From positions 13,371,046 through 13,435,045 of the forward strand of contig CM077155.1 in NCBI GenBank assembly GCA_039583875.1: a stretch of 64,000 bases of DNA. Direction: 5' to 3'. The notes beneath the pieces are model-generated. The model saw nothing but the letters and a program-made list of their open reading frames with translations, was not told the DNA's origin and did no database searches. The first letter of the stretch is position 1. Every line of letters begins with the position of its first letter. This document shows, one piece after another, positions 1 to 64,000 of this stretch. Made by a program: the position numbers and the translations under genes. The DNA is from Platanthera guangdongensis. Its lineage: Eukaryota > Streptophyta > Magnoliopsida > Asparagales > Orchidaceae.

Positions 1-724
1 TCTGCAACTGCATCTCCAACATTTATCTAGACAAAGCTTTATTGCTTTGTCATTGTCCCTCTATCACGGCCTCATTCTGAGCACCCGATGACTCATCCTC
101 TGAATGAGGAGTCGACCTCGCCGTAGAAGGTTTCGACATCCTAATAATCACAACAAATAACTAGTCAAAACCTAGCTTAACCGCTAGAAACAAACAACCT
201 AGAATAGACAAAACATACATAAGTACTTGTGCATGAATTTGTATTCTTTTGACTCAAAATCATGTGTGTACATATGTCATCATATAAATTTTTAGCTTGG
301 CACGTGTGCTGATGTTATGTTATGCTATGAATTTTGTGTTATGCATTCTATAAAAGGCCTTAGTGCATTTTATGAGTGACGTACACATGAAATGTTATGC
401 ATCTCATACTACATAACATCACATGCAACGAAAATAGAAAATGTGCTAATGGGCACCCATGTGTTGGTGGCTATCCATCCCATACTACATAACCATCACA
501 TATTGCCACCTATGATGGATCCATATATATATATATATTATGCATCTCATACTACATAATATGTCATGTATACCTCTTATCATTCTATGAGAGTAGTGTT
601 CATGCTTTAGCCAAGATGTATTGATGACACATCAGTGTGTGTATGAAATGACACTAGATAATTATCACCAGAAAGAGATGATTGCTCGACCAATTGTTAA
701 ACAACCCATACCACTGATACCAAC
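1..724 (-). mobile_element. R1 internal leader (Ty3-type, 5' end of element)
   Basis: This is the stretch between the R1 primer-binding site and the left window edge, read on the minus strand. It is AT-rich and mostly non-coding. Three direct copies of a motif close to CATCTCATACTACATAA lie near 400, 480 and 545, next to an AT microsatellite at about 521-540. A short minus-strand reading frame (139 down to 50, about 29 codons, Ser/Glu-rich, beginning MSKPSTARST) could be the start of gag, but it hits a stop and cannot be confirmed. Confidence 0.5.
714..722 (-). other. R1 primer-binding site
   Basis: The plus-strand sequence CTGATACCA reads TGGTATCAG on the minus strand, which matches the 3' end of initiator-Met tRNA. 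It lies 2 nt from the LTR edge at 725. This fixes R1 as a minus-strand element whose body lies to the left, outside the window. Confidence 0.75.
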
Positions 725-1699
725 TGTCACAACCCGTATTTTCTCAACTTGAAGTTATATCAGAGTTAGAGAATATACACGTCATGATGCCATGCCACAC
801 TGGGGATAACTGCAGGCGCTCAGGCAAAACTTCAAACTCTACAGTTTATATGAAATCCATAGTGTATTAAGTAAAAACCAGTTTAAGTTTAGATGGCCGT
901 ATACCTCGGTACAGTGGATCAACTAGTCCACGAGTAAAAGTATAGTTATGCGCTACAGAAATACTTTGATTATGTTGGATTAACATCCTACATGAGCATA
1001 AACATCCCCGAAGGACAACTCGCGATATGCAAGTCTCTAGATTTATTATAAGTATAGAAATAGTCCTTACGTTAGTTAGAAAATAGTATTTTAGTTTTAC
1101 AAACATGGTATGTATGAAATACTTCTAGTAATGCTTTTATAAGTTAAAATACCTAACATGCAATCTAGCATAAACATTCCCAAAGAGCAAATAAATACAA
1201 ACACAAAACAGGCCAACAAGGCAGTTTACCAAAGTACATAGCACTTAAAAGAAAACCCCCCTAGTGGGTGCCAACAACCTAACACAAACCCACTGGAGAG
1301 CATGTATGTCTGTAATAACATGAAAGCAACAAAACACTACCTCACTACTTTGAGGGAAACCTCTACAAAGCTGCAGTCCACTAGTAAACTTCCAAAAACC
1401 TAGCCGCTCACCCGGCTACTGCCCTAAACTTGAGGCATTCAGAGAAAGAACAACTCAGCAAGAAAATATAAGTTACAAAAGGAGACAATAATCAAGTAAT
1501 AGTACAAGGGGTTACCAAACCTAATTATAAGGAAAACTGACAACCTTAACTGAATAAGAAGTAAAAGAATAGCGGTAAAAGCTAACTTACCCACTCCAAG
1601 AGTAGGAATATTGCACCAAGTGCGATAAAAATCTATGCTTTAAGAAACGTGAATATAAGTAAGTCTAGGTATCAGAAAATAGACTACCCATAACTTTTT

Positions 1700-1912
1700 A
1701 TGTAAAATCACTGGGGAAATATCGGCACCTGCAGTGGAGGTTACCTACCCAACACACTAATAGTCAAGATAAACCATAACCACCGGGGAAATAAACTGGC
1801 ATCTACAGTGGTGGGAACCTACCCAACAAACATGCAGTCCACCCCTTTAAACAAAAACACCGGGGAGAACCGACACCTGCAGTGGTGGGAACCTGCCCAA
1901 CATACCTGCAGT
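1700..1912. repeat. Three-unit tandem repeat inside R1 LTR
   Basis: Three consecutive degenerate units share the core CACCGGGGA, then a GGCACCTGCAGTGG-like block, then AACCTACCCAACA. The spacing is about 75-80 bp. The units are diverged, so this is an old local duplication within the LTR. Confidence 0.7.
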
Positions 1913-2120
1913 CACATACCCCAAGCAAAGTTAACGGGGTCAAATTTCAAAACCAATCATGTTCACACCAACACCACCTGAAAACTGTTAAAAACCCACA
2001 ACCCAAAACAAGGGTTTATTCCGAAGGAAAAGAAGAAGAAAGCCCAAAGAATTTATCTAAGTCTCATACTAAATGAATCGGACCAGACTTGGCAAGATAG
2101 ATAAAGCCTACGGGAAAAGC

Positions 2121-2815
2121 ATCGAGTACACTCGATGCCGTGTCGAGTGCAGTGAACGCACTCGATGCCATATCCTAAGGGAAAAGCGTTGAGTACACTC
2201 GACAACATCAGGCTAAACTCCGTGAAAAGAAACAACCCACTCAATGCCGCATTGAGTCCACTCAATGCTGTGTTGAGTACACTCAACTCCGCGTTGAGTC
2301 CACTCAATGCTGCGTTGAGTCCACTCAATGTTGTCGACACTTTTTAATTTAGACTCAGAATTCCTTCCCAGTGAGGCTTCACTCAACACCGCGTTGAGTG
2401 AATACCACTCACTCAATGCCTTCTTACTTGGCAATTTAAATGATGGCGCTGAGTGTATTCAATACACTTAATGCCGCATTGAGCGAAGTCAAGTCATTCA
2501 ATGCTTTTGGACTCGGTCTACAAACTGGATTCAGTGCTAAGGCTACACTTAACACCTAAGGCTACACTCGATGCCTAAGGCTACACTCAATGCCTACCCA
2601 ACGAATCTGCTTTGTTCGACGAACTCTGTTTGATGAATTAGATCCGCACGACGAACTCCGTTCGATGAATTAACTCAGTTTGATGAACTCCGTTCGATGA
2701 ATTAGACCTCTGTTCGACGAACTCCGTTCGATGAACGCTGTTCGACGAATTGTCATCTATTCGTCGAACTCTGTTCGATGATTTACCTTCTGATCGACAA
2801 ATTCTGACCACCCCT
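2121..2815. repeat. R1 palindrome array (two motif types)
   Basis: From about 2121 to 2600 the sequence alternates CACTCAATGC with GCATTGAGTG and close variants such as CACTCGATGC. From about 2600 to 2815 it changes to TTCGATGAA / TTCGACGAA separated by CTCCG or CTCTG. Both motif types are self-complementary pairs. The array lies inside the R1 LTR and generates spurious short ORFs in several frames. Confidence 0.8.
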
Positions 2816-3341
2816 AACAGACAACTACATAATGAATCTAATACAATGAATCTAATCCCTCATATATTTCTTGAACATGGTTAGAAAACAATACCATAAA
2901 GCTGATAGACAAAAGGCCAAATCAAACCCTACTCTCAAAACTACAAAGGGAAGAACAGTACGAAAAATATATAAGGAAAAGAAAGTTTGGCAAGGGGAAG
3001 AAGTCACCACTTGCCTCAAATTGCCGAATCCGACCACGTAAACGCTCCTCCTAAAGGATCTGGCCGCGACAACACTAAATCAACACTTTCTGAAACCTTT
3101 TAGGATGAAAAGGGTCAAAATTGCAACCTAAACCTCTAAAAATCCCCGAAACGATAAAAACTTACGCTTGAAATGTAGATCTCGGCGAGAGTTATCCGGA
3201 TCTACTCTCTGATGAAAATTTTTTACACTAGAGCTCCTCCAATCGACAACCAAAGGCACTACAAGGACGCCTCTTTCTTGTGCAAACAGGCTGATGGTTT
3301 TCAAGAAGAAGACGATGAATAGGGTTTGTCTATTCACAAGA

Positions 3342-3350
3342 CTATTTATA
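3342..3350 (-). promoter_or_regulatory. TATA-like box in R1 LTR
   Basis: The minus strand reads TATAAATAG here, about 410 nt inside the LTR from its outer edge. That is a plausible U3/R position for minus-strand transcription. Unlike R4, R5 and R9, the palindrome array lies downstream of this TATA, not upstream. Confidence 0.45.
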
Positions 3351-3760
3351 CTTAGAAAGATAAGTATTATAATGATAGTTTCTTATTAAATAGTGGTCCA
3401 AATGAGCCAAAATTCGCGCCAACATGGTTTTCTACAAAAATCACACCGTAGCTAAATATCTATGCTATGAACCCAATGGCGCAGTCGAAATTATGATTTG
3501 ACGAACCAAACTAGGGTAAACACCTCTCGAAGCCAAAACACATGCATTCCCAAAGAGGATCCACCGAGTCACCAAAATAGACCCAGCTCGCTAGGGAATC
3601 TTGCAAACAGGCTAAACCTAGCCACATACAGAGAAACCTAAGACCTAAAACCATGCTCTAACAATGGTATATGCCGGAAACCCATCAACGTAATGCCCTG
3701 ACATTAGAAACACACCAGATAACAAATTAAACCAAATATCGAAAAATCGGAGGCATTACA

Positions 3761-4012
3761 CGAACCAAGGCATCAGCTGCATCCCAATCATCATAAGTGG
3801 GTGAGCTAACAGGGGGGATCATCGATCAAATGAGTGCCCTTATGATGAGAGCGTAAAAGGAAAATAAAAGATACACTCCAGTCCGGGTAATTTGGACCTG
3901 TACGCTTGGATGAAGTACCCAAATTACTAGAAGGAGAAGCAGAAGGAGAAGCTGAAGTAGAAGAAAGAGAGAGAATATCAGAGAAAATACCATAAGAAGA
4001 CAGAGTATCCAT
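3761..4012 (-). pseudogene. gag: R2 Copia gag, N-terminal fragment cut by R1
   Basis: Minus-strand ATG at 4012. After a Ser-rich N-terminus comes the block GPNYPDWSVSFIFLLRSHHK, which matches the conserved NY..W start of the Copia gag domain. A C-run near 3810 carries a frameshift; in the shifted frame the reading continues through a DDWDAADAL segment until it meets the R1 LTR edge at 3760. This continuity up to the LTR is what shows R1 inserted into this gag. The remainder of the gene lies beyond R1, outside the window. Recognition rests on the short NY..W block and the position next to a primer-binding site. Confidence 0.65.
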
Positions 4013-4341
4013 GTAGAAAAGAAATAGCAAGCCGCACGGTTAACCAAACAAACCGCACGAACAAACAACGTGAACAAACCACGTGAACAAGAGGAGAGAA
4101 CGCACGATCTAGGTGTCAACACACCAACAGTAGGAAAGAAGCCGCGACCAAAATGCGGAACCCGAAATAGAAAAGAGAAACCATGCGAACAGACAAGCGC
4201 GGAAGAAACATGTCGCAATCAAATCAACCCGCGAGGGAGGGACGGAAGAAGTCGAAAGAAAGGAGGGAAAGAGTCAGAGAAATGGCCGCGTGGTTACAAA
4301 AAAACAAACTGCTATCAAGTCGGAGCAAAGGATCGGTTTTT
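4013..4341 (-). other. R2 leader between PBS and gag
   Basis: This is the untranslated leader of R2 on the minus strand. It has AACAAACCACGTGAAC-like direct repeats around 4045-4090 and no convincing coding sequence. Plus-strand reading frames here are shadows. Confidence 0.5.
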
Positions 4342-4352
4342 CTCTAATACCA
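4342..4352 (-). other. R2 primer-binding site (one C-to-T change)
   Basis: The plus-strand CTCTAATACCA reads TGGTATTAGAG on the minus strand. It differs from the initiator-Met primer site TGGTATCAGAG by one C-to-T change. The LTR begins 2 nt later. Confidence 0.6.
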
Positions 4353-4354
4353 AG

Positions 4355-5056
4355 TAAAAAATAATCAATATAACGGACAAGAGGCAAATAAATCAAAAAT
4401 TTTATTACTTCAAAAATATAATCATTACATAGGTATGCCTGTGTCGTTTGTCATGGTCAAACTGCACACTATACAAAGAAAAACTGTACACCTGGCGGCT
4501 AATAAGGAAAACCTCCCCAAAGCATTGGAAGACCTCCAGTCAAGGCCTCCAGACCGAACCTACGTGTTTCCACCATACCACAATTGCGGCTAACCACCAG
4601 ACCGTAGCTGATGCAAGCCACATGACTGCATATTGCAGGTTGACACTAGACCGCAGTTGCGGCTAACCATCATTCCACTACTGAGGCTTTATCCAGAACG
4701 TTGTGGCTTCACCTGATCGCAGCGGCTTAACTCTAGACCACTACTGCAGCTTCCATCCAGTCCGCGATGGCTTAACCAGACCGCTGCGACTTAACTCTAG
4801 ACCACTACTGGGGCTTCCTGCCAGACCACTGCGGCTTAACTTCAGATACTTTGCTGTAGTCTAAAATAAGCCCGCTGGAGATGCTACCAAATAATCCACT
4901 TTACCAAACTGCCAGATGGCTAAACAGAGCACATAAGATCACACCGCCAGATAGCCGACTAGGCAAGCTGCGGCGACTAGTTTGGCTAACTGCCCAAACT
5001 ATGGTTCCAACATATATAATAAAGAAATCACATGTGTTTTTGGCGGGGTTCCAACA
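4355..5056 (-). repeat. R2 5' LTR (Copia)
   Basis: The LTR begins beside the decayed primer-binding site and ends at GGTTCCAACA (5056, or alternatively the similar end at 5012). On the minus strand this gives a TGTTGGAACC start typical of Copia LTRs. It contains an array of AGACCGCTGCGGCT-like repeats (about 4540-4860). No gene is seen. The second LTR is outside the window, so the far boundary is uncertain by about 45 bp. Confidence 0.5.
4540..4860. repeat. R2 palindrome-like array (CCGCWGCGG type)
   Basis: About seven degenerate copies resemble CAGACCGCTGCGGCTTAACT; variants include ACCGCAGTTGCGGCT, ATCGCAGCGGCTTAA and ACCACTGCGGCTTAAC. The core CCGC-W-GCGG is self-complementary. The spacing is irregular, about 35-60 bp. 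Confidence 0.65.
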
Positions 5057-5151
5057 ATATATTTGGGAATTTATAACACTTCTAAATTTCCTGATCTACA
5101 CACAATAGAATTAGCAACTTCTGAAAATTGCTCAACCTCGCTCTGATACCA
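5057..5151 (-). other. R3 leader and primer-binding site
   Basis: The plus-strand CTCTGATACCA at 5141-5151 reads TGGTATCAGAG on the minus strand, a full match to the initiator-Met primer site. The preceding bases on the plus strand are a short untranslated leader of R3, cut off on the left by R2. Confidence 0.65.
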
Positions 5152-5152
5152 C

Positions 5153-5330
5153 TGTTGGGTTTTTCTATATGACACAACACTTGTGCACATCAGAATAAGG
5201 GATAAGAAAACCCCAAAAGAAATAGATCTTATGATGAACATTGATCAAAAAGAAAAGTGCTGTGAATAAAATTTACCTTTGTGGGATTAAGTAACTACTC
5301 AATCGAGATGGTCCAAGATATCTGACAAAT
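5153..5330 (-). repeat. R3 5' LTR, fragment interrupted by R4
   Basis: The LTR begins TGTTGGGTTTTTC directly beside the R3 primer-binding site. It runs to 5330, where R4 starts. The rest should lie beyond the right end of R4, outside the window. R3 is the outermost element seen. Its leader and PBS look Copia-like, but no coding part is visible, so the lineage is open. Confidence 0.5.
5326..5330 (+). other. R4 left target-site duplication (candidate)
   Basis: CAAAT precedes the R4 LTR start TGTTGGGTCC. Its partner would lie right of the window, so it is unconfirmed. Confidence 0.4.
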
Positions 5331-5534
5331 TGTTGGGTCCATTGATCCCAATGTCTCAGATTTGTAAGACGTAAAACAAGTCAATGGTATACACATAGTT
5401 ATATTTGATGTATGATAAAGTTCATGCATGCAGGTTGCTCTTTGTCACATTTATTGGACTGGTGGATCATATGAAAATGACAGGTGGACACAAAGAAGCT
5501 AGCTGGAAAGGCAAGAATTTGCCTAAGTCCACAA

Positions 5535-6470
5535 GCATTGAGTAAAGCAAGCTTACTCAATGCCAATTATCGATATTCAACGAAGTCCACAGGCGTTGAA
5601 TGAAGCAATCTCACTCAATGCCAGTTGTCAAGGTAGAATGCTGACAAAGATAGGAAAGCAGCTAAGTCCGCAGGCATTGTGTAATGCCAGTTCACTCAAT
5701 GCCAGACAGCAAAAGCTCTTTGTAAAGACTAGACAATCAAAGCCCAGTAGTTTGCAGAGATAATATTGCAGCTAAGTCCACGGGTGTTGAGTGAAGGCAG
5801 TTCACTCAACTACTATATCAAGAAGCGACATGTTTACCTTAGTTTTTCAAAGCTTCAGTATTGGCAAGCAAAAAATTCAACTAAGTCCAGAAACATCGAG
5901 TGAACACAGCTCTCGATACTTGAAGAAGGAAGCGTTGAATCAAGCTAATTCTAATAAACCCAAAGAAGAAGAAGGCAGAAAAATTAACTAAGTCCAAAAG
6001 CATTTAGTGAGGTCAGCTCACTTAATGTCATAGAAGAAAGCGTCGTGTGATGATAAAGATCAAGAAGTGATAGAACGAAAAATCTGTCTAAGTACAAAAG
6101 CATTGAGTGATGAAGCTTCACTCAATGCTCTCAATGCCTGGTAGATAAAGATAGTTGCGGCTAAGTACAAAAGCATTGAGTGATGAAGCTTCACTCAATG
6201 CTCTCAACGCCTAATATGCAAAAAGGTTCAGATTATTGACTAAGTGTTTTGGCATTGAGTGAATCATGTTCACTCAATGCACTCAATGCCCGGAAGTGCT
6301 GAAGAATTGACTAAGTCCATAGGCATTGAGTGAAGCCAGTTCACTCAAAGCACTCAAAGCCTAAGCAAGGTTGAAGATTTTACTAAGTCTGGAGGCATTA
6401 GTGAAGCCAGTTCACTCAACACACTCAACACCTGAGCAGGAACTAAAAAATTGGATGAGTCCACAGATGC
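5535..6470. repeat. R4 palindrome array (GCATTGAGTGA / TCACTCAATGC hairpins)
   Basis: About ten units of roughly 80-100 bp each carry CTAAGTCC, then GCATTGAGTGA, a short loop, then TCACTCAATGC. The two arms are complementary, so each unit can form a hairpin with a loop of under about 15 nt. Copies near 6175, 6255 and 6320 are the clearest. Confidence 0.85.
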
Positions 6471-6573
6471 TGACGTTATTAAAAGTCAATAAAAGTTAAC
6501 GAACTTCAAATTCATTGCGGGAAACCTGGAATCCACCGCTAATGTCGTCGACGGCCTACTGTATTGTTTATTC

Positions 6574-6580
6574 TATAAAA
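6574..6580 (+). promoter_or_regulatory. R4 LTR TATA box
   Basis: TATAAAA in TTCTATAAAAGG lies about 100 bp after the end of the palindrome array. The R9 TATA box has the same position relative to its array. Confidence 0.6.
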
Positions 6581-7021
6581 GGTTGTAAATCAGTAATTAA
6601 AGCTAGGCCCCACGTCATATAGTTGTTAATCAGCAAGAGATAAAAGGAAGACGATTGGGAGACGGAATTACGAACTTTTAGGGATTTGTATTTTTGAAAA
6701 GTGGAAGATCTTCATCGTCTTCCTCACCATTATTACTGAGACAAGAAGCAGAAGTTCAAATCGATCGACCTGAAAGTCCATCCAGTTAGCTATTGTCATC
6801 TTCATCATCAACAACAAGAAAGAAGGAGCAGCAAGGCTAACTTTACCTACGGCCACTTCACAGCACAAGCCGAGCAAATCCCGAAGAATATTTTCTGGAG
6901 CTATGAAGAAGGAATCTGGACTGATCTTTTTCAGGATAGAAGGAGAAAGACATAATGATAATTTTTCTTTGTCAAATCAACACCAAACTTATTTCTCTCT
7001 GTAAGATCCTTTTGGATCTGA

Positions 7022-7026
7022 GCTAT
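7022..7026 (+). other. R5 left target-site duplication (decayed)
   Basis: GCTAT here faces CCTGT at 47373-47377, a match at three of five positions. Both are one change from GCTGT. Continuity of the R4 LTR across R5 supports the insertion independently. Confidence 0.45.
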
Positions 7027-7770
7027 TGAAAGTATCTAGCGTTTACCTAAATCACCTAAAGTGGGTGAATAAGTGATGTTTGCGTATCTTTGTGGAATAA
7101 AAATATTTAAAAGACAAGCACACAAACACAGAGATTTTTATAGTGGTTCTCCGTATTGGGTACGTCTAATGTCCCGCCTCGCCTATCTACCATAAAGGGT
7201 ACGATTCAACTACTTCAAGTTTCTTAGATTATCACAATCTTACACATCAGAGCAATGCTCCTAAACCTCGGAGAACAAGATCTCCTACACCTCGATCCAC
7301 AACCGGATATTCAATCTTGATCCACAAATGTATCTACAAACTCGATGCACAAACGTATCTAAAAACTCAGAGATAAAACTCCTACAAACTCGGAAATAAT
7401 GCTCCTACAAATGAAAAAATAATTTACAACAATAATGAAAATGTTTTACACTTCAGATATGAAATCTTCTGGAATCTTCCTTCTTGAAACTTGAAAATCT
7501 TGGTGAATACGTTGAGGAAGAAAACCGAGAAGGCTGATCTGAAAGCTAGGATCCGACCCGATTGAATATAAGATGAAGAATCTATTGATCTTGGATATGT
7601 TGAATCTTGTCTTACTTTGAATCCCTGGATATGGAGAGAGAGATAGAGAGGATTGACGATGAAGACGTGTGACTTTTCTCCCAAAAATGGAAAGTTCTTG
7701 AGTGATTTTAATTCTGTAAAAATTATTCTTCTTGTGAATGATTCTTCGGCTCGGCGAATCCTTGAAGTGA

Positions 7771-7779
7771 CTTTATATA
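7771..7779 (-). promoter_or_regulatory. R5 LTR TATA box
   Basis: The minus strand reads TATATAAAG, just downstream (in transcription sense) of the TTTCTCGAGAAA array at 7899-8361. The other R5 LTR has a mutated version near 46392. Confidence 0.55.
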
Positions 7780-7898
7780 TGTCATCAACCGACGGTCAAT
7801 CATCAATAAGGTAGGAACCATATAATTAAGGAAAGATCAATCATACTACACTTAGGCTAATTAGAATTCCTGTCAAAAAATTTGCAACGAAAATTCCG

Positions 7899-8361
7899 CA
7901 AGTCCATTTCTTCAGAAGAATGATATTTCTCGAGAAATCATTGTCTTTCTCGAGAAAAGGACATAGCTTCTCGAGAAAAGACTTTGAGAAAATTTCATTG
8001 AAGTAAGCTATCTGATTTCTCGTGAAGGACAATATTTCTCGAGAAATGATTTGATTTCTCTAGAAACAATACGTCCTGTCGAGAAATTTACTTAGCGCAA
8101 AATTCGTGAATTAGAATTCTAATTTCTCGAAAAGGATATTATTTCTCGAGAAACAGTTTGATTTCTCGAGAAATACTATGGCTTCTCGAGAAATTTACTT
8201 AGCGCAAATTATGGAACTGAAGACAGATTTCTCAAGAAGAAGACTTAGCTTTCTCGAGAACTTCTTTGCTTTTCTCGAGAACATCCTGGCATCTCGAGAA
8301 ATATATAAGGCATTTATTGAGAAAAGGACTTAGCATATTTTTCAGTTAATTTCTCGAGAAT
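7899..8361. repeat. R5 palindrome array in 3' LTR (TTTCTCGAGAAA)
   Basis: More than a dozen perfect or near-perfect copies of the 12-bp palindrome TTTCTCGAGAAA (XhoI core CTCGAG) occur at irregular spacing of about 20-40 bp. Variants include TTTCTCGTGAAG and TTTCTCAAGAAG. Confidence 0.9.
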
Positions 8362-10237
8362 GTAGGCATGCAGACAGTTGGATTAAGATGAGGAGGTGGA
8401 GACTCATTTGGAATGACTGGAAAGTTTGGGAAGATCTTATTATGCATCCATACAGTAGTATCATAAGTGTGAAACTTTACATCATCAATCTATTTTTGTA
8501 TATCTGTATTTATCTCTTTCAGTTTAGTATCCCATAGTTCCTTCATGTCTTCACCAGATTTTGTTAGATATTCTTTTATTCTGCCCTCCCCCTTTTTGAC
8601 TTCTATTGATAAAGTGTCTATGCCATCTTCCTTGAATTTTCCAACATCTTCACAAGTCTTGAAGTTGTGTTCTTGAGCTTTCTTCTCCAGTTGAATCTGA
8701 TTGTTGGCTAATGTGACTGAATGATCCATAACTTGACCAATACTAGTGATAGTGTGGTCTATGGCCTTTCCACCAATTTTCAACAGTCTCTTGGACTCAT
8801 CTGTATTGTGTTGAATCTCAGCAAATCCTCTGCTCATTTCCTTCTCTAGAGCAGTAACTGTATCAGTGACTTCCTTGAGAGACTTATTAAAGTACCCTCA
8901 TTGTTTTGTAAGCATAGATTCAATTTTAACCAGAAGGGTATCATCTGGAATGATTTCAATTAGAGGAGGTGGAAGAGGTATAGTTGGAGTTATCCAGATA
9001 GGTATCTCTTCATGCACAACTGAACTCTTGCATCTCTGGAAAGGTAGTATCTCATTCCCTTCCTCACCTAGATAGTGGGGAGAGAGAAATCCAAACTCCT
9101 CATGGGAGGTTCTTCAGGCTCTGGTAGAATATCATCTTCAACATTATAATGCATATTAACATTCTCCCTCTCAACTTGAGCCTGGGTCTGAGAATCTTCT
9201 GGTATCTCTTATGGAGGATTTTCTTCTGGGATCTCTTCAGGGTTTTCTACAGGATACTGAACAATCAACACCAATAGAGGTGCTCTGCTCATCATCAGAC
9301 TAAGCTTGACCTTACTGTACTACTACCATATTATCATCATCAACTTTTTCTTGAACTTGGGTTGTAGGAACATCCAAATGTACTTCAGTTTATAGTATCT
9401 CAACTTGTTGTACTTCTACAAGAACTGAAGGAGCAGGCTCCCCCTCAATAGCTGCACCAGATGTGGCAGCTGTATCAGTGTGAGGAGGAGATGGGTTCCA
9501 ATCCTCATCATCAAATATAATTCTTAGAATAGGTGGAGCCTGACTTGGTCTCTGAATCCTGATCTCCCATTGGCTGATGGAAGAGATGGAGACTTTCTTG
9601 AGGTAGTGAATTACCACACCTTTGGTTATATGAAAGATCTCTGGGTGAACTTGATTGAGATACAGAGAAACTCTTCTTCCAAAGTTTTGCGCTTTCAAAC
9701 TCTTCATGATCTTGTCAAATAGAAGGCATCCTCATTAAAACTTCTTTCTGCACACAACTGCCATTATCATATCAAAGAAATTTGAAGAAATATATCCAAT
9801 AGACCCTGTTTTGCATAGAAGAACCTTGCCGAGAATGTTGTCCAGAAGTTTGATTTCATCTGACATGTTTTGTCTTTTAACTGAAGTGGTGGATTCTAGA
9901 AGACCACATAAGGAGTAAGCTCTTGAATAATCATCTCCTTCTAGATAATCTTCCTCATTTATGGATGGTATTTGCAGAAACTCTGTGATAGAAGATGGCT
10001 TGATTTTGAGTTTCATACCTCTGACTGAAGTTTTCAAAAATTTCCCACTTCTCTTGATCTTGGAATTATGGAATAACTCTTCAACATCAGGTAATAAGAC
10101 CAGGCAAGGATGTTCCAGGATAAAGGAGAGGCCAGAGGATTCTAGAAGTAACAGGATATTCTTGAAGTTGTCGAAATTTCTTCTATGCTGGCACGAACGA
10201 ATTCACTTCCCACACCGATCTTCGAAGATGGAGACAT
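8362..10237 (-). pseudogene. R5 extra post-pol ORF (broken)
   Basis: The minus-strand start is MSPSSKIG at 10237. After a frameshift near 10180, a segment including SSGLSFILEHP corresponds to NSGLAFLVSEP in the R9 extra ORF. The next part (10037-9735) shares the motif GKVLLCKTG...IS with GKVILCKSG...IS of R9. Further blocks at 9707-9390 and 8837-8490 are a Pro/Glu-rich region and a long Lys/Glu-rich likely coiled coil. I see no signal peptide or membrane segment. Function is unknown; position after pol is that of the 'env-like' ORF of SIRE elements, but nothing here looks like an envelope protein. Several stops and frameshifts. It is preceded by its own TATA box and palindrome array. Confidence 0.65.
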
Positions 10238-10381
10238 CGAACGCTGAGAATGAGAAATTTCTGATTTTTCGGAGAAGACGCGGTGGATTTTGCGAGAAGA
10301 ATGGCGGTTCGCGGAACTGAAGCATTTGCTCGGGAAAATTTTTCGAATTTGTGGTTTTGGGAATTTATATGGACTTATCTT

Positions 10382-10392
10382 CTATTTATATA
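10382..10392 (-). promoter_or_regulatory. Internal TATA box ahead of R5 extra ORF
   Basis: The minus strand reads TATATAAATAG, about 145 nt upstream of the extra-ORF ATG (10237) and about 95 nt downstream of the second TTTCTCGAGAAA array. R9 has the same arrangement at 55131. Confidence 0.6.
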
Positions 10393-10485
10393 AAATTAAA
10401 AATTTTGAAGAAATAAAAGAAATGCATACTTGTGCGGCGGTTCGAATTCTTCATCAAAAAGAGAAATAATTCTGGTGGAATAGGC

Positions 10486-10861
10486 CATTTCTCGAGAAAA
10501 GTAGGTTTCTCGAGAAATCCGTAACGCATTTCTCAGGAAATAGAATTAGTGTTCCGAGAAATCCAGAGATTGTTTCTCGAGAAATAGGGGTCTTCTTGAG
10601 AAATCAAAGTCCTTTTTCCGAGAAATCAAACCTGTTTTCGAGAAAAAGACTTGGCTATCTAGAAATTCACAAGTTTCTGAGAATACTAAATTTTTTTTTC
10701 AAGAAGTATACATCTTTTATACAGAAATAAGGGTTTTCTCAAGAAATCCAGAAATTGTGTCTCGAGAAGTTCAGATGTTTTCGAGAAATTCACTAAGTTT
10801 TCGAGAAGGAGACTAAATTTCTGGAGAAGTAGACTTCTTTTCTCGAGAAATTAGGATTTTA
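10486..10861. repeat. R5 second palindrome array, pol to extra-ORF spacer (part 1)
   Basis: About fifteen copies and variants of TTTCTCGAGAAA lie between pol and the extra ORF. The array continues at 31191-31256 on the other side of R6, which inserted inside it. Confidence 0.85.
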
Positions 10862-10866
10862 TCGTG
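10862..10866 (+). other. R6 left target-site duplication (decayed)
   Basis: TCGTG here pairs with TCGAG at 31191-31195, a match at four of five. The R6 LTR ends inferred from this pair are canonical TG and CA. Confidence 0.5.
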
Positions 10867-11568
10867 TGTTGAAGCGAAAATTTGACTTCGACAAAAGTTC
10901 AAAAATAGGGGCGTAGCCAAAACCTACTCGTCCCAAGCCCTGACCTCCGACTGGTCGTGAAGGACTAGAAACCAACCATAAGCCTCAGCAGGGAGGTACC
11001 ACCGCTTACCCGGAATATCTATGAGAGATTCCCCTCCAAAGTCAAAAGCTGGGCTTAGAGCTCCTCAGAAAGCACGGAAAAACTCTTAAAAGTCCCGGGA
11101 AAAAAGGTGCTTCTGAAGAACTCCTATGGGCCTATTTATAGTTTTCTGAGTTGGATCTGCAAATAGCCACACTGAACTGACCTGAAATTAATAAAATACA
11201 CTTGATTTGGTCTGCCAACAGCCAAACTCCGCTATTCTGAGGAGTTATGTGCAGACCACCGAGGGCAAAAGAGTAAAATCCTCTGTGGGTTTAAAAATGT
11301 AAAAACTGCCCTCTCTCGGCACGGTGAGTAGGGAAGCACCCAACGACGAGACGAACCCTTCTGGCCGTCTCACAGGCTATCCCTATATTGAGATCCACTC
11401 GCCGTTATGGGCCTACTCGCGCCCCAAAAGGGGCATCTCGCCCACTACAGAGACCATCCGTCCCGCCCCCTGTGAGTGAACCATGTGGTTCCACTCGCCT
11501 CGCTGGTATCTCGCCAACTTCGACTATTTGCACCTTGAGGGCCTCTCGCGAGCCCGAGGTTGTATACA
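10867..11568 (-). repeat. R6 3' LTR
   Basis: It starts TGTTGAAGCG and ends TTGTATACA. It is collinear with 30468-31190; the other copy has an extra short duplication around 30870-30890. A minus-strand polypurine tract follows. No gene is seen. Confidence 0.8.
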
Positions 11569-11583
11569 ATCCCCGCTCTTTTC
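11569..11583 (-). other. R6 polypurine tract
   Basis: The minus strand reads GAAAAGAGCGGGGAT immediately before the LTR edge, as expected for plus-strand DNA priming. Confidence 0.65.
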
Positions 11584-11690
11584 GAGGTTGTTTAAAGCTC
11601 AGAAATAAAGTACAACAAAGGGTTGTGTCATTAAAGCGTGTCTGAGGCGTACTTATGAAGGAATCTTTGGTGTCGGCCCCAACCGAAGTC

Positions 11691-11698
11691 TATAAATA
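11691..11698 (+). promoter_or_regulatory. TATA box of R6 antisense gene A
   Basis: TATAAATA lies 18 nt before the first in-frame ATG (11716). Transcription starting about 30 nt downstream would miss that ATG, so the ATG at 11767 is the likelier start. Confidence 0.6.
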
Positions 11699-11766
11699 TA
11701 GGGTTCTTACCCCTAATGGAGGATGTCCCTTCTGTCAAATTTCCGTCTTCCTTGACTACTGCAACC

Positions 11767-12744
11767 ATGTACCACAGCCAGAGTTTTCGTGAGCAGCTCG
11801 CCATGGTGCGTAAACAGAACAAGGCTAATGTGGCCGCTTTTACCTCAACTTTAGTTCGCCCCCTACCCCCTTTACAATCCTCTCCGTCTCGCCTGAAGAG
11901 GGTAAAAATAGGTGCCCCATCCTCCTCTTCCGAGGAGCCATCTCGCGTAGTCCTGGAAACATGCCCCACTCCTCCTCCCGCATCTCCCCGAGAGAAAGAG
12001 GTGAGCTCTCGCTTTTATCTTTATTACTCCTTCAACATCTGTATCTGCCTTCTTAATTATTTGTTTCTTCAGGGAGCTCCCGCAGCTCTACAACGACAGA
12101 AAAGTCCGCGAGACGACACTGCCATCCATCGCGAGGATTCTAACTCGCAACCACCTTCCACTCCCCCATATACTCCTCCTAGCGAGAGGAGGGACGACCA
12201 TTCCCAGGCCGCCGGGACTTCCCGTCCTACTTGTAAGAAATCTTCTCTCTCGCTTCTCTGTCCCACTCGCTAATCCCACACCCTCCTGTGGGAGCCTCTC
12301 TCACCCTGCTCCTCTACTCCTCGCTCAGGTGCCCAGACCGACTCGCCTACTGAGGAACTCTTTAGACGACTCGACGTCTCGCCTCCTCCTGCAATAGATG
12401 GGATTGAAGACTACCTGGGCGACCCTTCGGACCCGGTGGAGATGAAACGCAAGATGGCTGAGTTGTTAAGGAAGCACGCGCACATCATCCATTCGCTGGC
12501 GCAGGACAAGAAGGAGGCGGACAGGCGCATTTAATGGCTGGAGAACGAGTGTGCTTGCTTATCGTCCGAGGTTGATGCCGAGATGGATGTCTATTGGACC
12601 GACCCTCAGGCCATCATCAGCGAGGTCGATGCGCAGCTCCGTCTCGCTCGTCATGGGCTTGTCAACGTTCGCGCATTCCACATGCCAAATAGGCCCTCCT
12701 GCGCGGGAGCTCGCGGTGGCTGCTGGAAATGGTTTCCGTATTAA
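11767..12744 (+). pseudogene. R6 antisense gene A (three exons, one nonsense change)
   Basis: Plus-strand gene lying antisense to the element. Exon 1 ends at 12000; intron 12001-12072 (GTGAGC...CAG) splits it in phase 0. Exon 2 is 12073-12232; intron 12233-12328 (GTAAGA...CAG) is in phase 1. Exon 3 runs to a stop at 12742. The junctions keep one frame, which supports them. The product is Ser/Pro-rich early, then a charged helical segment. A TAA at 12532 (probably from CAA) breaks exon 3. Short antisense genes before the 3' LTR are known in Tat elements; I do not recognise this protein's domain. Its own TATA lies at 11691. Confidence 0.6.
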
Positions 12745-13062
12745 AGGTCATCTGTCTCGGCGTTTTCTTCTTTTCCTCTTGAGTGTTGTATTTTAATGTT
12801 GTAATAATTAGATAATACGTTGTACTGCGGTCTCGTCGGCAATGACTAAGAACATTGTGCCCGCCGCATGCGGGTCGATATCTTTAAATATTTTATGTTG
12901 CTAGTTTAAACTCTTCATTTCTTTTAGTTTCCTTTAATTATCCTGCATTGTGATTATGACGGGCCACACAAATCGAGGCATAGGAGAGAGAGAGAACCTT
13001 CGGCCGACTCTTCCCCTTCCCCTGTACATTTTCCCGCCCATTAATCATTTTACCATATCCGC

Positions 13063-13070
13063 TATAAATA
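13063..13070 (+). promoter_or_regulatory. TATA box of R6 antisense gene B
   Basis: TATAAATA in CGCTATAAATACCC lies about 190 nt before the ATG at 13259, a normal plant promoter spacing with an untranslated leader. The stretch 12745-13258 otherwise holds no gene. Confidence 0.65.
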
Positions 13071-13258
13071 CCCTGGCTCTGGATCAAAAGGTTATCCGCG
13101 CCTCTTACTCCTTCCGTGTCCAAGATCTTGCTCCCTTGTTTCTTTCGTCTCACCGATCATTCTTGTGCTTTTCTCCCTTGACCATCTCGCTGATCCCTCT
13201 CGCACTTTCTTACTACTTCCTTCATCTCACCGTCTCGCCTACGTTCATCTCGCTAAGA

Positions 13259-15211
13259 ATGGGTAAGAAGATAGTTGAGGAAGGCGAGGGGCGCATCCGT
13301 TGCGGGAAGAGGTTCATTGACCATGACTTCGCGCACGGCAGGCTCTCTGAAGAAGACTACCACTGCTTCGTCTGAGAGTACCTGTGGGAGGGGCTCAAAT
13401 CGCGGCCCCCTAAAGTTGGCGAGTCAATAAACACTTACTACCCGGGAGAAGTAGCCTTCCCCGTCTCGCACTTTGAGGCGGGGTTGAGGTTGCCCCTCTA
13501 GCCCGAGGTAAACCAAGTCTTCAAATACATCGGCGTCATCCCGATGCAGTTTAACCCGAACGCAATTTCGGTGTTAATCGCTTTCGCCTGCTATATGCGC
13601 CGGGAGCGAATCGGATTTAGCTTGACGGTTTTCCACAAGCTTTTTATTTACCATGCCAACGTCGACGACGTCTCGTATTTCACCGGGTAAGGGCTCAAGG
13701 TGTGCGAGATGCCCAACAAGAATCATCATTGGCTCACAAGGTTTGTTTTCATTCGGGGCGACTTCGGGCGCGTCCCGCTCGCTCCGGTGTTGCCCGCCGA
13801 GAGTTTCTACACGACCCTGCAGGTTGGCGGCACGGATAAGTTGCTGTTCGATTTCTTCGTCGGCAAAAATTTTGAAGTCAACTATTTGCGGCGATGCCTC
13901 GACTTGCTACCTCCAGTGCTCCCTGGTGAAGGTATGCTCGCTCTCCCGTCTCGCGCTTCGTTATTTCCCGTCTCGCCATCTTATCACCTTCTTGTTTGTT
14001 TTCAGGTGAGCGAGTCGTACCATCCCACCCTCCTTACAAGAGCAACATCCATCCTTCCAAGGGCCTTGGTCTCGCCAGCACAGCAACTGAGGCGGCGAGA
14101 GAGTCCTTGGCTCCTACCCCTCCGAAGAAGCATGCATACGACACGGCCAGCCCTCCCAGAAAAAAGATGAGGAAAGGTGTGGTTGTCTCCAAGGGGAAAA
14201 AGAAGACGACCCCGAAGGAGAAGGAGATGTCGGGGTCCTTGAGCCCCATCTTTGTGGAGGGGTCCCAGTCGCCACGCTCGCCTCCTCATCAGGCCATCTC
14301 GCCTACCCGCGAGACGGCTCTTCCCGACCAGCCTGCCGCCATGTCCAATCAACCGGCTGCACCACCTCTCGCGAAGGAGCCTCCTCCAGCCATCCCGCCC
14401 CCTCTTCCCATATGAACTTCAACTTAGGCCCCGCAGTTTCAGATACCGCCGACGACCCTGTTCTGTTGTGGGGGCGGGATGCCAATCGTGTATCTATCTT
14501 CACCCTCCTTCCTCCTTGGAAGGAGCATGAGCTCCCCACCAGCCACGCTTTTGCCGTGGGGTATGGTCTTTATGGGGGTCTTGACGCAGTCTCCCCTGAG
14601 AGCGAGTCTACGCGAGACCTCGTCCTGAAGTCCTCCCACACCCAAATGCGCTCCTTGGAGTTCTCGCACCGCGCCTCGCGCCGCCTAATTTATATTAACA
14701 AAAAGTGGAAGGACAGCGAGACGAGCCTGGCGTCGGAGCAAGAGAGATCAGAACACCTTGCAAAGAGGTTATTTGTCGCTGAGACTCTCCTCGCGAAAGC
14801 CCAGGGCGTTATTTTAAGCCATAGCCTTATCCTTGGATTTTTGTTATTCAATACACCCCTTGATAATGAACGGGCGTCTCGCAAGATGTCGAGACGGCGG
14901 AGCAGTTACATTCGCGCGTGGCGGTCCTAGAGGAGGAGGTCAAGGATTTGAAAGCCCAGAATGCTCGCCTTTAGGACAACGCTGCGTCATCGTCTCGCTG
15001 CGAACACTTCCAGGCACCGCCACATTATTCTTTTGACGAAGTTGAGTAGCAGTGTCGAGACGCAAGCATCAGGGTGGCAGAGCTGGTCCTGAAAATGATG
15101 AAGAAGCTGGGGGTCATGAAGGATTGCTCTGAGACGGTGACCGTTCGCGATTTAGTTCCCCGGCTCTATGGCGAGGAGAGCGAGGATTCTTCTTCTGGCG
15201 AGAAGAAATGA
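13259..15211 (+). pseudogene. R6 antisense gene B, gypsy-type transposon domain (Transposase_28-like)
   Basis: Starts MGKKIVEEGEG. Around residues 80-220 it shows the pattern of the plant 'putative gypsy type transposon' domain: a hydrophobic helix, then IGVIPMQFNPNAISVL, then a Phe/Leu-rich stretch. An intron with GTATGC...TTTTCAG borders at 13932-14005 keeps the frame (phase 1). The downstream part is Lys/Pro-rich, then a long coiled coil with LEEEVKDLKAQNARL, ending at a TGA at 15209. Breaks: TGA 13373, TAG 13499, TAA 13688, a frameshift near 14400, an unclear intron at about 14810-14900, TAG 14972, TAG 15047. Such genes lie antisense in Tat elements such as Grande; their role is unknown. 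Confidence 0.75.
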
Positions 15212-15990
15212 CATGCTTCCTCCAAGATGAAGAATCACTCTCTCCTCTTTTTTGTTGCTGTAAAACTTAACAATATTCTCTCTTTTTTTGAGCTTCATTT
15301 TGTGATACATGACATGGTGATGGATCAACTGTACACTGCCTTGCTTGTCATTTTGTTTTTTATTTCGCGAAACAAATCGTTGGTTTGCTTTTGCTTGCGA
15401 GACGGGGCTACCTACCTATCTCGTCGTCTCGCCTTTATTTTTTACACTTTGATTTATTTTGTTTACTGCAAGACAACTCTTTGATGCGCTCAAGCCCGCG
15501 AGACGGTGCTACATCTTGTCTCGTTGACTTGTTGGAGAGTTGGCCTTTTTTCAGAGCGCGAGTCGTCACTTCCCTTATCTTTTTTCATGTGTGAGAGCTG
15601 ACGACCTTCTCGCCCTTCCTTAAGGTACTCCCTGCGCGAGTGGCTCCTAGTGATATAACTGGTCCCCTATCATCAAGCCAAGTCTTTTGTCTCACGCGAG
15701 TGCCCTCTCACCCAGGGCGATACCGTCCGTGAGGGCGACAGCTGGGAGTGCCTCCACTCGCCTTGCTCCAACATTTGCCTCTCATAATTTGTTTTTCATG
15801 AGTTTAAGTAGGATGTCCCTTAAGTTTCCACGAACCGAGAACCAGTCCTCTCTCCCACAGTCGAGCCTTCGGACCTGCCAGCTAATGAGAGCCTGCGCAG
15901 CGGGTCAACCTGGGGCCGAGCCATGCTCGGGGTAGTGCAATTCTCCAAGAACCAAGAACCAAACCTATCCCCCATAGGCGAGCCTACGGA
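15212..15990. other. R6 non-coding region after gene B
   Basis: No gene is seen. The first half is T-rich with repeated GCGAGACGG-type motifs. From about 15830 it contains the first two units of the tandem repeat that continues at 23581 beyond R7. Confidence 0.6.
15835..15990. repeat. R6 tandem repeat, left portion
   Basis: Two units with the core CGAGCCTTCGGACCTGCC occur here. The array is cut by R7, whose target duplication CCTGC is itself part of the repeat core. Confidence 0.8.
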
Positions 15991-15995
15991 CCTGC
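15991..15995 (+). other. R7 left target-site duplication
   Basis: CCTGC, identical to 23576-23580. Confidence 0.85.
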
Positions 15996-17251
15996 TAATG
16001 TAGGCCCGTCCAAAACGACACTAAACGGACAGAGTATTGACGACGCTCTCTACGCTCAACGCCCTCTTGTCCTCACACTAGCCAAACGCAGCAAATACAA
16101 TTTTGTTTTTTTATCTCTCGCGCTATCGTACGGGTAGCCAAACCGCAAGTCGGAGATTGACTATAGGTCAAAATCCTCTCCGGCTAAAAGGAACAATATT
16201 GGTTCCGACGAGCTTGGAGTTGTACCAAAATAGATCCACCAAGAAAATCACGATTTCGAAAGTGGTAGGATCTATCCCAACTAAAGAAAACAAACGAGGA
16301 TCGCCAATTCTCTCGGGAGTATTGGAAAACCAAATGGAAAATCACACAATCTATTAAGAGTAATACCGCGAAAATTAAAGCTTTGAAAATTCACGCAAAA
16401 ATCGTCCACCACAAGAACAATCTAAGAGGGAAAAATCTCTTGAGTAGGAATCTCGTTACCCCTCTCGGAATAGTAGATCCGAGATGTTGGATCCACAAAA
16501 ATGATCGCCCTTCCCTCGAAATCCACGGGAAACGCACCACGGATGAATACCTTGTCCTTCTTCCCCGTTTCACGCCGAAGAAGTTCACCCAAGCCGTTCT
16601 TCCTTGCACTTGCTTCTCCTCCACCAAAGTTGGCCACAAATCATTGAAAGTGTTGGAGAATAATGTGGGCGAGAGGATTTAATAAGGAGGCGTGGTGGAG
16701 AAGAAAGGAGAATATGAAGAGAGGGTGAGGGGCGGCCAAGAGATGAAAGAGTGGAAGGCCCCTTGTGGGCGACGACAAGGAGAGAGGGAGGAGGAAAATA
16801 CGAGATTAGGGTTGGAGGAATCCTTGATTTTTAGTTTCAATATTAGTCTACATGATAACAAGAGTTTTGGCCTTATATAAGGCTTACATCCAAGGGGCTA
16901 TTAGCAGCCCAAAAAATAGTGGCTAAGCGCACACCACAAGTTCCAAATGACAGGAATAAAAATAGTTTAATACAAGCCATATGAATGGATAATCGCAGAC
17001 CACAAACTAGCAAGATAAAGTAAATTTAAATTTTGTTGCGTGGGCGAAGATTGTAGCCATGACCGCTACGGCGCCGAAAGTCTTTGGCCGGTGGAGCATC
17101 ATCACCATCTTCTGCCACTACCCCATGATCACCAAGTGCACCATGGACGCCGTCTTCCTCGACATGGCCGTCGCCATGGCCATCGCCATCTCTGTCACCA
17201 AGTTGGCTATCGTGGTGGCCGTCGCCATGGCCGTCGCCATCAATCCCATCA
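15996..17251 (-). repeat. R7 3' LTR
   Basis: 1256 bp, starting TAATGTAGGCCC (TGATG in the other copy) and ending CCCATCA. It encodes the end of the pol ORF on the minus strand (17251 down to 17026). Plus-strand His/Arg-rich reading frames here are shadows of that tail. Confidence 0.9.
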
Positions 17252-17655
17252 ATCCTCCCCCGCTCAAAAGGACTCATCACCGATGAGTGGGCAGGAAGAT
17301 AATGACGTAAGAGATCCTCATCGAGAAGAGCCACCTCCGAGGAAGAGAGCCAAGAGTCGTCCGAAACAGGGCGGTCACGCCACCTGACCAAAAACCTGTG
17401 AATGTCACCGTCGGGAGTGGGAAACACTGCATCCTGCAAAATCCTGTCAGGCAAGAAAATGGTTCGGGAGAATATTAGAAATGCGGTAGGCAACGAAGAA
17501 AAACAAGTTTCATCATCTTTAGGCAACATACCTCCCGACAAATCTGAAGGGGAGAGCGATCCAGAAAGAATCTCACCCCACACCCCATGAGAAGGTATAG
17601 TGGAAATATTAAACGGAGAGACAGAATGTTCAGGTGGTGGAGCGACATAAAGCAT
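17026..17655 (-). pseudogene. pol: R7 integrase C-terminus: chromodomain and Asp/Gly/His-rich tail
   Basis: Open frame of 209 codons. At about residues 70-125 it shows a chromodomain-like block with FLVRWRDRPVSDDSW and a following helix ending RHYLPAHS. After GRIDG comes a tail of repeated DGDGHGD units of about 60 residues, ending YNLRPRNK. The last 74 or so residues are encoded by the 3' LTR itself. Chromodomains of these elements bind modified histones and steer integration. A pol ORF extending into the 3' LTR is known from centromeric (CRM) chromoviruses. The block joins the upstream integrase in another frame, so the gene as a whole is broken. Confidence 0.7.
17252..17268 (-). other. R7 polypurine tract
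   Basis: The minus strand reads TTGAGCGGGGGAGGAT immediately before the LTR edge. Confidence 0.75.
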
Positions 17656-17757
17656 TAAATCCGAAACGTTAAAAACAGGGGAGATTCCCCAATCAGTGGG
17701 TAACTTTAATAAATATGCATTTTCGCCTAGCTTCTTTAAAACCCAAAAAGGACTGAC

Positions 17758-18921
17758 TCACCTATTCGACAATTTCTTTACGGTTCCCGAAGGCATCCGT
17801 TCCAGGATAAGACGAACCATTACCAAATCACTAACATTCAAGGGGACTGTGTACGTAGCATTCGATTGATAAATAGCATATTGCTTAGCTAGCATCTCGC
17901 TAATGTGCTTGTGGAGAGTGTGAACGTGCGAGGCGAAGTCCTGTGCAAATTGACTGGATTTAAAAGATGGTGGTAGCGGAACCAAGTCAAGAGGTACGGG
18001 CGCCTTGTATCCATGCACGATCTCATTTGGAGATAAACCGGTGGACCTATTCTTATAATTATTGTAAGCTAATTGAGCATGAGGAAGAATAAGGTCCCAC
18101 GTACCTTTATGATCACCCACTAAACAACGAAGTAATCCACCCAAGCTTCAGTTAACCACCTCCGTTTGCGCATCTGTTTGGGGATGATAGGCCGATGAGA
18201 ACATAAGGCGAGTACCAAAAAGATCCCAAAGTGTTTTCCAGAAGTAGCTAGTAAACATAACGTCCCGATCAGTCACTATCGTTTTGGGGACGTCCTGATG
18301 CGCCACGACCTCCTTGAAGTACAACTTAGCAACATGTGATGCATCGTTGGTGTTGTGACAAGCGATAAAGTATGCCATTTTGGAAAAGCGATCCACTACG
18401 ACTAGAATGGAATCGTGTCTTGGAAATGTCAGGGGTAGGCCCAATATGAAGTCCATGCTAACGTCCTCCCATGGAACGGATGGAATCGGAAGTGGTGTGT
18501 AAAGACTAGCATTGGTCTTGTTAACTTTCGCTAACTGGCATACATGGTAACTCCCTACGATTTTATTGACCTTTGGTTTGAGGCCCGGCCAAAAGAATTT
18601 GTCCTCTACTAGTGTTATAGATTTATCTCGCCTGAAATGTCGACCTAACCCTCCACTATGTAACTCCCATATAATAAAATGGCGTAAGGAAGAGCGGGGA
18701 ATACATAATTGCGTATGCTTAAATAGATAACCGTCACGGATGTAATATGCAGAGGTTGTAGAGGGGGAATTGTCTTGAGCGGTTAAGTATATATCCTTAA
18801 AATCCGGGCATTGAACATATTCATCCTTAATTCTTTTAAATCCTATGACAGATACTTCCATTGTAGATAGTAATAGGGTGACTAGACTAAGGGCATCCGC
18901 CACACGATTTAGCGTACCCAT
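17758..18921 (-). pseudogene. pol: R7 integrase (zinc finger and catalytic core)
   Basis: Two adjoining frames (18921-18148 and 18144-17758). The H2C2 finger has its histidines in ELHSGGLGRH, but the first cysteine appears as Tyr (SYHVCQLAK). The DDE core shows DVSMDFILGLP, VTDRDVMF and a DAQTEVVN block, so the three acidic residues remain. The second frame holds the GLSPNEIVHGYKAP region common to chromovirus integrases. A frame break separates the two parts and another separates it from the chromodomain segment. Confidence 0.85.
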
Positions 18922-19062
18922 AAGATGCTTGATAATGAATGTGTACTCCTAAAGATAGGAGACCCATTTGGCGTGCCGAGAACTGATTTTATTTTGGGAG
19001 TTTACAAATTTTAGCGCCTCATGATCTGATAAGATGAAAAATTCTTTCGATATAAGATAGTG

Positions 19063-20301
19063 TCACCAATGCTGGAGACAACATATCACTGCATAAAACT
19101 CGCGGTCATAATTGGCATAATTCAACTTCGGGCCCGCAAGCTTTTCGCTAAAGTAACCTATCGTATGTCCCTCCTGACTCAAAACTCCTCCTATTCCTAT
19201 CCCAGATGCGTCACATGATAATTCAAACACATTGCTAAAATCCGGTAACCGTAGTAGTGGGGTTTCAGACATCCGTTCCTTAATCGTTTGAAACGCACTA
19301 GTGGCTGCTTTAGTCCAAATAAAATCACCCTTCTTCATGCATTCAGCGATCGGTGCCATGATACTACTAAAATTTCGAATGAACTTTCGATAAAATGTTG
19401 CCAATCCATGAAAACTTCTAACTTCCCGAATATTTGTTGGTTCCGACCACTATCTAATAACTTGGACCTTTTTAGGGTCAACATGAATACCTTCGGAACT
19501 CACTATGTATCCTAGAAACTCCACGGAAGTCACACCAAATGCGCACTTTTTAAGATTAATAAATAAATTTTCTTGACGCAATGTGGTAAGAATTGTCCTT
19601 AAATATGTCTCGTGGTCCATCTGCGAGAGGTTGAATACCAAGATATCATCGAAGTACACTACTACAAATTTACCCATGTATGATCTAAATACTTGGGTCA
19701 TCAACCGTGAGAAGGTACTCGGTCCGTTGGTGAGCCCCTCGCCAAGCACCAAACACTCATAGAGCCCATCCTTAGATTTAAAGGCCGTTTTCCATTCGTC
19801 TCCTTCCCGTATACTTATTTGGTGGTAACCACTTTTAAGATCCAACTTTGAGAATATAGTGGCTCCAGATAACATATCTAATAAATCATCCAAGCGGGGA
19901 TTGGGAAACCTATATTTGACAGTGATTTTGTTTATGGCCCGGTAGTCTACACACAATCTCCAAGTCTTATCTTTCTTTGGGACCAAAAGAGCAGGGACGA
20001 CACAAGGTCTCTTACTATGACGGATAAATCCCATTGCTAATAAATCTGAAATTAAAGTTTGTAACACATCATTTACGGAGGGATTGAGCCGATAATGGGG
20101 AAGATTAGGTAATGATGAGCCCGAGACTAAATCAATCTCGTGCTGAATTTCCCTTATGGGTGGCAATTTAGATGGTAAGTCCACCGGATAAACGTCCTTA
20201 TACTCCTCCAATAGTGTCCGCAGAGATAACGGTAGGTTCTCTAAAGAGGGGAAATCTTCCTTAGCTTGTATGCATACTAGAGCATAGATGACGCCATCCA
20301 A
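19063..20301 (-). pseudogene. pol: R7 reverse transcriptase and RNase H
   Basis: RT at 20301-19450 has the DLKSGYHQI block and the catalytic YFDD ([10 protein letters not shown]), followed by an [10 protein letters not shown] block of the connection. RNase H (19404-19063) shows [16 protein letters not shown] and an NYDREFYAV motif. A stop or shift near 19445 separates the two. The template is copied into DNA in the virus-like particle, and RNase H removes RNA. The RT core residues are intact, but the ORF as a whole is not. Confidence 0.9.
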
Positions 20302-20313
20302 GAAGGTCTCACG

Positions 20314-20829
20314 CTATAACTCCTTCTTACTTATCAAGCTTATAGTTTTCTTTTCTGCAGGCACAATTGTGTCTTTGGAAGCAATCGACGGATCCTTAGG
20401 CGGTGTGGGTTTCAAGACAATGGTCTTACCATTAAACTTGAACTCATAGGTGTTGGCCCAGCCAAAATGAGTCACGTCATAATCATAAAGCCACGGGCGT
20501 CCTAATAATACATGACAGACGTCCATGGGTATGACGTCGCACCATACCTTATCGATATAGCTCTTCACTGTAAGTGGCACTAGACGTCTCTTAGAGACCG
20601 CGATTGACGTTTTGTTTACCCACGCTATTTTATATGGATGGGGGTGCTGTTCCGTGACTAAATGCATACGAGCGATGTCGTTCTCTGAAATAACGTTCAT
20701 GCAACTACCGCTATCTATTATTAGTTTGCACCACTTTTCACCGCTTTTAAAATTCAACGAAAAGTTGTTCGTCCGATTATACTCATCCGACGCATGCGGT
20801 GTGGCCAGAATACACCTCATAACCATCAT
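20314..20829 (-). pseudogene. pol: R7 aspartic protease
   Basis: The active-site motif LIIDSGSCMNV is present near residue 40, followed by VLLGRPWLYD, the usual second part of a retroelement protease. Its ATG overlaps the preceding gag stop (ATGA). A stop at 20314 separates it from RT. It would cut the gag-pol polyprotein. Confidence 0.85.
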
Positions 20830-21945
20830 ATAAGAATCATCTTCAATATCACTCGACTCGCATCAGATTCACCGCCGGCTTCATAGACGATCTCGGCGGG
20901 CTCAGACGGGGAGTCTAGTAGTGCTATTGGTTTACTCTTAGTAGGGCACTCATTAGAGTAGTGCCCTTGGATTCCGCAAGAATAACAGGTGGCATTATTC
21001 TTACTAATTCGTCCTATCGAAACTCTCTCACCGGTGGGTTGTCTGATGTTCCTAGCGGTAATGATGATGGAATTTGAATCAGTCAATCGGAACTTTCCCT
21101 TGTCCCGCACGGATGACAAAGGTGGGGGTCCTAAAATGGACTTTCCCTTCTGGAATGCTCGTCCCTTGGACTTGTAGGCATGGTGCATTTCTATATCCAA
21201 GGCTGCATTGAATGTCGTGTTAAGGTCCGTATGACCATAACGCTGGAGAGCCTTGGATGTCCGGGTTGACTCCCTTACGAAAACGGGAGAGTGTAACTTT
21301 GGGCATTTCTCGGACGTCACAACACACCATCATATCCTTAAGGAGTCCCATGTACTCCGCTATCGACTTGCCCCCCTGACGAAGGGTGGCTAACTCGTCG
21401 AACATTTGGGTTCGGTGATACGTAGGGACATATTGGTCAGTCAGGAGTGCTTTCATGGCAGCCCACCCAATTGGGGGTACTCCATTCACGGTACCTAGAC
21501 GCCTCTCTTCGTTCACCCAGAACATTTTGGCCCTACCCAGAAGTTTCATCCATGCAACCCGCACCTTCTCACCGTCCGTCAGGTTGTGCCACTAAAAATA
21601 GCACTCGATCTTCATGATCCAGTCTAAAAATACTTGGGGTTCACCCATACCATCATAAGAGGGTGGATCAATCTTAACGGCTCTAGTTACATCGAACTCA
21701 TAAGGGGCTCGAGGCACTTGATCATCGTCCAGATCACGAGGTTGGTTTTGTCTTTCCTCTCGTTTGTTAGCGCCCTGGGGTTGGGGACCCGGTCGATTTA
21801 TCCCAATGCCATGATTACAAGGCGCCGCTTGATTTAACGCTAGCCCTTGTATTAATTGGGTGAGTGCATCTAACCTAGCATTAAACTCTTCCCGAAGCTC
21901 CGCAATTGTGGCCGGAGCGTGCTTATCATCATGTGCGTCTGCCAT
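20826..21945 (-). pseudogene. gag: R7 gag
   Basis: ATG at 21945 (MADAHDDKHAPATIAELREE). The capsid region (ending 21220) includes an MFDELATLRQGGKSIAEY block typical of Ty3 gag. A CCHC knuckle of the form CYSCGIQGHYSNEC lies near 20960. Breaks: a stop at 21592 (between KIECYF and WHNLTDG) and a frameshift near 21240. The open frame upstream of 21945 is leader. Confidence 0.85.
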
Positions 21946-22304
21946 ATTGGAAGTGGATGGGGAATACTCCGTGCGACGCCTAGTGTGCATGAACAAGAGG
22001 AGAAAGGGTGGTTTTGACCCGAATAAATTTATACAGTCAGATTTGTTTTGACACTTTCGACTGGGTGAATGAAAATACTTTTTCAGGCTTTTGTTCTTAA
22101 AAAAATAAGGAGAGTTCTCAGGAATTTTTTTTGTAATTTTCTGCAGAAAAGTTTTTTTCTTTGTTTTTACTATTCGCAGACCAGATTTTGAAATCTTAGA
22201 TTTATGTTGTATATGATGGACCATGCACAACCAAGAGAAAGTCAAAAACCCTACGACAGGAAGTTTTAAGCATGGTGTCGATTGAGAAATCAACACAAAC
22301 TCGC

Positions 22305-22314
22305 TTTGATACCA
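22305..22314 (-). other. R7 primer-binding site
   Basis: The minus strand reads TGGTATCAAA, the initiator-Met variant TGGTATCAAAGC, beside the LTR start at 22319. Confidence 0.75.
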
Positions 22315-22318
22315 AAAT

Positions 22319-23575
22319 TGATGTAGGCCCGTCCTAAACGACACTAAACGGACGGAGTATTGACGACGCTCGCTACGCTCAACGCCCTCTTGTCCTCACA
22401 CTAGCCAAACGCAGCAAATACAATTTTGTTTTTTATCTCTCGCGCTATCGTACGGGTAGACGAACCGCAAGTGGATCGGAGATTGACTATAGTTCAAAAT
22501 CCTCTCCGGCTAAAAGGAACAATATTGGTTCCGACGAGCTCGGAGTTGTACCAAAATAGATCCACCAAGAAAATCATGATTTCGAAAGTGGTAGGATCTA
22601 TCCCAACTAAAGAAAACAACGAGGATCGCCAATCCTCTCGGGAGTATCGGAAAACCAAACGGAAAATCACACAATCTATTAAGAGTAATACCACGAAAAT
22701 TAAAGCTTCAAAAATTCACGCAAAAATCGTCCACCACAAGAACAATCTAAGATGGAAAAATCTCTTAAGTAGGAATCTCGTTACCCCTCTCGGAATAGTA
22801 GATCCGAGATGTTGGATCCACAAAAATGATCACCCTTCCCTCGAAATCCACGAGAAACGCACCACAGATGAAGACCTCGTCCTTCTTCCCTGTTTCACGC
22901 CGATGAAGTTCACCCAAGCCGTTCTTCCTTGCACTTGCTTCTCCTCCACCAAAGTTGGCCACAAATCTGTTGAAAGTGTTGGATAATAACGTGGGAGAGA
23001 GGATTTAGTAAGGAGGGGTGATGGAGAAGAAAGGAGAATATGAAGAGAGGGAGAGGGCGACCAAGATATGAAAGAGGGGAAGGCCCCTTGTGGGCGACGG
23101 CAAGGAGAGAGGGAGGAGGAAAATAGGAGATTAGGGTTGGAGGAATCCTTGATTTTTATTTTCAATATTAGTCTACATGATAAAAGAGTTTTGGCCTTAT
23201 ATAAGGCTTACATCCAAGGGGCCATTAGCAACCCAAAAATTAGTGGCTAAGCGCATACCACAAGTTCCAAATGACTGGAATAAAAATAGTTTAATACAAA
23301 CCATATGAATGGATAATCGCAGACCACAAACTAGCAAGATAAAGTAAATTTAAATATTGTTGCGTGGGCGAAGATTGTAGTTGTGACCGCTACGGCGCCG
23401 AAAGTCTTTGGCCAGTGGAGCATCACCACCATCTTCCGCCACTACCCCATGATCACCAAGTGCGCCATGGACGTCGTCTTCCTCGCCATGGCCGTCACCA
23501 TGGTCGTCGCCTTCTTCATCACCAAGTTGGCCGTCGTGGTGGACGTCGCCATGGTCGTCGCCATCAATCCCATCA
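22319..23575 (-). repeat. R7 5' LTR
   Basis: 1257 bp, TGATGTAGGCCC to CCCATCA, collinear with 15996-17251 with scattered differences. No independent gene is seen. Confidence 0.9.
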
Positions 23576-23580
23576 CCTGC
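23576..23580 (+). other. R7 right target-site duplication
   Basis: CCTGC, identical to 15991-15995. Confidence 0.85.
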
Positions 23581-24620
23581 CAGATAATGAGAGCATGCGC
23601 AGCGGGTCTACCCTGGGGTCGAGCCGTGCTCGGGGTAGTGCAAGTCTCCAAGAACTAAGAACCAAACCTCTCCCCCGCAGGAGAGCCTTCGGACCTGCCA
23701 GCTAATGAGAGCCTGCGTAGCGGGTCTACCTGGGGCCGAGTCGTGCTCGGGGTCCCTTACCCCCACAAGCGAGCCTTCGGACCTGCCAGCAAATAAGAGC
23801 CTGCGTAGTGGGTCTACCTGTGGCCGAGCCATGCTCGGGGTAGTGCAAGAGTAGCCAAGGACCAAGAACCAAAACTCTCCCCCACATGCGATCCTTAGGA
23901 CCTGCCAGCTAATGAGAGCCTGTGCAGCGGGTCTACCTGCAGTCGAGTCGTGCTCAGGGTCCCTTACCACCAAAGGCGAGCCTTCGGACCTGCCAGCTAA
24001 TGAGAGCCTGCGCAGCGGGTCTATCCGGGGCCAAGCAATGCTCGGGGTAGTGTAAGTCTCCAAGAACCAAGAACCAAACCTCTCCCCCACAGGCGAGCCT
24101 TCAGAACTGCCAGCTAATGAGAGCCTGCACAACGAGTCTACCTGGGGCCGAGTCGTGCTCGGGGTCCCTTACCCCCACAGGCGAGCCTTCGGACTTGCCA
24201 GCTAATGAGAATCAAACCTCTCCCCCACAGGCAAGCCTTCAGACCTACCAGCTAATGAGAGCCTGAGCAGCTGGTCTACCTGGGGCCGAGCCGTGCTCGA
24301 GGTCCCTTACCCTGACAGGCGAGCCTACGGAACTGCCAACTAATGAGAGCTTGCGCAGCGGGTCTACCTATAGTGCAAGCCTCCAAGAACCAAGAACCAA
24401 ACCTCTCCCCCACAGGCGAGCCTTCGGACCTGCTAGCTAATGAGAGCCTACACATCGGGTCTACCTGGGGTGAGCCGTGCTCGGGTTAGTGCAAGTGTCC
24501 AAGAACCAAAAACCAAACCTCTCCCCCACAGGCGAGCCTTCGGACCTGCCAGCTAATGAGAGCCTGCGCAGCGGGTCTATCTTGGGTCGAGCCGTGCTCG
24601 GGGTAGTGCAAGAGCCTCAT
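23581..24620. repeat. R6 tandem repeat array, right portion
   Basis: About ten units. The core holds GCGAGCCTTCGGACCTGCC, AGCTAATGAGAGCCTGCGC, a GGGTCTACCTGGGG block and CCGAGCCGTGCTCGGGG. Units come in two lengths: about 118 bp with a GTGCAAGTCTCCAAGAACC linker, and about 90 bp with a TCCCTTACCCCCAC linker. No coding sequence; a minus-strand frame at 23608-24132 is a shadow. Tandem repeats between integrase and 3' LTR are known in Tat/Ogre elements and can seed satellites. Confidence 0.88.
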
Positions 24621-24720
24621 CTTCCTGCTACTAGAATTTTATAATAGACAAGAACGAGAAGCAATTTGAGAAATATATTGCAATAAACTTGACTTGAGTT
24701 ATAATTTTTACTTTTTCTTC

Positions 24721-26001
24721 TCACGGGTAGAAGCACTTCAAGTCATCGCCGCTCCAGGTATGGCTCATGGTCCTACACTCCACACCCTGGAGGTGGTAAG
24801 CTCCCGTTCTTAGTACCCTCTCAACAATATAGGGTCCTTCCCTATTTGAGTTGAGCTTGCCCACGGGGGCAGATCTTCCCGCAGCATCAACTTTCTTTAG
24901 TATCAGATCTCCCTCAGCGAACTGCTTGATCCTGATGTGTTTGTCGAAGTATTTTGCCATTCGTCGCTTGATCTCTTCCTGCCTTATAGCTGCAAAATCA
25001 CGTAGCTCTTCCACCATATCCAATGAGAGGCATAATTCCCCTTCCTTTTCCAACCTCCAAGCCTCATCCCCATCACCCATGGCTACAACTCGTGGGGACC
25101 GAACCTCGAATTCCACAGCCAGGGCCACCTCACACCCATGAGATAGTTTGAATGGGGTCTCGCCGATGGCCATGTTCGGAGTTATCCGTAAGGCCCACAA
25201 TACTGAGGGGAGCTGCTCTACCCAGTTTCACCTCAGGTTCTCCACCTTCTTTTTGAGCAAGTTCATGATGATTTTATTTGCTGCCTCCACCTGGTCGTTG
25301 CTCCTAGGGTGGTGCACGAAGGAAAACCTGACGTTTATCCCCAGCTGAGCGTAGAAGCTGATGAATTCTTCGCTGGCAAACTGTGGCCCATTGTCTGTTA
25401 CTATCACCTGTGGGAGCCTGTGCCTACATATGATCTCCCCCCAGACGAAGCTCCTTATGAGCTGCGAGGTGACCTTGGCCAATGCCTTGACCTCCAGCCA
25501 CTTTGAAAAGTAATCGATCATGACCAGGAGGAATCTCCTCTGTCCACTAGCTGGACGGAAAGGTCCAACCAAGTCCATCTCCCAGATGGCGAAAGGCCAT
25601 GGTGCCATGATGCTTTAGAGCCTTTGAGCGGGCAAGAGTTGGAGGGCGGCATATAGCTAACACTTCTGGCACCTCCTCACGAATTCGGCCGCATCCTTCC
25701 TCAGGGTCAGCCAGAAGTACCCTTGCCTTACCACCCTTGCTTCCAACGTCCTTCCCCCTGAGTGGCTGCCACACTCTCCTGAATGCACCTCATTTAGGAT
25801 CCTCAGGACCTCCTCCTCGGTCACACACCTTGCAAGGAGCCCTAACAACATCTTCTGATGCAACCCTCCTCCCAGCATTAGGTAGTGAGCCGCCTTGTGC
25901 CTGAAGCTTTTCCCATCCTTGGTCCCCTCTAGAAGCTCGCCAGTGGTTAGGAAGGTCGCCAATGGATCGACCCACGAGGGTCGCCTATCCACCTCCATCA
26001 A
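24721..26001 (-). pseudogene. pol: R6 integrase
   Basis: The H2C2 finger is HSGECGSHSGG ... RRCQKC (26001-25657). The core (25608-25228) has WEMDLVGPF, VTDNGPQFAS and a DQVEAANK block, so the D, D and E are present. The C-terminal part (25200-24721) has a TPFKLSHGCEVALAVE block and the basic region typical of Tat integrases. Stops or shifts near 25650 and 25229 separate the parts. It inserts the DNA copy into the genome. Confidence 0.9.
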
Positions 26002-26022
26002 CTCTCCTTCCTCGATAGCCGG

Positions 26023-26589
26023 TCAAAATAGCTCCGTCAAGTTCCCTCCTCCCCGAGGTCCAAACTTATCCAATCGATTGGCAGCTATACTTTCTTCCCT
26101 TGGAACATGTTGAATTGAGAATGTCCGGAGCCCTCCGATGATCACCCTCACCTTTGCTAAGTACTTCACAAGGGTGGGCTCCAGAGCCTCGAACTCCCCT
26201 CGGATCCGTGATTCCACCACCAGTGAGTTCGTAAAAGCCTCCACATCCTGGATCTCAAGTTCTTTTGCCAAGCGAAGACCAGCTATCACGGCCTCGTACT
26301 CCGCCTGATTGTTAGTTGCTAAAACGTGTAAGACCACTGCTTGTTCTATGGTGACCCCCTGGGGGCTTATTAACACCACCCCTGCTCCGAGGGAGTGCTT
26401 TCCCGATGACCCATCAACCATCATCTTCCACGCCTCCTGCGGCCGCGGCTCCTCGGTCCTGACCTCAACAACGTAGTTTGCCAAGAAATTAGCCACCGCC
26501 TGCGCCTTGATGGAGAGTCTTGGCACGAAGGAGATATCAAACTCGCATAGTTCAATGGACCACTTGGCCAACCTGCCCGAGTGTTCCAC
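26023..26589 (-). pseudogene. pol: R6 second (archaeal-type) RNase H
   Basis: After the end of the Ty3 RNase H (LAKWSIELCEFDISFVPR) comes a second RNase H with MMVDGSSGKHSLGAG, TNNQAEYEAVIAGL and a late IQHVPREESIAANRLDK block. This acquired archaeal-type RNase H defines the Tat lineage. The expected second acidic residue in the middle block is hard to place by eye: the usual DS pair reads as NS (FTNSLVVESR). Confidence 0.88.
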
Positions 26590-26604
26590 TCCCTCAAAAA
26601 TCTT

Positions 26605-27780
26605 TCAAAGGGGATGGTCCGTCACCACCTTGATCGAATGTGCTTGGAAGTATGGCCGAAGCTTCCTGGCCGAAATGATCAAAGCATACGCCAGCTTCTC
26701 CAGGATGGGGTAGCGGAGCTCCTCCTTCTTCAGGATCCTGCTAACGTAGTAGATTGGTAATTGCTTCTTTCCCACGTACCTGACCAGGACCGAGCTTGCG
26801 GCCTCTGCTCCTACTCCGAGGTACAAGACTAGGTCCTCCCCCTCCTTTGGGCTTTGAAGTAGAGGAGCCTGTGAGAGCTGCCTCTTCAGCATTTGGAAAG
26901 CCTCTTTGCATTCGATAGTCCACTCGAAGCGTTGAGTACCCCTCAGCACCTTGAAGAATGATGAGAACTTTTCTCCCGACCAGAAGAGGAATCTGCTTAG
27001 CCCGGCCAGCTTGCCAGTCAAGCGCTGGACCTCCTTAATGTTGCGTGGTGACTCCAACTCCAAGATGGCTTTCACCTTATCTGGGATAGGCTCCAGCCTT
27101 GTTGGTGTCAGAAGATGCCCAAGGAACTTCCCACGGTCCGCCCCGAAGACACACTTCAAGGGGTTCAGCTTCATCTTGAACTTCTGCAGGGTGGCGAATG
27201 TCTCCTTCAGATCTTGAAGATGTGAGTCCACACATTTGCTCTTGACCATCAGATCATCAACATAGATCTCCAAGTTCCTCCCTCTTTGACCCTGGAAGAC
27301 TCGATCCATCATGTGCTGGTATGTTGCCCGTGCATTCTTCAACCCAAAGGGCATCATCTTGTAGCCGAAACATCCCTCCCTTGTGATGAAGGAGACGTTC
27401 TTGACATCAGGAGGGTGCATTCGGATCTGGTGGTAACCTGAAAAAGAATCCAAAAAACTCATAATTGAAAAACCAACGGCTGAATCAACCAGCGCGTCGA
27501 TTCGGGGCAGGGGGTAGCAATCCTTCAGGCATGATTTATTTAATAAAGAAAAGTCAATACACATGCGCCACTTCCCTCCTCATTTCTTCATCATTACCAC
27601 GTTGGGGATCCAGCCCGGATACTGGATCTCCGAGATGAAGCCAGCCTCCAGAAGCTTCTTGATCTCCTTGCGGATGGGTTTCTACAGCTTGGTAGCGATG
27701 TCCCTCATCTTCTGGAAAATGGGACGCGTCTGGGGATCCAGTTTCATGCAATGGTAGGCCACGTCTCCATCGATACCCGG
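26605..27780 (-). pseudogene. pol: R6 reverse transcriptase and Ty3 RNase H
   Basis: The RT start (EIKKLLEAGFISEIQYPGW) lies at about 27670-27600 before the main open frame, which opens at 27564 with CIDFSLLNKSCLKD. Catalytic YVDD is present (EIYVDDLMVKSK). The connection and RNase H (EDLVLYLGVGAEAASSVLV ... RYPILEKLAYALI) continue to 26605. The first RNase H Asp appears replaced in LYLGV. In-frame stops lie near 27680 and 27585. Confidence 0.9.
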
Positions 27781-28014
27781 CATGTCAGTCGCACTCCAAT
27801 CAAAGACGTCGACGTTGCTCTGGATACAAGCCATGACTCACTCCTGGTCCTCGGCACTCAAGCCCCCGCTGATCTGGATCCTCTACACCTGGCCGATGCT
27901 GGTGAAGACCTCTATCTCCACCACTTCTCCTGTCGGCTCCAACCGCGACTGCTCCCAGCTAGCTCTTGCCCCCTCTTCCTGCCCATACTCTTCCTCTCCT
28001 CCTACTTCCTCAAC

Positions 28015-28709
28015 TTACATCACCTCTCCCAGGCTCTCACTCTGCTCCTGCTCAACCCCCACGCCTCTCAGGGCCTCCCTCTCATCTCCTTCTACAACTC
28101 CTCCCTCATGCTGACCCTCTTCCAGATCCAACCCTTCGTCCCTCTGGACCTCATGCACACCTCCTTCTCCTTGCTCCTCAATCTCCTCCTCTGCCTCCTC
28201 CAGGCTCACTTTCTCAACCTCCTCCGAGTGCTCATCCTCATCTCCCACAACCTCTTCCTGCTCTGCCATCTCCATCTCTAGCTCTTCCGCCTTTGCCATC
28301 CAAGAAATGGTGTTGACTGCCATCATATAGCATTGTCTCGCAACCTTCAGGTCCCCACTGACCCTGACCTGCACCCCTCTATTATTGAGCTTGAGGCACT
28401 GATGAAATGAGGAGGGGACATAACGAAAGGTGCTGATTAGGGGATGCCCAAATATGGTGTTATAGCTGCTGGGGGCGTCCACGATCATGAACCTGTAGTT
28501 CCGCGACACGCCCCCAACCTCACGTGCAGCCCTACCCCTCCTTCCACCTCCTTTCTCTCTCCTAAGAAACCAAACAACAGCCCGTCTGAAGCTAAAATCC
28601 TCTTGGCCTCGACCTGCATCTCATCGAAGGCCTTCTTGAAAATCACGTTCACAGAGCTCCCGTTGTCCACCAGGATCTTTGAGACAGTGAAGTTTTCTAC
28701 CGCCATCTA
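28015..28709 (-). pseudogene. pol: R6 protease and Glu-rich linker
   Basis: The protease motif ILVDNGSSVNVIF (28706-28485) has the DNGSS form seen in Tat and Athila proteases. After a frameshift, the frame at 28509-28015 has YNTIFGHPLI, then a long Glu/Val-rich acidic stretch of about 90 residues. The plus-strand Leu/Pro-rich reading frames here are shadows of that acidic stretch. The acidic linker leads towards RT at 27780. Confidence 0.8.
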
Positions 28710-30411
28710 GATCACCAAGGCGTCACAGAACGGGTCCTCATAGTCTGGCATGTTTGCTGAAGAAAAGGTAATTTTTTCTTTTAGAGGGGGATCCTGGGAT
28801 GTCGAGGCTACACCCCTTCGGAACATGGTCTGGAGGCTCCCCTTTCAAGTTGCCTCAATCAAAACTCCTCCGTGGATAATCCTGATCCCTCCCCTAGTTC
28901 CTACATCCACCCGGTACTCGCATCTATATTCCGTCTCCTCCTGTTGTACCTCCTCGATCCTCACTGGCGGATCCTGCCTCCTCAACCCACTGGCCTCTCT
29001 CATCTCCAAGAACTCTAGGCAGGTGGCCATCGCGTGACCCACCTCCTGTTGGAAGTCACAGAAAGGCAAATCCACCCGGCCCCTTCTTCCTTCTCCACCC
29101 CCTCTTCTTCTGGCTCCTCCCTGAGCTCCTCTCCTTCCTCCTCTACCTCGGCCGACTTCCATTGCCTCCGGCTGATGCGCGAAGTGACCCCTCAGCTCTG
29201 GCCTCCTCGTTGGCTGATCAGACCTCCTCAGCTCGTGAAAGTTATCTCTTCCATGAAAACCTCCTCCTTTCTCCTGGAGGGTCCCTCCTGGGGCCTCCAA
29301 CCTAGCCGATTGTTCGGCTCCCGGGCCCCCCCCATCCTTTATGTTGTTCCTACTACCCCAATCCTTGGGGCTCCTCCCTTCTTCTCTCTTCTCTCTGCTC
29401 CTTCTGCTTCCCTACTCCCGGCTCCTTCATGTCATCCTCCGCCAACCTGGCTAGCTTCCTGGCAAACACCGGATTGGCCCTCTCGAAGTCTATCTACTTT
29501 GCCGCCCTCTCCATGAGCTCCTCAAAAGAGAGGGGGCACTCTCTTCAACTCTATGCTAAAGAACCTCGGCCTCAGTCCCAGGGTGAAAGAGAGCATCAGG
29601 GCATACCTCGGGACCTCTTGGACCAGGAGGATCTCTTCCCAAAACTGGTCAACATAATGACCCAACGTCACATCTTGTTTCTGTCTCACCGCAAACAGAC
29701 ACTCCGCCTCCTTCTTACGCTTCTTCGATGTCGAAAACCTCAACAGAAAACCTCGACGCAGATCCTCAAAACTGTAGATCGAACTCGCCGGAAATTGCTG
29801 GAACCAGTCCCGTGCCTTCTCCTTTAATGCGATGGCAAATAGTCGACACATGAAGGCATCCATCATCTGCCTTATCGAAACAACATCTTCGAACCACTGC
29901 ACATGCTATACAGGGTCATCCTTCCCCGAATAGTAGGACATATCGGGCTACCGGAACCCCTCCGGCATCGGGGCCGAGATGATGAGCTCACTGAAAGGGC
30001 TCTCACCTCCTGCCTGCCGAGAGGGCACATCCCGCGGCCTCGGTTGGCTGGCGCGATCCGTGAGTCCATGCCCAGGGAAGAGCTTTCTCACAGCTGCCTC
30101 CCGCTCGCCAACTTCTGCTGGTATCTCCTTCCCGGGGTGCTGGCCTGGGAAGAGCTCTCGCGCGGCCACGTTCCTCTCGCCAGCCTCCGCCGGGACCTCA
30201 TTCCTCGGGCACTGCCTAAGGGCATTCTCGCCCAAGAGTGGTACCGCCTCCACTGGGACTTGAGTCACTGCCCACTCGCTCCTTGTCGACAAGGCCAAGA
30301 TGATGGTCTGCAAGACCTCTCGCCTGAAGTCCTCCAACATCTTCTTCATCGCCTCCTCTACCCTGGAGGGGGAATCTCCTGACCAGATCCTCCGACTTCA
30401 CCTCCTGCCAT
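28710..30411 (-). pseudogene. gag: R6 gag
   Basis: Probable ATG at 30411 (MAGGEVGGSGQEIPPPG), followed by a frameshift near 30360 and the frame 30349-29948. That part ends SPFSELIISAPMPEGFR, the usual start of the Tat capsid. The capsid core (29902-29522) has a DAFMCRLFAIALKEKARDWF block. An internal duplication of about 22 residues (EVPAEAGERNVAARELFPGQ / EIPAEVGEREAAVRKLFPGH) lies near 30200-30060. The C-terminal part (29300-28845) is Arg/Gly-rich. Multiple frame breaks. Confidence 0.8.
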
Positions 30412-30446
30412 CGGACTACTCGAAACATTCTTGTATCAGATACCTT

Positions 30447-30463
30447 CCATGTTCACCGCACCA
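30447..30463 (-). other. R6 primer-binding site (candidate, not initiator-Met)
   Basis: The plus strand reads CCATGTTCACCGCACCA, a tRNA-3'-like end finishing in CCA, 4 nt from the LTR edge. The minus strand begins TGGTGCGGTGAAC. I cannot assign the tRNA species by eye. Confidence 0.45.
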
Positions 30464-30467
30464 GAAC

Positions 30468-31190
30468 TATTGAAGCCAAAATTTGACTTCGACAAAAGTT
30501 CGAAAATAGGGGCGTAGCCAACACCTACTCGTCCCAATCTCTGACCTCCGACTAGTCGTGAAGGACTAGAAACCGACCTTAAGCCTCAGCAGGGAGGTCC
30601 CACCGCTTACACGGAAGATCTCTGAGAGCTTCCCCTCCAAAGCCAAAAGCTGGGCTTGGAGCTCCTCAGAAAGCACGAAAAAACTCTTAAAAGTCCCGGG
30701 AAAAAAGGTGCTTCTCAAGAACTCCTATGAGCCTATTTATAGTTTTCTGATTTGGATTTGCAAATAGCCACACTGAACTGACCTGAAATTACCAAAATAC
30801 CCTTGATTTGGTCTGCCATCAGCCAAACTCCGCTGTTCTGAGGAGTTATGTGCAGACCACCGCGGGCAAACGGGTAAAATTATCCGGGGCAAAAGAGTAA
30901 AATCCTCTGTGGGTATAAAAATGTAAAAATGGCCCTCTCTCGGCACGACGAGTAGGGAAGCACCCAACGGCGAGACGAGCCCTTCTGGCCATCTAGCAGG
31001 CGTTCCTCATATTGAGGTCCACTCACTGTTATGGTCCTACTCGCGCCCTAAAAGGGGCGTCTCTCCCACTGGAGAGACCATATGTCCCGCCTCCTACGAG
31101 TGAACCATGTGGTTCCACTCGCCTCGCTGGCATCTCGCCAACTTCGACTGTTCACACCTTGAGGGCCTCTCGCGAGCCCGAGGTTGTACA
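30468..31190 (-). repeat. R6 5' LTR
   Basis: 723 bp, TATTGAAGCC (TG in the other copy) to TTGTACA. Includes CCTCTCGCGAGCCCGAGG, a palindrome-bearing block shared with the other LTR. Confidence 0.82.
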
Positions 31191-31256
31191 TCGAGAAATT
31201 GGAGACTTCGTGAAATCCAATAGCTTTTCGAGAAAACCTCTAAGTTTTTCTTGAGA
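31191..31256. repeat. R5 second palindrome array (part 2)
   Basis: Continuation of the 10486-10861 array, with TCGAGAAA, TTTTCGAGAAAA and TTTCTTGAGAAA, beyond the R6 insertion. Confidence 0.8.
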
Positions 31257-31275
31257 AATTCATATCCTGAGCTTG

Positions 31276-32065
31276 TCAGGACTCTATGTTGAGCATACAG
31301 AGTTCTATCTTGAAGCAGGAGAACTTGGCCTCATCCAGCGACTTCATGAAAATATCTGCCACTTGCTTCTCCATCGGGACATAGTTTGAGGGCTATGTCC
31401 TTATTCTCCACAAGCTCCCGGATGAAATGGTAGCAAACTTCGATGTGATTTGTCCGGCTGTGTGAAACTAGATTGTTGGTAATTACTATTATGCTGGAAG
31501 AGTCTCAATATATTGGAATTTCTCTGAACATCAAATCATAGTCTTTGAGTTGGTTTTTGATCCATTGAAACTGTGGCCAACAATTACCCACAGAGATATA
31601 CTATGACTCGGCAGTAGATGTTTCCACACATTTTTGCTTCTTACTGCTCCAAGAGATAAGCCGTCTTCCGAGGAATTGGCACAACTCGGAAGTGCTTTTC
31701 CTATCATCCCTGCATCCTGCAAAATCAGCATCTGAAAAGCCAATTAGCTCGATGCCATTACTTCTTCGGTACCATAAGCCAAGATTGGGTGTACCCTTAC
31801 GATATCTTAAAATTTGCTTTGCAGCGACGTAATGAGATTCCTTAGTGTTCCCCTGATATCTAGTGCAGACAGATCTTGAGAATATTATATATGGTCTACT
31901 GGCAGTTAGGTATAGCAAAGATCCAATTATGCTTCTGTACTTGGTTTCATCAAAAGGTTTCCCTTTCTCATCCTTGCGTAGAGACACAGTTGATCCCATT
32001 GGATTCCTCATAGTGGTTGCGCACTCCATTCTGAATTTCTTAAGAATCTCCTTGGTGGACTTCAT
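31276..32065 (-). pseudogene. pol: R5 RT end and RNase H
   Basis: The segment shows [11 protein letters not shown] (RT end), then RNase H with IGFSDADFAGC, TAES and a later HSRTNHIEVCYHF block. The end of pol is a TGA at 31276, just before the palindrome spacer. Frame changes occur near 31600 and 31380. Comparison with R9 gives the same order of motifs. Confidence 0.85.
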
Positions 32066-32704
32066 CTGAGAGATGAAAATTCCATCTTCAATTGCTTCAC
32101 TTGAAGTCCTAAGAAATATTTCACCTCACCCATACTTCTCATTTCAAACTTCCCTTGCATAAGTTTAGAAAACTTTTTGAAAAGGTGTATTCCGTAGAAC
32201 CAAATATGATGTCATCAACATAAATTTGCACTACCAAAATCTTGCCTTAACTTCCCTAAGAAATATTATCTTGTCTATCTTTACCCTTGTGAACTTATTC
32301 ACAAGAAGTAAGCTAGACAATATCTCATACCAAACTCGGGGAGCTTGATTTAAACCATATAATGCTTTATATAGAAAATAAATGTAGTCAGGGAATTGAG
32401 AATTAACAAAATCTGGGGGTTGCGGTATGTATACTTCCTCTTTCAGATTACTGTTGAGGAATGCTGACTTCACATCCATTTGGTAGACAGTGAAGCCTTT
32501 GAGGGAAGCAAATGCAAGAAATAACCTGATCGCCTCGAGCTGAGCCACTAGAGCAAATGTCTGGTCAAAGTTGGTCCCCTCTTCTTGTCTGTATCCTTGT
32601 GCTACAAGTCTGGCTTTGTTTTTGACAATTACTCCGTGTTGGTCCAGATTGTTTCTGAATATACACTTGCTGTCGATCATGTTCTGTCCGTTTAGACTGA
32701 GCAC
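32066..32704 (-). pseudogene. pol: R5 reverse transcriptase
   Basis: Contains [39 protein letters not shown] and, after a frame change near 32230, [12 protein letters not shown] with the catalytic YVDD. It aligns closely with the R9 RT block by block. Frame changes at about 32230 and 32070 break it. Confidence 0.88.
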
Positions 32705-32801
32705 AAGCTCCCAAACTTTACATCATTCAAACTGGCTGAGCTCCTCTTGCATTACAAGGATCCAAAAGGCATCTTTGTTTGCTTCCTCAAACTTCTTTGG
32801 T

Positions 32802-33963
32802 TTAACCTGAGACAAAAAAACTGAGATTCAAAATTTCGTTAGCTATACCTCTTCTGGAACTAACATCGTTGCCTGACTCTCCAATGATTAGATAAGCTGG
32901 GAGATCTCTTAGGTGTTTGATCCCTAGGTTCCTTGCTCTCCCACCAACAGGCTCTGCAACATCCGGTGCTGCCACTGTAGGTTGAATCAACTCTTCCTCT
33001 ATGGGTCCTTTATTGACCAAGCCTGGATTGACGAGCTTGACTGAGCTTGGAGATTCTTCCTTGACAGCTTCATCTAAGCTAAGTTTCTCAAAACTGGTAC
33101 CTGCATCTGCACCATTAACACTAGATGAGCTGCTATGAAGCAAGCTAGTCTCATCAAACAAAAAATTTATCGATTCTACCACCACCAGAGTTTTCTTATT
33201 GAAAATCATATATGCCTTACTATGGCTACTATATTCTACAAAAATACCTTCAAAACATTTTCACTAAACTTAATTCGGTAATTCTTCCCATTATTAAGTA
33301 TGAAGCATTTGCTTCCAAATATTCTAAAGTAGGACACAGTCGATTTTCTGCCCTTCAATAGCTCATTGGGGGTCTTACGGTAGTTTTTGTTGATTAGTTC
33401 TCTGTTTTGCACGTAACAAGACATGTTGACTGCTTCTGCCCAGAAGTACTCTGGAAGTGAAGCATCGTTCAACATGGTTGTACACGCTTCAATCAGGGTT
33501 CTATTCCTTCTCTATGCAACTCCATTTTGTTGTGGAGTGCGCGGGGAGGAAAACTCTTGAAAGATATCTTGGATTTCACAAAATTATCACCAGACTTGAA
33601 CTCTGTTCCATGGTCACTTCTGATTTTAACCACTGAGTTGTCCAATTAATTCGGAATTTGGCGAACAAAATTAGTGAATGAATCGAATGTGTCTGACTTG
33701 TGTTTCAGAAATAACAACCAAGTCAAACGTGAGTAGTCATCAACAATTACCAATGTATAGACCTTACCTCCTAAGCTATGAATATGCATAGGACTGAATA
33801 AGTCCATATGAAGCAAGTATAAGCTTCATGAAGAATCTTTCTCAGCAATGCCCTTGAAGGTAGCCCGTGTCTGCTTACCCATTTGATAGGAGTGACATGG
33901 ACTCTCTTTATGGCACTTAAATTTGGGAGCAACATGCACTAAGTTGTGAGAAAATAGCATATT
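32802..33963 (-). pseudogene. pol: R5 integrase and linker
   Basis: The core begins with an LHMDLFSPM block (33830-33790; first Asp kept), then IRSDHGTEF (second Asp kept). In the third block the catalytic Glu codon is replaced by TAG (NGVA-stop-RRNR, near 33515). Then LPEYFWAEAVN and FRIFGSKCFILNN (33475-33236), and a variable Ser/Glu linker to RT. Non-functional. Confidence 0.85.
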
Positions 33964-34434
33964 TTAGGTTTTAAAATTAATATTTGCTACTCTCTTATAC
34001 CATTGGTCACAAAGAGACACACTACTTTTTGACATAAAACACATTGAGGTAGAATTATCTAAACAAATAAAATTTAAACAGAAAATATATCTGTTCTGAG
34101 AGAATGTTATGACCATCTCCAAATTTGTAGACGATTTTATCAAACACTTGTCCTTGGAGAACTCAATGATGTAGCCTTTGTCACATAGTTGACTTATGAT
34201 GAGATTATGGTGTAATCCTTCAACATAAGCAACGTCTATAAAAGAGACTACGCCGTTGGAAATCATACCATAACCTTTTCTTGTTCCCCTGTCTGAACCT
34301 CCAAAAATGACCTTTGGTCCATCTTTGACGGGCATATAGTGAAGCAAATGGCTTCTTGTCCCGGTCATGTGCTGAGAGCATCCACTGTCCAAATACCAGA
34401 TTGGAGTTCTATTGGTCTTTCGACATACCTGCAA
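33964..34434 (-). pseudogene. pol: R5 protease and pre-integrase segment
   Basis: Opens with IWYLDSGCSQHMTG, the Copia protease active site (LDSG), followed by VIFGGSDRGTRKGYG and HNLIISQLCDKGY. The upstream boundary is a TTTTTGCAG/GTATGT sequence directly after the gag stop; relative to gag the pol frame is offset by one. Confidence 0.88.
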
Positions 34435-34441
34435 AAATAGA

Positions 34442-36038
34442 TCATTTTACCTTAAGAACCCAAACATATTTGCGTCCTTGGTTCCTGGTTAGCTTACCAC
34501 CACTGGGAACGTTAACTTTACGAGTGGTATGTATCGCATAGCTAACCCGTGGGGTTACAAAGGTAGCGGGGTTATACCAGCAGTCGGTGCCAAAGTGACC
34601 AACTTTGCTGCAATACCAACAGTCAAACCTGTTGTACCTTCTCGGGTACTCCTGCTTTACCTTTTGAAATTTAGGTCTAGCAGAGACACCGCACTTTGTG
34701 GTGGAGGCCTCATTATTGCAGCATACAAAAGGTTTCTGCATCTCCTTTTTCCTTTTGTAGAATGGGCTTGGCTTTAGGTGCCTTCTTGTTGTTATGGCCA
34801 TGTACATATGGACCATAAATCTTCATTTGAATTTCTTCATAAGGTGCTTTGAACATGGTAGCACCAAAGTCACGTAGATGGGTCCATCCCTGGTATCCTG
34901 TATTGGGCTCTAGATAAGTAGGCCTTGCATGATGACCATAGGATGACTCATGGTCAAACATATTCATTGGGAATATTACCTTCCTGAATGATGGTTGGCT
35001 CATGGGGGCTTTCCCCTTTTCTTTGGCTCTAGCCTTTTTTGGCATCCTCACCCTTACCATCAACGTGTCCAAGACCACTACCATTCGTTTGAGCTGAGAA
35101 CTCATCAATGCCAGGGAAAACAGTCTTCAGCTTGGAGTAACTGTCAATGAGTTTACTCTCCACCGCGAGCTTCTCTTCCAGCTCATCAACATATATTTCC
35201 TTCAGTTTTAACATCTAAGTCGAGTCCTTAAGTTCCTCTTTCAAGGAGTGGACTTCATCTCTGAGAGGAAGTAATTGTGCAATTTATTCCTTCAGATTTG
35301 CTTCCACTGCCTTGAGGGAGGCAATCTCTTTAACTTTATTTCGGAGTACCTTTCGGCATTTGTCGAAAGCCTTTAACAAGTGCTCGTGCTGAGACATCAA
35401 CTCTGATCCATTCTCGTCTGAGGAGTAGTCTTCATGGCCACTGGAGGAAGTTTCAGATTCGGAGAGAATGTTGTACGAGTTTACCTTCCCATGGTATTCT
35501 GAGTCACCCACTTCCTCATCAGATTGAGCCATCAACCCAAAGTAGGCTTCTTTGTTTTCAGAACTTGACTCACTCGAATCACTGTTACTGAGAGTCTTCG
35601 TCTTTTTGGCAATGAAGCTCTTCGCTTCTTTCTTCTTCCCTTTGAAGGATCTTTCCTCGTACTTCCTGGAGCTATCCTTCTTATTGTATGGACGCTCCGC
35701 AATCATGTGACCTGATTTGTTACAATAGTAGCAAAAAAATGTTAGAAGAAAGCGGTTTGTTCGGTTTCAATTTATACATGTCTTCCTTATTGTAGCTTTT
35801 CTTAGTTCAATCACTGTCATGTCGTTATCTTCTGGAGTCTGAAGAGAATGATTTATTTTTCATTTGTCTCCTCTTGCTTAGCAGCTTCTTGAACTGCTTT
35901 GAGAGGAGGGAGAATTCTTCATCTGATAGCTCGGAGCCAGACATGCTAGACTCAGATTCTTCAGGAGTGTCAGGGGATCGTGTCCTTACTGGTGTCACAG
36001 CCTTAGATTTTCTTGAGCCTTCTGCCTTCAGGGCCACA
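34442..36038 (-). pseudogene. gag: R5 gag, C-terminal part (right of R8 insertion)
   Basis: Continues the gag sequence cut by R8: LKAEGSRKSKAVTPVRTRSP follows RTSSRDKSVV on the other side, matching the R9 order (ERTVAFKTEATRKYRSKSP). It includes a Ser/Asp-rich region, a first knuckle that has lost its last Cys (CNKSGHMIAER), a coiled coil (35340-35030), and a second, intact knuckle CWYCSKVGHFGTDC near 34630. The gag stop is at 34442. Several frameshifts. Confidence 0.85.
36034..36038 (+). other. R8 left target-site duplication
   Basis: CCACA, identical to 44868-44872. Confidence 0.9.
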
Positions 36039-38011
36039 TGTAACACCCCCATCTGCCGCATGGCATATAACAGAAGGTCCAGCTGGAACCCGACGCAATA
36101 TACCATAGACAGTCGGAAGGGTTACTAAATGAATAATCAAACCAACTAATTAAGACTGCTCGTCCTAATCACAGAGCATTCTAGCGGAAGATTTTAAAGT
36201 TGAAAGAACCCAAACTTAAATCCATCAAATATGAATGTCCACAACTACAACAACAGGAATGAAACCTCAAATACACTGAAACGGGTACATGGCCTTATGA
36301 CCTTACAAATGTTCATAAAATATAACATGTCTTACATACATCGGCTCGCAGGCCGGCCACACAAGATAAATGTAAAAACAACTATTCTACGGCCTTCTAG
36401 GGCCATCACAGCAACATGGGCTCCAGCCCGCTATTTGGCGCTCGACTCCGTAGCACCTGCAAGAACATACCACCGCACGATGGCAAATAAGGCAACGGTC
36501 AGCTAAAAGCCGACCAAATTATAACAACCCCGCCCCTTACTCGGGACGGCGGTGCTCTTTCCCTGCATAGCATTAGTGCAATAAGATAATATAGCACAAT
36601 TATATTTCTCCACAGGTGTAGGCTCGCACGACCAAACACCCCGTGTACTCAGGGCACATTCATGGTGAACCCTGACCAATCAGTGCATTCACCACCACCC
36701 CCAAGATGGCAATAACATGTGAGCATTTAGCCTATCTGACCACCGTCTAAGGCTCCGACTATGCCTACAGCCAGTGCCCGTCTTCGGATTTCTCGCACCG
36801 TACCACATAGCCTAGGTCCAATTCCACTTGCCCGTTGCTCACGCCGCATATATAATTTAAGTCCTATGCGCGGGCCAAGCTTCTCTCGGATCCCAATTTT
36901 TTCCAAAACAATCTCATAACCCAGTTATGATCAAGGCCGGTTCCCAGACAGCCAAGTTAGCAGAACACATTTCCGCTCAGTTTTCCGGGTGCACCTTGAA
37001 GCTAACCTCCAAGGATCCCTGCTGCAATCTACCGTGTAGAAACCCGAAAAACCCAAAGCACGGAGTCTTCTCCGGCAAAACATATCAAATGCAACATCAC
37101 CGATCAAGACAAGACACGTCCGCGTAGGCTTCACACACAATGCCTATGCCCGTACTTACGATTCCGGGCTCTATATGCAACACAAGGGGGACTATTCACA
37201 TCAACCCCAAGGAACACCACGCACTCACCGCACACTCGCGGGAGCGGGGTTCCCTATGCAAAAGAAAGAGCTTCAAACGCTCAAGTTGAGAATCGTTACA
37301 CTTGTAGTCCGTTTTGTCGTCATGGAAAAACTACGCGGATAGAACTCTTCGCAACGACCTTCCCTCCACGGATCCGCTCTCAGACTTCGAAATGGTGCTC
37401 CGATGCTCCGCCGGCGGCCGGAAACCTCCTTCTTCTTCCTCTTCTCTCTCACTTTGGAAGGAGAAAGCTTTGGAGAGAAAATGAGGAATTAACCCCCTAT
37501 TCCCGGCCTTAACAGAGCAGGATCTCATCTGGGCCGTCGAATCTTAATGCAAGAAAACGAACGGCTCAGATCTGCACAAAATCCTCCAGACCTGGGCCGA
37601 ACACGGCTTGGCACACGGCCGTGTCCCAGGCCGTGTGCCTCGATCCAGGCACAATCGTCGAACTGAGAGACACACACGGGACATGACACGCCCGTGTCTC
37701 ACCTGACACGCCCGTGTCGGGTTCTTCGACACGCCCGTGTTCGGGGGCGTGTCACGCATAACCGCCACGGCAACGGACACGACCCTACTGCACATGGGTA
37801 GGGACACAGGTTGGCACACGCCCGTGTCGGAGGACACGCCCGTGTCATCCGGCCGTGTTCCTGGCCGTGTCCTTCTCGGGTTGAAAATGGCCAAAAAAAT
37901 CACCAGCCAGACACGGCCTTGGACACGCCCGTGTCCTAGGCCGTGTACCCCTACAGGCACCAAAAACCATTTTTTCGTGACCGACTCGCACACAATATTC
38001 GGGGCGTTACA
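36039..38011 (-). repeat. R8 3' LTR
   Basis: TGTAACACCCCC to GCGTTACA, 1973 bp, collinear with 42895-44867 with scattered substitutions. No gene is seen; short frames here are shadows. Confidence 0.93.
37600..37948. repeat. R8 palindrome array (ACACGGCCGTGT / GACACGCCCGTGTC)
   Basis: About ten copies of the ACAC-GSCC-GTGT motif lie within 350 bp. ACACGGCCGTGT is a perfect 12-bp palindrome; the commoner ACACGCCCGTGT differs by one base. The array lies near the outer end of the LTR (start of U3). Confidence 0.9.
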
Positions 38012-38027
38012 AATCTCCCTCACTTAA
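38012..38027 (-). other. R8 polypurine tract
   Basis: The minus strand reads TAAGTGAGGGAGATTT immediately before the LTR edge. Confidence 0.8.
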
Positions 38028-38065
38028 GGAATTTCATCCCGAAATTAAACAAAGGTACACAAAAT

Positions 38066-38413
38066 TTAACTGATACCTGGGGGAAACAACTCGGGGTATT
38101 CCTCCAACATAGCTTGCTCTCGCTCCCAAGAAAGCTCCTCACGCCCGCAATTATCCCAACGGACTTTTACCATTCGTACCTCCTTGTTGCGGAGTCGTTT
38201 GACTGCAACATCTTCAATTCGCACTGGCTTGACCCTTGTTGTTAACTCATAATCAACTGGTACCTGATTGTCCGCAACGATCTGCGAAGGCCCTTGAACT
38301 GCCTTACGCAACACCGATACATGGAACACGTCATGCAGCCCACTCAAGTCCATCGACAGCTTCAACCTATACGCTGCCTCGCCAACACACTCCAGGATTT
38401 CAAATGGTCCAAG
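38066..38413 (-). pseudogene. pol: R8 integrase C-terminus and chromodomain
   Basis: After the stop at 38414 the frame goes on with an LGPFEILECVGEAAYRL block, then HDVFHVSVLRKA. The chromodomain-like end has IEDVAVKRLRNKEVRMVKV and RWDNCGREELSWE, closing PELF. This GPFxI...FHVS...L plus chromodomain order is standard for Tekay-type chromoviruses. It is separated from integrase only by one nonsense change (Tyr codon to TAA). Confidence 0.88.
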
Positions 38414-39760
38414 TTATCTCGGACCCAGCTTCTTCAAGTGTCGAACCCGCGATACACCCTTGAATGGCTTGATCTTTAAATATACCATGTCGCCAACGTT
38501 GAACTCCATATTTCTATGTTTGGCATTGTAATACTTTGACTGTCTATCCTGAGCAATCTTCAGCCTTTCCTGAATTGTTCGTATCATTGAAGTGGCGTCT
38601 TCCACCGCTTGACGTTTATACAACTTCGATTCGCCTGCCTCCAACCAAGAAAACGGCGTACGACACTTCCTCCCGTACATGGCTTCGAAAGGTGTCATTC
38701 CAATACTTGCCTGAAAGCTGTTGTTGTACGTAAACTCCACCATGTACAAGTGATACTCCCAATTCTTCCCGAAATCTAGGACGCACATGCGAAGCATGTC
38801 CTCCATAGTCCTGTTGACTCTCTCGGTTTGGCCATCTGTCTGCTGGTGAAAGGTTGTACTGAACTTTAGCTTAGTACCCAACAGACCATGCACCAACCTC
38901 CAGTCATTCGACGTGAAGCGTCCATCACGATCACTAACAATACTGCGAGGCACACCATGCAATCGTACAATGTTATCCACGTAGAGTTTGGCTAACTTTT
39001 CCACCGGATCCTCCTTTCTGACTGGGATAAAGTGCGACACCTTTGTCAACCTATCTACGACCACCCAAATGGCGTCGTTTCCCTTCTGCGACTTCGGCAA
39101 ACTGTGCACAAAATCCATAGATATGTCGTCAAACTTCCATTCTGGGATAGGAAGGGATTTCAAGAAACCTCCGGGCTTCTGGCATTCCGCTTTCACCAAT
39201 GCACAAGTACGGCACTTGGCCACATAAAGTGCCACATCCTTCTTCAAACCCGGCCACCTGAATAATTTCTTCACGTCTCTATACATCTTCGTGCTTCCCG
39301 GGTGGATTGAGTACTTGGTATGATGAGCCTCATACATCAACTCCTCCCGAATATTATCCGCACTAGGAACGCATAGACGACCATCCTTCCTTAGCAACCC
39401 ATCTTCAACCACAAACTGGGAATTTGACCCATCCAAAGCTTCATCCAAGATCTGCTTCATGCTGCTATCCTGAACCAAAGCCCGCCGAACTCTATCCTCT
39501 AGGTCACACTGCAGCTCTGTCCAAAACAGTTTTGCCTCGGAACTAGACTGCTTATCGATGCAAGATATCTCCAATGCCTCCAACTCTTGGACCAATCTCT
39601 TATCATGTACTGATAACCAGTTGGCTTGTGCGGGAATCTTACAACTCAACGCATCTGCCACTACATTTCCCTTCCCAGGCACATAGTGTATCTTAAAGGT
39701 GTAGTCCCGTAAGAACTCCATCCACCTCCTCTGCCTCATGTTCAGATCCTTTTGGTCCAA
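38414..39760 (-). pseudogene. pol: R8 RNase H end and integrase
   Basis: Opens [17 protein letters not shown] (end of RNase H) and VPGKGNVVADALS. The zinc finger has its histidines in EAHHTKYSIHPG and its cysteines in KCRTCALVK. The core has DDISMDFVHSLP, VSDRDGRFTS and DGQTERVNRT, so D, D and E are intact, followed by TPFEAMYGRKCRTP. The open frame of 448 codons ends at a TAA at 38414. Catalytically it looks complete. Confidence 0.93.
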
Positions 39761-39951
39761 TAGGTACTTAAACTTTTATGATCGGTGTAAATATCGACCT
39801 TCACACCGTACAGATAGTGCCTCCAAAGCTTTAGAGCAAATATCACGGCCGCTAACTCTAAGTCGTGGACCAGATAATTCCTCTCGTGAACCTTCAATTG
39901 TCGTGAACCATAAGCTATCACTATCCCATGCTGTAGTAGAACACAGCCCAA
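39742..39951 (-). pseudogene. pol: R8 RNase H
   Basis: Segment from the GCVLLQHG block through [20 protein letters not shown] to [13 protein letters not shown] at 39979 (probably from CAG) separates it from RT. A one-base shift near 39770 separates it from the integrase frame. Confidence 0.88.
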
Positions 39952-39978
39952 ACCACTGCCCGAAGCATCACTATAGAT

Positions 39979-41463
39979 CTATAACCCTTCGGTTCCACTT
40001 GGCGAACATAAAATGGGCGCCGTGGTCAAGCGCATCTTCAATTCTTCAAAAGCCTGTTCGCACTCCGAAGACCACACAAAATTCTGATCCTTTCTTGTCA
40101 ATGTCGTGAGTGGTAGTGCTATCCGCGAGAAGTTCTCTATGAATCGCCTGTAGTAGCCAGCAAGCCCCAGAAAACTCCGGACCTCTGCCACCGTAGTCAA
40201 AGTAGGCCACTCCCGTATCGCCACTATCTTCGCCGGATCCACAGCTATTCCTTCTCCACTGACAACATGACCAAGGAACGCTATCGAGGATAACCAGAAT
40301 TCACACTTGGAGAACTTTGTATACAACTGACTTTTCCTCAATGTCTCCAATACCATGTGTAAATGCTTGTAGTGATCCTCCTCGCACCGCGAATACACCA
40401 GGATATCATCGATAAATACTATCACAAACTGATCCAGGTATTCTCTAAACGTCCTATTCATCAGATCCATAAACACAGATGGCGCATTCGTCAACCCAAA
40501 CGGCATAACCGTAAACTCGTAATGCCCAAACCGCGTACTGAATGCTGTCTTTGGGATGTCGCTCTCCCTTATCCTCAACTGATAGTAACCGGACTTCAAA
40601 TCTAACTTCAAATATACAGTTGATCCAACCAATTGATCAAATAGATCGTCAATCCTCGGGATTGGATATTTGTTCTTCTCCGTAAGTTTGTTCAATTCCT
40701 GATAATCGATACAAAGCCGCAAGCTCCCATCTTTCTTCTTAACAAAGAGAACTGGTGCGCTCCAAGGCGACGAACTTGGACGCACATAACCTTGCTCTAG
40801 CAACTCTTGCAGTTGCACCTTCAACTCTGCCATTTCTCTTGGGGCTATCTGATAGGGGGAGCGTGACACCGGTTTGGCACCCGGTACCAGCTCTATAGTA
40901 AAGTCTATCTCCCACTGAGGAGGGACTCCTGGGAGATCATCTGGAAACACATCAGGATACTCGGACACAACTGGGATGCTATCCAAACTAGGCTTAGGCG
41001 TCGAAGTCTGCACTAGAGTGACATATAGTTCTGCCCCAGATCGAACTGCCTTGAACATCTGAAGTGCTGACATCGGAACCTTCCCTGACCCCTTCATGCC
41101 CGCAAAAGTAGTCTCTTGATCAGTGTCCAAACCCAACTTGACTTCTTTACGGTTGCAATCAATACATGCACTTTGCTCCGAGAGCCAATCCATACCGAAG
41201 ATTACGTCGAACTCCACTAATGGTAGAATCAACGCCCGCAAATCAAACTCCCGGTCTCCAATCCGAATCTTCACAACACAAACCCTATCCGCACGCATTG
41301 AGCACCCATTAGGCAACAACACATCCAACTTGTTTTCTGCCATCGAGAACGGAACTCCGATGCGCGATATAAGTTTTTCGGACAAGAAGGAATGTGATGC
41401 TCCCGTATCAAAAAGGGCTCTCGCCGGGAACCCAAAGATTAACACAAAGCCTAGCACTGACAA
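39979..41463 (-). pseudogene. pol: R8 protease and reverse transcriptase
   Basis: Open frame of 494 codons. Protease motif [13 protein letters not shown] near residue 20 and [12 protein letters not shown] includes [32 protein letters not shown] and the catalytic FIDD ([11 protein letters not shown]), then [11 protein letters not shown] and the start of RNase H. The frame itself is intact; pol is broken only further on. It follows gag after about 50 nt with several stops and a TTTGTCAG. Confidence 0.93.
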
Positions 41464-41516
41464 ACGTAAGCTAACAAATACAAAGGTAACAACTATAAAA
41501 GTTAAACCACTGTAAT

Positions 41517-42605
41517 TTAACTCATAACTGCCACCACGTCTGCTTGCTTTATGGCCTCCTGCAGACCAAGGTTGTAGACTCTAGGCTGGGCTGGAGCATG
41601 ATGGGATGCGGTTGACTCCACCGCCTTCCCTTTCTCCTCATAAGTCGCTCCAGGTCTCCTCTCAGACTTTGAACGTCCGCTCCAACACTCCCGAGCAAAA
41701 TTCCCCGTCTTCCCGCAGTTGTAGCAAGCTCCGGGAACTCGACTTGTAGTTTCCCCCGACACATCAGCCGAAGGGGCTGAGTTCGAAGTCCTCCGCTTCT
41801 TGTTCCACCTGCAGAAACTTGACTTATTATATGGCACCTTGAACTCGGTCTTCCTTTCTCCTGGGTCCTTCTTCTCTTGAACTTTCTTCACAACGTTTTC
41901 CAACGATCGGGCCTAATTAACCAAGGCTAGGAAGCCCTGCGCCTTAGGCCCAACAAGGAGTAACTGTAAATCGCCGCGAAGACCCTCATAAAATCGGTTG
42001 GTCTTCCTCTCTTCTTCTGTAAACATAACACCAGCATAACGACCCAACCGTGTGAACTCATGCAGATATTCGTCCACGCTTCTGGATCCCTGAGTCAACC
42101 CAAGAAATTGATTCTCCATCTCCAACTTCTGAGCAGAGGGTACAAATCTGGCTAGGAACAATCTTGAAAATTCTTCCATCGGCACATCTGCAAGTTGCCT
42201 TCCCGCTAGAAGATGAAACTCCATCTCGTCCCACCACAGCCTCGCTTCACCTTCCAAAAGGAAAGTCGCTATGGTGGTCTTCTGCCACTCTTCAGTTATT
42301 GTGGTCGTCAAGACCCTCTTTATGGAAGAGAGCCAGTCCTCAGCTTGAGTTGGCATTCCAACCCCATTAAATCTCGGAGGATTAAAGCCCATCACATGCT
42401 TTAACTGCCTCTCTGTAGTTCTTCTCGGCTCTACCAACTCCACTGCTGCGCGTTCCACCACTCTCGGCTCTGCCACCCTAACCGGTTCTTGCTCATTCAC
42501 AGGAGGTGTGCGATGCATTTGCCCTGCAGGTTGGGCATTTATCATTGTGAACACTGCCTCATCCACCATCCTGATGGTTTCCGCTGAAGGAGGTGTAGCA
42601 GGCAC
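41517..42605 (-). pseudogene. gag: R8 gag
   Basis: The frame opens without a clear ATG (the first Met is MVDEAVF near 42575). The capsid has an LKHVMGFNPPRFNG block, AEDWLSSIKRVL, EGEARLWWDE and EFSRLFLARFVP, the usual chromovirus order. A TAG at about 41911 (probably from CAG) breaks it. A knuckle CYNCGKTGNFARECWSG (an Asn in the usual His position, GNF for GHF) lies near 41720. It ends at 41517. Confidence 0.9.
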
Positions 42606-42881
42606 GTCCCTTGGTGCACTACTTTCCGCTGATTGTGGATTCTCTAACTGACCAGCACCGCTCCCAGCTGCCTATAGTAGCAAAGACACATGATTAGACG
42701 ACAAACAAATTGCTAAAAGCAATCATTGGAACACTCAGGTTCCACCAAACAAGTGTATTTTCATTCCTAAGTGGACATTCATGGGTTCTTTTTGATGTTA
42801 TCACGATGACGCACGCATGTGCTCACCACCCCTTAAAAGAATTCGCCCACGAATTCATTTAAGCCTGACCGTAACCAGAAG
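42606..42881 (-). other. R8 leader
   Basis: Non-coding leader between primer-binding site and gag. The frame is open just upstream of 42605 but no ATG is seen. Confidence 0.6.
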
Positions 42882-42891
42882 TCTGATACCA
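42882..42891 (-). other. R8 primer-binding site
   Basis: The minus strand reads TGGTATCAGA, matching initiator-Met tRNA, 3 nt from the LTR edge. Confidence 0.8.
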
Positions 42892-42894
42892 AAT

Positions 42895-44867
42895 TGTAAC
42901 ACCCCCATCTGTCGCATGGTATATAACAGAAGGTCCAACTCGAACCCGACGCCATATACCACAGACAGTCGGAAGGGTTACTAAATGAATAATCAAATCA
43001 ACCAATTAAGACTACTCGTCCTAATCACAGAGCATTCTAGCGGAAGATTTTAAAGTTGAAAGAACCCAAACTTAAATCCATCAAATATGAATGTCCACAA
43101 CTACAACTACAGGAATGAAACCCCAAATACACTGAAATGGGTACATGGCCTTATGGCCTTACAAATGTTCATAAAATATAACATGTCTTACATACATCGG
43201 CTCGCAGGACGGCCACACATGATAAATGTAAAAACAACTATTCTACGGCCTTCTAGGGCCAGCACAGCAACATGGGCTCCAGCCCGCTATTTGGCGCTCG
43301 GCTCCGCAGCACCTGCAAGCACATACCAACGCACGATGGCAAACAAGGCAACGGTCAGCTAAAAGAAGACCAAATTATAACGACCCCGCCCCTTACTCGG
43401 GACGGCGGTGCTCTTTCCCTGCATAGCATTAGTGCAATAAGATAATATAGTGCAATTATATTTCGCCACAGGTGTAGGCTCGCACGACCAAACACCCCGT
43501 GCACTCAGGGCACATTCATGGTGAACCCTGACCAATCAGTGCATTCACCACCACCCCCAGGATGGCAATAACATGTGAGCATTTATCCTATCTGACCACC
43601 GTCTAAGGCTCCGACTATGCCTACGGCCAGTGCCCGTCTTCGGATTTCTCGCACCGTACCACATAGCCTAGGTCCAATTCCACTTGCCCGTTGCTCACGC
43701 CACATATACAATTTAAGTCCTACGCGCGGGCCAAGCTTCTCTCGGATCCCAAATTTTTCCAAAACAATCTCATAACCCAGTTATGATCAAGGCCGGTTCC
43801 CAGACCGCCAAGTTAGCAGAACACGTTTCCGCTCATTTTTCCGGGTGCACCTTGAAGCTAACCTCCAAGGATCCCTGCTGTAATCTACCGCGTAGAAACC
43901 CGAAAAACCTAAAGCACGGAGTCTTCTCCGGCAAAACATATCAAATGCAACATCACCGATCCAGACAAAACACGTCCGGGTAGGCTTCACACACAATGTC
44001 TATGCCCGTACGTATGATTCCGGGCTCTATATGCAACACAAGGGGGACTATTCACATCAACCCCAAGGAACACCACGCACTCACCGCACACTCGCGGGAG
44101 CGGGTTTCCCTATGCAAAAGAAAGAGCTCCAAACGCTCAAGTTGAGAATCGTTACACTTGTAGTCCGTTTTGGCGCCATGGAAAAACTACGCGGATAGAA
44201 CTCTTTGCAACGAACTTCCCTCCACGGATCCGCTCTCAGACTTCGAAATGGTGCTCCGATGCTCCGCCAGCGGCCGGAAACCTCCTTCTTCTTCCTCTTC
44301 TCTCTCAGTTTGGAAGGAGAAAGCTTTGGAGAGAAAATGAGGAATTAACCCCATATTCCCGGCCTTAACAGAGCAGGATCTCATCTGGGCCGTCGGATCT
44401 TAATTAAAGAAAACGAACGGCTCAGATCTGCACAAAATCCTCCAGACCTGGGCCGAACACGGCTTGGCACACGGCCGTGTCCCAGGCCGTGTGCCTCGAT
44501 CCAGGAACGATCGTCGAACTGAGAGACGCACACGGGACATGACACGCCTGTGTCTCACCTGACACGCCCGTGTCGGGTTCCTCGACACGCCCGTGTTCGG
44601 GGGCGTGTCACGCATAACTGCCACGACAACGGACACGACCCTACTGCACACGGGTAGGGACACGGGTTGGCACACGCCCGTGTCGGACGACACGCCCATG
44701 TCATCCGGCCGTGTTCCTGGCCGTGTCCTTCTCGGGTTGAAAAAGGCCAAAAAAATCACTAGCCAGACACGGTCTTGGACACGCCCGTGTCCTAGGCCGT
44801 GTACCCCTACAGGCACCAAAAACCCTTTTTCCGCGACCGACTCGCACACAATATTCGGGGCGTTACA
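42895..44867 (-). repeat. R8 5' LTR
   Basis: 1973 bp, TGTAACACCCCC to GCGTTACA. Carries the second copy of the ACACGGCCGTGT array at about 44455-44800. No gene is seen. Confidence 0.93.
44455..44800. repeat. R8 palindrome array in 5' LTR
   Basis: Same motif series as 37600-37948, with a few substitutions, such as ACACGCCTGTGT and ACACGCCCATGT. Confidence 0.88.
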
Positions 44868-44872
44868 CCACA
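44868..44872 (+). other. R8 right target-site duplication
   Basis: CCACA, identical to 36034-36038. Confidence 0.9.
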
Positions 44873-45566
44873 GACTTATCTCTGCTGGAAGTTCTGTTGT
44901 TCTGCTCCTCCTTCTGTAGTGTATTCATTTGTAGCTCATAGCAGAATAGCTTTCCGAATAGATTCTGCTGATCTATATCCGGTAGCTTCATGAATTCTCT
45001 TATGGCAACAACTTTTGTGTCCCAGTCCTTTGTCAAGGATCCAAGGAACATGTCATTTATTTCACCATAAGTGAAGATGCAGCCATAGTTCCTGAGACCG
45101 TTCACTATCTTGAAGAACTTTTCAAAACTGTCAGCTATGGAGTCGTCAACACCTTGCTTGAAGGCTTCATACTCCTGGTTCAACAACGATCTACGATCAT
45201 CTCTCACTTCTTCAGTGCCTTACATCAGTAGAAAAAGACAGTCCCATATCTCTTTGGCAGATTTGCAGTGAAATAAGTTCTGGAGCATGGAATTGTCCAC
45301 TGCACTTGCTATGATATTCTTAACCTACTTGTCAAGGGAGAATAAGGCAATCTTTTCCTTGTTGAGATCCATTATCTTTTTAGGATCATGATCGTAGGAT
45401 TTATTGTTGATGCTTGAGTAGGGATGCGAGGTCCTTCTTCCACTATCTGGAAAAACCTCGGATCAGCAGCTTCCATGTAGAACCGAACCCGTTCTTTCCA
45501 CATGTGAAAGTATTCCTTTGTCCATATCAGTATCTTCATGGACTACCTGTCTTTGCTTCTATCCAT
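44873..45566 (-). pseudogene. gag: R5 gag, N-terminal part (left of R8 insertion in gene order)
   Basis: Possible ATG at 45566. A segment MWKERVRFYMEAADPR corresponds to IWKERVRLFMEASDPR of R9. The frame from 45207 has RSLLNQEYEAF and SLTKDWDTKVVAIREF, typical of this Copia gag, and ends at RTSSRDKSVV at the R8 edge. Stops and shifts occur between 45530 and 45210. Confidence 0.85.
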
Positions 45567-45641
45567 GGTGAAAGAGAGGAATCTCTGAACGCTAGATCAG
45601 GTATCTTTATCAAGGTGTTAACCTTATTTGACCAACCTCCC

Positions 45642-45651
45642 TCTGATACCA
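45642..45651 (-). other. R5 primer-binding site
   Basis: The minus strand reads TGGTATCAGA followed by GGGAGG, 2 nt from the LTR edge at 45654. Confidence 0.8.
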
Positions 45652-45653
45652 AT

Positions 45654-47372
45654 TGAAAGTATCTACCGTTTACCTAAATCACCTAGAGGGGGGGTGAATG
45701 GGTGATGTTTGTGTCTGTTTTCGGAATAAAAAATTTAAAAGACAAACACACAAACACAGAGAATTTTATAGTGGTTCTTCGTATTGGGTACGTCCACTGT
45801 CCCGTCTCACCTATCTGCCACAAAAGGTATGATTCGGCTATTACACCTTTATCATATTATCACAATATTACACCTCGGAGCAACTATCCTACACCTCGAA
45901 GAATAAGAGCTCCTACACCTCGATCCACTACCGGATCGACAATCTCGATACACAAATGGATCTACAAACTCGATCCATAAATGGATCTACAAACTCGGAG
46001 ATAAAACTCTTACAAACTCGGATACAAAGCTCATACAAATGAAAAAAACAATTTACAACAATAATGAAAATGTTTTACACTTCAGATTTGAAATCTTCCT
46101 TCTTTAAACTTGAAAATCTTGTTGAATATGTTGAGGAAGAAAAACTGAGAAGGCTTATCTAAAAGCTAGGATCTGTCCCGATCAAATAGAAGATGAAGAA
46201 TCTGTTGATATTGGATCTCTCGAATCTTGTCTTGCTTTGAATCGCTAGATATGGATAGAGCGACAGAGAGGATTGACGATGAAGATGTGCGGCTTTTCTC
46301 ATGAAAATGAAAAGTGCTTTAGCGATTCTAATTATGTAAAAATTATTCTTCTTGTGAATGATTCTTCGGGTCGGCGAATCCTTAAAGTGACTTTACATAT
46401 GTCGTCGACCAACGGTCAATCGTCATTAAGGTAGGATCCACGTAATTAAGGAAAGATCAATCATACTAAACTTAGGCTAATTTGAATTCCTGTCAGAAAA
46501 TTTTGAAATGAAAATTCCGCAAGTTCATTTCTCGAGAAATTATTATATTTCTTGAGAAAAGGACAAAACTTCACGAGAAAAGACTTAGCGAAATTTCTTT
46601 GAAGTAAGCTATCTGATTTCTCGATAAGGACAATATTTCTCGAGAAACGATTTGATTTCTCAAGAAACAATACGTCCTCTCGAGAAATTTACTTAATGCA
46701 AAATTCGTGAAGTAGAATGCTGATTTCTCTAAAAGGATATTATTTCTCGAGAAACACTTTGCTTTCTCGATAAATACTATGTCTTCTCGAGAAATTTACT
46801 TTGCACAAATTTTGGAACAGAAGACAGATTTCTCGAGAAGAAGACTTAGCTTTCTCGAGAACTTCTTTTCTTTTCTCGAGAACAACCCGACTTCTCGAGA
46901 AATATACAAGATATTTCTTGAGAAAAGGACTTAGCATATTTTTCAGGTAATTTCCCGATAAGTCTTGAATTTTCTCCAGAGCAACAATGCTTTCTCGAGA
47001 AATTTACTTAGACTTCTCGAAAAATACATGACATTTCTCGAGAAGAGGGCACGGGAAATTTTTAGTGAAATTTTTCTTTTCTCCTAAGATGAAACCACAA
47101 CTATTCCTTTCTTCCATTTCCTTAGTACTTGAAAATGAAGTGCATCCCAATTGAGAGGTTACACATGAGTCAACACCATGGATCACACAATGAGGGATTA
47201 CATTGAATTGTCTGGTATTTGGTGACTCATTGTAAACTGATATTGGTCTACACTTAGCAATATTAACTTGCAAGCACTCAACTAAAAGATGGAATACAAT
47301 ACAAACTTAATTCATCTTAGTTCAAGGGTGATTTCATACAAATCTGGGTTATTATGGATACAATACCCAACA
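45654..47372 (-). repeat. R5 5' LTR
   Basis: 1719 bp. On the minus strand it starts TGTTGGGTATTG and ends ATACTTTCA. It carries the TTTCTCGAGAAA array (about 46527-47050), a decayed TATA near 46392, and a CACCCATTCACCCCCCCTCT / TAGGTG hairpin near its end. No gene is seen. Confidence 0.9.
46527..47050. repeat. R5 palindrome array in 5' LTR (TTTCTCGAGAAA)
   Basis: About twenty copies or variants of the 12-bp palindrome, collinear with 7899-8361 and extending beyond the point where the left LTR is truncated. Confidence 0.9.
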
Positions 47373-47390
47373 CCTGTAATCATGTGTTAT
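47373..47390 (+). repeat. R4 5' LTR, 18-bp middle piece
   Basis: CCTGTAATCATGTGTTAT lies between the end of R5 and the start of R9. It fits the R4 LTR sequence expected between the two insertion points. It includes the R5 duplication (47373-47377) and the R9 duplication GTTAT (47386-47390). Confidence 0.75.
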
Positions 47391-47535
47391 TGTCGGGTAC
47401 ATTGGATTAAATGTACATGATTTGAAGAAGCCTCGCCCTACTCAATGATATACATCAAAATGTATTTGATGTATTTTGAGTTGCCTTGTGCAGGTTAAGT
47501 ATTTGCAGGGAAAGATGAAAAGTTTCTAAGTCCAT

Positions 47536-48412
47536 GTGTCGACACCCAGAAGGAAAGTGTCGACACTTAAGAAGACTTGTGTCGACACCCAGTCAAGCAG
47601 TGTCGACACTTGGAGTAATTGTGTCGACACTAGGGATGCAGAGTCGACACCAGACAGAAAGTGTCGACACATGAAGGCTGTGTCGACACTCAATGAAGAA
47701 AAGTCCAGTGAAGCTGTGTCGACACTTAGAAGCAGTGTCGACACCCAGAGGAACTGTGTCTACATCAGAAAGTGTCGACACTTGGAGGCTGTGTCGACAC
47801 TCAGCAAATTTCAACAGAGTCTAAGTATAAGTGTCGACATAATAAAGAATGTGTCGACAATCAGCAGAAGACTCAACACATGAAGAAGGTGTCGACACAA
47901 TGAAGAATGTGTCGACACACAGCAGATGACTCAATACATGAAGAAAGTGTCGACACTAGGAGGCTGTGTCGACACTCTGCAAAGTTCAACAAAATTCTAA
48001 GTACAAGTGTCGACACAAAGAAGATGTGTCGACACTCAGCCAAAGTCTCAACAGAAGAATAATGTGTCGACACTAGGAGCTGTGTCGACAATCAGCAAGT
48101 ATCAACACATAAGGCAAGTGTCGACACCAAGAAGATATGTTGACACTGAACAAGTTCAACACAAGAAGATGCGTCGATACAAAGGAGTTGTGTCGACACT
48201 TACAAGAATTCAACTAAGTACTGAAGAACAAGAAGTTGTGTCGACACACAATATCAATGTCGACACATGATGAAGAAGCTGTGTCGAGACATAAATTCTA
48301 CAACACAAGGAGTTGTGTCGACACCTTGAAGGCTAGTGTCGACACTTAGTATACTTGTGTCGACACTTGGTCTATAAGTGTCGACACTTAAAGACAGATT
48401 GTCTCGACACTT
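47536..48412. repeat. R9 palindrome array in 5' LTR (GTGTCGACAC)
   Basis: More than twenty perfect copies of the 10-bp palindrome GTGTCGACAC and several one-base variants over about 880 bp, at irregular spacing of about 17-45 bp. It begins right after CTAAGTCCAT. Confidence 0.95.
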
Positions 48413-48544
48413 TCAGACAGTTACAGATATTTCAAGAACTGACTGGATGACTTGACAGCTGCCATTCCATCCGGTCTACTGCACCTGTCAGAGATGTCAG
48501 TAAGCTGTTAGGAACCGGATCAGCCGGTCACCATGAAGAAGGCC

Positions 48545-48552
48545 TATAAATA
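48545..48552 (+). promoter_or_regulatory. R9 5' LTR TATA box
   Basis: TATAAATA in GGCCTATAAATAGGC, about 130 bp after the array. Transcription probably starts near 48575. Confidence 0.75.
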
Positions 48553-49416
48553 GGCTTATTCTGTCAACAGAAAAAGGGTCTAAGAGATTAACAACAAGAG
48601 ATCAACAATCAAAGAAGAAGATCTAGCTATTCATTGAAGAATCAAGTGAAGATCTAAGAAGTTGGAGAGAGAGAGCTCCTTCCAAGAAGACAGCCGTTGG
48701 AACCAGGCTGTGAAGAAGGGTTCAGACCTAGTTCTGAATCTTAAGTTGCAGTGATTGAAGATCAGCTGCAGAGAATCAATCCTATTGTGTTTTACATTCA
48801 AGAAGCTTTGAAGAAAGCCAAGTGAGGTTGATCTCAGCAGAGTTCATTCAAGAACTCATCAAGAACCTGTCAACTCATCTCTCTTTTTCTGAGTTGTAGG
48901 TATATTGTTTGTATTCTAAATTTCTTGTAGGATCCTTAGGGATCTGAGTTGTAAGCCTACAATTATAAAGGCTGAGTGGTAGGGCCTGTGTGCCTGAGTG
49001 TAGGAGATCTATTTCTCTGAGTGTAGGCATGTTGTGGCTGAGTGTAGGCCTTGTGGCTGAGTGTAGGTCTTTGGAGAAGACTGAGTTGTAGGGCCTTGGG
49101 CCTGAGCTGTAGGAACCTGTTTGGGGTTCTGAGTGTAAGATTTGAGGATCTGAGATAGTGGAGGAGTTTGGCCAAATCTAGTACACTACTAGATAGGCGA
49201 AGGGGGAAAGTGGATATACCCAAACCTTGGGGAACCACTATATATCTGTGTGTTCACTGTGTGCATGTTTGATTCTGTGATTGCCGATTGATTTCTGTGA
49301 AGAAGTAATTATAACTCTGTGATATAATCTGTAATCTGCTTAAAAAGTCTAAAAAGATTTAGTCACCTATTCACCCCCCCCCCCCCTCTAGGTGATTAGG
49401 TACAATTTCTTTCAAG

Positions 49417-49430
49417 TGGTATCAGAGCCA
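49417..49430 (+). other. R9 primer-binding site
   Basis: TGGTATCAGAGCCA, a full match to initiator-Met tRNA, 2 nt after the LTR. Confidence 0.92.
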
Positions 49431-49518
49431 GGTTACTCAAAAAGGACTTAATTGTCTGAGTAGATCCTGTTGGCAGATTCAGTATAAGTAAAGTGCAGAA
49501 TCAAGAAAATCAAGAAAC

Positions 49519-51555
49519 ATGAGTTCAACAGAGAATCATAAGGAACTTGGATCCATGAAGTTGCCCATTTGCAGAAAAGAGATTTTTGGCATCTGGAAAG
49601 AAAGGGTGAGACTATTTATGGAAGCCTCAGACCCTAGAATTTACATCACAGTTAAAGAAGGGTCACATGTTCCTATGAAGGTTTCAGTCCTGGATGCAAA
49701 TCAGAGAACACCTAAGAACTTCTCTGAAATGACAAAAGATGAGATAATTCTAGCCACAATGGACAAGAGGGCTCAGAATATCATTGTGAGTTCCATAGAT
49801 GAGGCTACCTTTCAGAACTTGATACACTGTAAGACATCTAAGGAGATGTGGGATACTTTGATAGTGTATATGGAGGGTTCAGAAGAAGTGAGACAGGACA
49901 GAAAGTCTTTGTTAAATCAAGAATATGAAAGTTTCAGGCAAGGTAGGTTTGATAGCATAACAGAATGCTATAAGAAGTTCTATAGGATTGTCAATAAGCT
50001 AATGTCCTATGGAAGTGAATTCAGTAATTATGAGCTAAATGATAAGTTCTTGAGGTCCCTAACAAAGGATTGGGACACCAAGATCTGTGCCATTGGGGAA
50101 ATGGCCAAGTTAGCAGATATTCCTCCTCCAACTTTGTTTGGAAAACTGCTATCATATGAAATGCAGTTGATGGTAAGGAAAGAAGAGGAGAAGACTATCA
50201 GAATAGAGAATAAAGAAAGAACAGTGGCATTCAAGACAGAAGCCACCAGAAAATACAGAAGTAAGTCTCCATCTCCACCTCCAAAAGTGGCTGAGACTGA
50301 GTCAGATGATTCAGAAAGCAGAAAGTCTGAAAGCAGTGAAAGTGATGAGGACTTTGCAGCATTCACAAGACACTTTCAGAAGTTTCTAAAGAAGAAACAG
50401 TGGAGGACAAAGCCATCCACTTCACAGGGAAAAGATGACTATTATCAGAACAAGAAGTCATCAAAGAAAGACAGGAGAAAGCCCAAGTCAAGCAAAGCAA
50501 CTTTATCAAAAATTGTATGCTATTGCTGTAACAGACAAGGACATGTTATTGCTGACTGTTCAGAGAAAAGGAAAGAGTCTAATGATAAGAAGAAGACTCA
50601 ATTCAAGGGCAAGAAGGAAAGGTCCTTTATTGCCAAGAAGGACAAAAGCCTGTCAGACATATCTTCTTCAGAAACTGAGTCAGAAGCTGAAGCATACATA
50701 GGACTGTTTGCTGAAGAAGAGGAAGAGGAGTTCATCCAGATAATGAACTCTATATATGAGCAAGAGGACATTCAGTGCAAAGGACTGATGGCCTTAACAG
50801 AAGGTGACAAAATCCAGGATCAGCCTGGACCTAGTCAGGTACAAAATTGTTCTTTAAGTTCAATTTCTAGTGCTAGTTCAGATTCAGTTACATCAGCATC
50901 AAGTGATGCCAGTGGATCTGAATCTGAAGGGGATGTTCATCAGTTGATTGATGAATATAGAGTTCTGTTGCAAGCATTTAAGAAAAGAAAATCCTTGGCC
51001 AAGAGTCAGGCTAGGGAGATTGTAAGTCTCAAAGTGGCTGCAACTGATTTTGAGAAGCTGATTGATCAAAAGTTAAATGAAATAGCCAGACTGAAGAACA
51101 TAACTGTTATTCATATGGGAACTATAACATTCAAGAATGATCAAATCAGAAATCTGGAGATTAGTCTTCAGAAGGAGAGAGACATAGTTGCAAGGTTTTC
51201 TAAATCTAAGTCTGTTCTACCTTTGATTGATGAGTTTATACCTCACAAGGGTAAAACTGGATTGGGGTTTACTAACCCTGCTAGGACTGTAAAGTCCAAG
51301 TCTAAGGGCAAAGCCCCAGCTCTAAACAAGCCAGCTGTAGATAAAATAGCTAGGGATATACCTAAGCAAAGGTACAATAGATTTGAGTGCTGGTGCTGTG
51401 GCAAGGTAGGCCACTTTGCCATGGACTGTTGGCATAATTCTAGTGCCAAGTTGAGTAGCAAACTGCCTGTTGGAAGATCTGCAGGTAGCTTTGTTAAGAG
51501 GCAAACTAACCAGCACCAAGGACCCAAGAATTCTTTGGGTTCTAAGGTCAACTAA
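49519..51555 (+). CDS. gag: R9 gag (intact, two zinc knuckles)
   Basis: An uninterrupted frame of 678 codons from MSSTENHKELGSMK, about 90 nt after the primer-binding site. The N-terminal half is the Copia gag (UBN2-type) domain with FGIWKERVRLFMEA, KTSKEMWDTLIVYM and LTKDWDTKICAI. A first CCHC knuckle CYCCNRQGHVIADC is at residues 334-347. Ser/Glu-rich and coiled-coil regions follow. A second knuckle CWCCGKVGHFAMDC is at residues 624-637. Gag forms the virus-like particle and packages RNA. It is longer than the roughly 300-450 residues common in Copia gags, as in SIRE elements. The stop TAA at 51553 is followed in frame by pol. Confidence 0.93.
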   Translation: MSSTENHKELGSMKLPICRKEIFGIWKERVRLFMEASDPRIYITVKEGSHVPMKVSVLDANQRTPKNFSEMTKDEIILATMDKRAQNIIVSSIDEATFQNLIHCKTSKEMWDTLIVYMEGSEEVRQDRKSLLNQEYESFRQGRFDSITECYKKFYRIVNKLMSYGSEFSNYELNDKFLRSLTKDWDTKICAIGEMAKLADIPPPTLFGKLLSYEMQLMVRKEEEKTIRIENKERTVAFKTEATRKYRSKSPSPPPKVAETESDDSESRKSESSESDEDFAAFTRHFQKFLKKKQWRTKPSTSQGKDDYYQNKKSSKKDRRKPKSSKATLSKIVCYCCNRQGHVIADCSEKRKESNDKKKTQFKGKKERSFIAKKDKSLSDISSSETESEAEAYIGLFAEEEEEEFIQIMNSIYEQEDIQCKGLMALTEGDKIQDQPGPSQVQNCSLSSISSASSDSVTSASSDASGSESEGDVHQLIDEYRVLLQAFKKRKSLAKSQAREIVSLKVAATDFEKLIDQKLNEIARLKNITVIHMGTITFKNDQIRNLEISLQKERDIVARFSKSKSVLPLIDEFIPHKGKTGLGFTNPARTVKSKSKGKAPALNKPAVDKIARDIPKQRYNRFECWCCGKVGHFAMDCWHNSSAKLSSKLPVGRSAGSFVKRQTNQHQGPKNSLGSKVN

Positions 51556-51561
51556 TCTGTT

Positions 51562-54500
51562 TTGCAGGTGAGTCCAAGTGGACATGCCCCAATATGGTAC
51601 TTGGATAGTGGATGTTCCAGACACATGACTGGAACTAAGGGATTGTTAAAGGACTACACACCAATCAACGATGGTCCTAAAGTCACCTTTGGTGGTTCTG
51701 AAAAAGGAATTATCAAGGGTTTTGGTAACATTTCTAGCACCCATATAACAATTACTCAAGTGGCTTATGTTAAAGGTTTGAAACATAACCTTATTAGTAT
51801 AAGTCAATTGAGTGATTTAGGATATGACATCTCATTTATCAAAGATGGTTGTCATATCAGGAGGTCAAATGATCAAGAGATCATTTTGAAAGGTTATAGA
51901 AAGAGAAATGTCTATTGCCTAGACATTATGTGTGAGAATAATGGTTCTCCAGTGTGTCTTGTAGCTGATGAGAAAGTCTCTCATTGTGTCAAATGGCACA
52001 AGAGGCTAGCCCATCTTAACTACAAGACAATTGGCCAACTCTATAGCAAAGAGTTAGTGAGGAATGGTCCTCAAGTTAAGTGTATTAAAGATGGAATATG
52101 CTCAGCTTGTCAAAAGGGCAAGCAGACTAGATCCACCTTTAATAGCATTGAAAACAAAGATGTTGTGAGGTGCTTATACCTCTTGCATATGTATCTCTTT
52201 GGTCCTATGCCAGTTCACAGCCTAGGTAGGAAGGTCTACACATTTGTGGTTCTACATGATTACTCAAGGTTTTCCTGGGTGTTCTTTCTTAGACAGAAAT
52301 CTGAAACACCTAGTATCTTCTATAGTTTTGTCAAACAAATTCAGAATGAGTTAGACAGTACAGTGGTCAAAGTAAGAAGTGACCATGGTACTGAATTTCA
52401 GTCTGATAGTATGGCAAAACTATGTGAAGAATTTGGGATATTTCAGGAATTTTCTTCACCAAGAACACCTCAGCAAAATGGCATTGCTGAGAGGAAAAAT
52501 AGAACCTTGATTGAGGCTAGTAGAACCCTATTAAGTGACACATCTCTCCCAGAATATTTCTGGGCTGAGGCAGTTAATACTGCATGCCATGTAATTAATA
52601 GGGCTACAATTACTAAAAGCCACAATAAGACCCCCTATGAGATTGTGAAAGGCAGAAAACCAAATTTATCCTATTTCAGGATCTTTGGTTGTAAGTGCTT
52701 TATACTTAACAATGGAAAGTCTTACTTGACCAAGTTTGCTGCCAAGTCCCAAGAGGGGATCTTTGTTGGGTACAGCAACAATAGTAAGACTTATAGGGTC
52801 TACAACTTGTCTTCACAAGTTGTAGAAGAGTCAGTACATGTAGTATTTGATGAAGCTAGAATTATTAACAATGAGTTGTCTAGAAGTATTTGCAGCTCCA
52901 CAGGTGTGACTAAGAAGATGGACAAGCTCACTATTGAAGAAGGATCTACTGCAAGTCAGCATGAAGATGATAGTGGCTATTGTCCAGGGGGAGTACTACA
53001 TGTACCTAATGCAGAAGAAGTCCAAGGAGTGCAGCAAGATGAAGAAGCTGAAGGAGTTCAACCTGAAGCCAGGATGCCTCTAGCTAATAGGCATCTAAGA
53101 GATCATTCAGCAGATCAAATCATTAGTGATATAAGACAAGGGGTACAAACAAGGAGCAGAAATCTGAGTGCAGCACTCTACTCCAGTTTTCTATCCCAAG
53201 TAGAGCCAAAGAAGTTTGAAGAAGCCATCATATACCCTCATTGGATTGAGGCAATGTAAGAAGAGCTGAATCAGTTCAAGAGATGCAAAGTCTGGGAGCT
53301 TGTTCCTAAACCAAAAGACCACAGCATAATTGGAACCAAGTGGATCTTTAGGAACAAGATGGATGAAAATGGAGTGATTATTAAGAACAAAGCAAGACTG
53401 GTTGCTAAGGGATATAGGCAGGAAGAAGGTATTGACTTTGATCAAACCTTTGCTCCAGTGGCCAGACTGGAAGCCATAAGGATGTTCCTGGCCTATGCAA
53501 CCTATCAAGGATTTAAAGTATACCAAATGGATGTTAAGTCAGCCTTTCTGAATGGTAATCTAAAGGAAGAGGTCTATGTGGAACAGCCATCAGGTTTTGT
53601 TGATTCAACTCAACCTAATTATGTCTATAGACTTAGGAAGGCTTTGTATGGGTTAAAACAAGCCCCTAGGTCTTGGTATGAAACCCTGTCTAGTTTCCTC
53701 ATTGAGAATAAATTCACAAGGGGGAAAATAGACAAGACTCTATTCCTTAGGGAATCCAGAGGCAAGATCATTCTACTCCAAATATATGTAGATGACATAA
53801 TATTTGGGTCTACTGAAGGTAGTCTTTGCAAAAAGTTTGCAAAACTAATGCAAGGACAATTTGAGATGAGCAGTATGGGGGAACTTAAGTTCTTCTTGGG
53901 TCTCCAAGTTAGACAGACTAAGAATGGTTTATCCTTATGCCAGTCTAAGTTCACCCTAGAACTGATAAGGAAGTATGGTATGGATTCATCCAGTATCATG
54001 AAAACTCCTATGGGGTCAAGTATGTCTCTTAGTAAAGATGATGCATGGAAACCTGTAGATGAGACTTTATATAGAGGGATAGTTGGCTCCCTATTGTATT
54101 TGACTGCAAGTAGACCAGATATCATGTATGCTACATATGTCTATGCTAGGTACCAAGCATGACCTAAAGAGTCTCATTTGACAGCAGTCAAAAGAATTCT
54201 AAGATATCTTAAGGGCACTCCTTATCTAGGCCTTTGGTACCCTAGGAATGGAGACTTTGAACTGACAGGTTATTCAGATGCAGATTTTGCAGGCTGCAAG
54301 GAAGATAGAAAAAGTACAACTGGTACCTGTCAATTCCTAGGTGGAAGACTGATATCATGGAGTAGCAAGAAGCAAACAAGTGTGGCTATCTGCACAGCAG
54401 AATCAGAATATGTGGCTGCAGGAAGTTGTTGTGCTCAACTTCTATGGATACAACATCAACTTGAGGATTATGGTATTCAAGTAAGTAGAACACAACTATT

Positions 54501-54729
54501 TTGTGATTCTACTAGTGCTATATCTATTACAAACAATCCTGTTTCCCATAGTAGAACTAAACACATTGAAATAAAATATCATTTTCTAAGGGAACATGTT
54601 GAAAAAGAAGATATTTCACTAGAGTATGTTAATACAGATAATCAACTAGCTGACATGTATACTAAGCCTTTAGAAGAAACCAAGTTCAATAGGTTTAAAA
54701 TTGAATTAGGTATGATAAACCTAGAATAA
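51562..54729 (+). pseudogene. pol: R9 pol: protease, integrase, RT, RNase H (two nonsense changes)
   Basis: The frame is continuous with gag past one TAA; there is no ATG at its start. Protease IWYLDSGCSRHMTG; integrase finger HKRLAHLNY ... CSACQKGK; core with SDHGTEF and NGIAERKNR. The first catalytic Asp is replaced: residue 211 reads LHMYLFGPM where R4 and R5 have HMDLF (codon TAT at 52192). RT has [16 protein letters not shown] and [10 protein letters not shown]. RNase H has YSDADFAGC, TAESEY, CDSTSA and NQLADMYTK. In-frame stops: TAA at 53257 (before EELNQF) and TGA at 54160 (after ARYQA), both consistent with C-to-T. Otherwise open to 54729. Confidence 0.93.
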
Positions 54730-54755
54730 GTTTACAGAAATGGCTAAGTAAAATA

Positions 54756-55084
54756 GTGTCGACACACAGAGTTGTCTGTGTCGAGACAGAGAATTGGTGT
54801 CGACACTTCAGCGAAAAGGTGTCGACATATCTAGGAAGTTGGTGTCGACACTTCAGAAAATTTGTGTCGACACATACAGGGTCTGTGTCGACACAACCAA
54901 GGTGGTGTCGACACTTAGAATTTACACAGAATTAACCAAGTAAAGTCTCGACTAAGTGTCGAGTTAAGTGGTGTCGACACATAAACAAGTGCCGACACAT
55001 ATATTCTGTCGACTATACTTGTGTCGACACATTGTTGTCGAGACATTATAAGTCTGTGTCGACACTTTTCAACAGTGTCGACAC
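54756..55084. repeat. R9 second palindrome array, pol to extra-ORF spacer
   Basis: About ten copies of GTGTCGACAC or GTGTCGACAT and variants, the same motif as in the LTR, in a non-coding spacer. It ends 46 bp before an internal TATA box. Confidence 0.93.
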
Positions 55085-55130
55085 AATTTGAGTTTGTTAA
55101 TGCGCCCTTTCATCTTCAATCCTAGAAAGG

Positions 55131-55138
55131 TATAAATA
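55131..55138 (+). promoter_or_regulatory. Internal TATA box ahead of R9 extra ORF
   Basis: TATAAATA in AGGTATAAATAGG, closely like the LTR box CCTATAAATAGG, about 100 nt before the ATG at 55237. Confidence 0.7.
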
Positions 55139-55236
55139 GGATTTCGCCATTGTCTGTCGGCACGCTCACCAAAGTTTCGAGACCAAACTTGTGTGTCGAC
55201 ACCTCTCTTCTCTCAATTCAAATTCTTCAAACCCTA

Positions 55237-56696
55237 ATGGCGCCCAAGCTCGAGGAGAACGTGAATGAAGGATATGAACTGGTGCGGCATGCGTTTGATG
55301 ACGCAGAACCAGAGATCAAGGATGTGGTAACCCTAGTTGCAAACTCAGGGTTAGCTTTTCTTGTTTCAGAGCCGACAAAGATATGGAAGAAAGAAGTTCT
55401 GGAATTTCTAAATTGCGCATCCCTAGATGAATCCGGACTAAAGATTAAGTCTAGGGTTCATGGAGAAAAGGTGAAGGTCTCACCTAAGAGTTTGAAAAAG
55501 GTACTAAACTTACTAAGGACTAAGGAAGAAGATGAAGTTTCTGCTTCCAAGACCAGAGAAGCTTTAACATGGTGTGGACTGGATTCCAAGATGAAAATTG
55601 GATCAGTATTCAATAGAAAGGGGATGAACAGCCAAGGCAAATTTCTCTCTGAAAGTGTTGGCAAGGTGATCCTGTGCAAGTCTGGAGGACATGACAGGAT
55701 TTCAGCATATATGTTCAGTCTAATGACAAGGTTAATCTTCCAACTAAACACTGATTGGTCTGGAGTATTGTTTGAGAAGATAAAGCTTTACAAGAGGGCA
55801 TAACTGCTGTTACTTCTGCTATTGACAACTCTCAGAAGTTGATAACTGAAAAGCTCCAAAGGTTGAAACCTTTCTTTAAAGATGGAGTAAACTATTTGGA
55901 TGCCCAAATAAGATTTCAAAAGGATGATCTAAGAGATCACATGGAAAGTGAAGTCATAAAGGGGGAGAGGGTGTTAGTCAAAGCCAGCTCTGATCATGCA
56001 AAGTGGATTTCTAATTCTATCAGAGCCACTCTTGGTTATCCTCCTTTATGCGATGATGATAATTTTGCAGAGTATGGGATTCATCCTGCTTATCTTGGAG
56101 GGGAGCAAGCTGAAGTGGCTCAAGTAATATACCCTCCACCAGACTTTGATATGGTACAATCAGATATACAATCCATGTATAGCCCACCTGAGGGAAAGCA
56201 AAATGTCATCATAGAAAAAGTGGTTCAGCCAGTATCTGAGGCTATACAAGAAGCTTTGCAGAAAGAACAAGAAGCCAAATTGTCTAAGAAGAGGTTTAGA
56301 GAGCAAGCTGAACAAAGGCCTGATTTTGAACAGTGGAGCCCCACTTCAAGGAATATTATCTTAACTGCATGGAAGGCTGCCAAAGACAATATTCAAGATA
56401 GAAACAAGTGGTTTTCTGAACTAAAGTGGAGGAAGCATGAGACCAGACAAGAAGCCATTGTGCAGTATAGAAGAAAGGCAAAGATGGGAAAGCTACCTTT
56501 TACTGCCCAGGAGCCTAGCAAGTACTTTCCTAAGCCTTATCATTACTTTGAGAGGCAAAAGATCAAAGCTGAAGAGCTAAAGAAAAAGGATCTTAAAGGC
56601 AAGAAGCCTGCTGCTACTGAAGATGCTGAAGCCCCTGTGCAAGCAAAGATACAGTCTGGGAAGGGCATAGTTATCAAGGAGGCTGAGCAAAAATAG
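55237..56696 (+). pseudogene. R9 extra post-pol ORF (one frameshift)
   Basis: Starts MAPKLEENVNEGYELV. The first frame ends at 55803. A one-base shift around 55780-55800 links it to the second frame, which carries ITAVTSAIDNSQKLITEKLQ and runs to 56696, about 485 residues in total. The first half contains NSGLAFLVSEP and GKVILCKSGG, shared with the R5 extra ORF. The second half has a Pro/Asp-rich part, then Lys/Glu/Gln-rich helices (EAIQEALQKEQEAKLSKK) and a basic tail (ELKKKDLKGKKPA). No signal peptide or membrane segment is seen. I do not recognise a named domain; function unknown. Preceded by its own palindrome array and TATA. Confidence 0.75.
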
Positions 56697-56957
56697 AATA
56701 GAATTATCTTTAGTTTACAGTTGTAATCTTTTGATTTTAAACACTCTGTAAACTTTTGTATAATGTATATGACAAAGTTGTTAGAACAATGTGATGTGTG
56801 AAAAATCTACTACATAATTGTTCTGAGATATATGTGTGTACATGTTTTGTTTAATACATGTTTATGTACTTTCCCTGATTGCATAATCTTGTTTTACATC
56901 ATACTGTGATTTTGTTATGTATGGTGTATATCATTGACTAAGGGTTATGACTTCTCC
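56697..56957 (+). other. R9 3' untranslated region
   Basis: Non-coding, AT-rich, between the extra ORF stop and the polypurine tract. No array and no gene are seen. Confidence 0.7.
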
Positions 56958-56970
56958 AAATAGGGGGAGA
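56958..56970 (+). other. R9 polypurine tract
   Basis: AAATAGGGGGAGA, ending one base before the 3' LTR. Confidence 0.88.
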
Positions 56971-57117
56971 TTGTTGGGTACATTGGATTAAATGTACTTG
57001 ATTTGAAGAAGCCTCACCCTACTCAATGATATACATCAAAATGTATTTTGATGTATTTTGAGTTGCCTTATGCAGGTTAAGTATTTGCAGGGAAAGATGA
57101 AAATTTTCTAAGTCCAT

Positions 57118-57993
57118 GTGTCGACACCCAGAAGAAAAGTGTCGACACTTAAGAAGACTTGTGTCGACACCCAGGTAAGCAGTGTCGACACTTGCAGTAA
57201 TTGTGTCGACATCAGGGATGCAGAGTCGACACCAGACAGAAAGTGTCGACACATGAAGGCTGTGTCGACACTCAATGAAGAAAAGTCCAGTGAAGCTGTG
57301 TCGACACTTAGAAGCAGTGTCGACACCCAGAGGAACTGTGTCTACATCAGAAAGTGTCGACACTTGGAGGTTGTGTCGACACTCAGCAAATTTCAACAGA
57401 GTCTAAGTATAAGTGTCGACATAATAAAGAATGTGTCGACACTCAGCAGAAGACTCAACACATGAAGAAGGTGTCGACACAATGTAGAATGTGTCGACAC
57501 ACAGCAGAAGACTCAATACATGAAGAAAGTGTCGACACTAGGAGGCTGTGTCGAAACTCTGCAAAGTTCAACAAAATTCTAAGTACAAGTGTCGACATAA
57601 AGGAGATGTGTCGACACTCAGCCAAAGTCTCAACAGAAGAAGAATGTGTCGACACTATGAGCTGTGTCGACACTCAGCAAGTATCAACACAGAAGGTAAG
57701 TGTCGACACCAAGAAGATGTGTCGACACTAAACAAGTTCAACACAAGAAGATGTGTCGACACAAAGGAGTTGTGTCGACACTTACAAGAATTCAACTAAG
57801 TACTGAAGAACAAGAAGTTGTGTCGACACACAATTTCAGTGTCGACACATGATGAAGAAGCTGTGTCGAGACATAAATTCTACAACACAAGGAGTTGTGT
57901 CGACACCTTGAAGGCTAGTGTCGACACTTAGTATACTTGTGTCGACACTTGGTCTATAAGTGTCGACACTTAAAGACAGATTGTCTCGACACT
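57118..57993. repeat. R9 palindrome array in 3' LTR
   Basis: Collinear copy of 47536-48412 with a few substitutions. Some copies that are imperfect in the 5' LTR are perfect here, and the reverse. Confidence 0.94.
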
Positions 57994-58126
57994 TTCAGAC
58001 AGTTACAGATATTTCAAGAACTGACTGGATGACTTGACAGCTGCCATTCCAGCCGGTCTACTGCACCTGTCAGAGATGTCAGTAAGCTGTTAGGAACCGG
58101 ATCAGCCGGTCACCATGAAGAAGGCC

Positions 58127-58134
58127 TATAAATA
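58127..58134 (+). promoter_or_regulatory. R9 3' LTR TATA box
   Basis: TATAAATA, the counterpart of 48545-48552. It could drive read-out into R4. Confidence 0.7.
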
Positions 58135-58999
58135 GGCTTATTCTGTCAACAGAAAAAGGGTCTAAGAGATTAACAACAAGCGATCAACAATCAAAGAAGA
58201 AGATCTAGCTATTCATTGAAGAATTAAGTGAAGATCTAAGAAGTTGGAGAGAGAGAGAGCTCCTTCCAAGAAGACAGTCGTTGGAACCAGGCTGTGAAGA
58301 AGGGTTCAGACCTAGTTCTGAATCTTAAGTTGCAGTGATTGAAGATCAGCTGCAGAGAATCAATCCTATTGTGTTCTACATTCAAGAAGCTTTGAAGAAA
58401 GCCAAGTGAGGTTGATCTCAGCAGAGTTCATTCAAGAACTCATCAAGAACCTGTCAACTCATATCTCTTTTTCTGAGTTTTAGGTATATTCTTTGTATTC
58501 TAAATTTCTTGTAGGATCCTTAGGGATCTGAGTTGTAAGCCTGCAATTATAAAGGCTGAGTGGTAGGGCTTGTGTGCCTCAGTGTAGGAGATCTATTTCT
58601 CTGAGTGTAGGCCTGTTGTGGCTGAGTGTAGGCCTTATGGCTGAGTGTAGGTCTTTGGAGAAGACTGAGTTGTAGGGCCTTGGACCTGAGCTGTAGGAAC
58701 CTGTTTGGGGTTCTGAGTGCAAGATCTGAGGATCTGAGATAGTGGAGGAGTTTGGCCGAATCTAGTACACTACTAGATAGGCGAAGGGGGAAAGTGGATG
58801 TACCCAAATCTTGGGGAACCACTATATATCTGTGCGTTCACTGTGTGCATGTTTGATTCTGTGATTGCTGATTGATTTCTGTGAAGAAGTAATTATAACT
58901 CTATGATATAATTTGTAATCTGCCTAAAAAGTCTAAAAATATCTAGTCACCTATTCACCCCCCCCCCCCCCTCTAGGTGATTAGGTACAATTTCTTTCA

Positions 59000-59004
59000 G
59001 TTAT
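59000..59004 (+). other. R9 right target-site duplication
   Basis: GTTAT, identical to 47386-47390. Confidence 0.93.
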
Positions 59005-59487
59005 AAAGGCTGAGATTGTAGGATATGCTATAGATCTGAGGTAGGACTCAAGAGTGAATTTGAGTAGTAGGATTCTATTAAGAATCTGAGTTTTGGGTTG
59101 TCCTCCCAGCCTGAGTGGTATGACCTTAGGCTTCAGGTAGGTGATATTCTGATAACTGAGTTATAGGGATTTATGCCCTAGTTTAAGTCTTGGAGGAAAC
59201 GAAGTGCTCCTGCGGGATTGTGTTGTAAGCTCTTAGGAGCCGAGATATTGGAGAAGTGTCTTATCTAACACACTGTTAGAAAAGCGGAGGGATATTGGAT
59301 GTACCCATAAACTGGGGAACCACTATAAATTACTATGTAATCTGGGTGAATATCTTGAAAGCATAAGTAAGTAAACCACCACTCACAGCCCAAACTTGCA
59401 AAAGTTAAAAGAAATACTAAAAACCTGGAAACCTATTACCCCCCCCCCCCCAGGTGGTTTAGCTATCCTTGAAAACAAAGACTTTCA
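59005..59487 (+). repeat. R4 5' LTR, right piece
   Basis: Continues the R4 LTR after R9 with AAAGGCTGAGATTGTAGG, then CTGAG..TAGG repeats and a poly-C tract with AGGTGG, ending AAGACTTTCA. Collinear with 48968-49414 of R9 but diverged. Confidence 0.88.
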
Positions 59488-59489
59488 AG

Positions 59490-59500
59490 TGGTATCGGAG
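59490..59500 (+). other. R4 primer-binding site
   Basis: TGGTATCGGAG, one base different from TGGTATCAGAG, 2 nt after the LTR. Confidence 0.85.
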
Positions 59501-59543
59501 GGAGGTTGCTCAAGAAAGGATTAACAATCGGACTAAATCTCAA

Positions 59544-61992
59544 ATGGAAGCAGTCAGAGTATACTTTTGGCTTCAAGAGAGAACCATAAGGAGCTTGGTT
59601 CCATGAAGCTTCCTATTTACATAAAGGAATGCTTTGGAATCTGGAAGGAGAGGGTCAAACTCTTCATGGAGGCATCTGACCTAATGATCTTTATGACAGT
59701 AAAGACGGACCTTTCATCCCTATAAATGTCTCTGCGTTGGATGCAAGTGTCAAGATACCTAAGAATTATTCAGAAATGGCCAAGGATGAGGTCATTCTTT
59801 CCAACATGGACAAGAGGGCACAAAACATTATTGTTAGTGCCATGGATGACACCACAATTCAGAATCTGGTGCACTTCAAGACAGCAAAAGATATGTGGGA
59901 CACTTTGGTAGTCTATATGAAGGTCACGGAAGAGGTCAGAGATGAGAGAAAGTCCATGCTCAATAAAAAGTATGAGGCTTTCAGGTAGTCCAAGGAAGAG
60001 AGCATAGCCAGCTGCTATGAAAGATTCTTTAGGATAGTCAATGAGCTAAGGACCTATGGTCGGGTCTTCAGTAATTATGAGCTTAATGATAAGTTCCTCA
60101 GGTCTCTAACTAGAGACTGGGATACCAAGATTTGTGCCATCAAGGAAGTGGCAAAGCTGGCAGATACTCCACCAACTCTGTTTGGGAAGCTGTTGTCTCA
60201 TGAAATGCAAATGACTGTCGGGAAGGAGGAGGAGAAAAACAACAAGTCTAATGCCAGAGAAAAGACTGTGGCCTTCGAAGCTGAAGCCACAAAAAGGTGC
60301 AGGGGAAAGACTCATTCTCCACTAAGGAGGGCTGCTGAGTTTGACTCAAAAAGTTCAGAGACATGCATATCATACCACAACATATATGATGAGGAGTTTG
60401 CTAGCTTCTCTAGGTAGTTTATGAAGCTGATGAAGAAGAAGGGGTGGAGGAGAAGACACTCCTCCTCATTTCATCACAAGGAGGACTACCACAGGGTAAA
60501 TATGAAATCCTCCAAGGAGGATAGGTATGGTTCTAAACCTGGTAAACAGATTTCTACTAAAGTGGTTTGTTATTGCTATAACAAACCTTGGCATGTGATT
60601 GCTGACTTCCCAGTCAAAAGAAAGGATGATGGTGAGAAGAAACACCACCACCAAAAGAGCAAGAAGATGAAGTCCTTCATGGCAAAGAAGGAGAAGAGCT
60701 AGTCTAACTCTTCCTCATCAGAATTTGAATAAGAAGAAGCATACATTAAGCTAATGGCAATGTCTGAGGAAGAATCCTGTCAGGATCAGCCTGGTCTAGA
60801 AAAGGTACAATCTCTATCTAGTTCTTCTTTTGAGTCAGATTATGAGACAAGTCCCAACTCTAGTGATTCTTCATCAAGTGATGAATATGGCTCAGAATCT
60901 GAGGAGGATATCAGTCAATTGATTGATAAGTATGGTGAACTTATGTAAGCTTTAGAAAGAAGTAAGCTGTTGGCTAAAAAGCAAGCTCAAGAGATTGCAT
61001 CTCTACATCTACCTACTTCCTAGCATTCTGAATCGGCAACCTTGCTAGAAAAGAAAATCAGGGAAGTTAGACAGCTGAAAAACAAAACTATCATACAGAT
61101 AGGCACCATAAAATACAAGGACAGTCTCATTAGAGATCTAGAAGAGAAACTCCAGAGAGCAAAGAGGATTGTGGCTAGTTTCTCTAAGCCCAATTCTGTG
61201 TTGCCCATTATTTACTCCTCTAAGAGAAAAAGAGGGGTTTAGGCTTCAATGGAAAAAACAAGAGCTGCCACTTTTAAAGGAAAGGGAAAAGCTCCAGTTC
61301 GGCCACCCATTGCCTTTGAAAGGGTAATACTCCCTTCTTACAAGTATGACCGGGACTCTATGTATGGTTATTGGAAGAATGGAAATTCTTCCTAGAAGAA
61401 TACTAGTGTACCTTCTAATGGAAGGAGAAGAGGAGCGAGGATAAGTGACTTCAAGGCATCCCATGAAGAAATTCAAATGGCCCATCATGGACCATTTGTC
61501 ATTGGTGCTCCAGCCCCCACTCTTAAGAATATGGCTACACCCAAAGTTAAGGGCCATCCAAAAAAGACTCTAACAAAGGGTCAGTCTATCAGCAAGCCTG
61601 ATTTGGCTATTTCTGATGCTATCAAGAGCATGTGTTTTGCAAAGAAGACTGCTTCTGATGGCATTCAGAGCAGGCCAAATAAGTCTACTGAAAGACTAAC
61701 CTTTAGTCAGATCCTAGCTGACATGAACCTGAGAAAGGGTGTTGTTGTTCCTTCTGGAAAGAGAGCTGTTGTCAGCACAAATAGCAGACCAGCTCAGAAT
61801 AGAAGGCACAACATTCATGAGTGATGATGCTATTACAAAGTGGGCCACTATGCCATATATTGTTGGCTTAATCAAAGTTTGACAAGAGCTAAAGTCAGTC
61901 TACCAGCCAGAAAAACTGTTGGTGGACATGTTCATTTTCAGACTGACTTGCACCAAGGACCCTCTAAATATTGGATTCCCAAGGTAAAGTAA
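59544..61992 (+). pseudogene. gag: R4 gag (broken)
   Basis: Candidate ATG at 59544; MKLPIYIKECFGIWKERVKL lies after a shift near 59600. Blocks MDKRAQNIIVSAMDD, LTRDWDTKICAIKEVAKLAD and PTLFGKLLSHEMQ match R9 closely. The first knuckle has lost cysteines (CYCYNKPWHVIADF). The second reads CYYKVGHYAIYC. A Lys/Ser-rich C-terminal part runs to a TAA at 61990. Many stops: 59986, 60416, 60700 and others. Not functional. Confidence 0.9.
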
Positions 61993-62009
61993 ATATATTT
62001 TGTAGGTTA

Positions 62010-64000
62010 GTCCAAGTGCCCATACCCCTATATGGTACTTGGACAGTATTTGTTCAAGGTGCATGACTGGAACAAGGAGTTATCTGAAAGAGTTTACTCC
62101 AGTGAAGGATGGATCCAAAGTCATCTTTGGAGGTTTAGACAGAGGAGTCACTAGAGTATATGGTATGATCACTAATGGCCTAGTCACCATCACCAAAGTG
62201 GTTTATTTGGAAGGTTTGCAACATAACCTAATAAGCATAAGCCAGTTATGTGATCTAGGCTATGTCACCTCATTACATAAGGATAAGTGCCAGATTATGA
62301 GGTCAACTGACCAAGAGGTCATCTTGACAGGCAGTAGGAGTGGGAACATATATTGTTTAAATTTTCTATTCTTAGATATAGACTTTCATGTATGACTAGT
62401 TATAGATGAGAAAGCCTCATACTGTGTACAGTGGCACAAGAGGCTAGCTAATATGAATTATAAAACCATTGGCAAGATCTTTAGTGAAGAGCTAGTTAGG
62501 AAAAGTCCTAAGATGAAGTGTACTAAGGAGGGTATCTTCTCTGTATGCCAAAAGGAAAAATAGACCACGACCTCCTTCAAGGGCATTGGAACCAAAGACT
62601 CATTGACGTGCTTATACCTCATGCATATGGACTTGTTTGGACCTATGCCAGTTCATAGTCTTGGTAGAAAAGTCTATAACCTCATGATTATTGATGACTT
62701 TTCCAGATTTTCTTGGGTTTTCTTTCTTAGGAAGAAGTGTGAAACCCCTGATGTATTCAAGACATTTGTCAAGCAAATTCAGACTGAATTTGAAAGTACT
62801 ATAGTCAAAATCAGAACTGACTATGAGACTGAATTTCATTCTGAATGCATGATAAGGTTTTGTGAAGAGCAAGAGATTCACCAAGAATTCTCCTCTTCTA
62901 AAACAACCCAGCAAAATGGGATTGCTGAGGGAAAGAATAGGACTCTCATAGAGGCTAGAATGCCTTGTTGAGTGACACATCTCTCACCGAATACTTCTGG
63001 GCTGAGGCAGTTAATACTACTTGTCATGTCCTTAACACGGCTTCTATCACCAAGAGCCACAAGAAGAATTCCTATGAGATCTTGAAAGGCAGAAAACCAA
63101 ACCATAGTTATTTCAAGATCTTTGGTAGTAAGTGATATGTGCTAAATAATGGAAAGTCCTATGTGACTAAGTTTGCATCCAAGTCCTATGAAGGGATTTT
63201 TGTGGGGTACAACAATCATAGAGAGTCTTATAGGATCTACAACTTGAAAAATCAAGTTGTAGAAGAGTCTATTCATGTTGTGTTTGATGAGACTACAGTG
63301 ATTAACAGTGAGCTGTCAAGCTCCTCTTCTAGTTATGTAGGTACTGAACTGATGATGGACAAGCTGACTATCAAAGAGGATGCTCCATTAGTTTAAAATG
63401 AATCTGACAGAGTGTGCATTCCTGAGGAAGCACAAGGCACACAGGTTGTGGATGATAATGAATTAAGTGATGACAATGAAGATCAGGATGCTGAAGAAAG
63501 ATTGCCTCCAGCAGTTAGGCATCTAAGGGATCATCCAAGACAATAGATCATTGGTGATGTCATCCAAGGAGTAGTGACAAGGAGAAAAATTCTGAATACA
63601 TCCTTGAATTCTAGTTTCCTATCATAGGTTGAGCCCAAGAGATTTAAAGAGCCTAACACTAATCAATTCTGGAATATAGCTATGCAAGAGGAACTGAAAC
63701 AGTTTAAGAGGTGTAAGGTGTGGAAGCTGGTTCCCTTACCGCAAGGACATAATATTATTGGAGGCAAGTGAATCTATAGGAACAAACTTGATGAAAATGG
63801 CATTATAGCTAAGAATAAGGCTAGACTGGTGGCTAAAACATACAAGCAAGAAGAAGGTATTGATTTTTATCAAAACTTTGACCTAGGAGCCAGATTGGAA
63901 GCCATCAAACTTTTCCTTGCATATGCTGCATACCAAGGATTCAAAGTCTACCAGGTGGATGTGAAGTCAGCCTTTCTGAATGGTGACTTAAAGGAAGTGG
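62010..64000 (+). pseudogene. pol: R4 pol (broken, runs off window)
   Basis: Protease motif decayed (YLDSICSRCMTG for LDSGCSRHMTG). Integrase core at 62603-62971 keeps HMDLFGPM, RTDYETEF and NGIAEGKNR. Then a FILNNGKSY-like block (63139), a variable linker, and RT from about 63700 with [18 protein letters not shown] and [16 protein letters not shown] at the edge. Stops include 62395, 62562, 62968, 63136 and 63394. Gives the intact catalytic Asp against which the R9 change is seen. Confidence 0.9.

Follow-up and report, generated by a model that had tools for sequence, protein, structure and literature searches.

We show that two retrotransposons of the orchid Platanthera guangdongensis, R9 and R5, carry dense arrays of fixed ten-base palindromes both in their LTRs and in the interval preceding their third gene, ORF3. 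TATA boxes follow the arrays in both places, in R9 the ATG of ORF3 lies downstream of the internal TATA box, and the arrangement recurs genome-wide. Both elements, found in a stretch of 64,000 nucleotides (the window, whose positions are used throughout), are Sireviruses of the Copia type. These arrays probably represent the 'repeated motifs' of Sireviruses, serving as upstream activating sequences for a dimeric factor at both promoters.

Arrays and TATA boxes in two Sireviruses

R9 (47391-58999, plus strand) is bounded by LTRs at 47391-49414 and 56972-58999 that are 97% identical, with termini read from the sequence and a TSD of GTTAT. It has the Copia-type gag (Retrotran_gag_2), integrase (rve) and RVT_2 reverse transcriptase (7e-76) of a Sirevirus, the conserved 5' LTR/PBS junction, with TGGTATCAGAGC at 49417 immediately 3' of the LTR, and a PPT joined to an AT/TG attachment site (GGGGGAG-AT/TG at 56963). 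We take TGGTATCAGAGC to be the Sirevirus PBS. The 5' LTR holds 32 sites with at most one mismatch to GTGTCGACAC (47536-48410), followed 134 bp past the array by a TATA box (48545-48551), and the 3' LTR has its own array at 57118-57992 and TATA box at 58127. Beyond the gag-pol reading frames (49492-54162), which are nearly free of CpG, a second GTGTCGACAC array occupies the pol/ORF3 interval (54756-55085, with scattered sites as far as 55202), and 45 bp past it lies the TATA box of a putative internal promoter (55131-55137). The ATG of the 'env-like' ORF3, 106 bp past this TATA box, opens a frame of 188 amino acids that runs to a stop (55237-55803), with a PF20167 match below the cut-off; a C-terminal part follows in a different frame (55776-56696), and the middle part present in the element L020 is missing from the R9 copy. 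In L020, where ORF3 is intact, array, TATA box and ORF3 stand in the same order as in R9.

The window holds 63 exact copies of GTGTCGACAC, and ten-base palindromes number 25, 10 and 28 in the 5' LTR, internal and 3' LTR arrays of R9, against means of 0.9, 0.3 and 0.8 in 100 dinucleotide shuffles per array, the baseline used for all arrays. R5, on the minus strand, contains TTCTCGAGAA 24 times and TTTCTCGAGAAA 13 times, spread over three arrays. Ten-base palindromes are again in excess in its 5' LTR (46529-47044; 10 against a shuffle mean of 1.1) and 3' LTR (7927-8360; 11 against 1.2); in the internal array (10489-10849) the four found, against a mean of 0.8, merely equal the shuffle maximum of 4, and four twelve-base palindromes compare with a maximum of 2. 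In the sense of the element, TATA boxes lie 147 bp downstream of the 3' LTR array and 96 bp downstream of the internal array, which is accompanied by an ORF3-like match at 9708-10184.

Of 13 arrays, 11 are followed within 200 bp by a TATAWAW and none has one on its upstream side, with a background of 0.095; the 13 include LTR pairs and relatives and amount to about five independent settings. The two arrays with no TATA box within 200 bp downstream are that of the R5 5' LTR and L009, and a TATA-like word on the opposite strand lies downstream of 2/13. Genome-wide, GTGTCGACAC-N25..55-TATAAATA is found at 24,763 places (12,502 + 12,261), compared with 1 + 3 for the reversed control.

Motifs across elements and the genome

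The original prediction that each of six elements carries such an array stands for R9 and R5, takes an altered form in R8, R4 and R1, and fails for R2. In the Ty3 element R8, on the minus strand with Ty3 domains detected, the motif originally named, ACACGGCCGTGT, has a single copy in each LTR, and perfect palindromes are no commoner than in dinucleotide shuffles; its true repeating dyad is CACG-NN-CGTG, with seven copies in one LTR (37613-37935) and five in the other (44469-44790). R4, known from LTR dyads on the minus strand (5530-6430) and a PBS at 5151, with its class left unsettled even by the 10 kb to the left of the window (L025), has 11 units of a spaced dyad of the type GCATTGAGTGA-n7-TCACTCAATGC. 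R1 (2050-2781, minus strand) combines 12 shorter dyads with the same arm as in R4 (2050-2600) and six copies of TTCGAYGAA (2614-2781). Uninterrupted palindromes are not in excess over shuffles in R4 or R1. We rejected an array in R2: CCGCWGCGG has no copies in the window, and palindromes of at least 8 bases do not exceed shuffles.

Nor does each family keep a motif of its own. Across the 4.25 Gb of the genome, GTGTCGACAC is present 2,076,908 times, against 2,228 for the reversed control; it is common to several Sirevirus copies that differ in their spacers, and appears in R8-like Ty3 LTRs, which hold 16 of 73 sites in 20 sampled stretches and surround the 10-mer with different flanks. This abundance, and the finding that the palindrome is not private to its family, are new here. 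Among the literature matches listed for the 10-mer, no title concerned plant transposons; among those listed for palindromes and chromoviruses, as far as their partial text goes, none treated palindrome arrays in Ty3 LTRs.

The arrays were also said to be unlike a simple tandem repeat. This holds only in part: in R9, TRF detects degenerate tandem periods of 19-22, 43, 58, 117 and 175 bp, and the spacings between exact sites cluster at 19-22 and 36-41, with longer jumps.

Conservation of sites and CpG content

That the unit is kept while spacers vary holds between the units of one array, where motif columns show a 91-97% majority against 46-53% in the flanks, a contrast to be read knowing that sites were chosen at no more than 2 mismatches in 10, which builds in at least 80% motif agreement. 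Between the two LTRs of a single insertion it fails, and motifs diverge as fast as spacers: in R9, 10/360 motif and 15/515 spacer bases have changed (P = 1), in R5 34/217 and 68/498 (P = 0.49; 13/170 and 30/272, P = 0.32, without non-colinear columns), and among pooled non-CpG bases of LTR pairs 17/1217 and 105/6389 (P = 0.62). With all of these comparisons null, we rejected constraint on the motifs after insertion.

In the fixed sites, the palindrome stops sharply at 10 bp and shows no covariation among 175 distinct units; among the 107 variants with two mismatches from the samples and the window, only 2 are symmetric, and in the R9 type the flanking pairs at positions 6-8 match less often than by chance. 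Such sharp edges and near absence of compensatory change in the R9 and R5 sites speak for a protein that binds DNA as a dimer rather than for a hairpin. The spaced dyads of R8 and R4, in contrast, covary in part, which favours palindromicity as such over one fixed site. The inner pair of R8 is paired in 11 of 14 distinct units against 4.8 expected by shuffling (P = 0.0007), in a subset picked after inspection and made up of related units, and its outer pair shows nothing (6/14 against 5.9); R4 has 82 paired cells against 75.6 (P = 0.002), and one pair of 16 covaries in L019 (P = 0.0015). Covariation gave P = 0.11 in R1 and no signal in L006, with 6 distinct units. We set aside a pooled test of 111 distinct R8-like units, in which unit types and background sites were mixed. 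The earlier suggestion of binding sites for a dimeric protein thus fits R9 and R5, whose fixed dyads stand upstream of LTR and internal TATA boxes; in R8 and R4, hairpins or arm correction may contribute.

CpG is almost absent from R9-type gag-pol (1 seen, 195 expected), with CAG/CTG not depleted, and all 34 CpGs of the R9 5' LTR array fall inside sites with at most two mismatches. This emptiness makes the idea that methylation switches binding more interesting. Across four LTR pairs, unpolarised CpG changes affect 7/141 palindromic sites and 11/36 elsewhere (P = 7e-5; R9 alone, 3/36 and 5/10; R5, P = 0.09; R8, P = 1), but many of the changes outside palindromes are CpG gains. Once polarised, losses stand at 5/139 and 2/28 (P = 0.33), in a test in which a misaligned L028/L029 tail created spurious gains and 3 changes resisted polarisation. 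We therefore rejected lasting protection of palindromic CpGs.

Possible roles of the arrays

Arrays of this kind were published in 2010: Bousios et al. (PMC2829016) describe dyad-symmetric, element-specific Sirevirus motifs, 8-32 copies of which occupy the upper half of the LTR, ahead of the TATA box, and the linker that precedes the third gene on its 5' side; their clusters form CpG islands. Our core observation is, on that account, a further example of a trait already known. In the LTRs of R9 and R5, too, at least 8 palindromes precede a TATA box (the R5 5' LTR having none within 200 bp), and both elements have linker copies 5' of the third gene, at 54756-55085 and 10489-10849. They differ from 12 of the 13 published motifs in that neither GTGTCGACAC, whose core is TCGA, nor TTCTCGAGAA has the CGG-CCG core, to which Tnd-1 is the exception given in the same text. 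That text, which compares Copia elements, does not pin down the internal promoter; the position of a TATA box and an ORF3 ATG after the internal array, marking a putative internal promoter, is new here, and the near-total loss of CpG outside motifs and the palindrome in Ty3 LTRs are further departures from it.

In the reading that we consider probable, each palindrome would be bound, as double-stranded DNA, by a dimeric factor with twofold symmetry. The LTR promoter, with an array just upstream of its TATA box, would produce the genomic RNA, the internal promoter, with the second array in the same position, would produce a separate ORF3 mRNA, and one factor would govern both RNAs. Binding, dimerisation, activation and ORF3 transcription from the internal TATA box are predictions from sequence. 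Against this reading, units could stay alike through tandem duplication and homogenisation, with no need of selection, constraint is absent after insertion, although this is expected of dead copies, and a host factor of the ordinary kind would be swamped by two million sites if most of them were not closed. Homogenisation can be taken further, with the arrays a by-product of replication slippage in degenerate tandem repeats and the palindrome functionless, as the tandem periods of R9 and the lack of constraint between LTRs of one insertion would allow. We find this improbable, as it leaves unexplained a 10-bp window about 95% kept amid spacers about 50% kept, the same palindrome amid unrelated spacers in LTR, internal and Ty3 arrays, the link to TATA boxes and the restriction of LTR-array CpGs to palindromes. 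It is quite unlikely that the palindromes act instead as RNA or single-strand hairpins (small-RNA triggers, or RNA dimerisation or packaging signals), with pairing kept rather than sequence. In maize, clustered palindromes of Sirevirus LTRs were proposed to be cis-regulatory and were linked with small RNAs and with secondary structure (Bousios et al. 2016, as cited in PMC10760457), and the pairing signals of R8, R4 and L019 point the same way. Against this, the units of R9 and R5 show no covariation, their pairing ends at 10 bp, a spacerless 10-bp palindrome could by itself fold only into a very short hairpin, the outer pair of R8 and the dyads of R1 give no signal, and the R8 subset was chosen on inspection from related units.

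The dimeric factor could also be encoded by the elements themselves, with ORF3 a nuclear DNA-binding regulator that would read the palindromes at both promoters in the manner of VANC, which we regard as unlikely. The intact L020 ORF3 (947 aa) has a nuclear-type basic motif, KKKRK, at 252 and, by crude hydropathy, neither a membrane segment (maximum 19-mer 1.11) nor a hydrophobic N-terminus (first 40 residues, 0.09), so that it lacks the signal peptide and transmembrane segment of a retroviral envelope by these crude calls. Internal arrays immediately precede ORF3, and, in the 2010 paper, linker copies occur in the nine elements that have the third gene and are missing from the four that lack it (PMC2829016). 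In Arabidopsis, the anti-silencing VANC proteins of VANDAL transposons bind, and evolve with, short motifs arrayed in non-coding parts of their own elements (PMC5735166); the VANDAL motifs are, like those of R9 and R5, specific to a TE family and spread through tandem repeats in non-coding arrays (PMC5735166, PMC10398659). VANDAL is, however, a DNA transposon with motifs in one orientation, the word palindromic is absent from the text searched, and the binding protein is demonstrated there and putative here (PMC5735166, PMC10398659). Speaking against ORF3 as the factor, Pfam finds in the intact copy no DNA-binding domain and only PF20167, at 26 bits against a 45-bit cut-off, the AlphaFold model of the ORF3 N-terminus was unusable (pLDDT 44.5), the Ty3 elements with the palindrome show no match to the R9 ORF3 pieces, and Sireviruses without the third gene retain LTR motifs (PMC2829016).

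It is tempting to speculate, and we do so with considerable doubt, that R9-type Sireviruses run a self-encoded circuit of methylation evasion. Purging the body of CpG would leave CG methylation little to write on, and about 34 palindromic CpGs per LTR would be spared. A nuclear factor acting as a dimer would read these; it might be ORF3 itself, mis-called an envelope and driven by the second array; the Ty3 lineage would have tapped the same site.

With these findings, the enigmatic third gene of Sireviruses gains a concrete candidate internal promoter, and the two Sirevirus RNAs a candidate switch in common. In addition, the R9 family, which has almost fully left the CG context and kept CpG in its regulatory palindromes, offers a natural experiment in the co-evolution of methylation and transposon regulation, in a single genome that holds the site about two million times.

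Palindrome arrays and the elements that carry them

The window (contig C9, 13371046-13435045) is made up of nested LTR retrotransposons. R9 (47391-58999), a Copia element of the Sirevirus type with gag, integrase, RVT_2, PBS, a PPT junction and the TSD GTTAT, has a third Sirevirus-like element to its right. Its older relative R5, on the minus strand, is split by two nested Ty3 insertions, R8 (36039-44867, TSD CCACA) and X2 (about 10867-31190); X2 itself contains a further Ty3 element, X1 (15998-23575), the coding pieces of X1 and X2 being assigned by position. X2 is inserted (10867-10869) among the internal palindromes of R5, and X1 (15998/23575) lies inside the tandem array of X2. In X2, non-coding DNA at 23575-24614 forms a tandem array with a period near 207 bp. 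These are only two cases of insertion into arrays, and a weak preference of insertions for palindromes is already published (PMC6911290).

Arrays of a self-complementary motif had been noted in six elements. Those in the R9 LTRs, between R9 pol and the third gene (ORF3, "env-like"), and in the R5 LTRs are real, with palindromes far above dinucleotide shuffles; the R5 internal array exceeds the shuffles for 12-base palindromes and not otherwise. The motifs proposed for R8, R4 and R1 were not seen as uninterrupted palindromes, but a spaced-dyad scan recovered CACG-NN-CGTG in R8 (12 copies over both LTRs), 11 units in R4 and 12 in R1. R2 yielded neither form, and its array must be abandoned. CACG-NN-CGTG was present in seven of eight other loci tested (L009, L012, L013, L016, L018, L022 and L024) and absent from L021. 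The TTCGAYGAA array of R1 (2614-2781) is similar to the pol-to-ATG array of a Sirevirus-like element at L023:9176-9400, where TTCGTCGAAC-n3-GTTCGACGAA dyads have pol on one side and an ATG after them. The GC-rich array at L019:7000-7900 is built of GGGCGGACTCC-n4-GGAGTCCGCCC dyads whose core is CGG-CCG and of whose pairs one is compensated, and a tandem array at L006:8720-8970, adjoined by a Copia gag match, has a unit of ~31 bp centred on GAATTGGGCGCCCAATC.

In 20 ten-kb stretches with preset coordinates on 11 contigs, the R9-type palindrome GTGTCGACAC occurred 73 times in 7 stretches and the R5-type TTCTCGAGAA 13 times in 3, with 0 occurrences of either reversed control. Across the whole 4.25-Gb genome, GTGTCGACAC is present 2,076,908 times, or roughly once every 2 kb, and its reversed control 2,228 times; pairs spaced 21 bp number 294,920 against 0 in the control. 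The claim that each family has its own motif did not survive: the 73 sampled sites lie in a Sirevirus context (53), in L023 (4) and, with different flanks, in R8-like Ty3 LTRs (16). R8 itself has no copy. Because the 10-mer is identical in these Ty3 LTRs and its flanks are different, a common trans-factor, or else short sequence transfer, is suggested. In the R8-like Ty3 LTRs of L009, L013, L016 and L024, the exact palindrome sits within ~103-bp repeat units, adjoined by the GACACG-NN-CGTGTC dyad that these elements have as their own.

Fixed sites and CpG confinement

Among 196 GTGTCGACAC units (175 distinct), arm pairing ends at 10 bp, and flanking pairs at positions 6-8 are below chance (lower-tail P 0.015-0.03). 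Changes within the core affect one side, with 2 symmetric cases among 107 two-mismatch variants from the samples and window. The 91 units of TTCTCGAGAA behave similarly, their one compensated cell being at position 4. This is the pattern expected of a fixed protein site. The spaced dyads, whose units are few and related to each other, gave mixed results: in R8, the two bases of the inner pair change together (paired in 11 of 14 distinct units, with 4.8 expected, P = 0.0007, in a subset chosen after inspection), and the outer pair shows no such link (6, with 5.9 expected). Taken over all pairs, R4 units covary (P = 0.002) and R1 units give no signal (P = 0.11); in L019 1 of 16 pairs covaries. 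Either pairing selection or arm-to-arm correction would account equally for such covariation.

The coding DNA of R9-type Sireviruses (49492-54162 in the window; L020, L011, L013) is nearly CpG-free, with some frames open. Gag-pol holds 1 CpG against 195 expected in R9, 0 against 187 in L020 and 3 against 165 in L011; ORF3 holds 1 against 102 in L013, 10 against 61 in R9 and 8 against 126 in L020. The R9 LTR downstream of its array (6 against 43) and the third Sirevirus-like element (15 against 179) are also depleted. The pol regions of R5 (56 against 131), R8 (137 against 163) and X1 (83 against 94) retain more, and the 20 pooled stretches have an o/e of 0.73. R9 gag-pol shows no depletion of CAG/CTG (1.70, 1.47). 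Encoded with neighbouring-Ty3 codon usage, the same proteins would contain on average 39-130 CpGs per ORF versus the 0-8 observed, and the arginine codons of five ORFs are AGR, with just one CGN in total. As the RT frame and ORF3 of L020 are both open, we infer that CpG loss dates to a once active lineage, post-insertion decay not being its sole cause.

All 34 CpGs of the R9 LTR arrays fall within palindromes (<=2 mismatches), leaving 0 in spacers against 15 expected, as do 34 of 35 in the L013 array. This is not a strict rule, because the internal arrays also have CpGs outside palindromes (R9, 7 against 8.7 expected; L020, 6 against 7.5), and R5 spacers are just mildly low. Palindromic CpGs may reflect either strong selection or escape from methylation-driven loss during the lineage's active time; escape after insertion was looked for and not seen. 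The repeated motifs reported as the sole CpG islands of seven Sireviruses (PMC2829016) represent a milder form of this confinement.

Two putative promoters and a proposed common factor

In R9-type LTRs (the window's two, L001 and L013), a TATA box lies 133-134 bp after the array. The corresponding distance for the internal arrays of R9 type in the window, L020 and L011 is 45-46 bp; the R5 3' LTR, R5 internal, L016 and L019 arrays have one at 96-147 bp. Against a background of 0.095, TATA boxes occur downstream of 11 of 13 arrays, the exceptions being the R5 5' LTR and L009. None of the 13 has a same-strand box upstream, and 2 have one downstream in the opposite orientation. The 13 arrays include LTR pairs and relatives, which makes the computed P too favourable. 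The ORF3 ATG of the window copy lies 106 bp past the internal TATA. L020 has the same order of array, TATA and ATG before an intact ORF3; in L011, no ATG was seen after the internal TATA, where other sequence interrupts. Genome-wide, GTGTCGACAC-N25..55-TATAAATA occurs at 12,502 + 12,261 places versus 1 + 3 for the reversed form, and among the first 100 or so matches listed, all on contig C1, the surroundings resemble those of the internal promoter. For the third gene, the 2010 Sirevirus paper (PMC2829016) had leaned towards a promoter inside the element and failed to pinpoint it.

The intact ORF3 (L020:482-3322, minus strand, 947 aa) carries a nuclear-type motif, KKKRK, at 252, and simple hydropathy revealed no membrane-like segment in it. 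Six proteins match the N-terminal part of the family at 61-69% identity, five from Platanthera zijinensis and one from P. guangdongensis, with no others in the database used, which is not a complete plant collection; the host is thus probably an orchid close to Platanthera. This part also matches PF20167 below the cut-off, and the predicted structure was unusable. ORF3 does not look like an envelope protein.

The R9 and R5 arrays are the repeated-motif system of Sireviruses (PMC2829016), with a TCGA core here in contrast to CGG-CCG there. For a self-encoded reader, the best parallel would be VANC (PMC5735166, PMC10398659), as an analogy, the Pfam matches of ORF3 revealing no homology. Array positions, unit-to-unit likeness and recurrence are direct observations. 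A dimeric nuclear factor probably occupies tens of palindromes upstream of both the LTR TATA and the internal TATA, and its binding would probably raise genomic and ORF3 transcription together.
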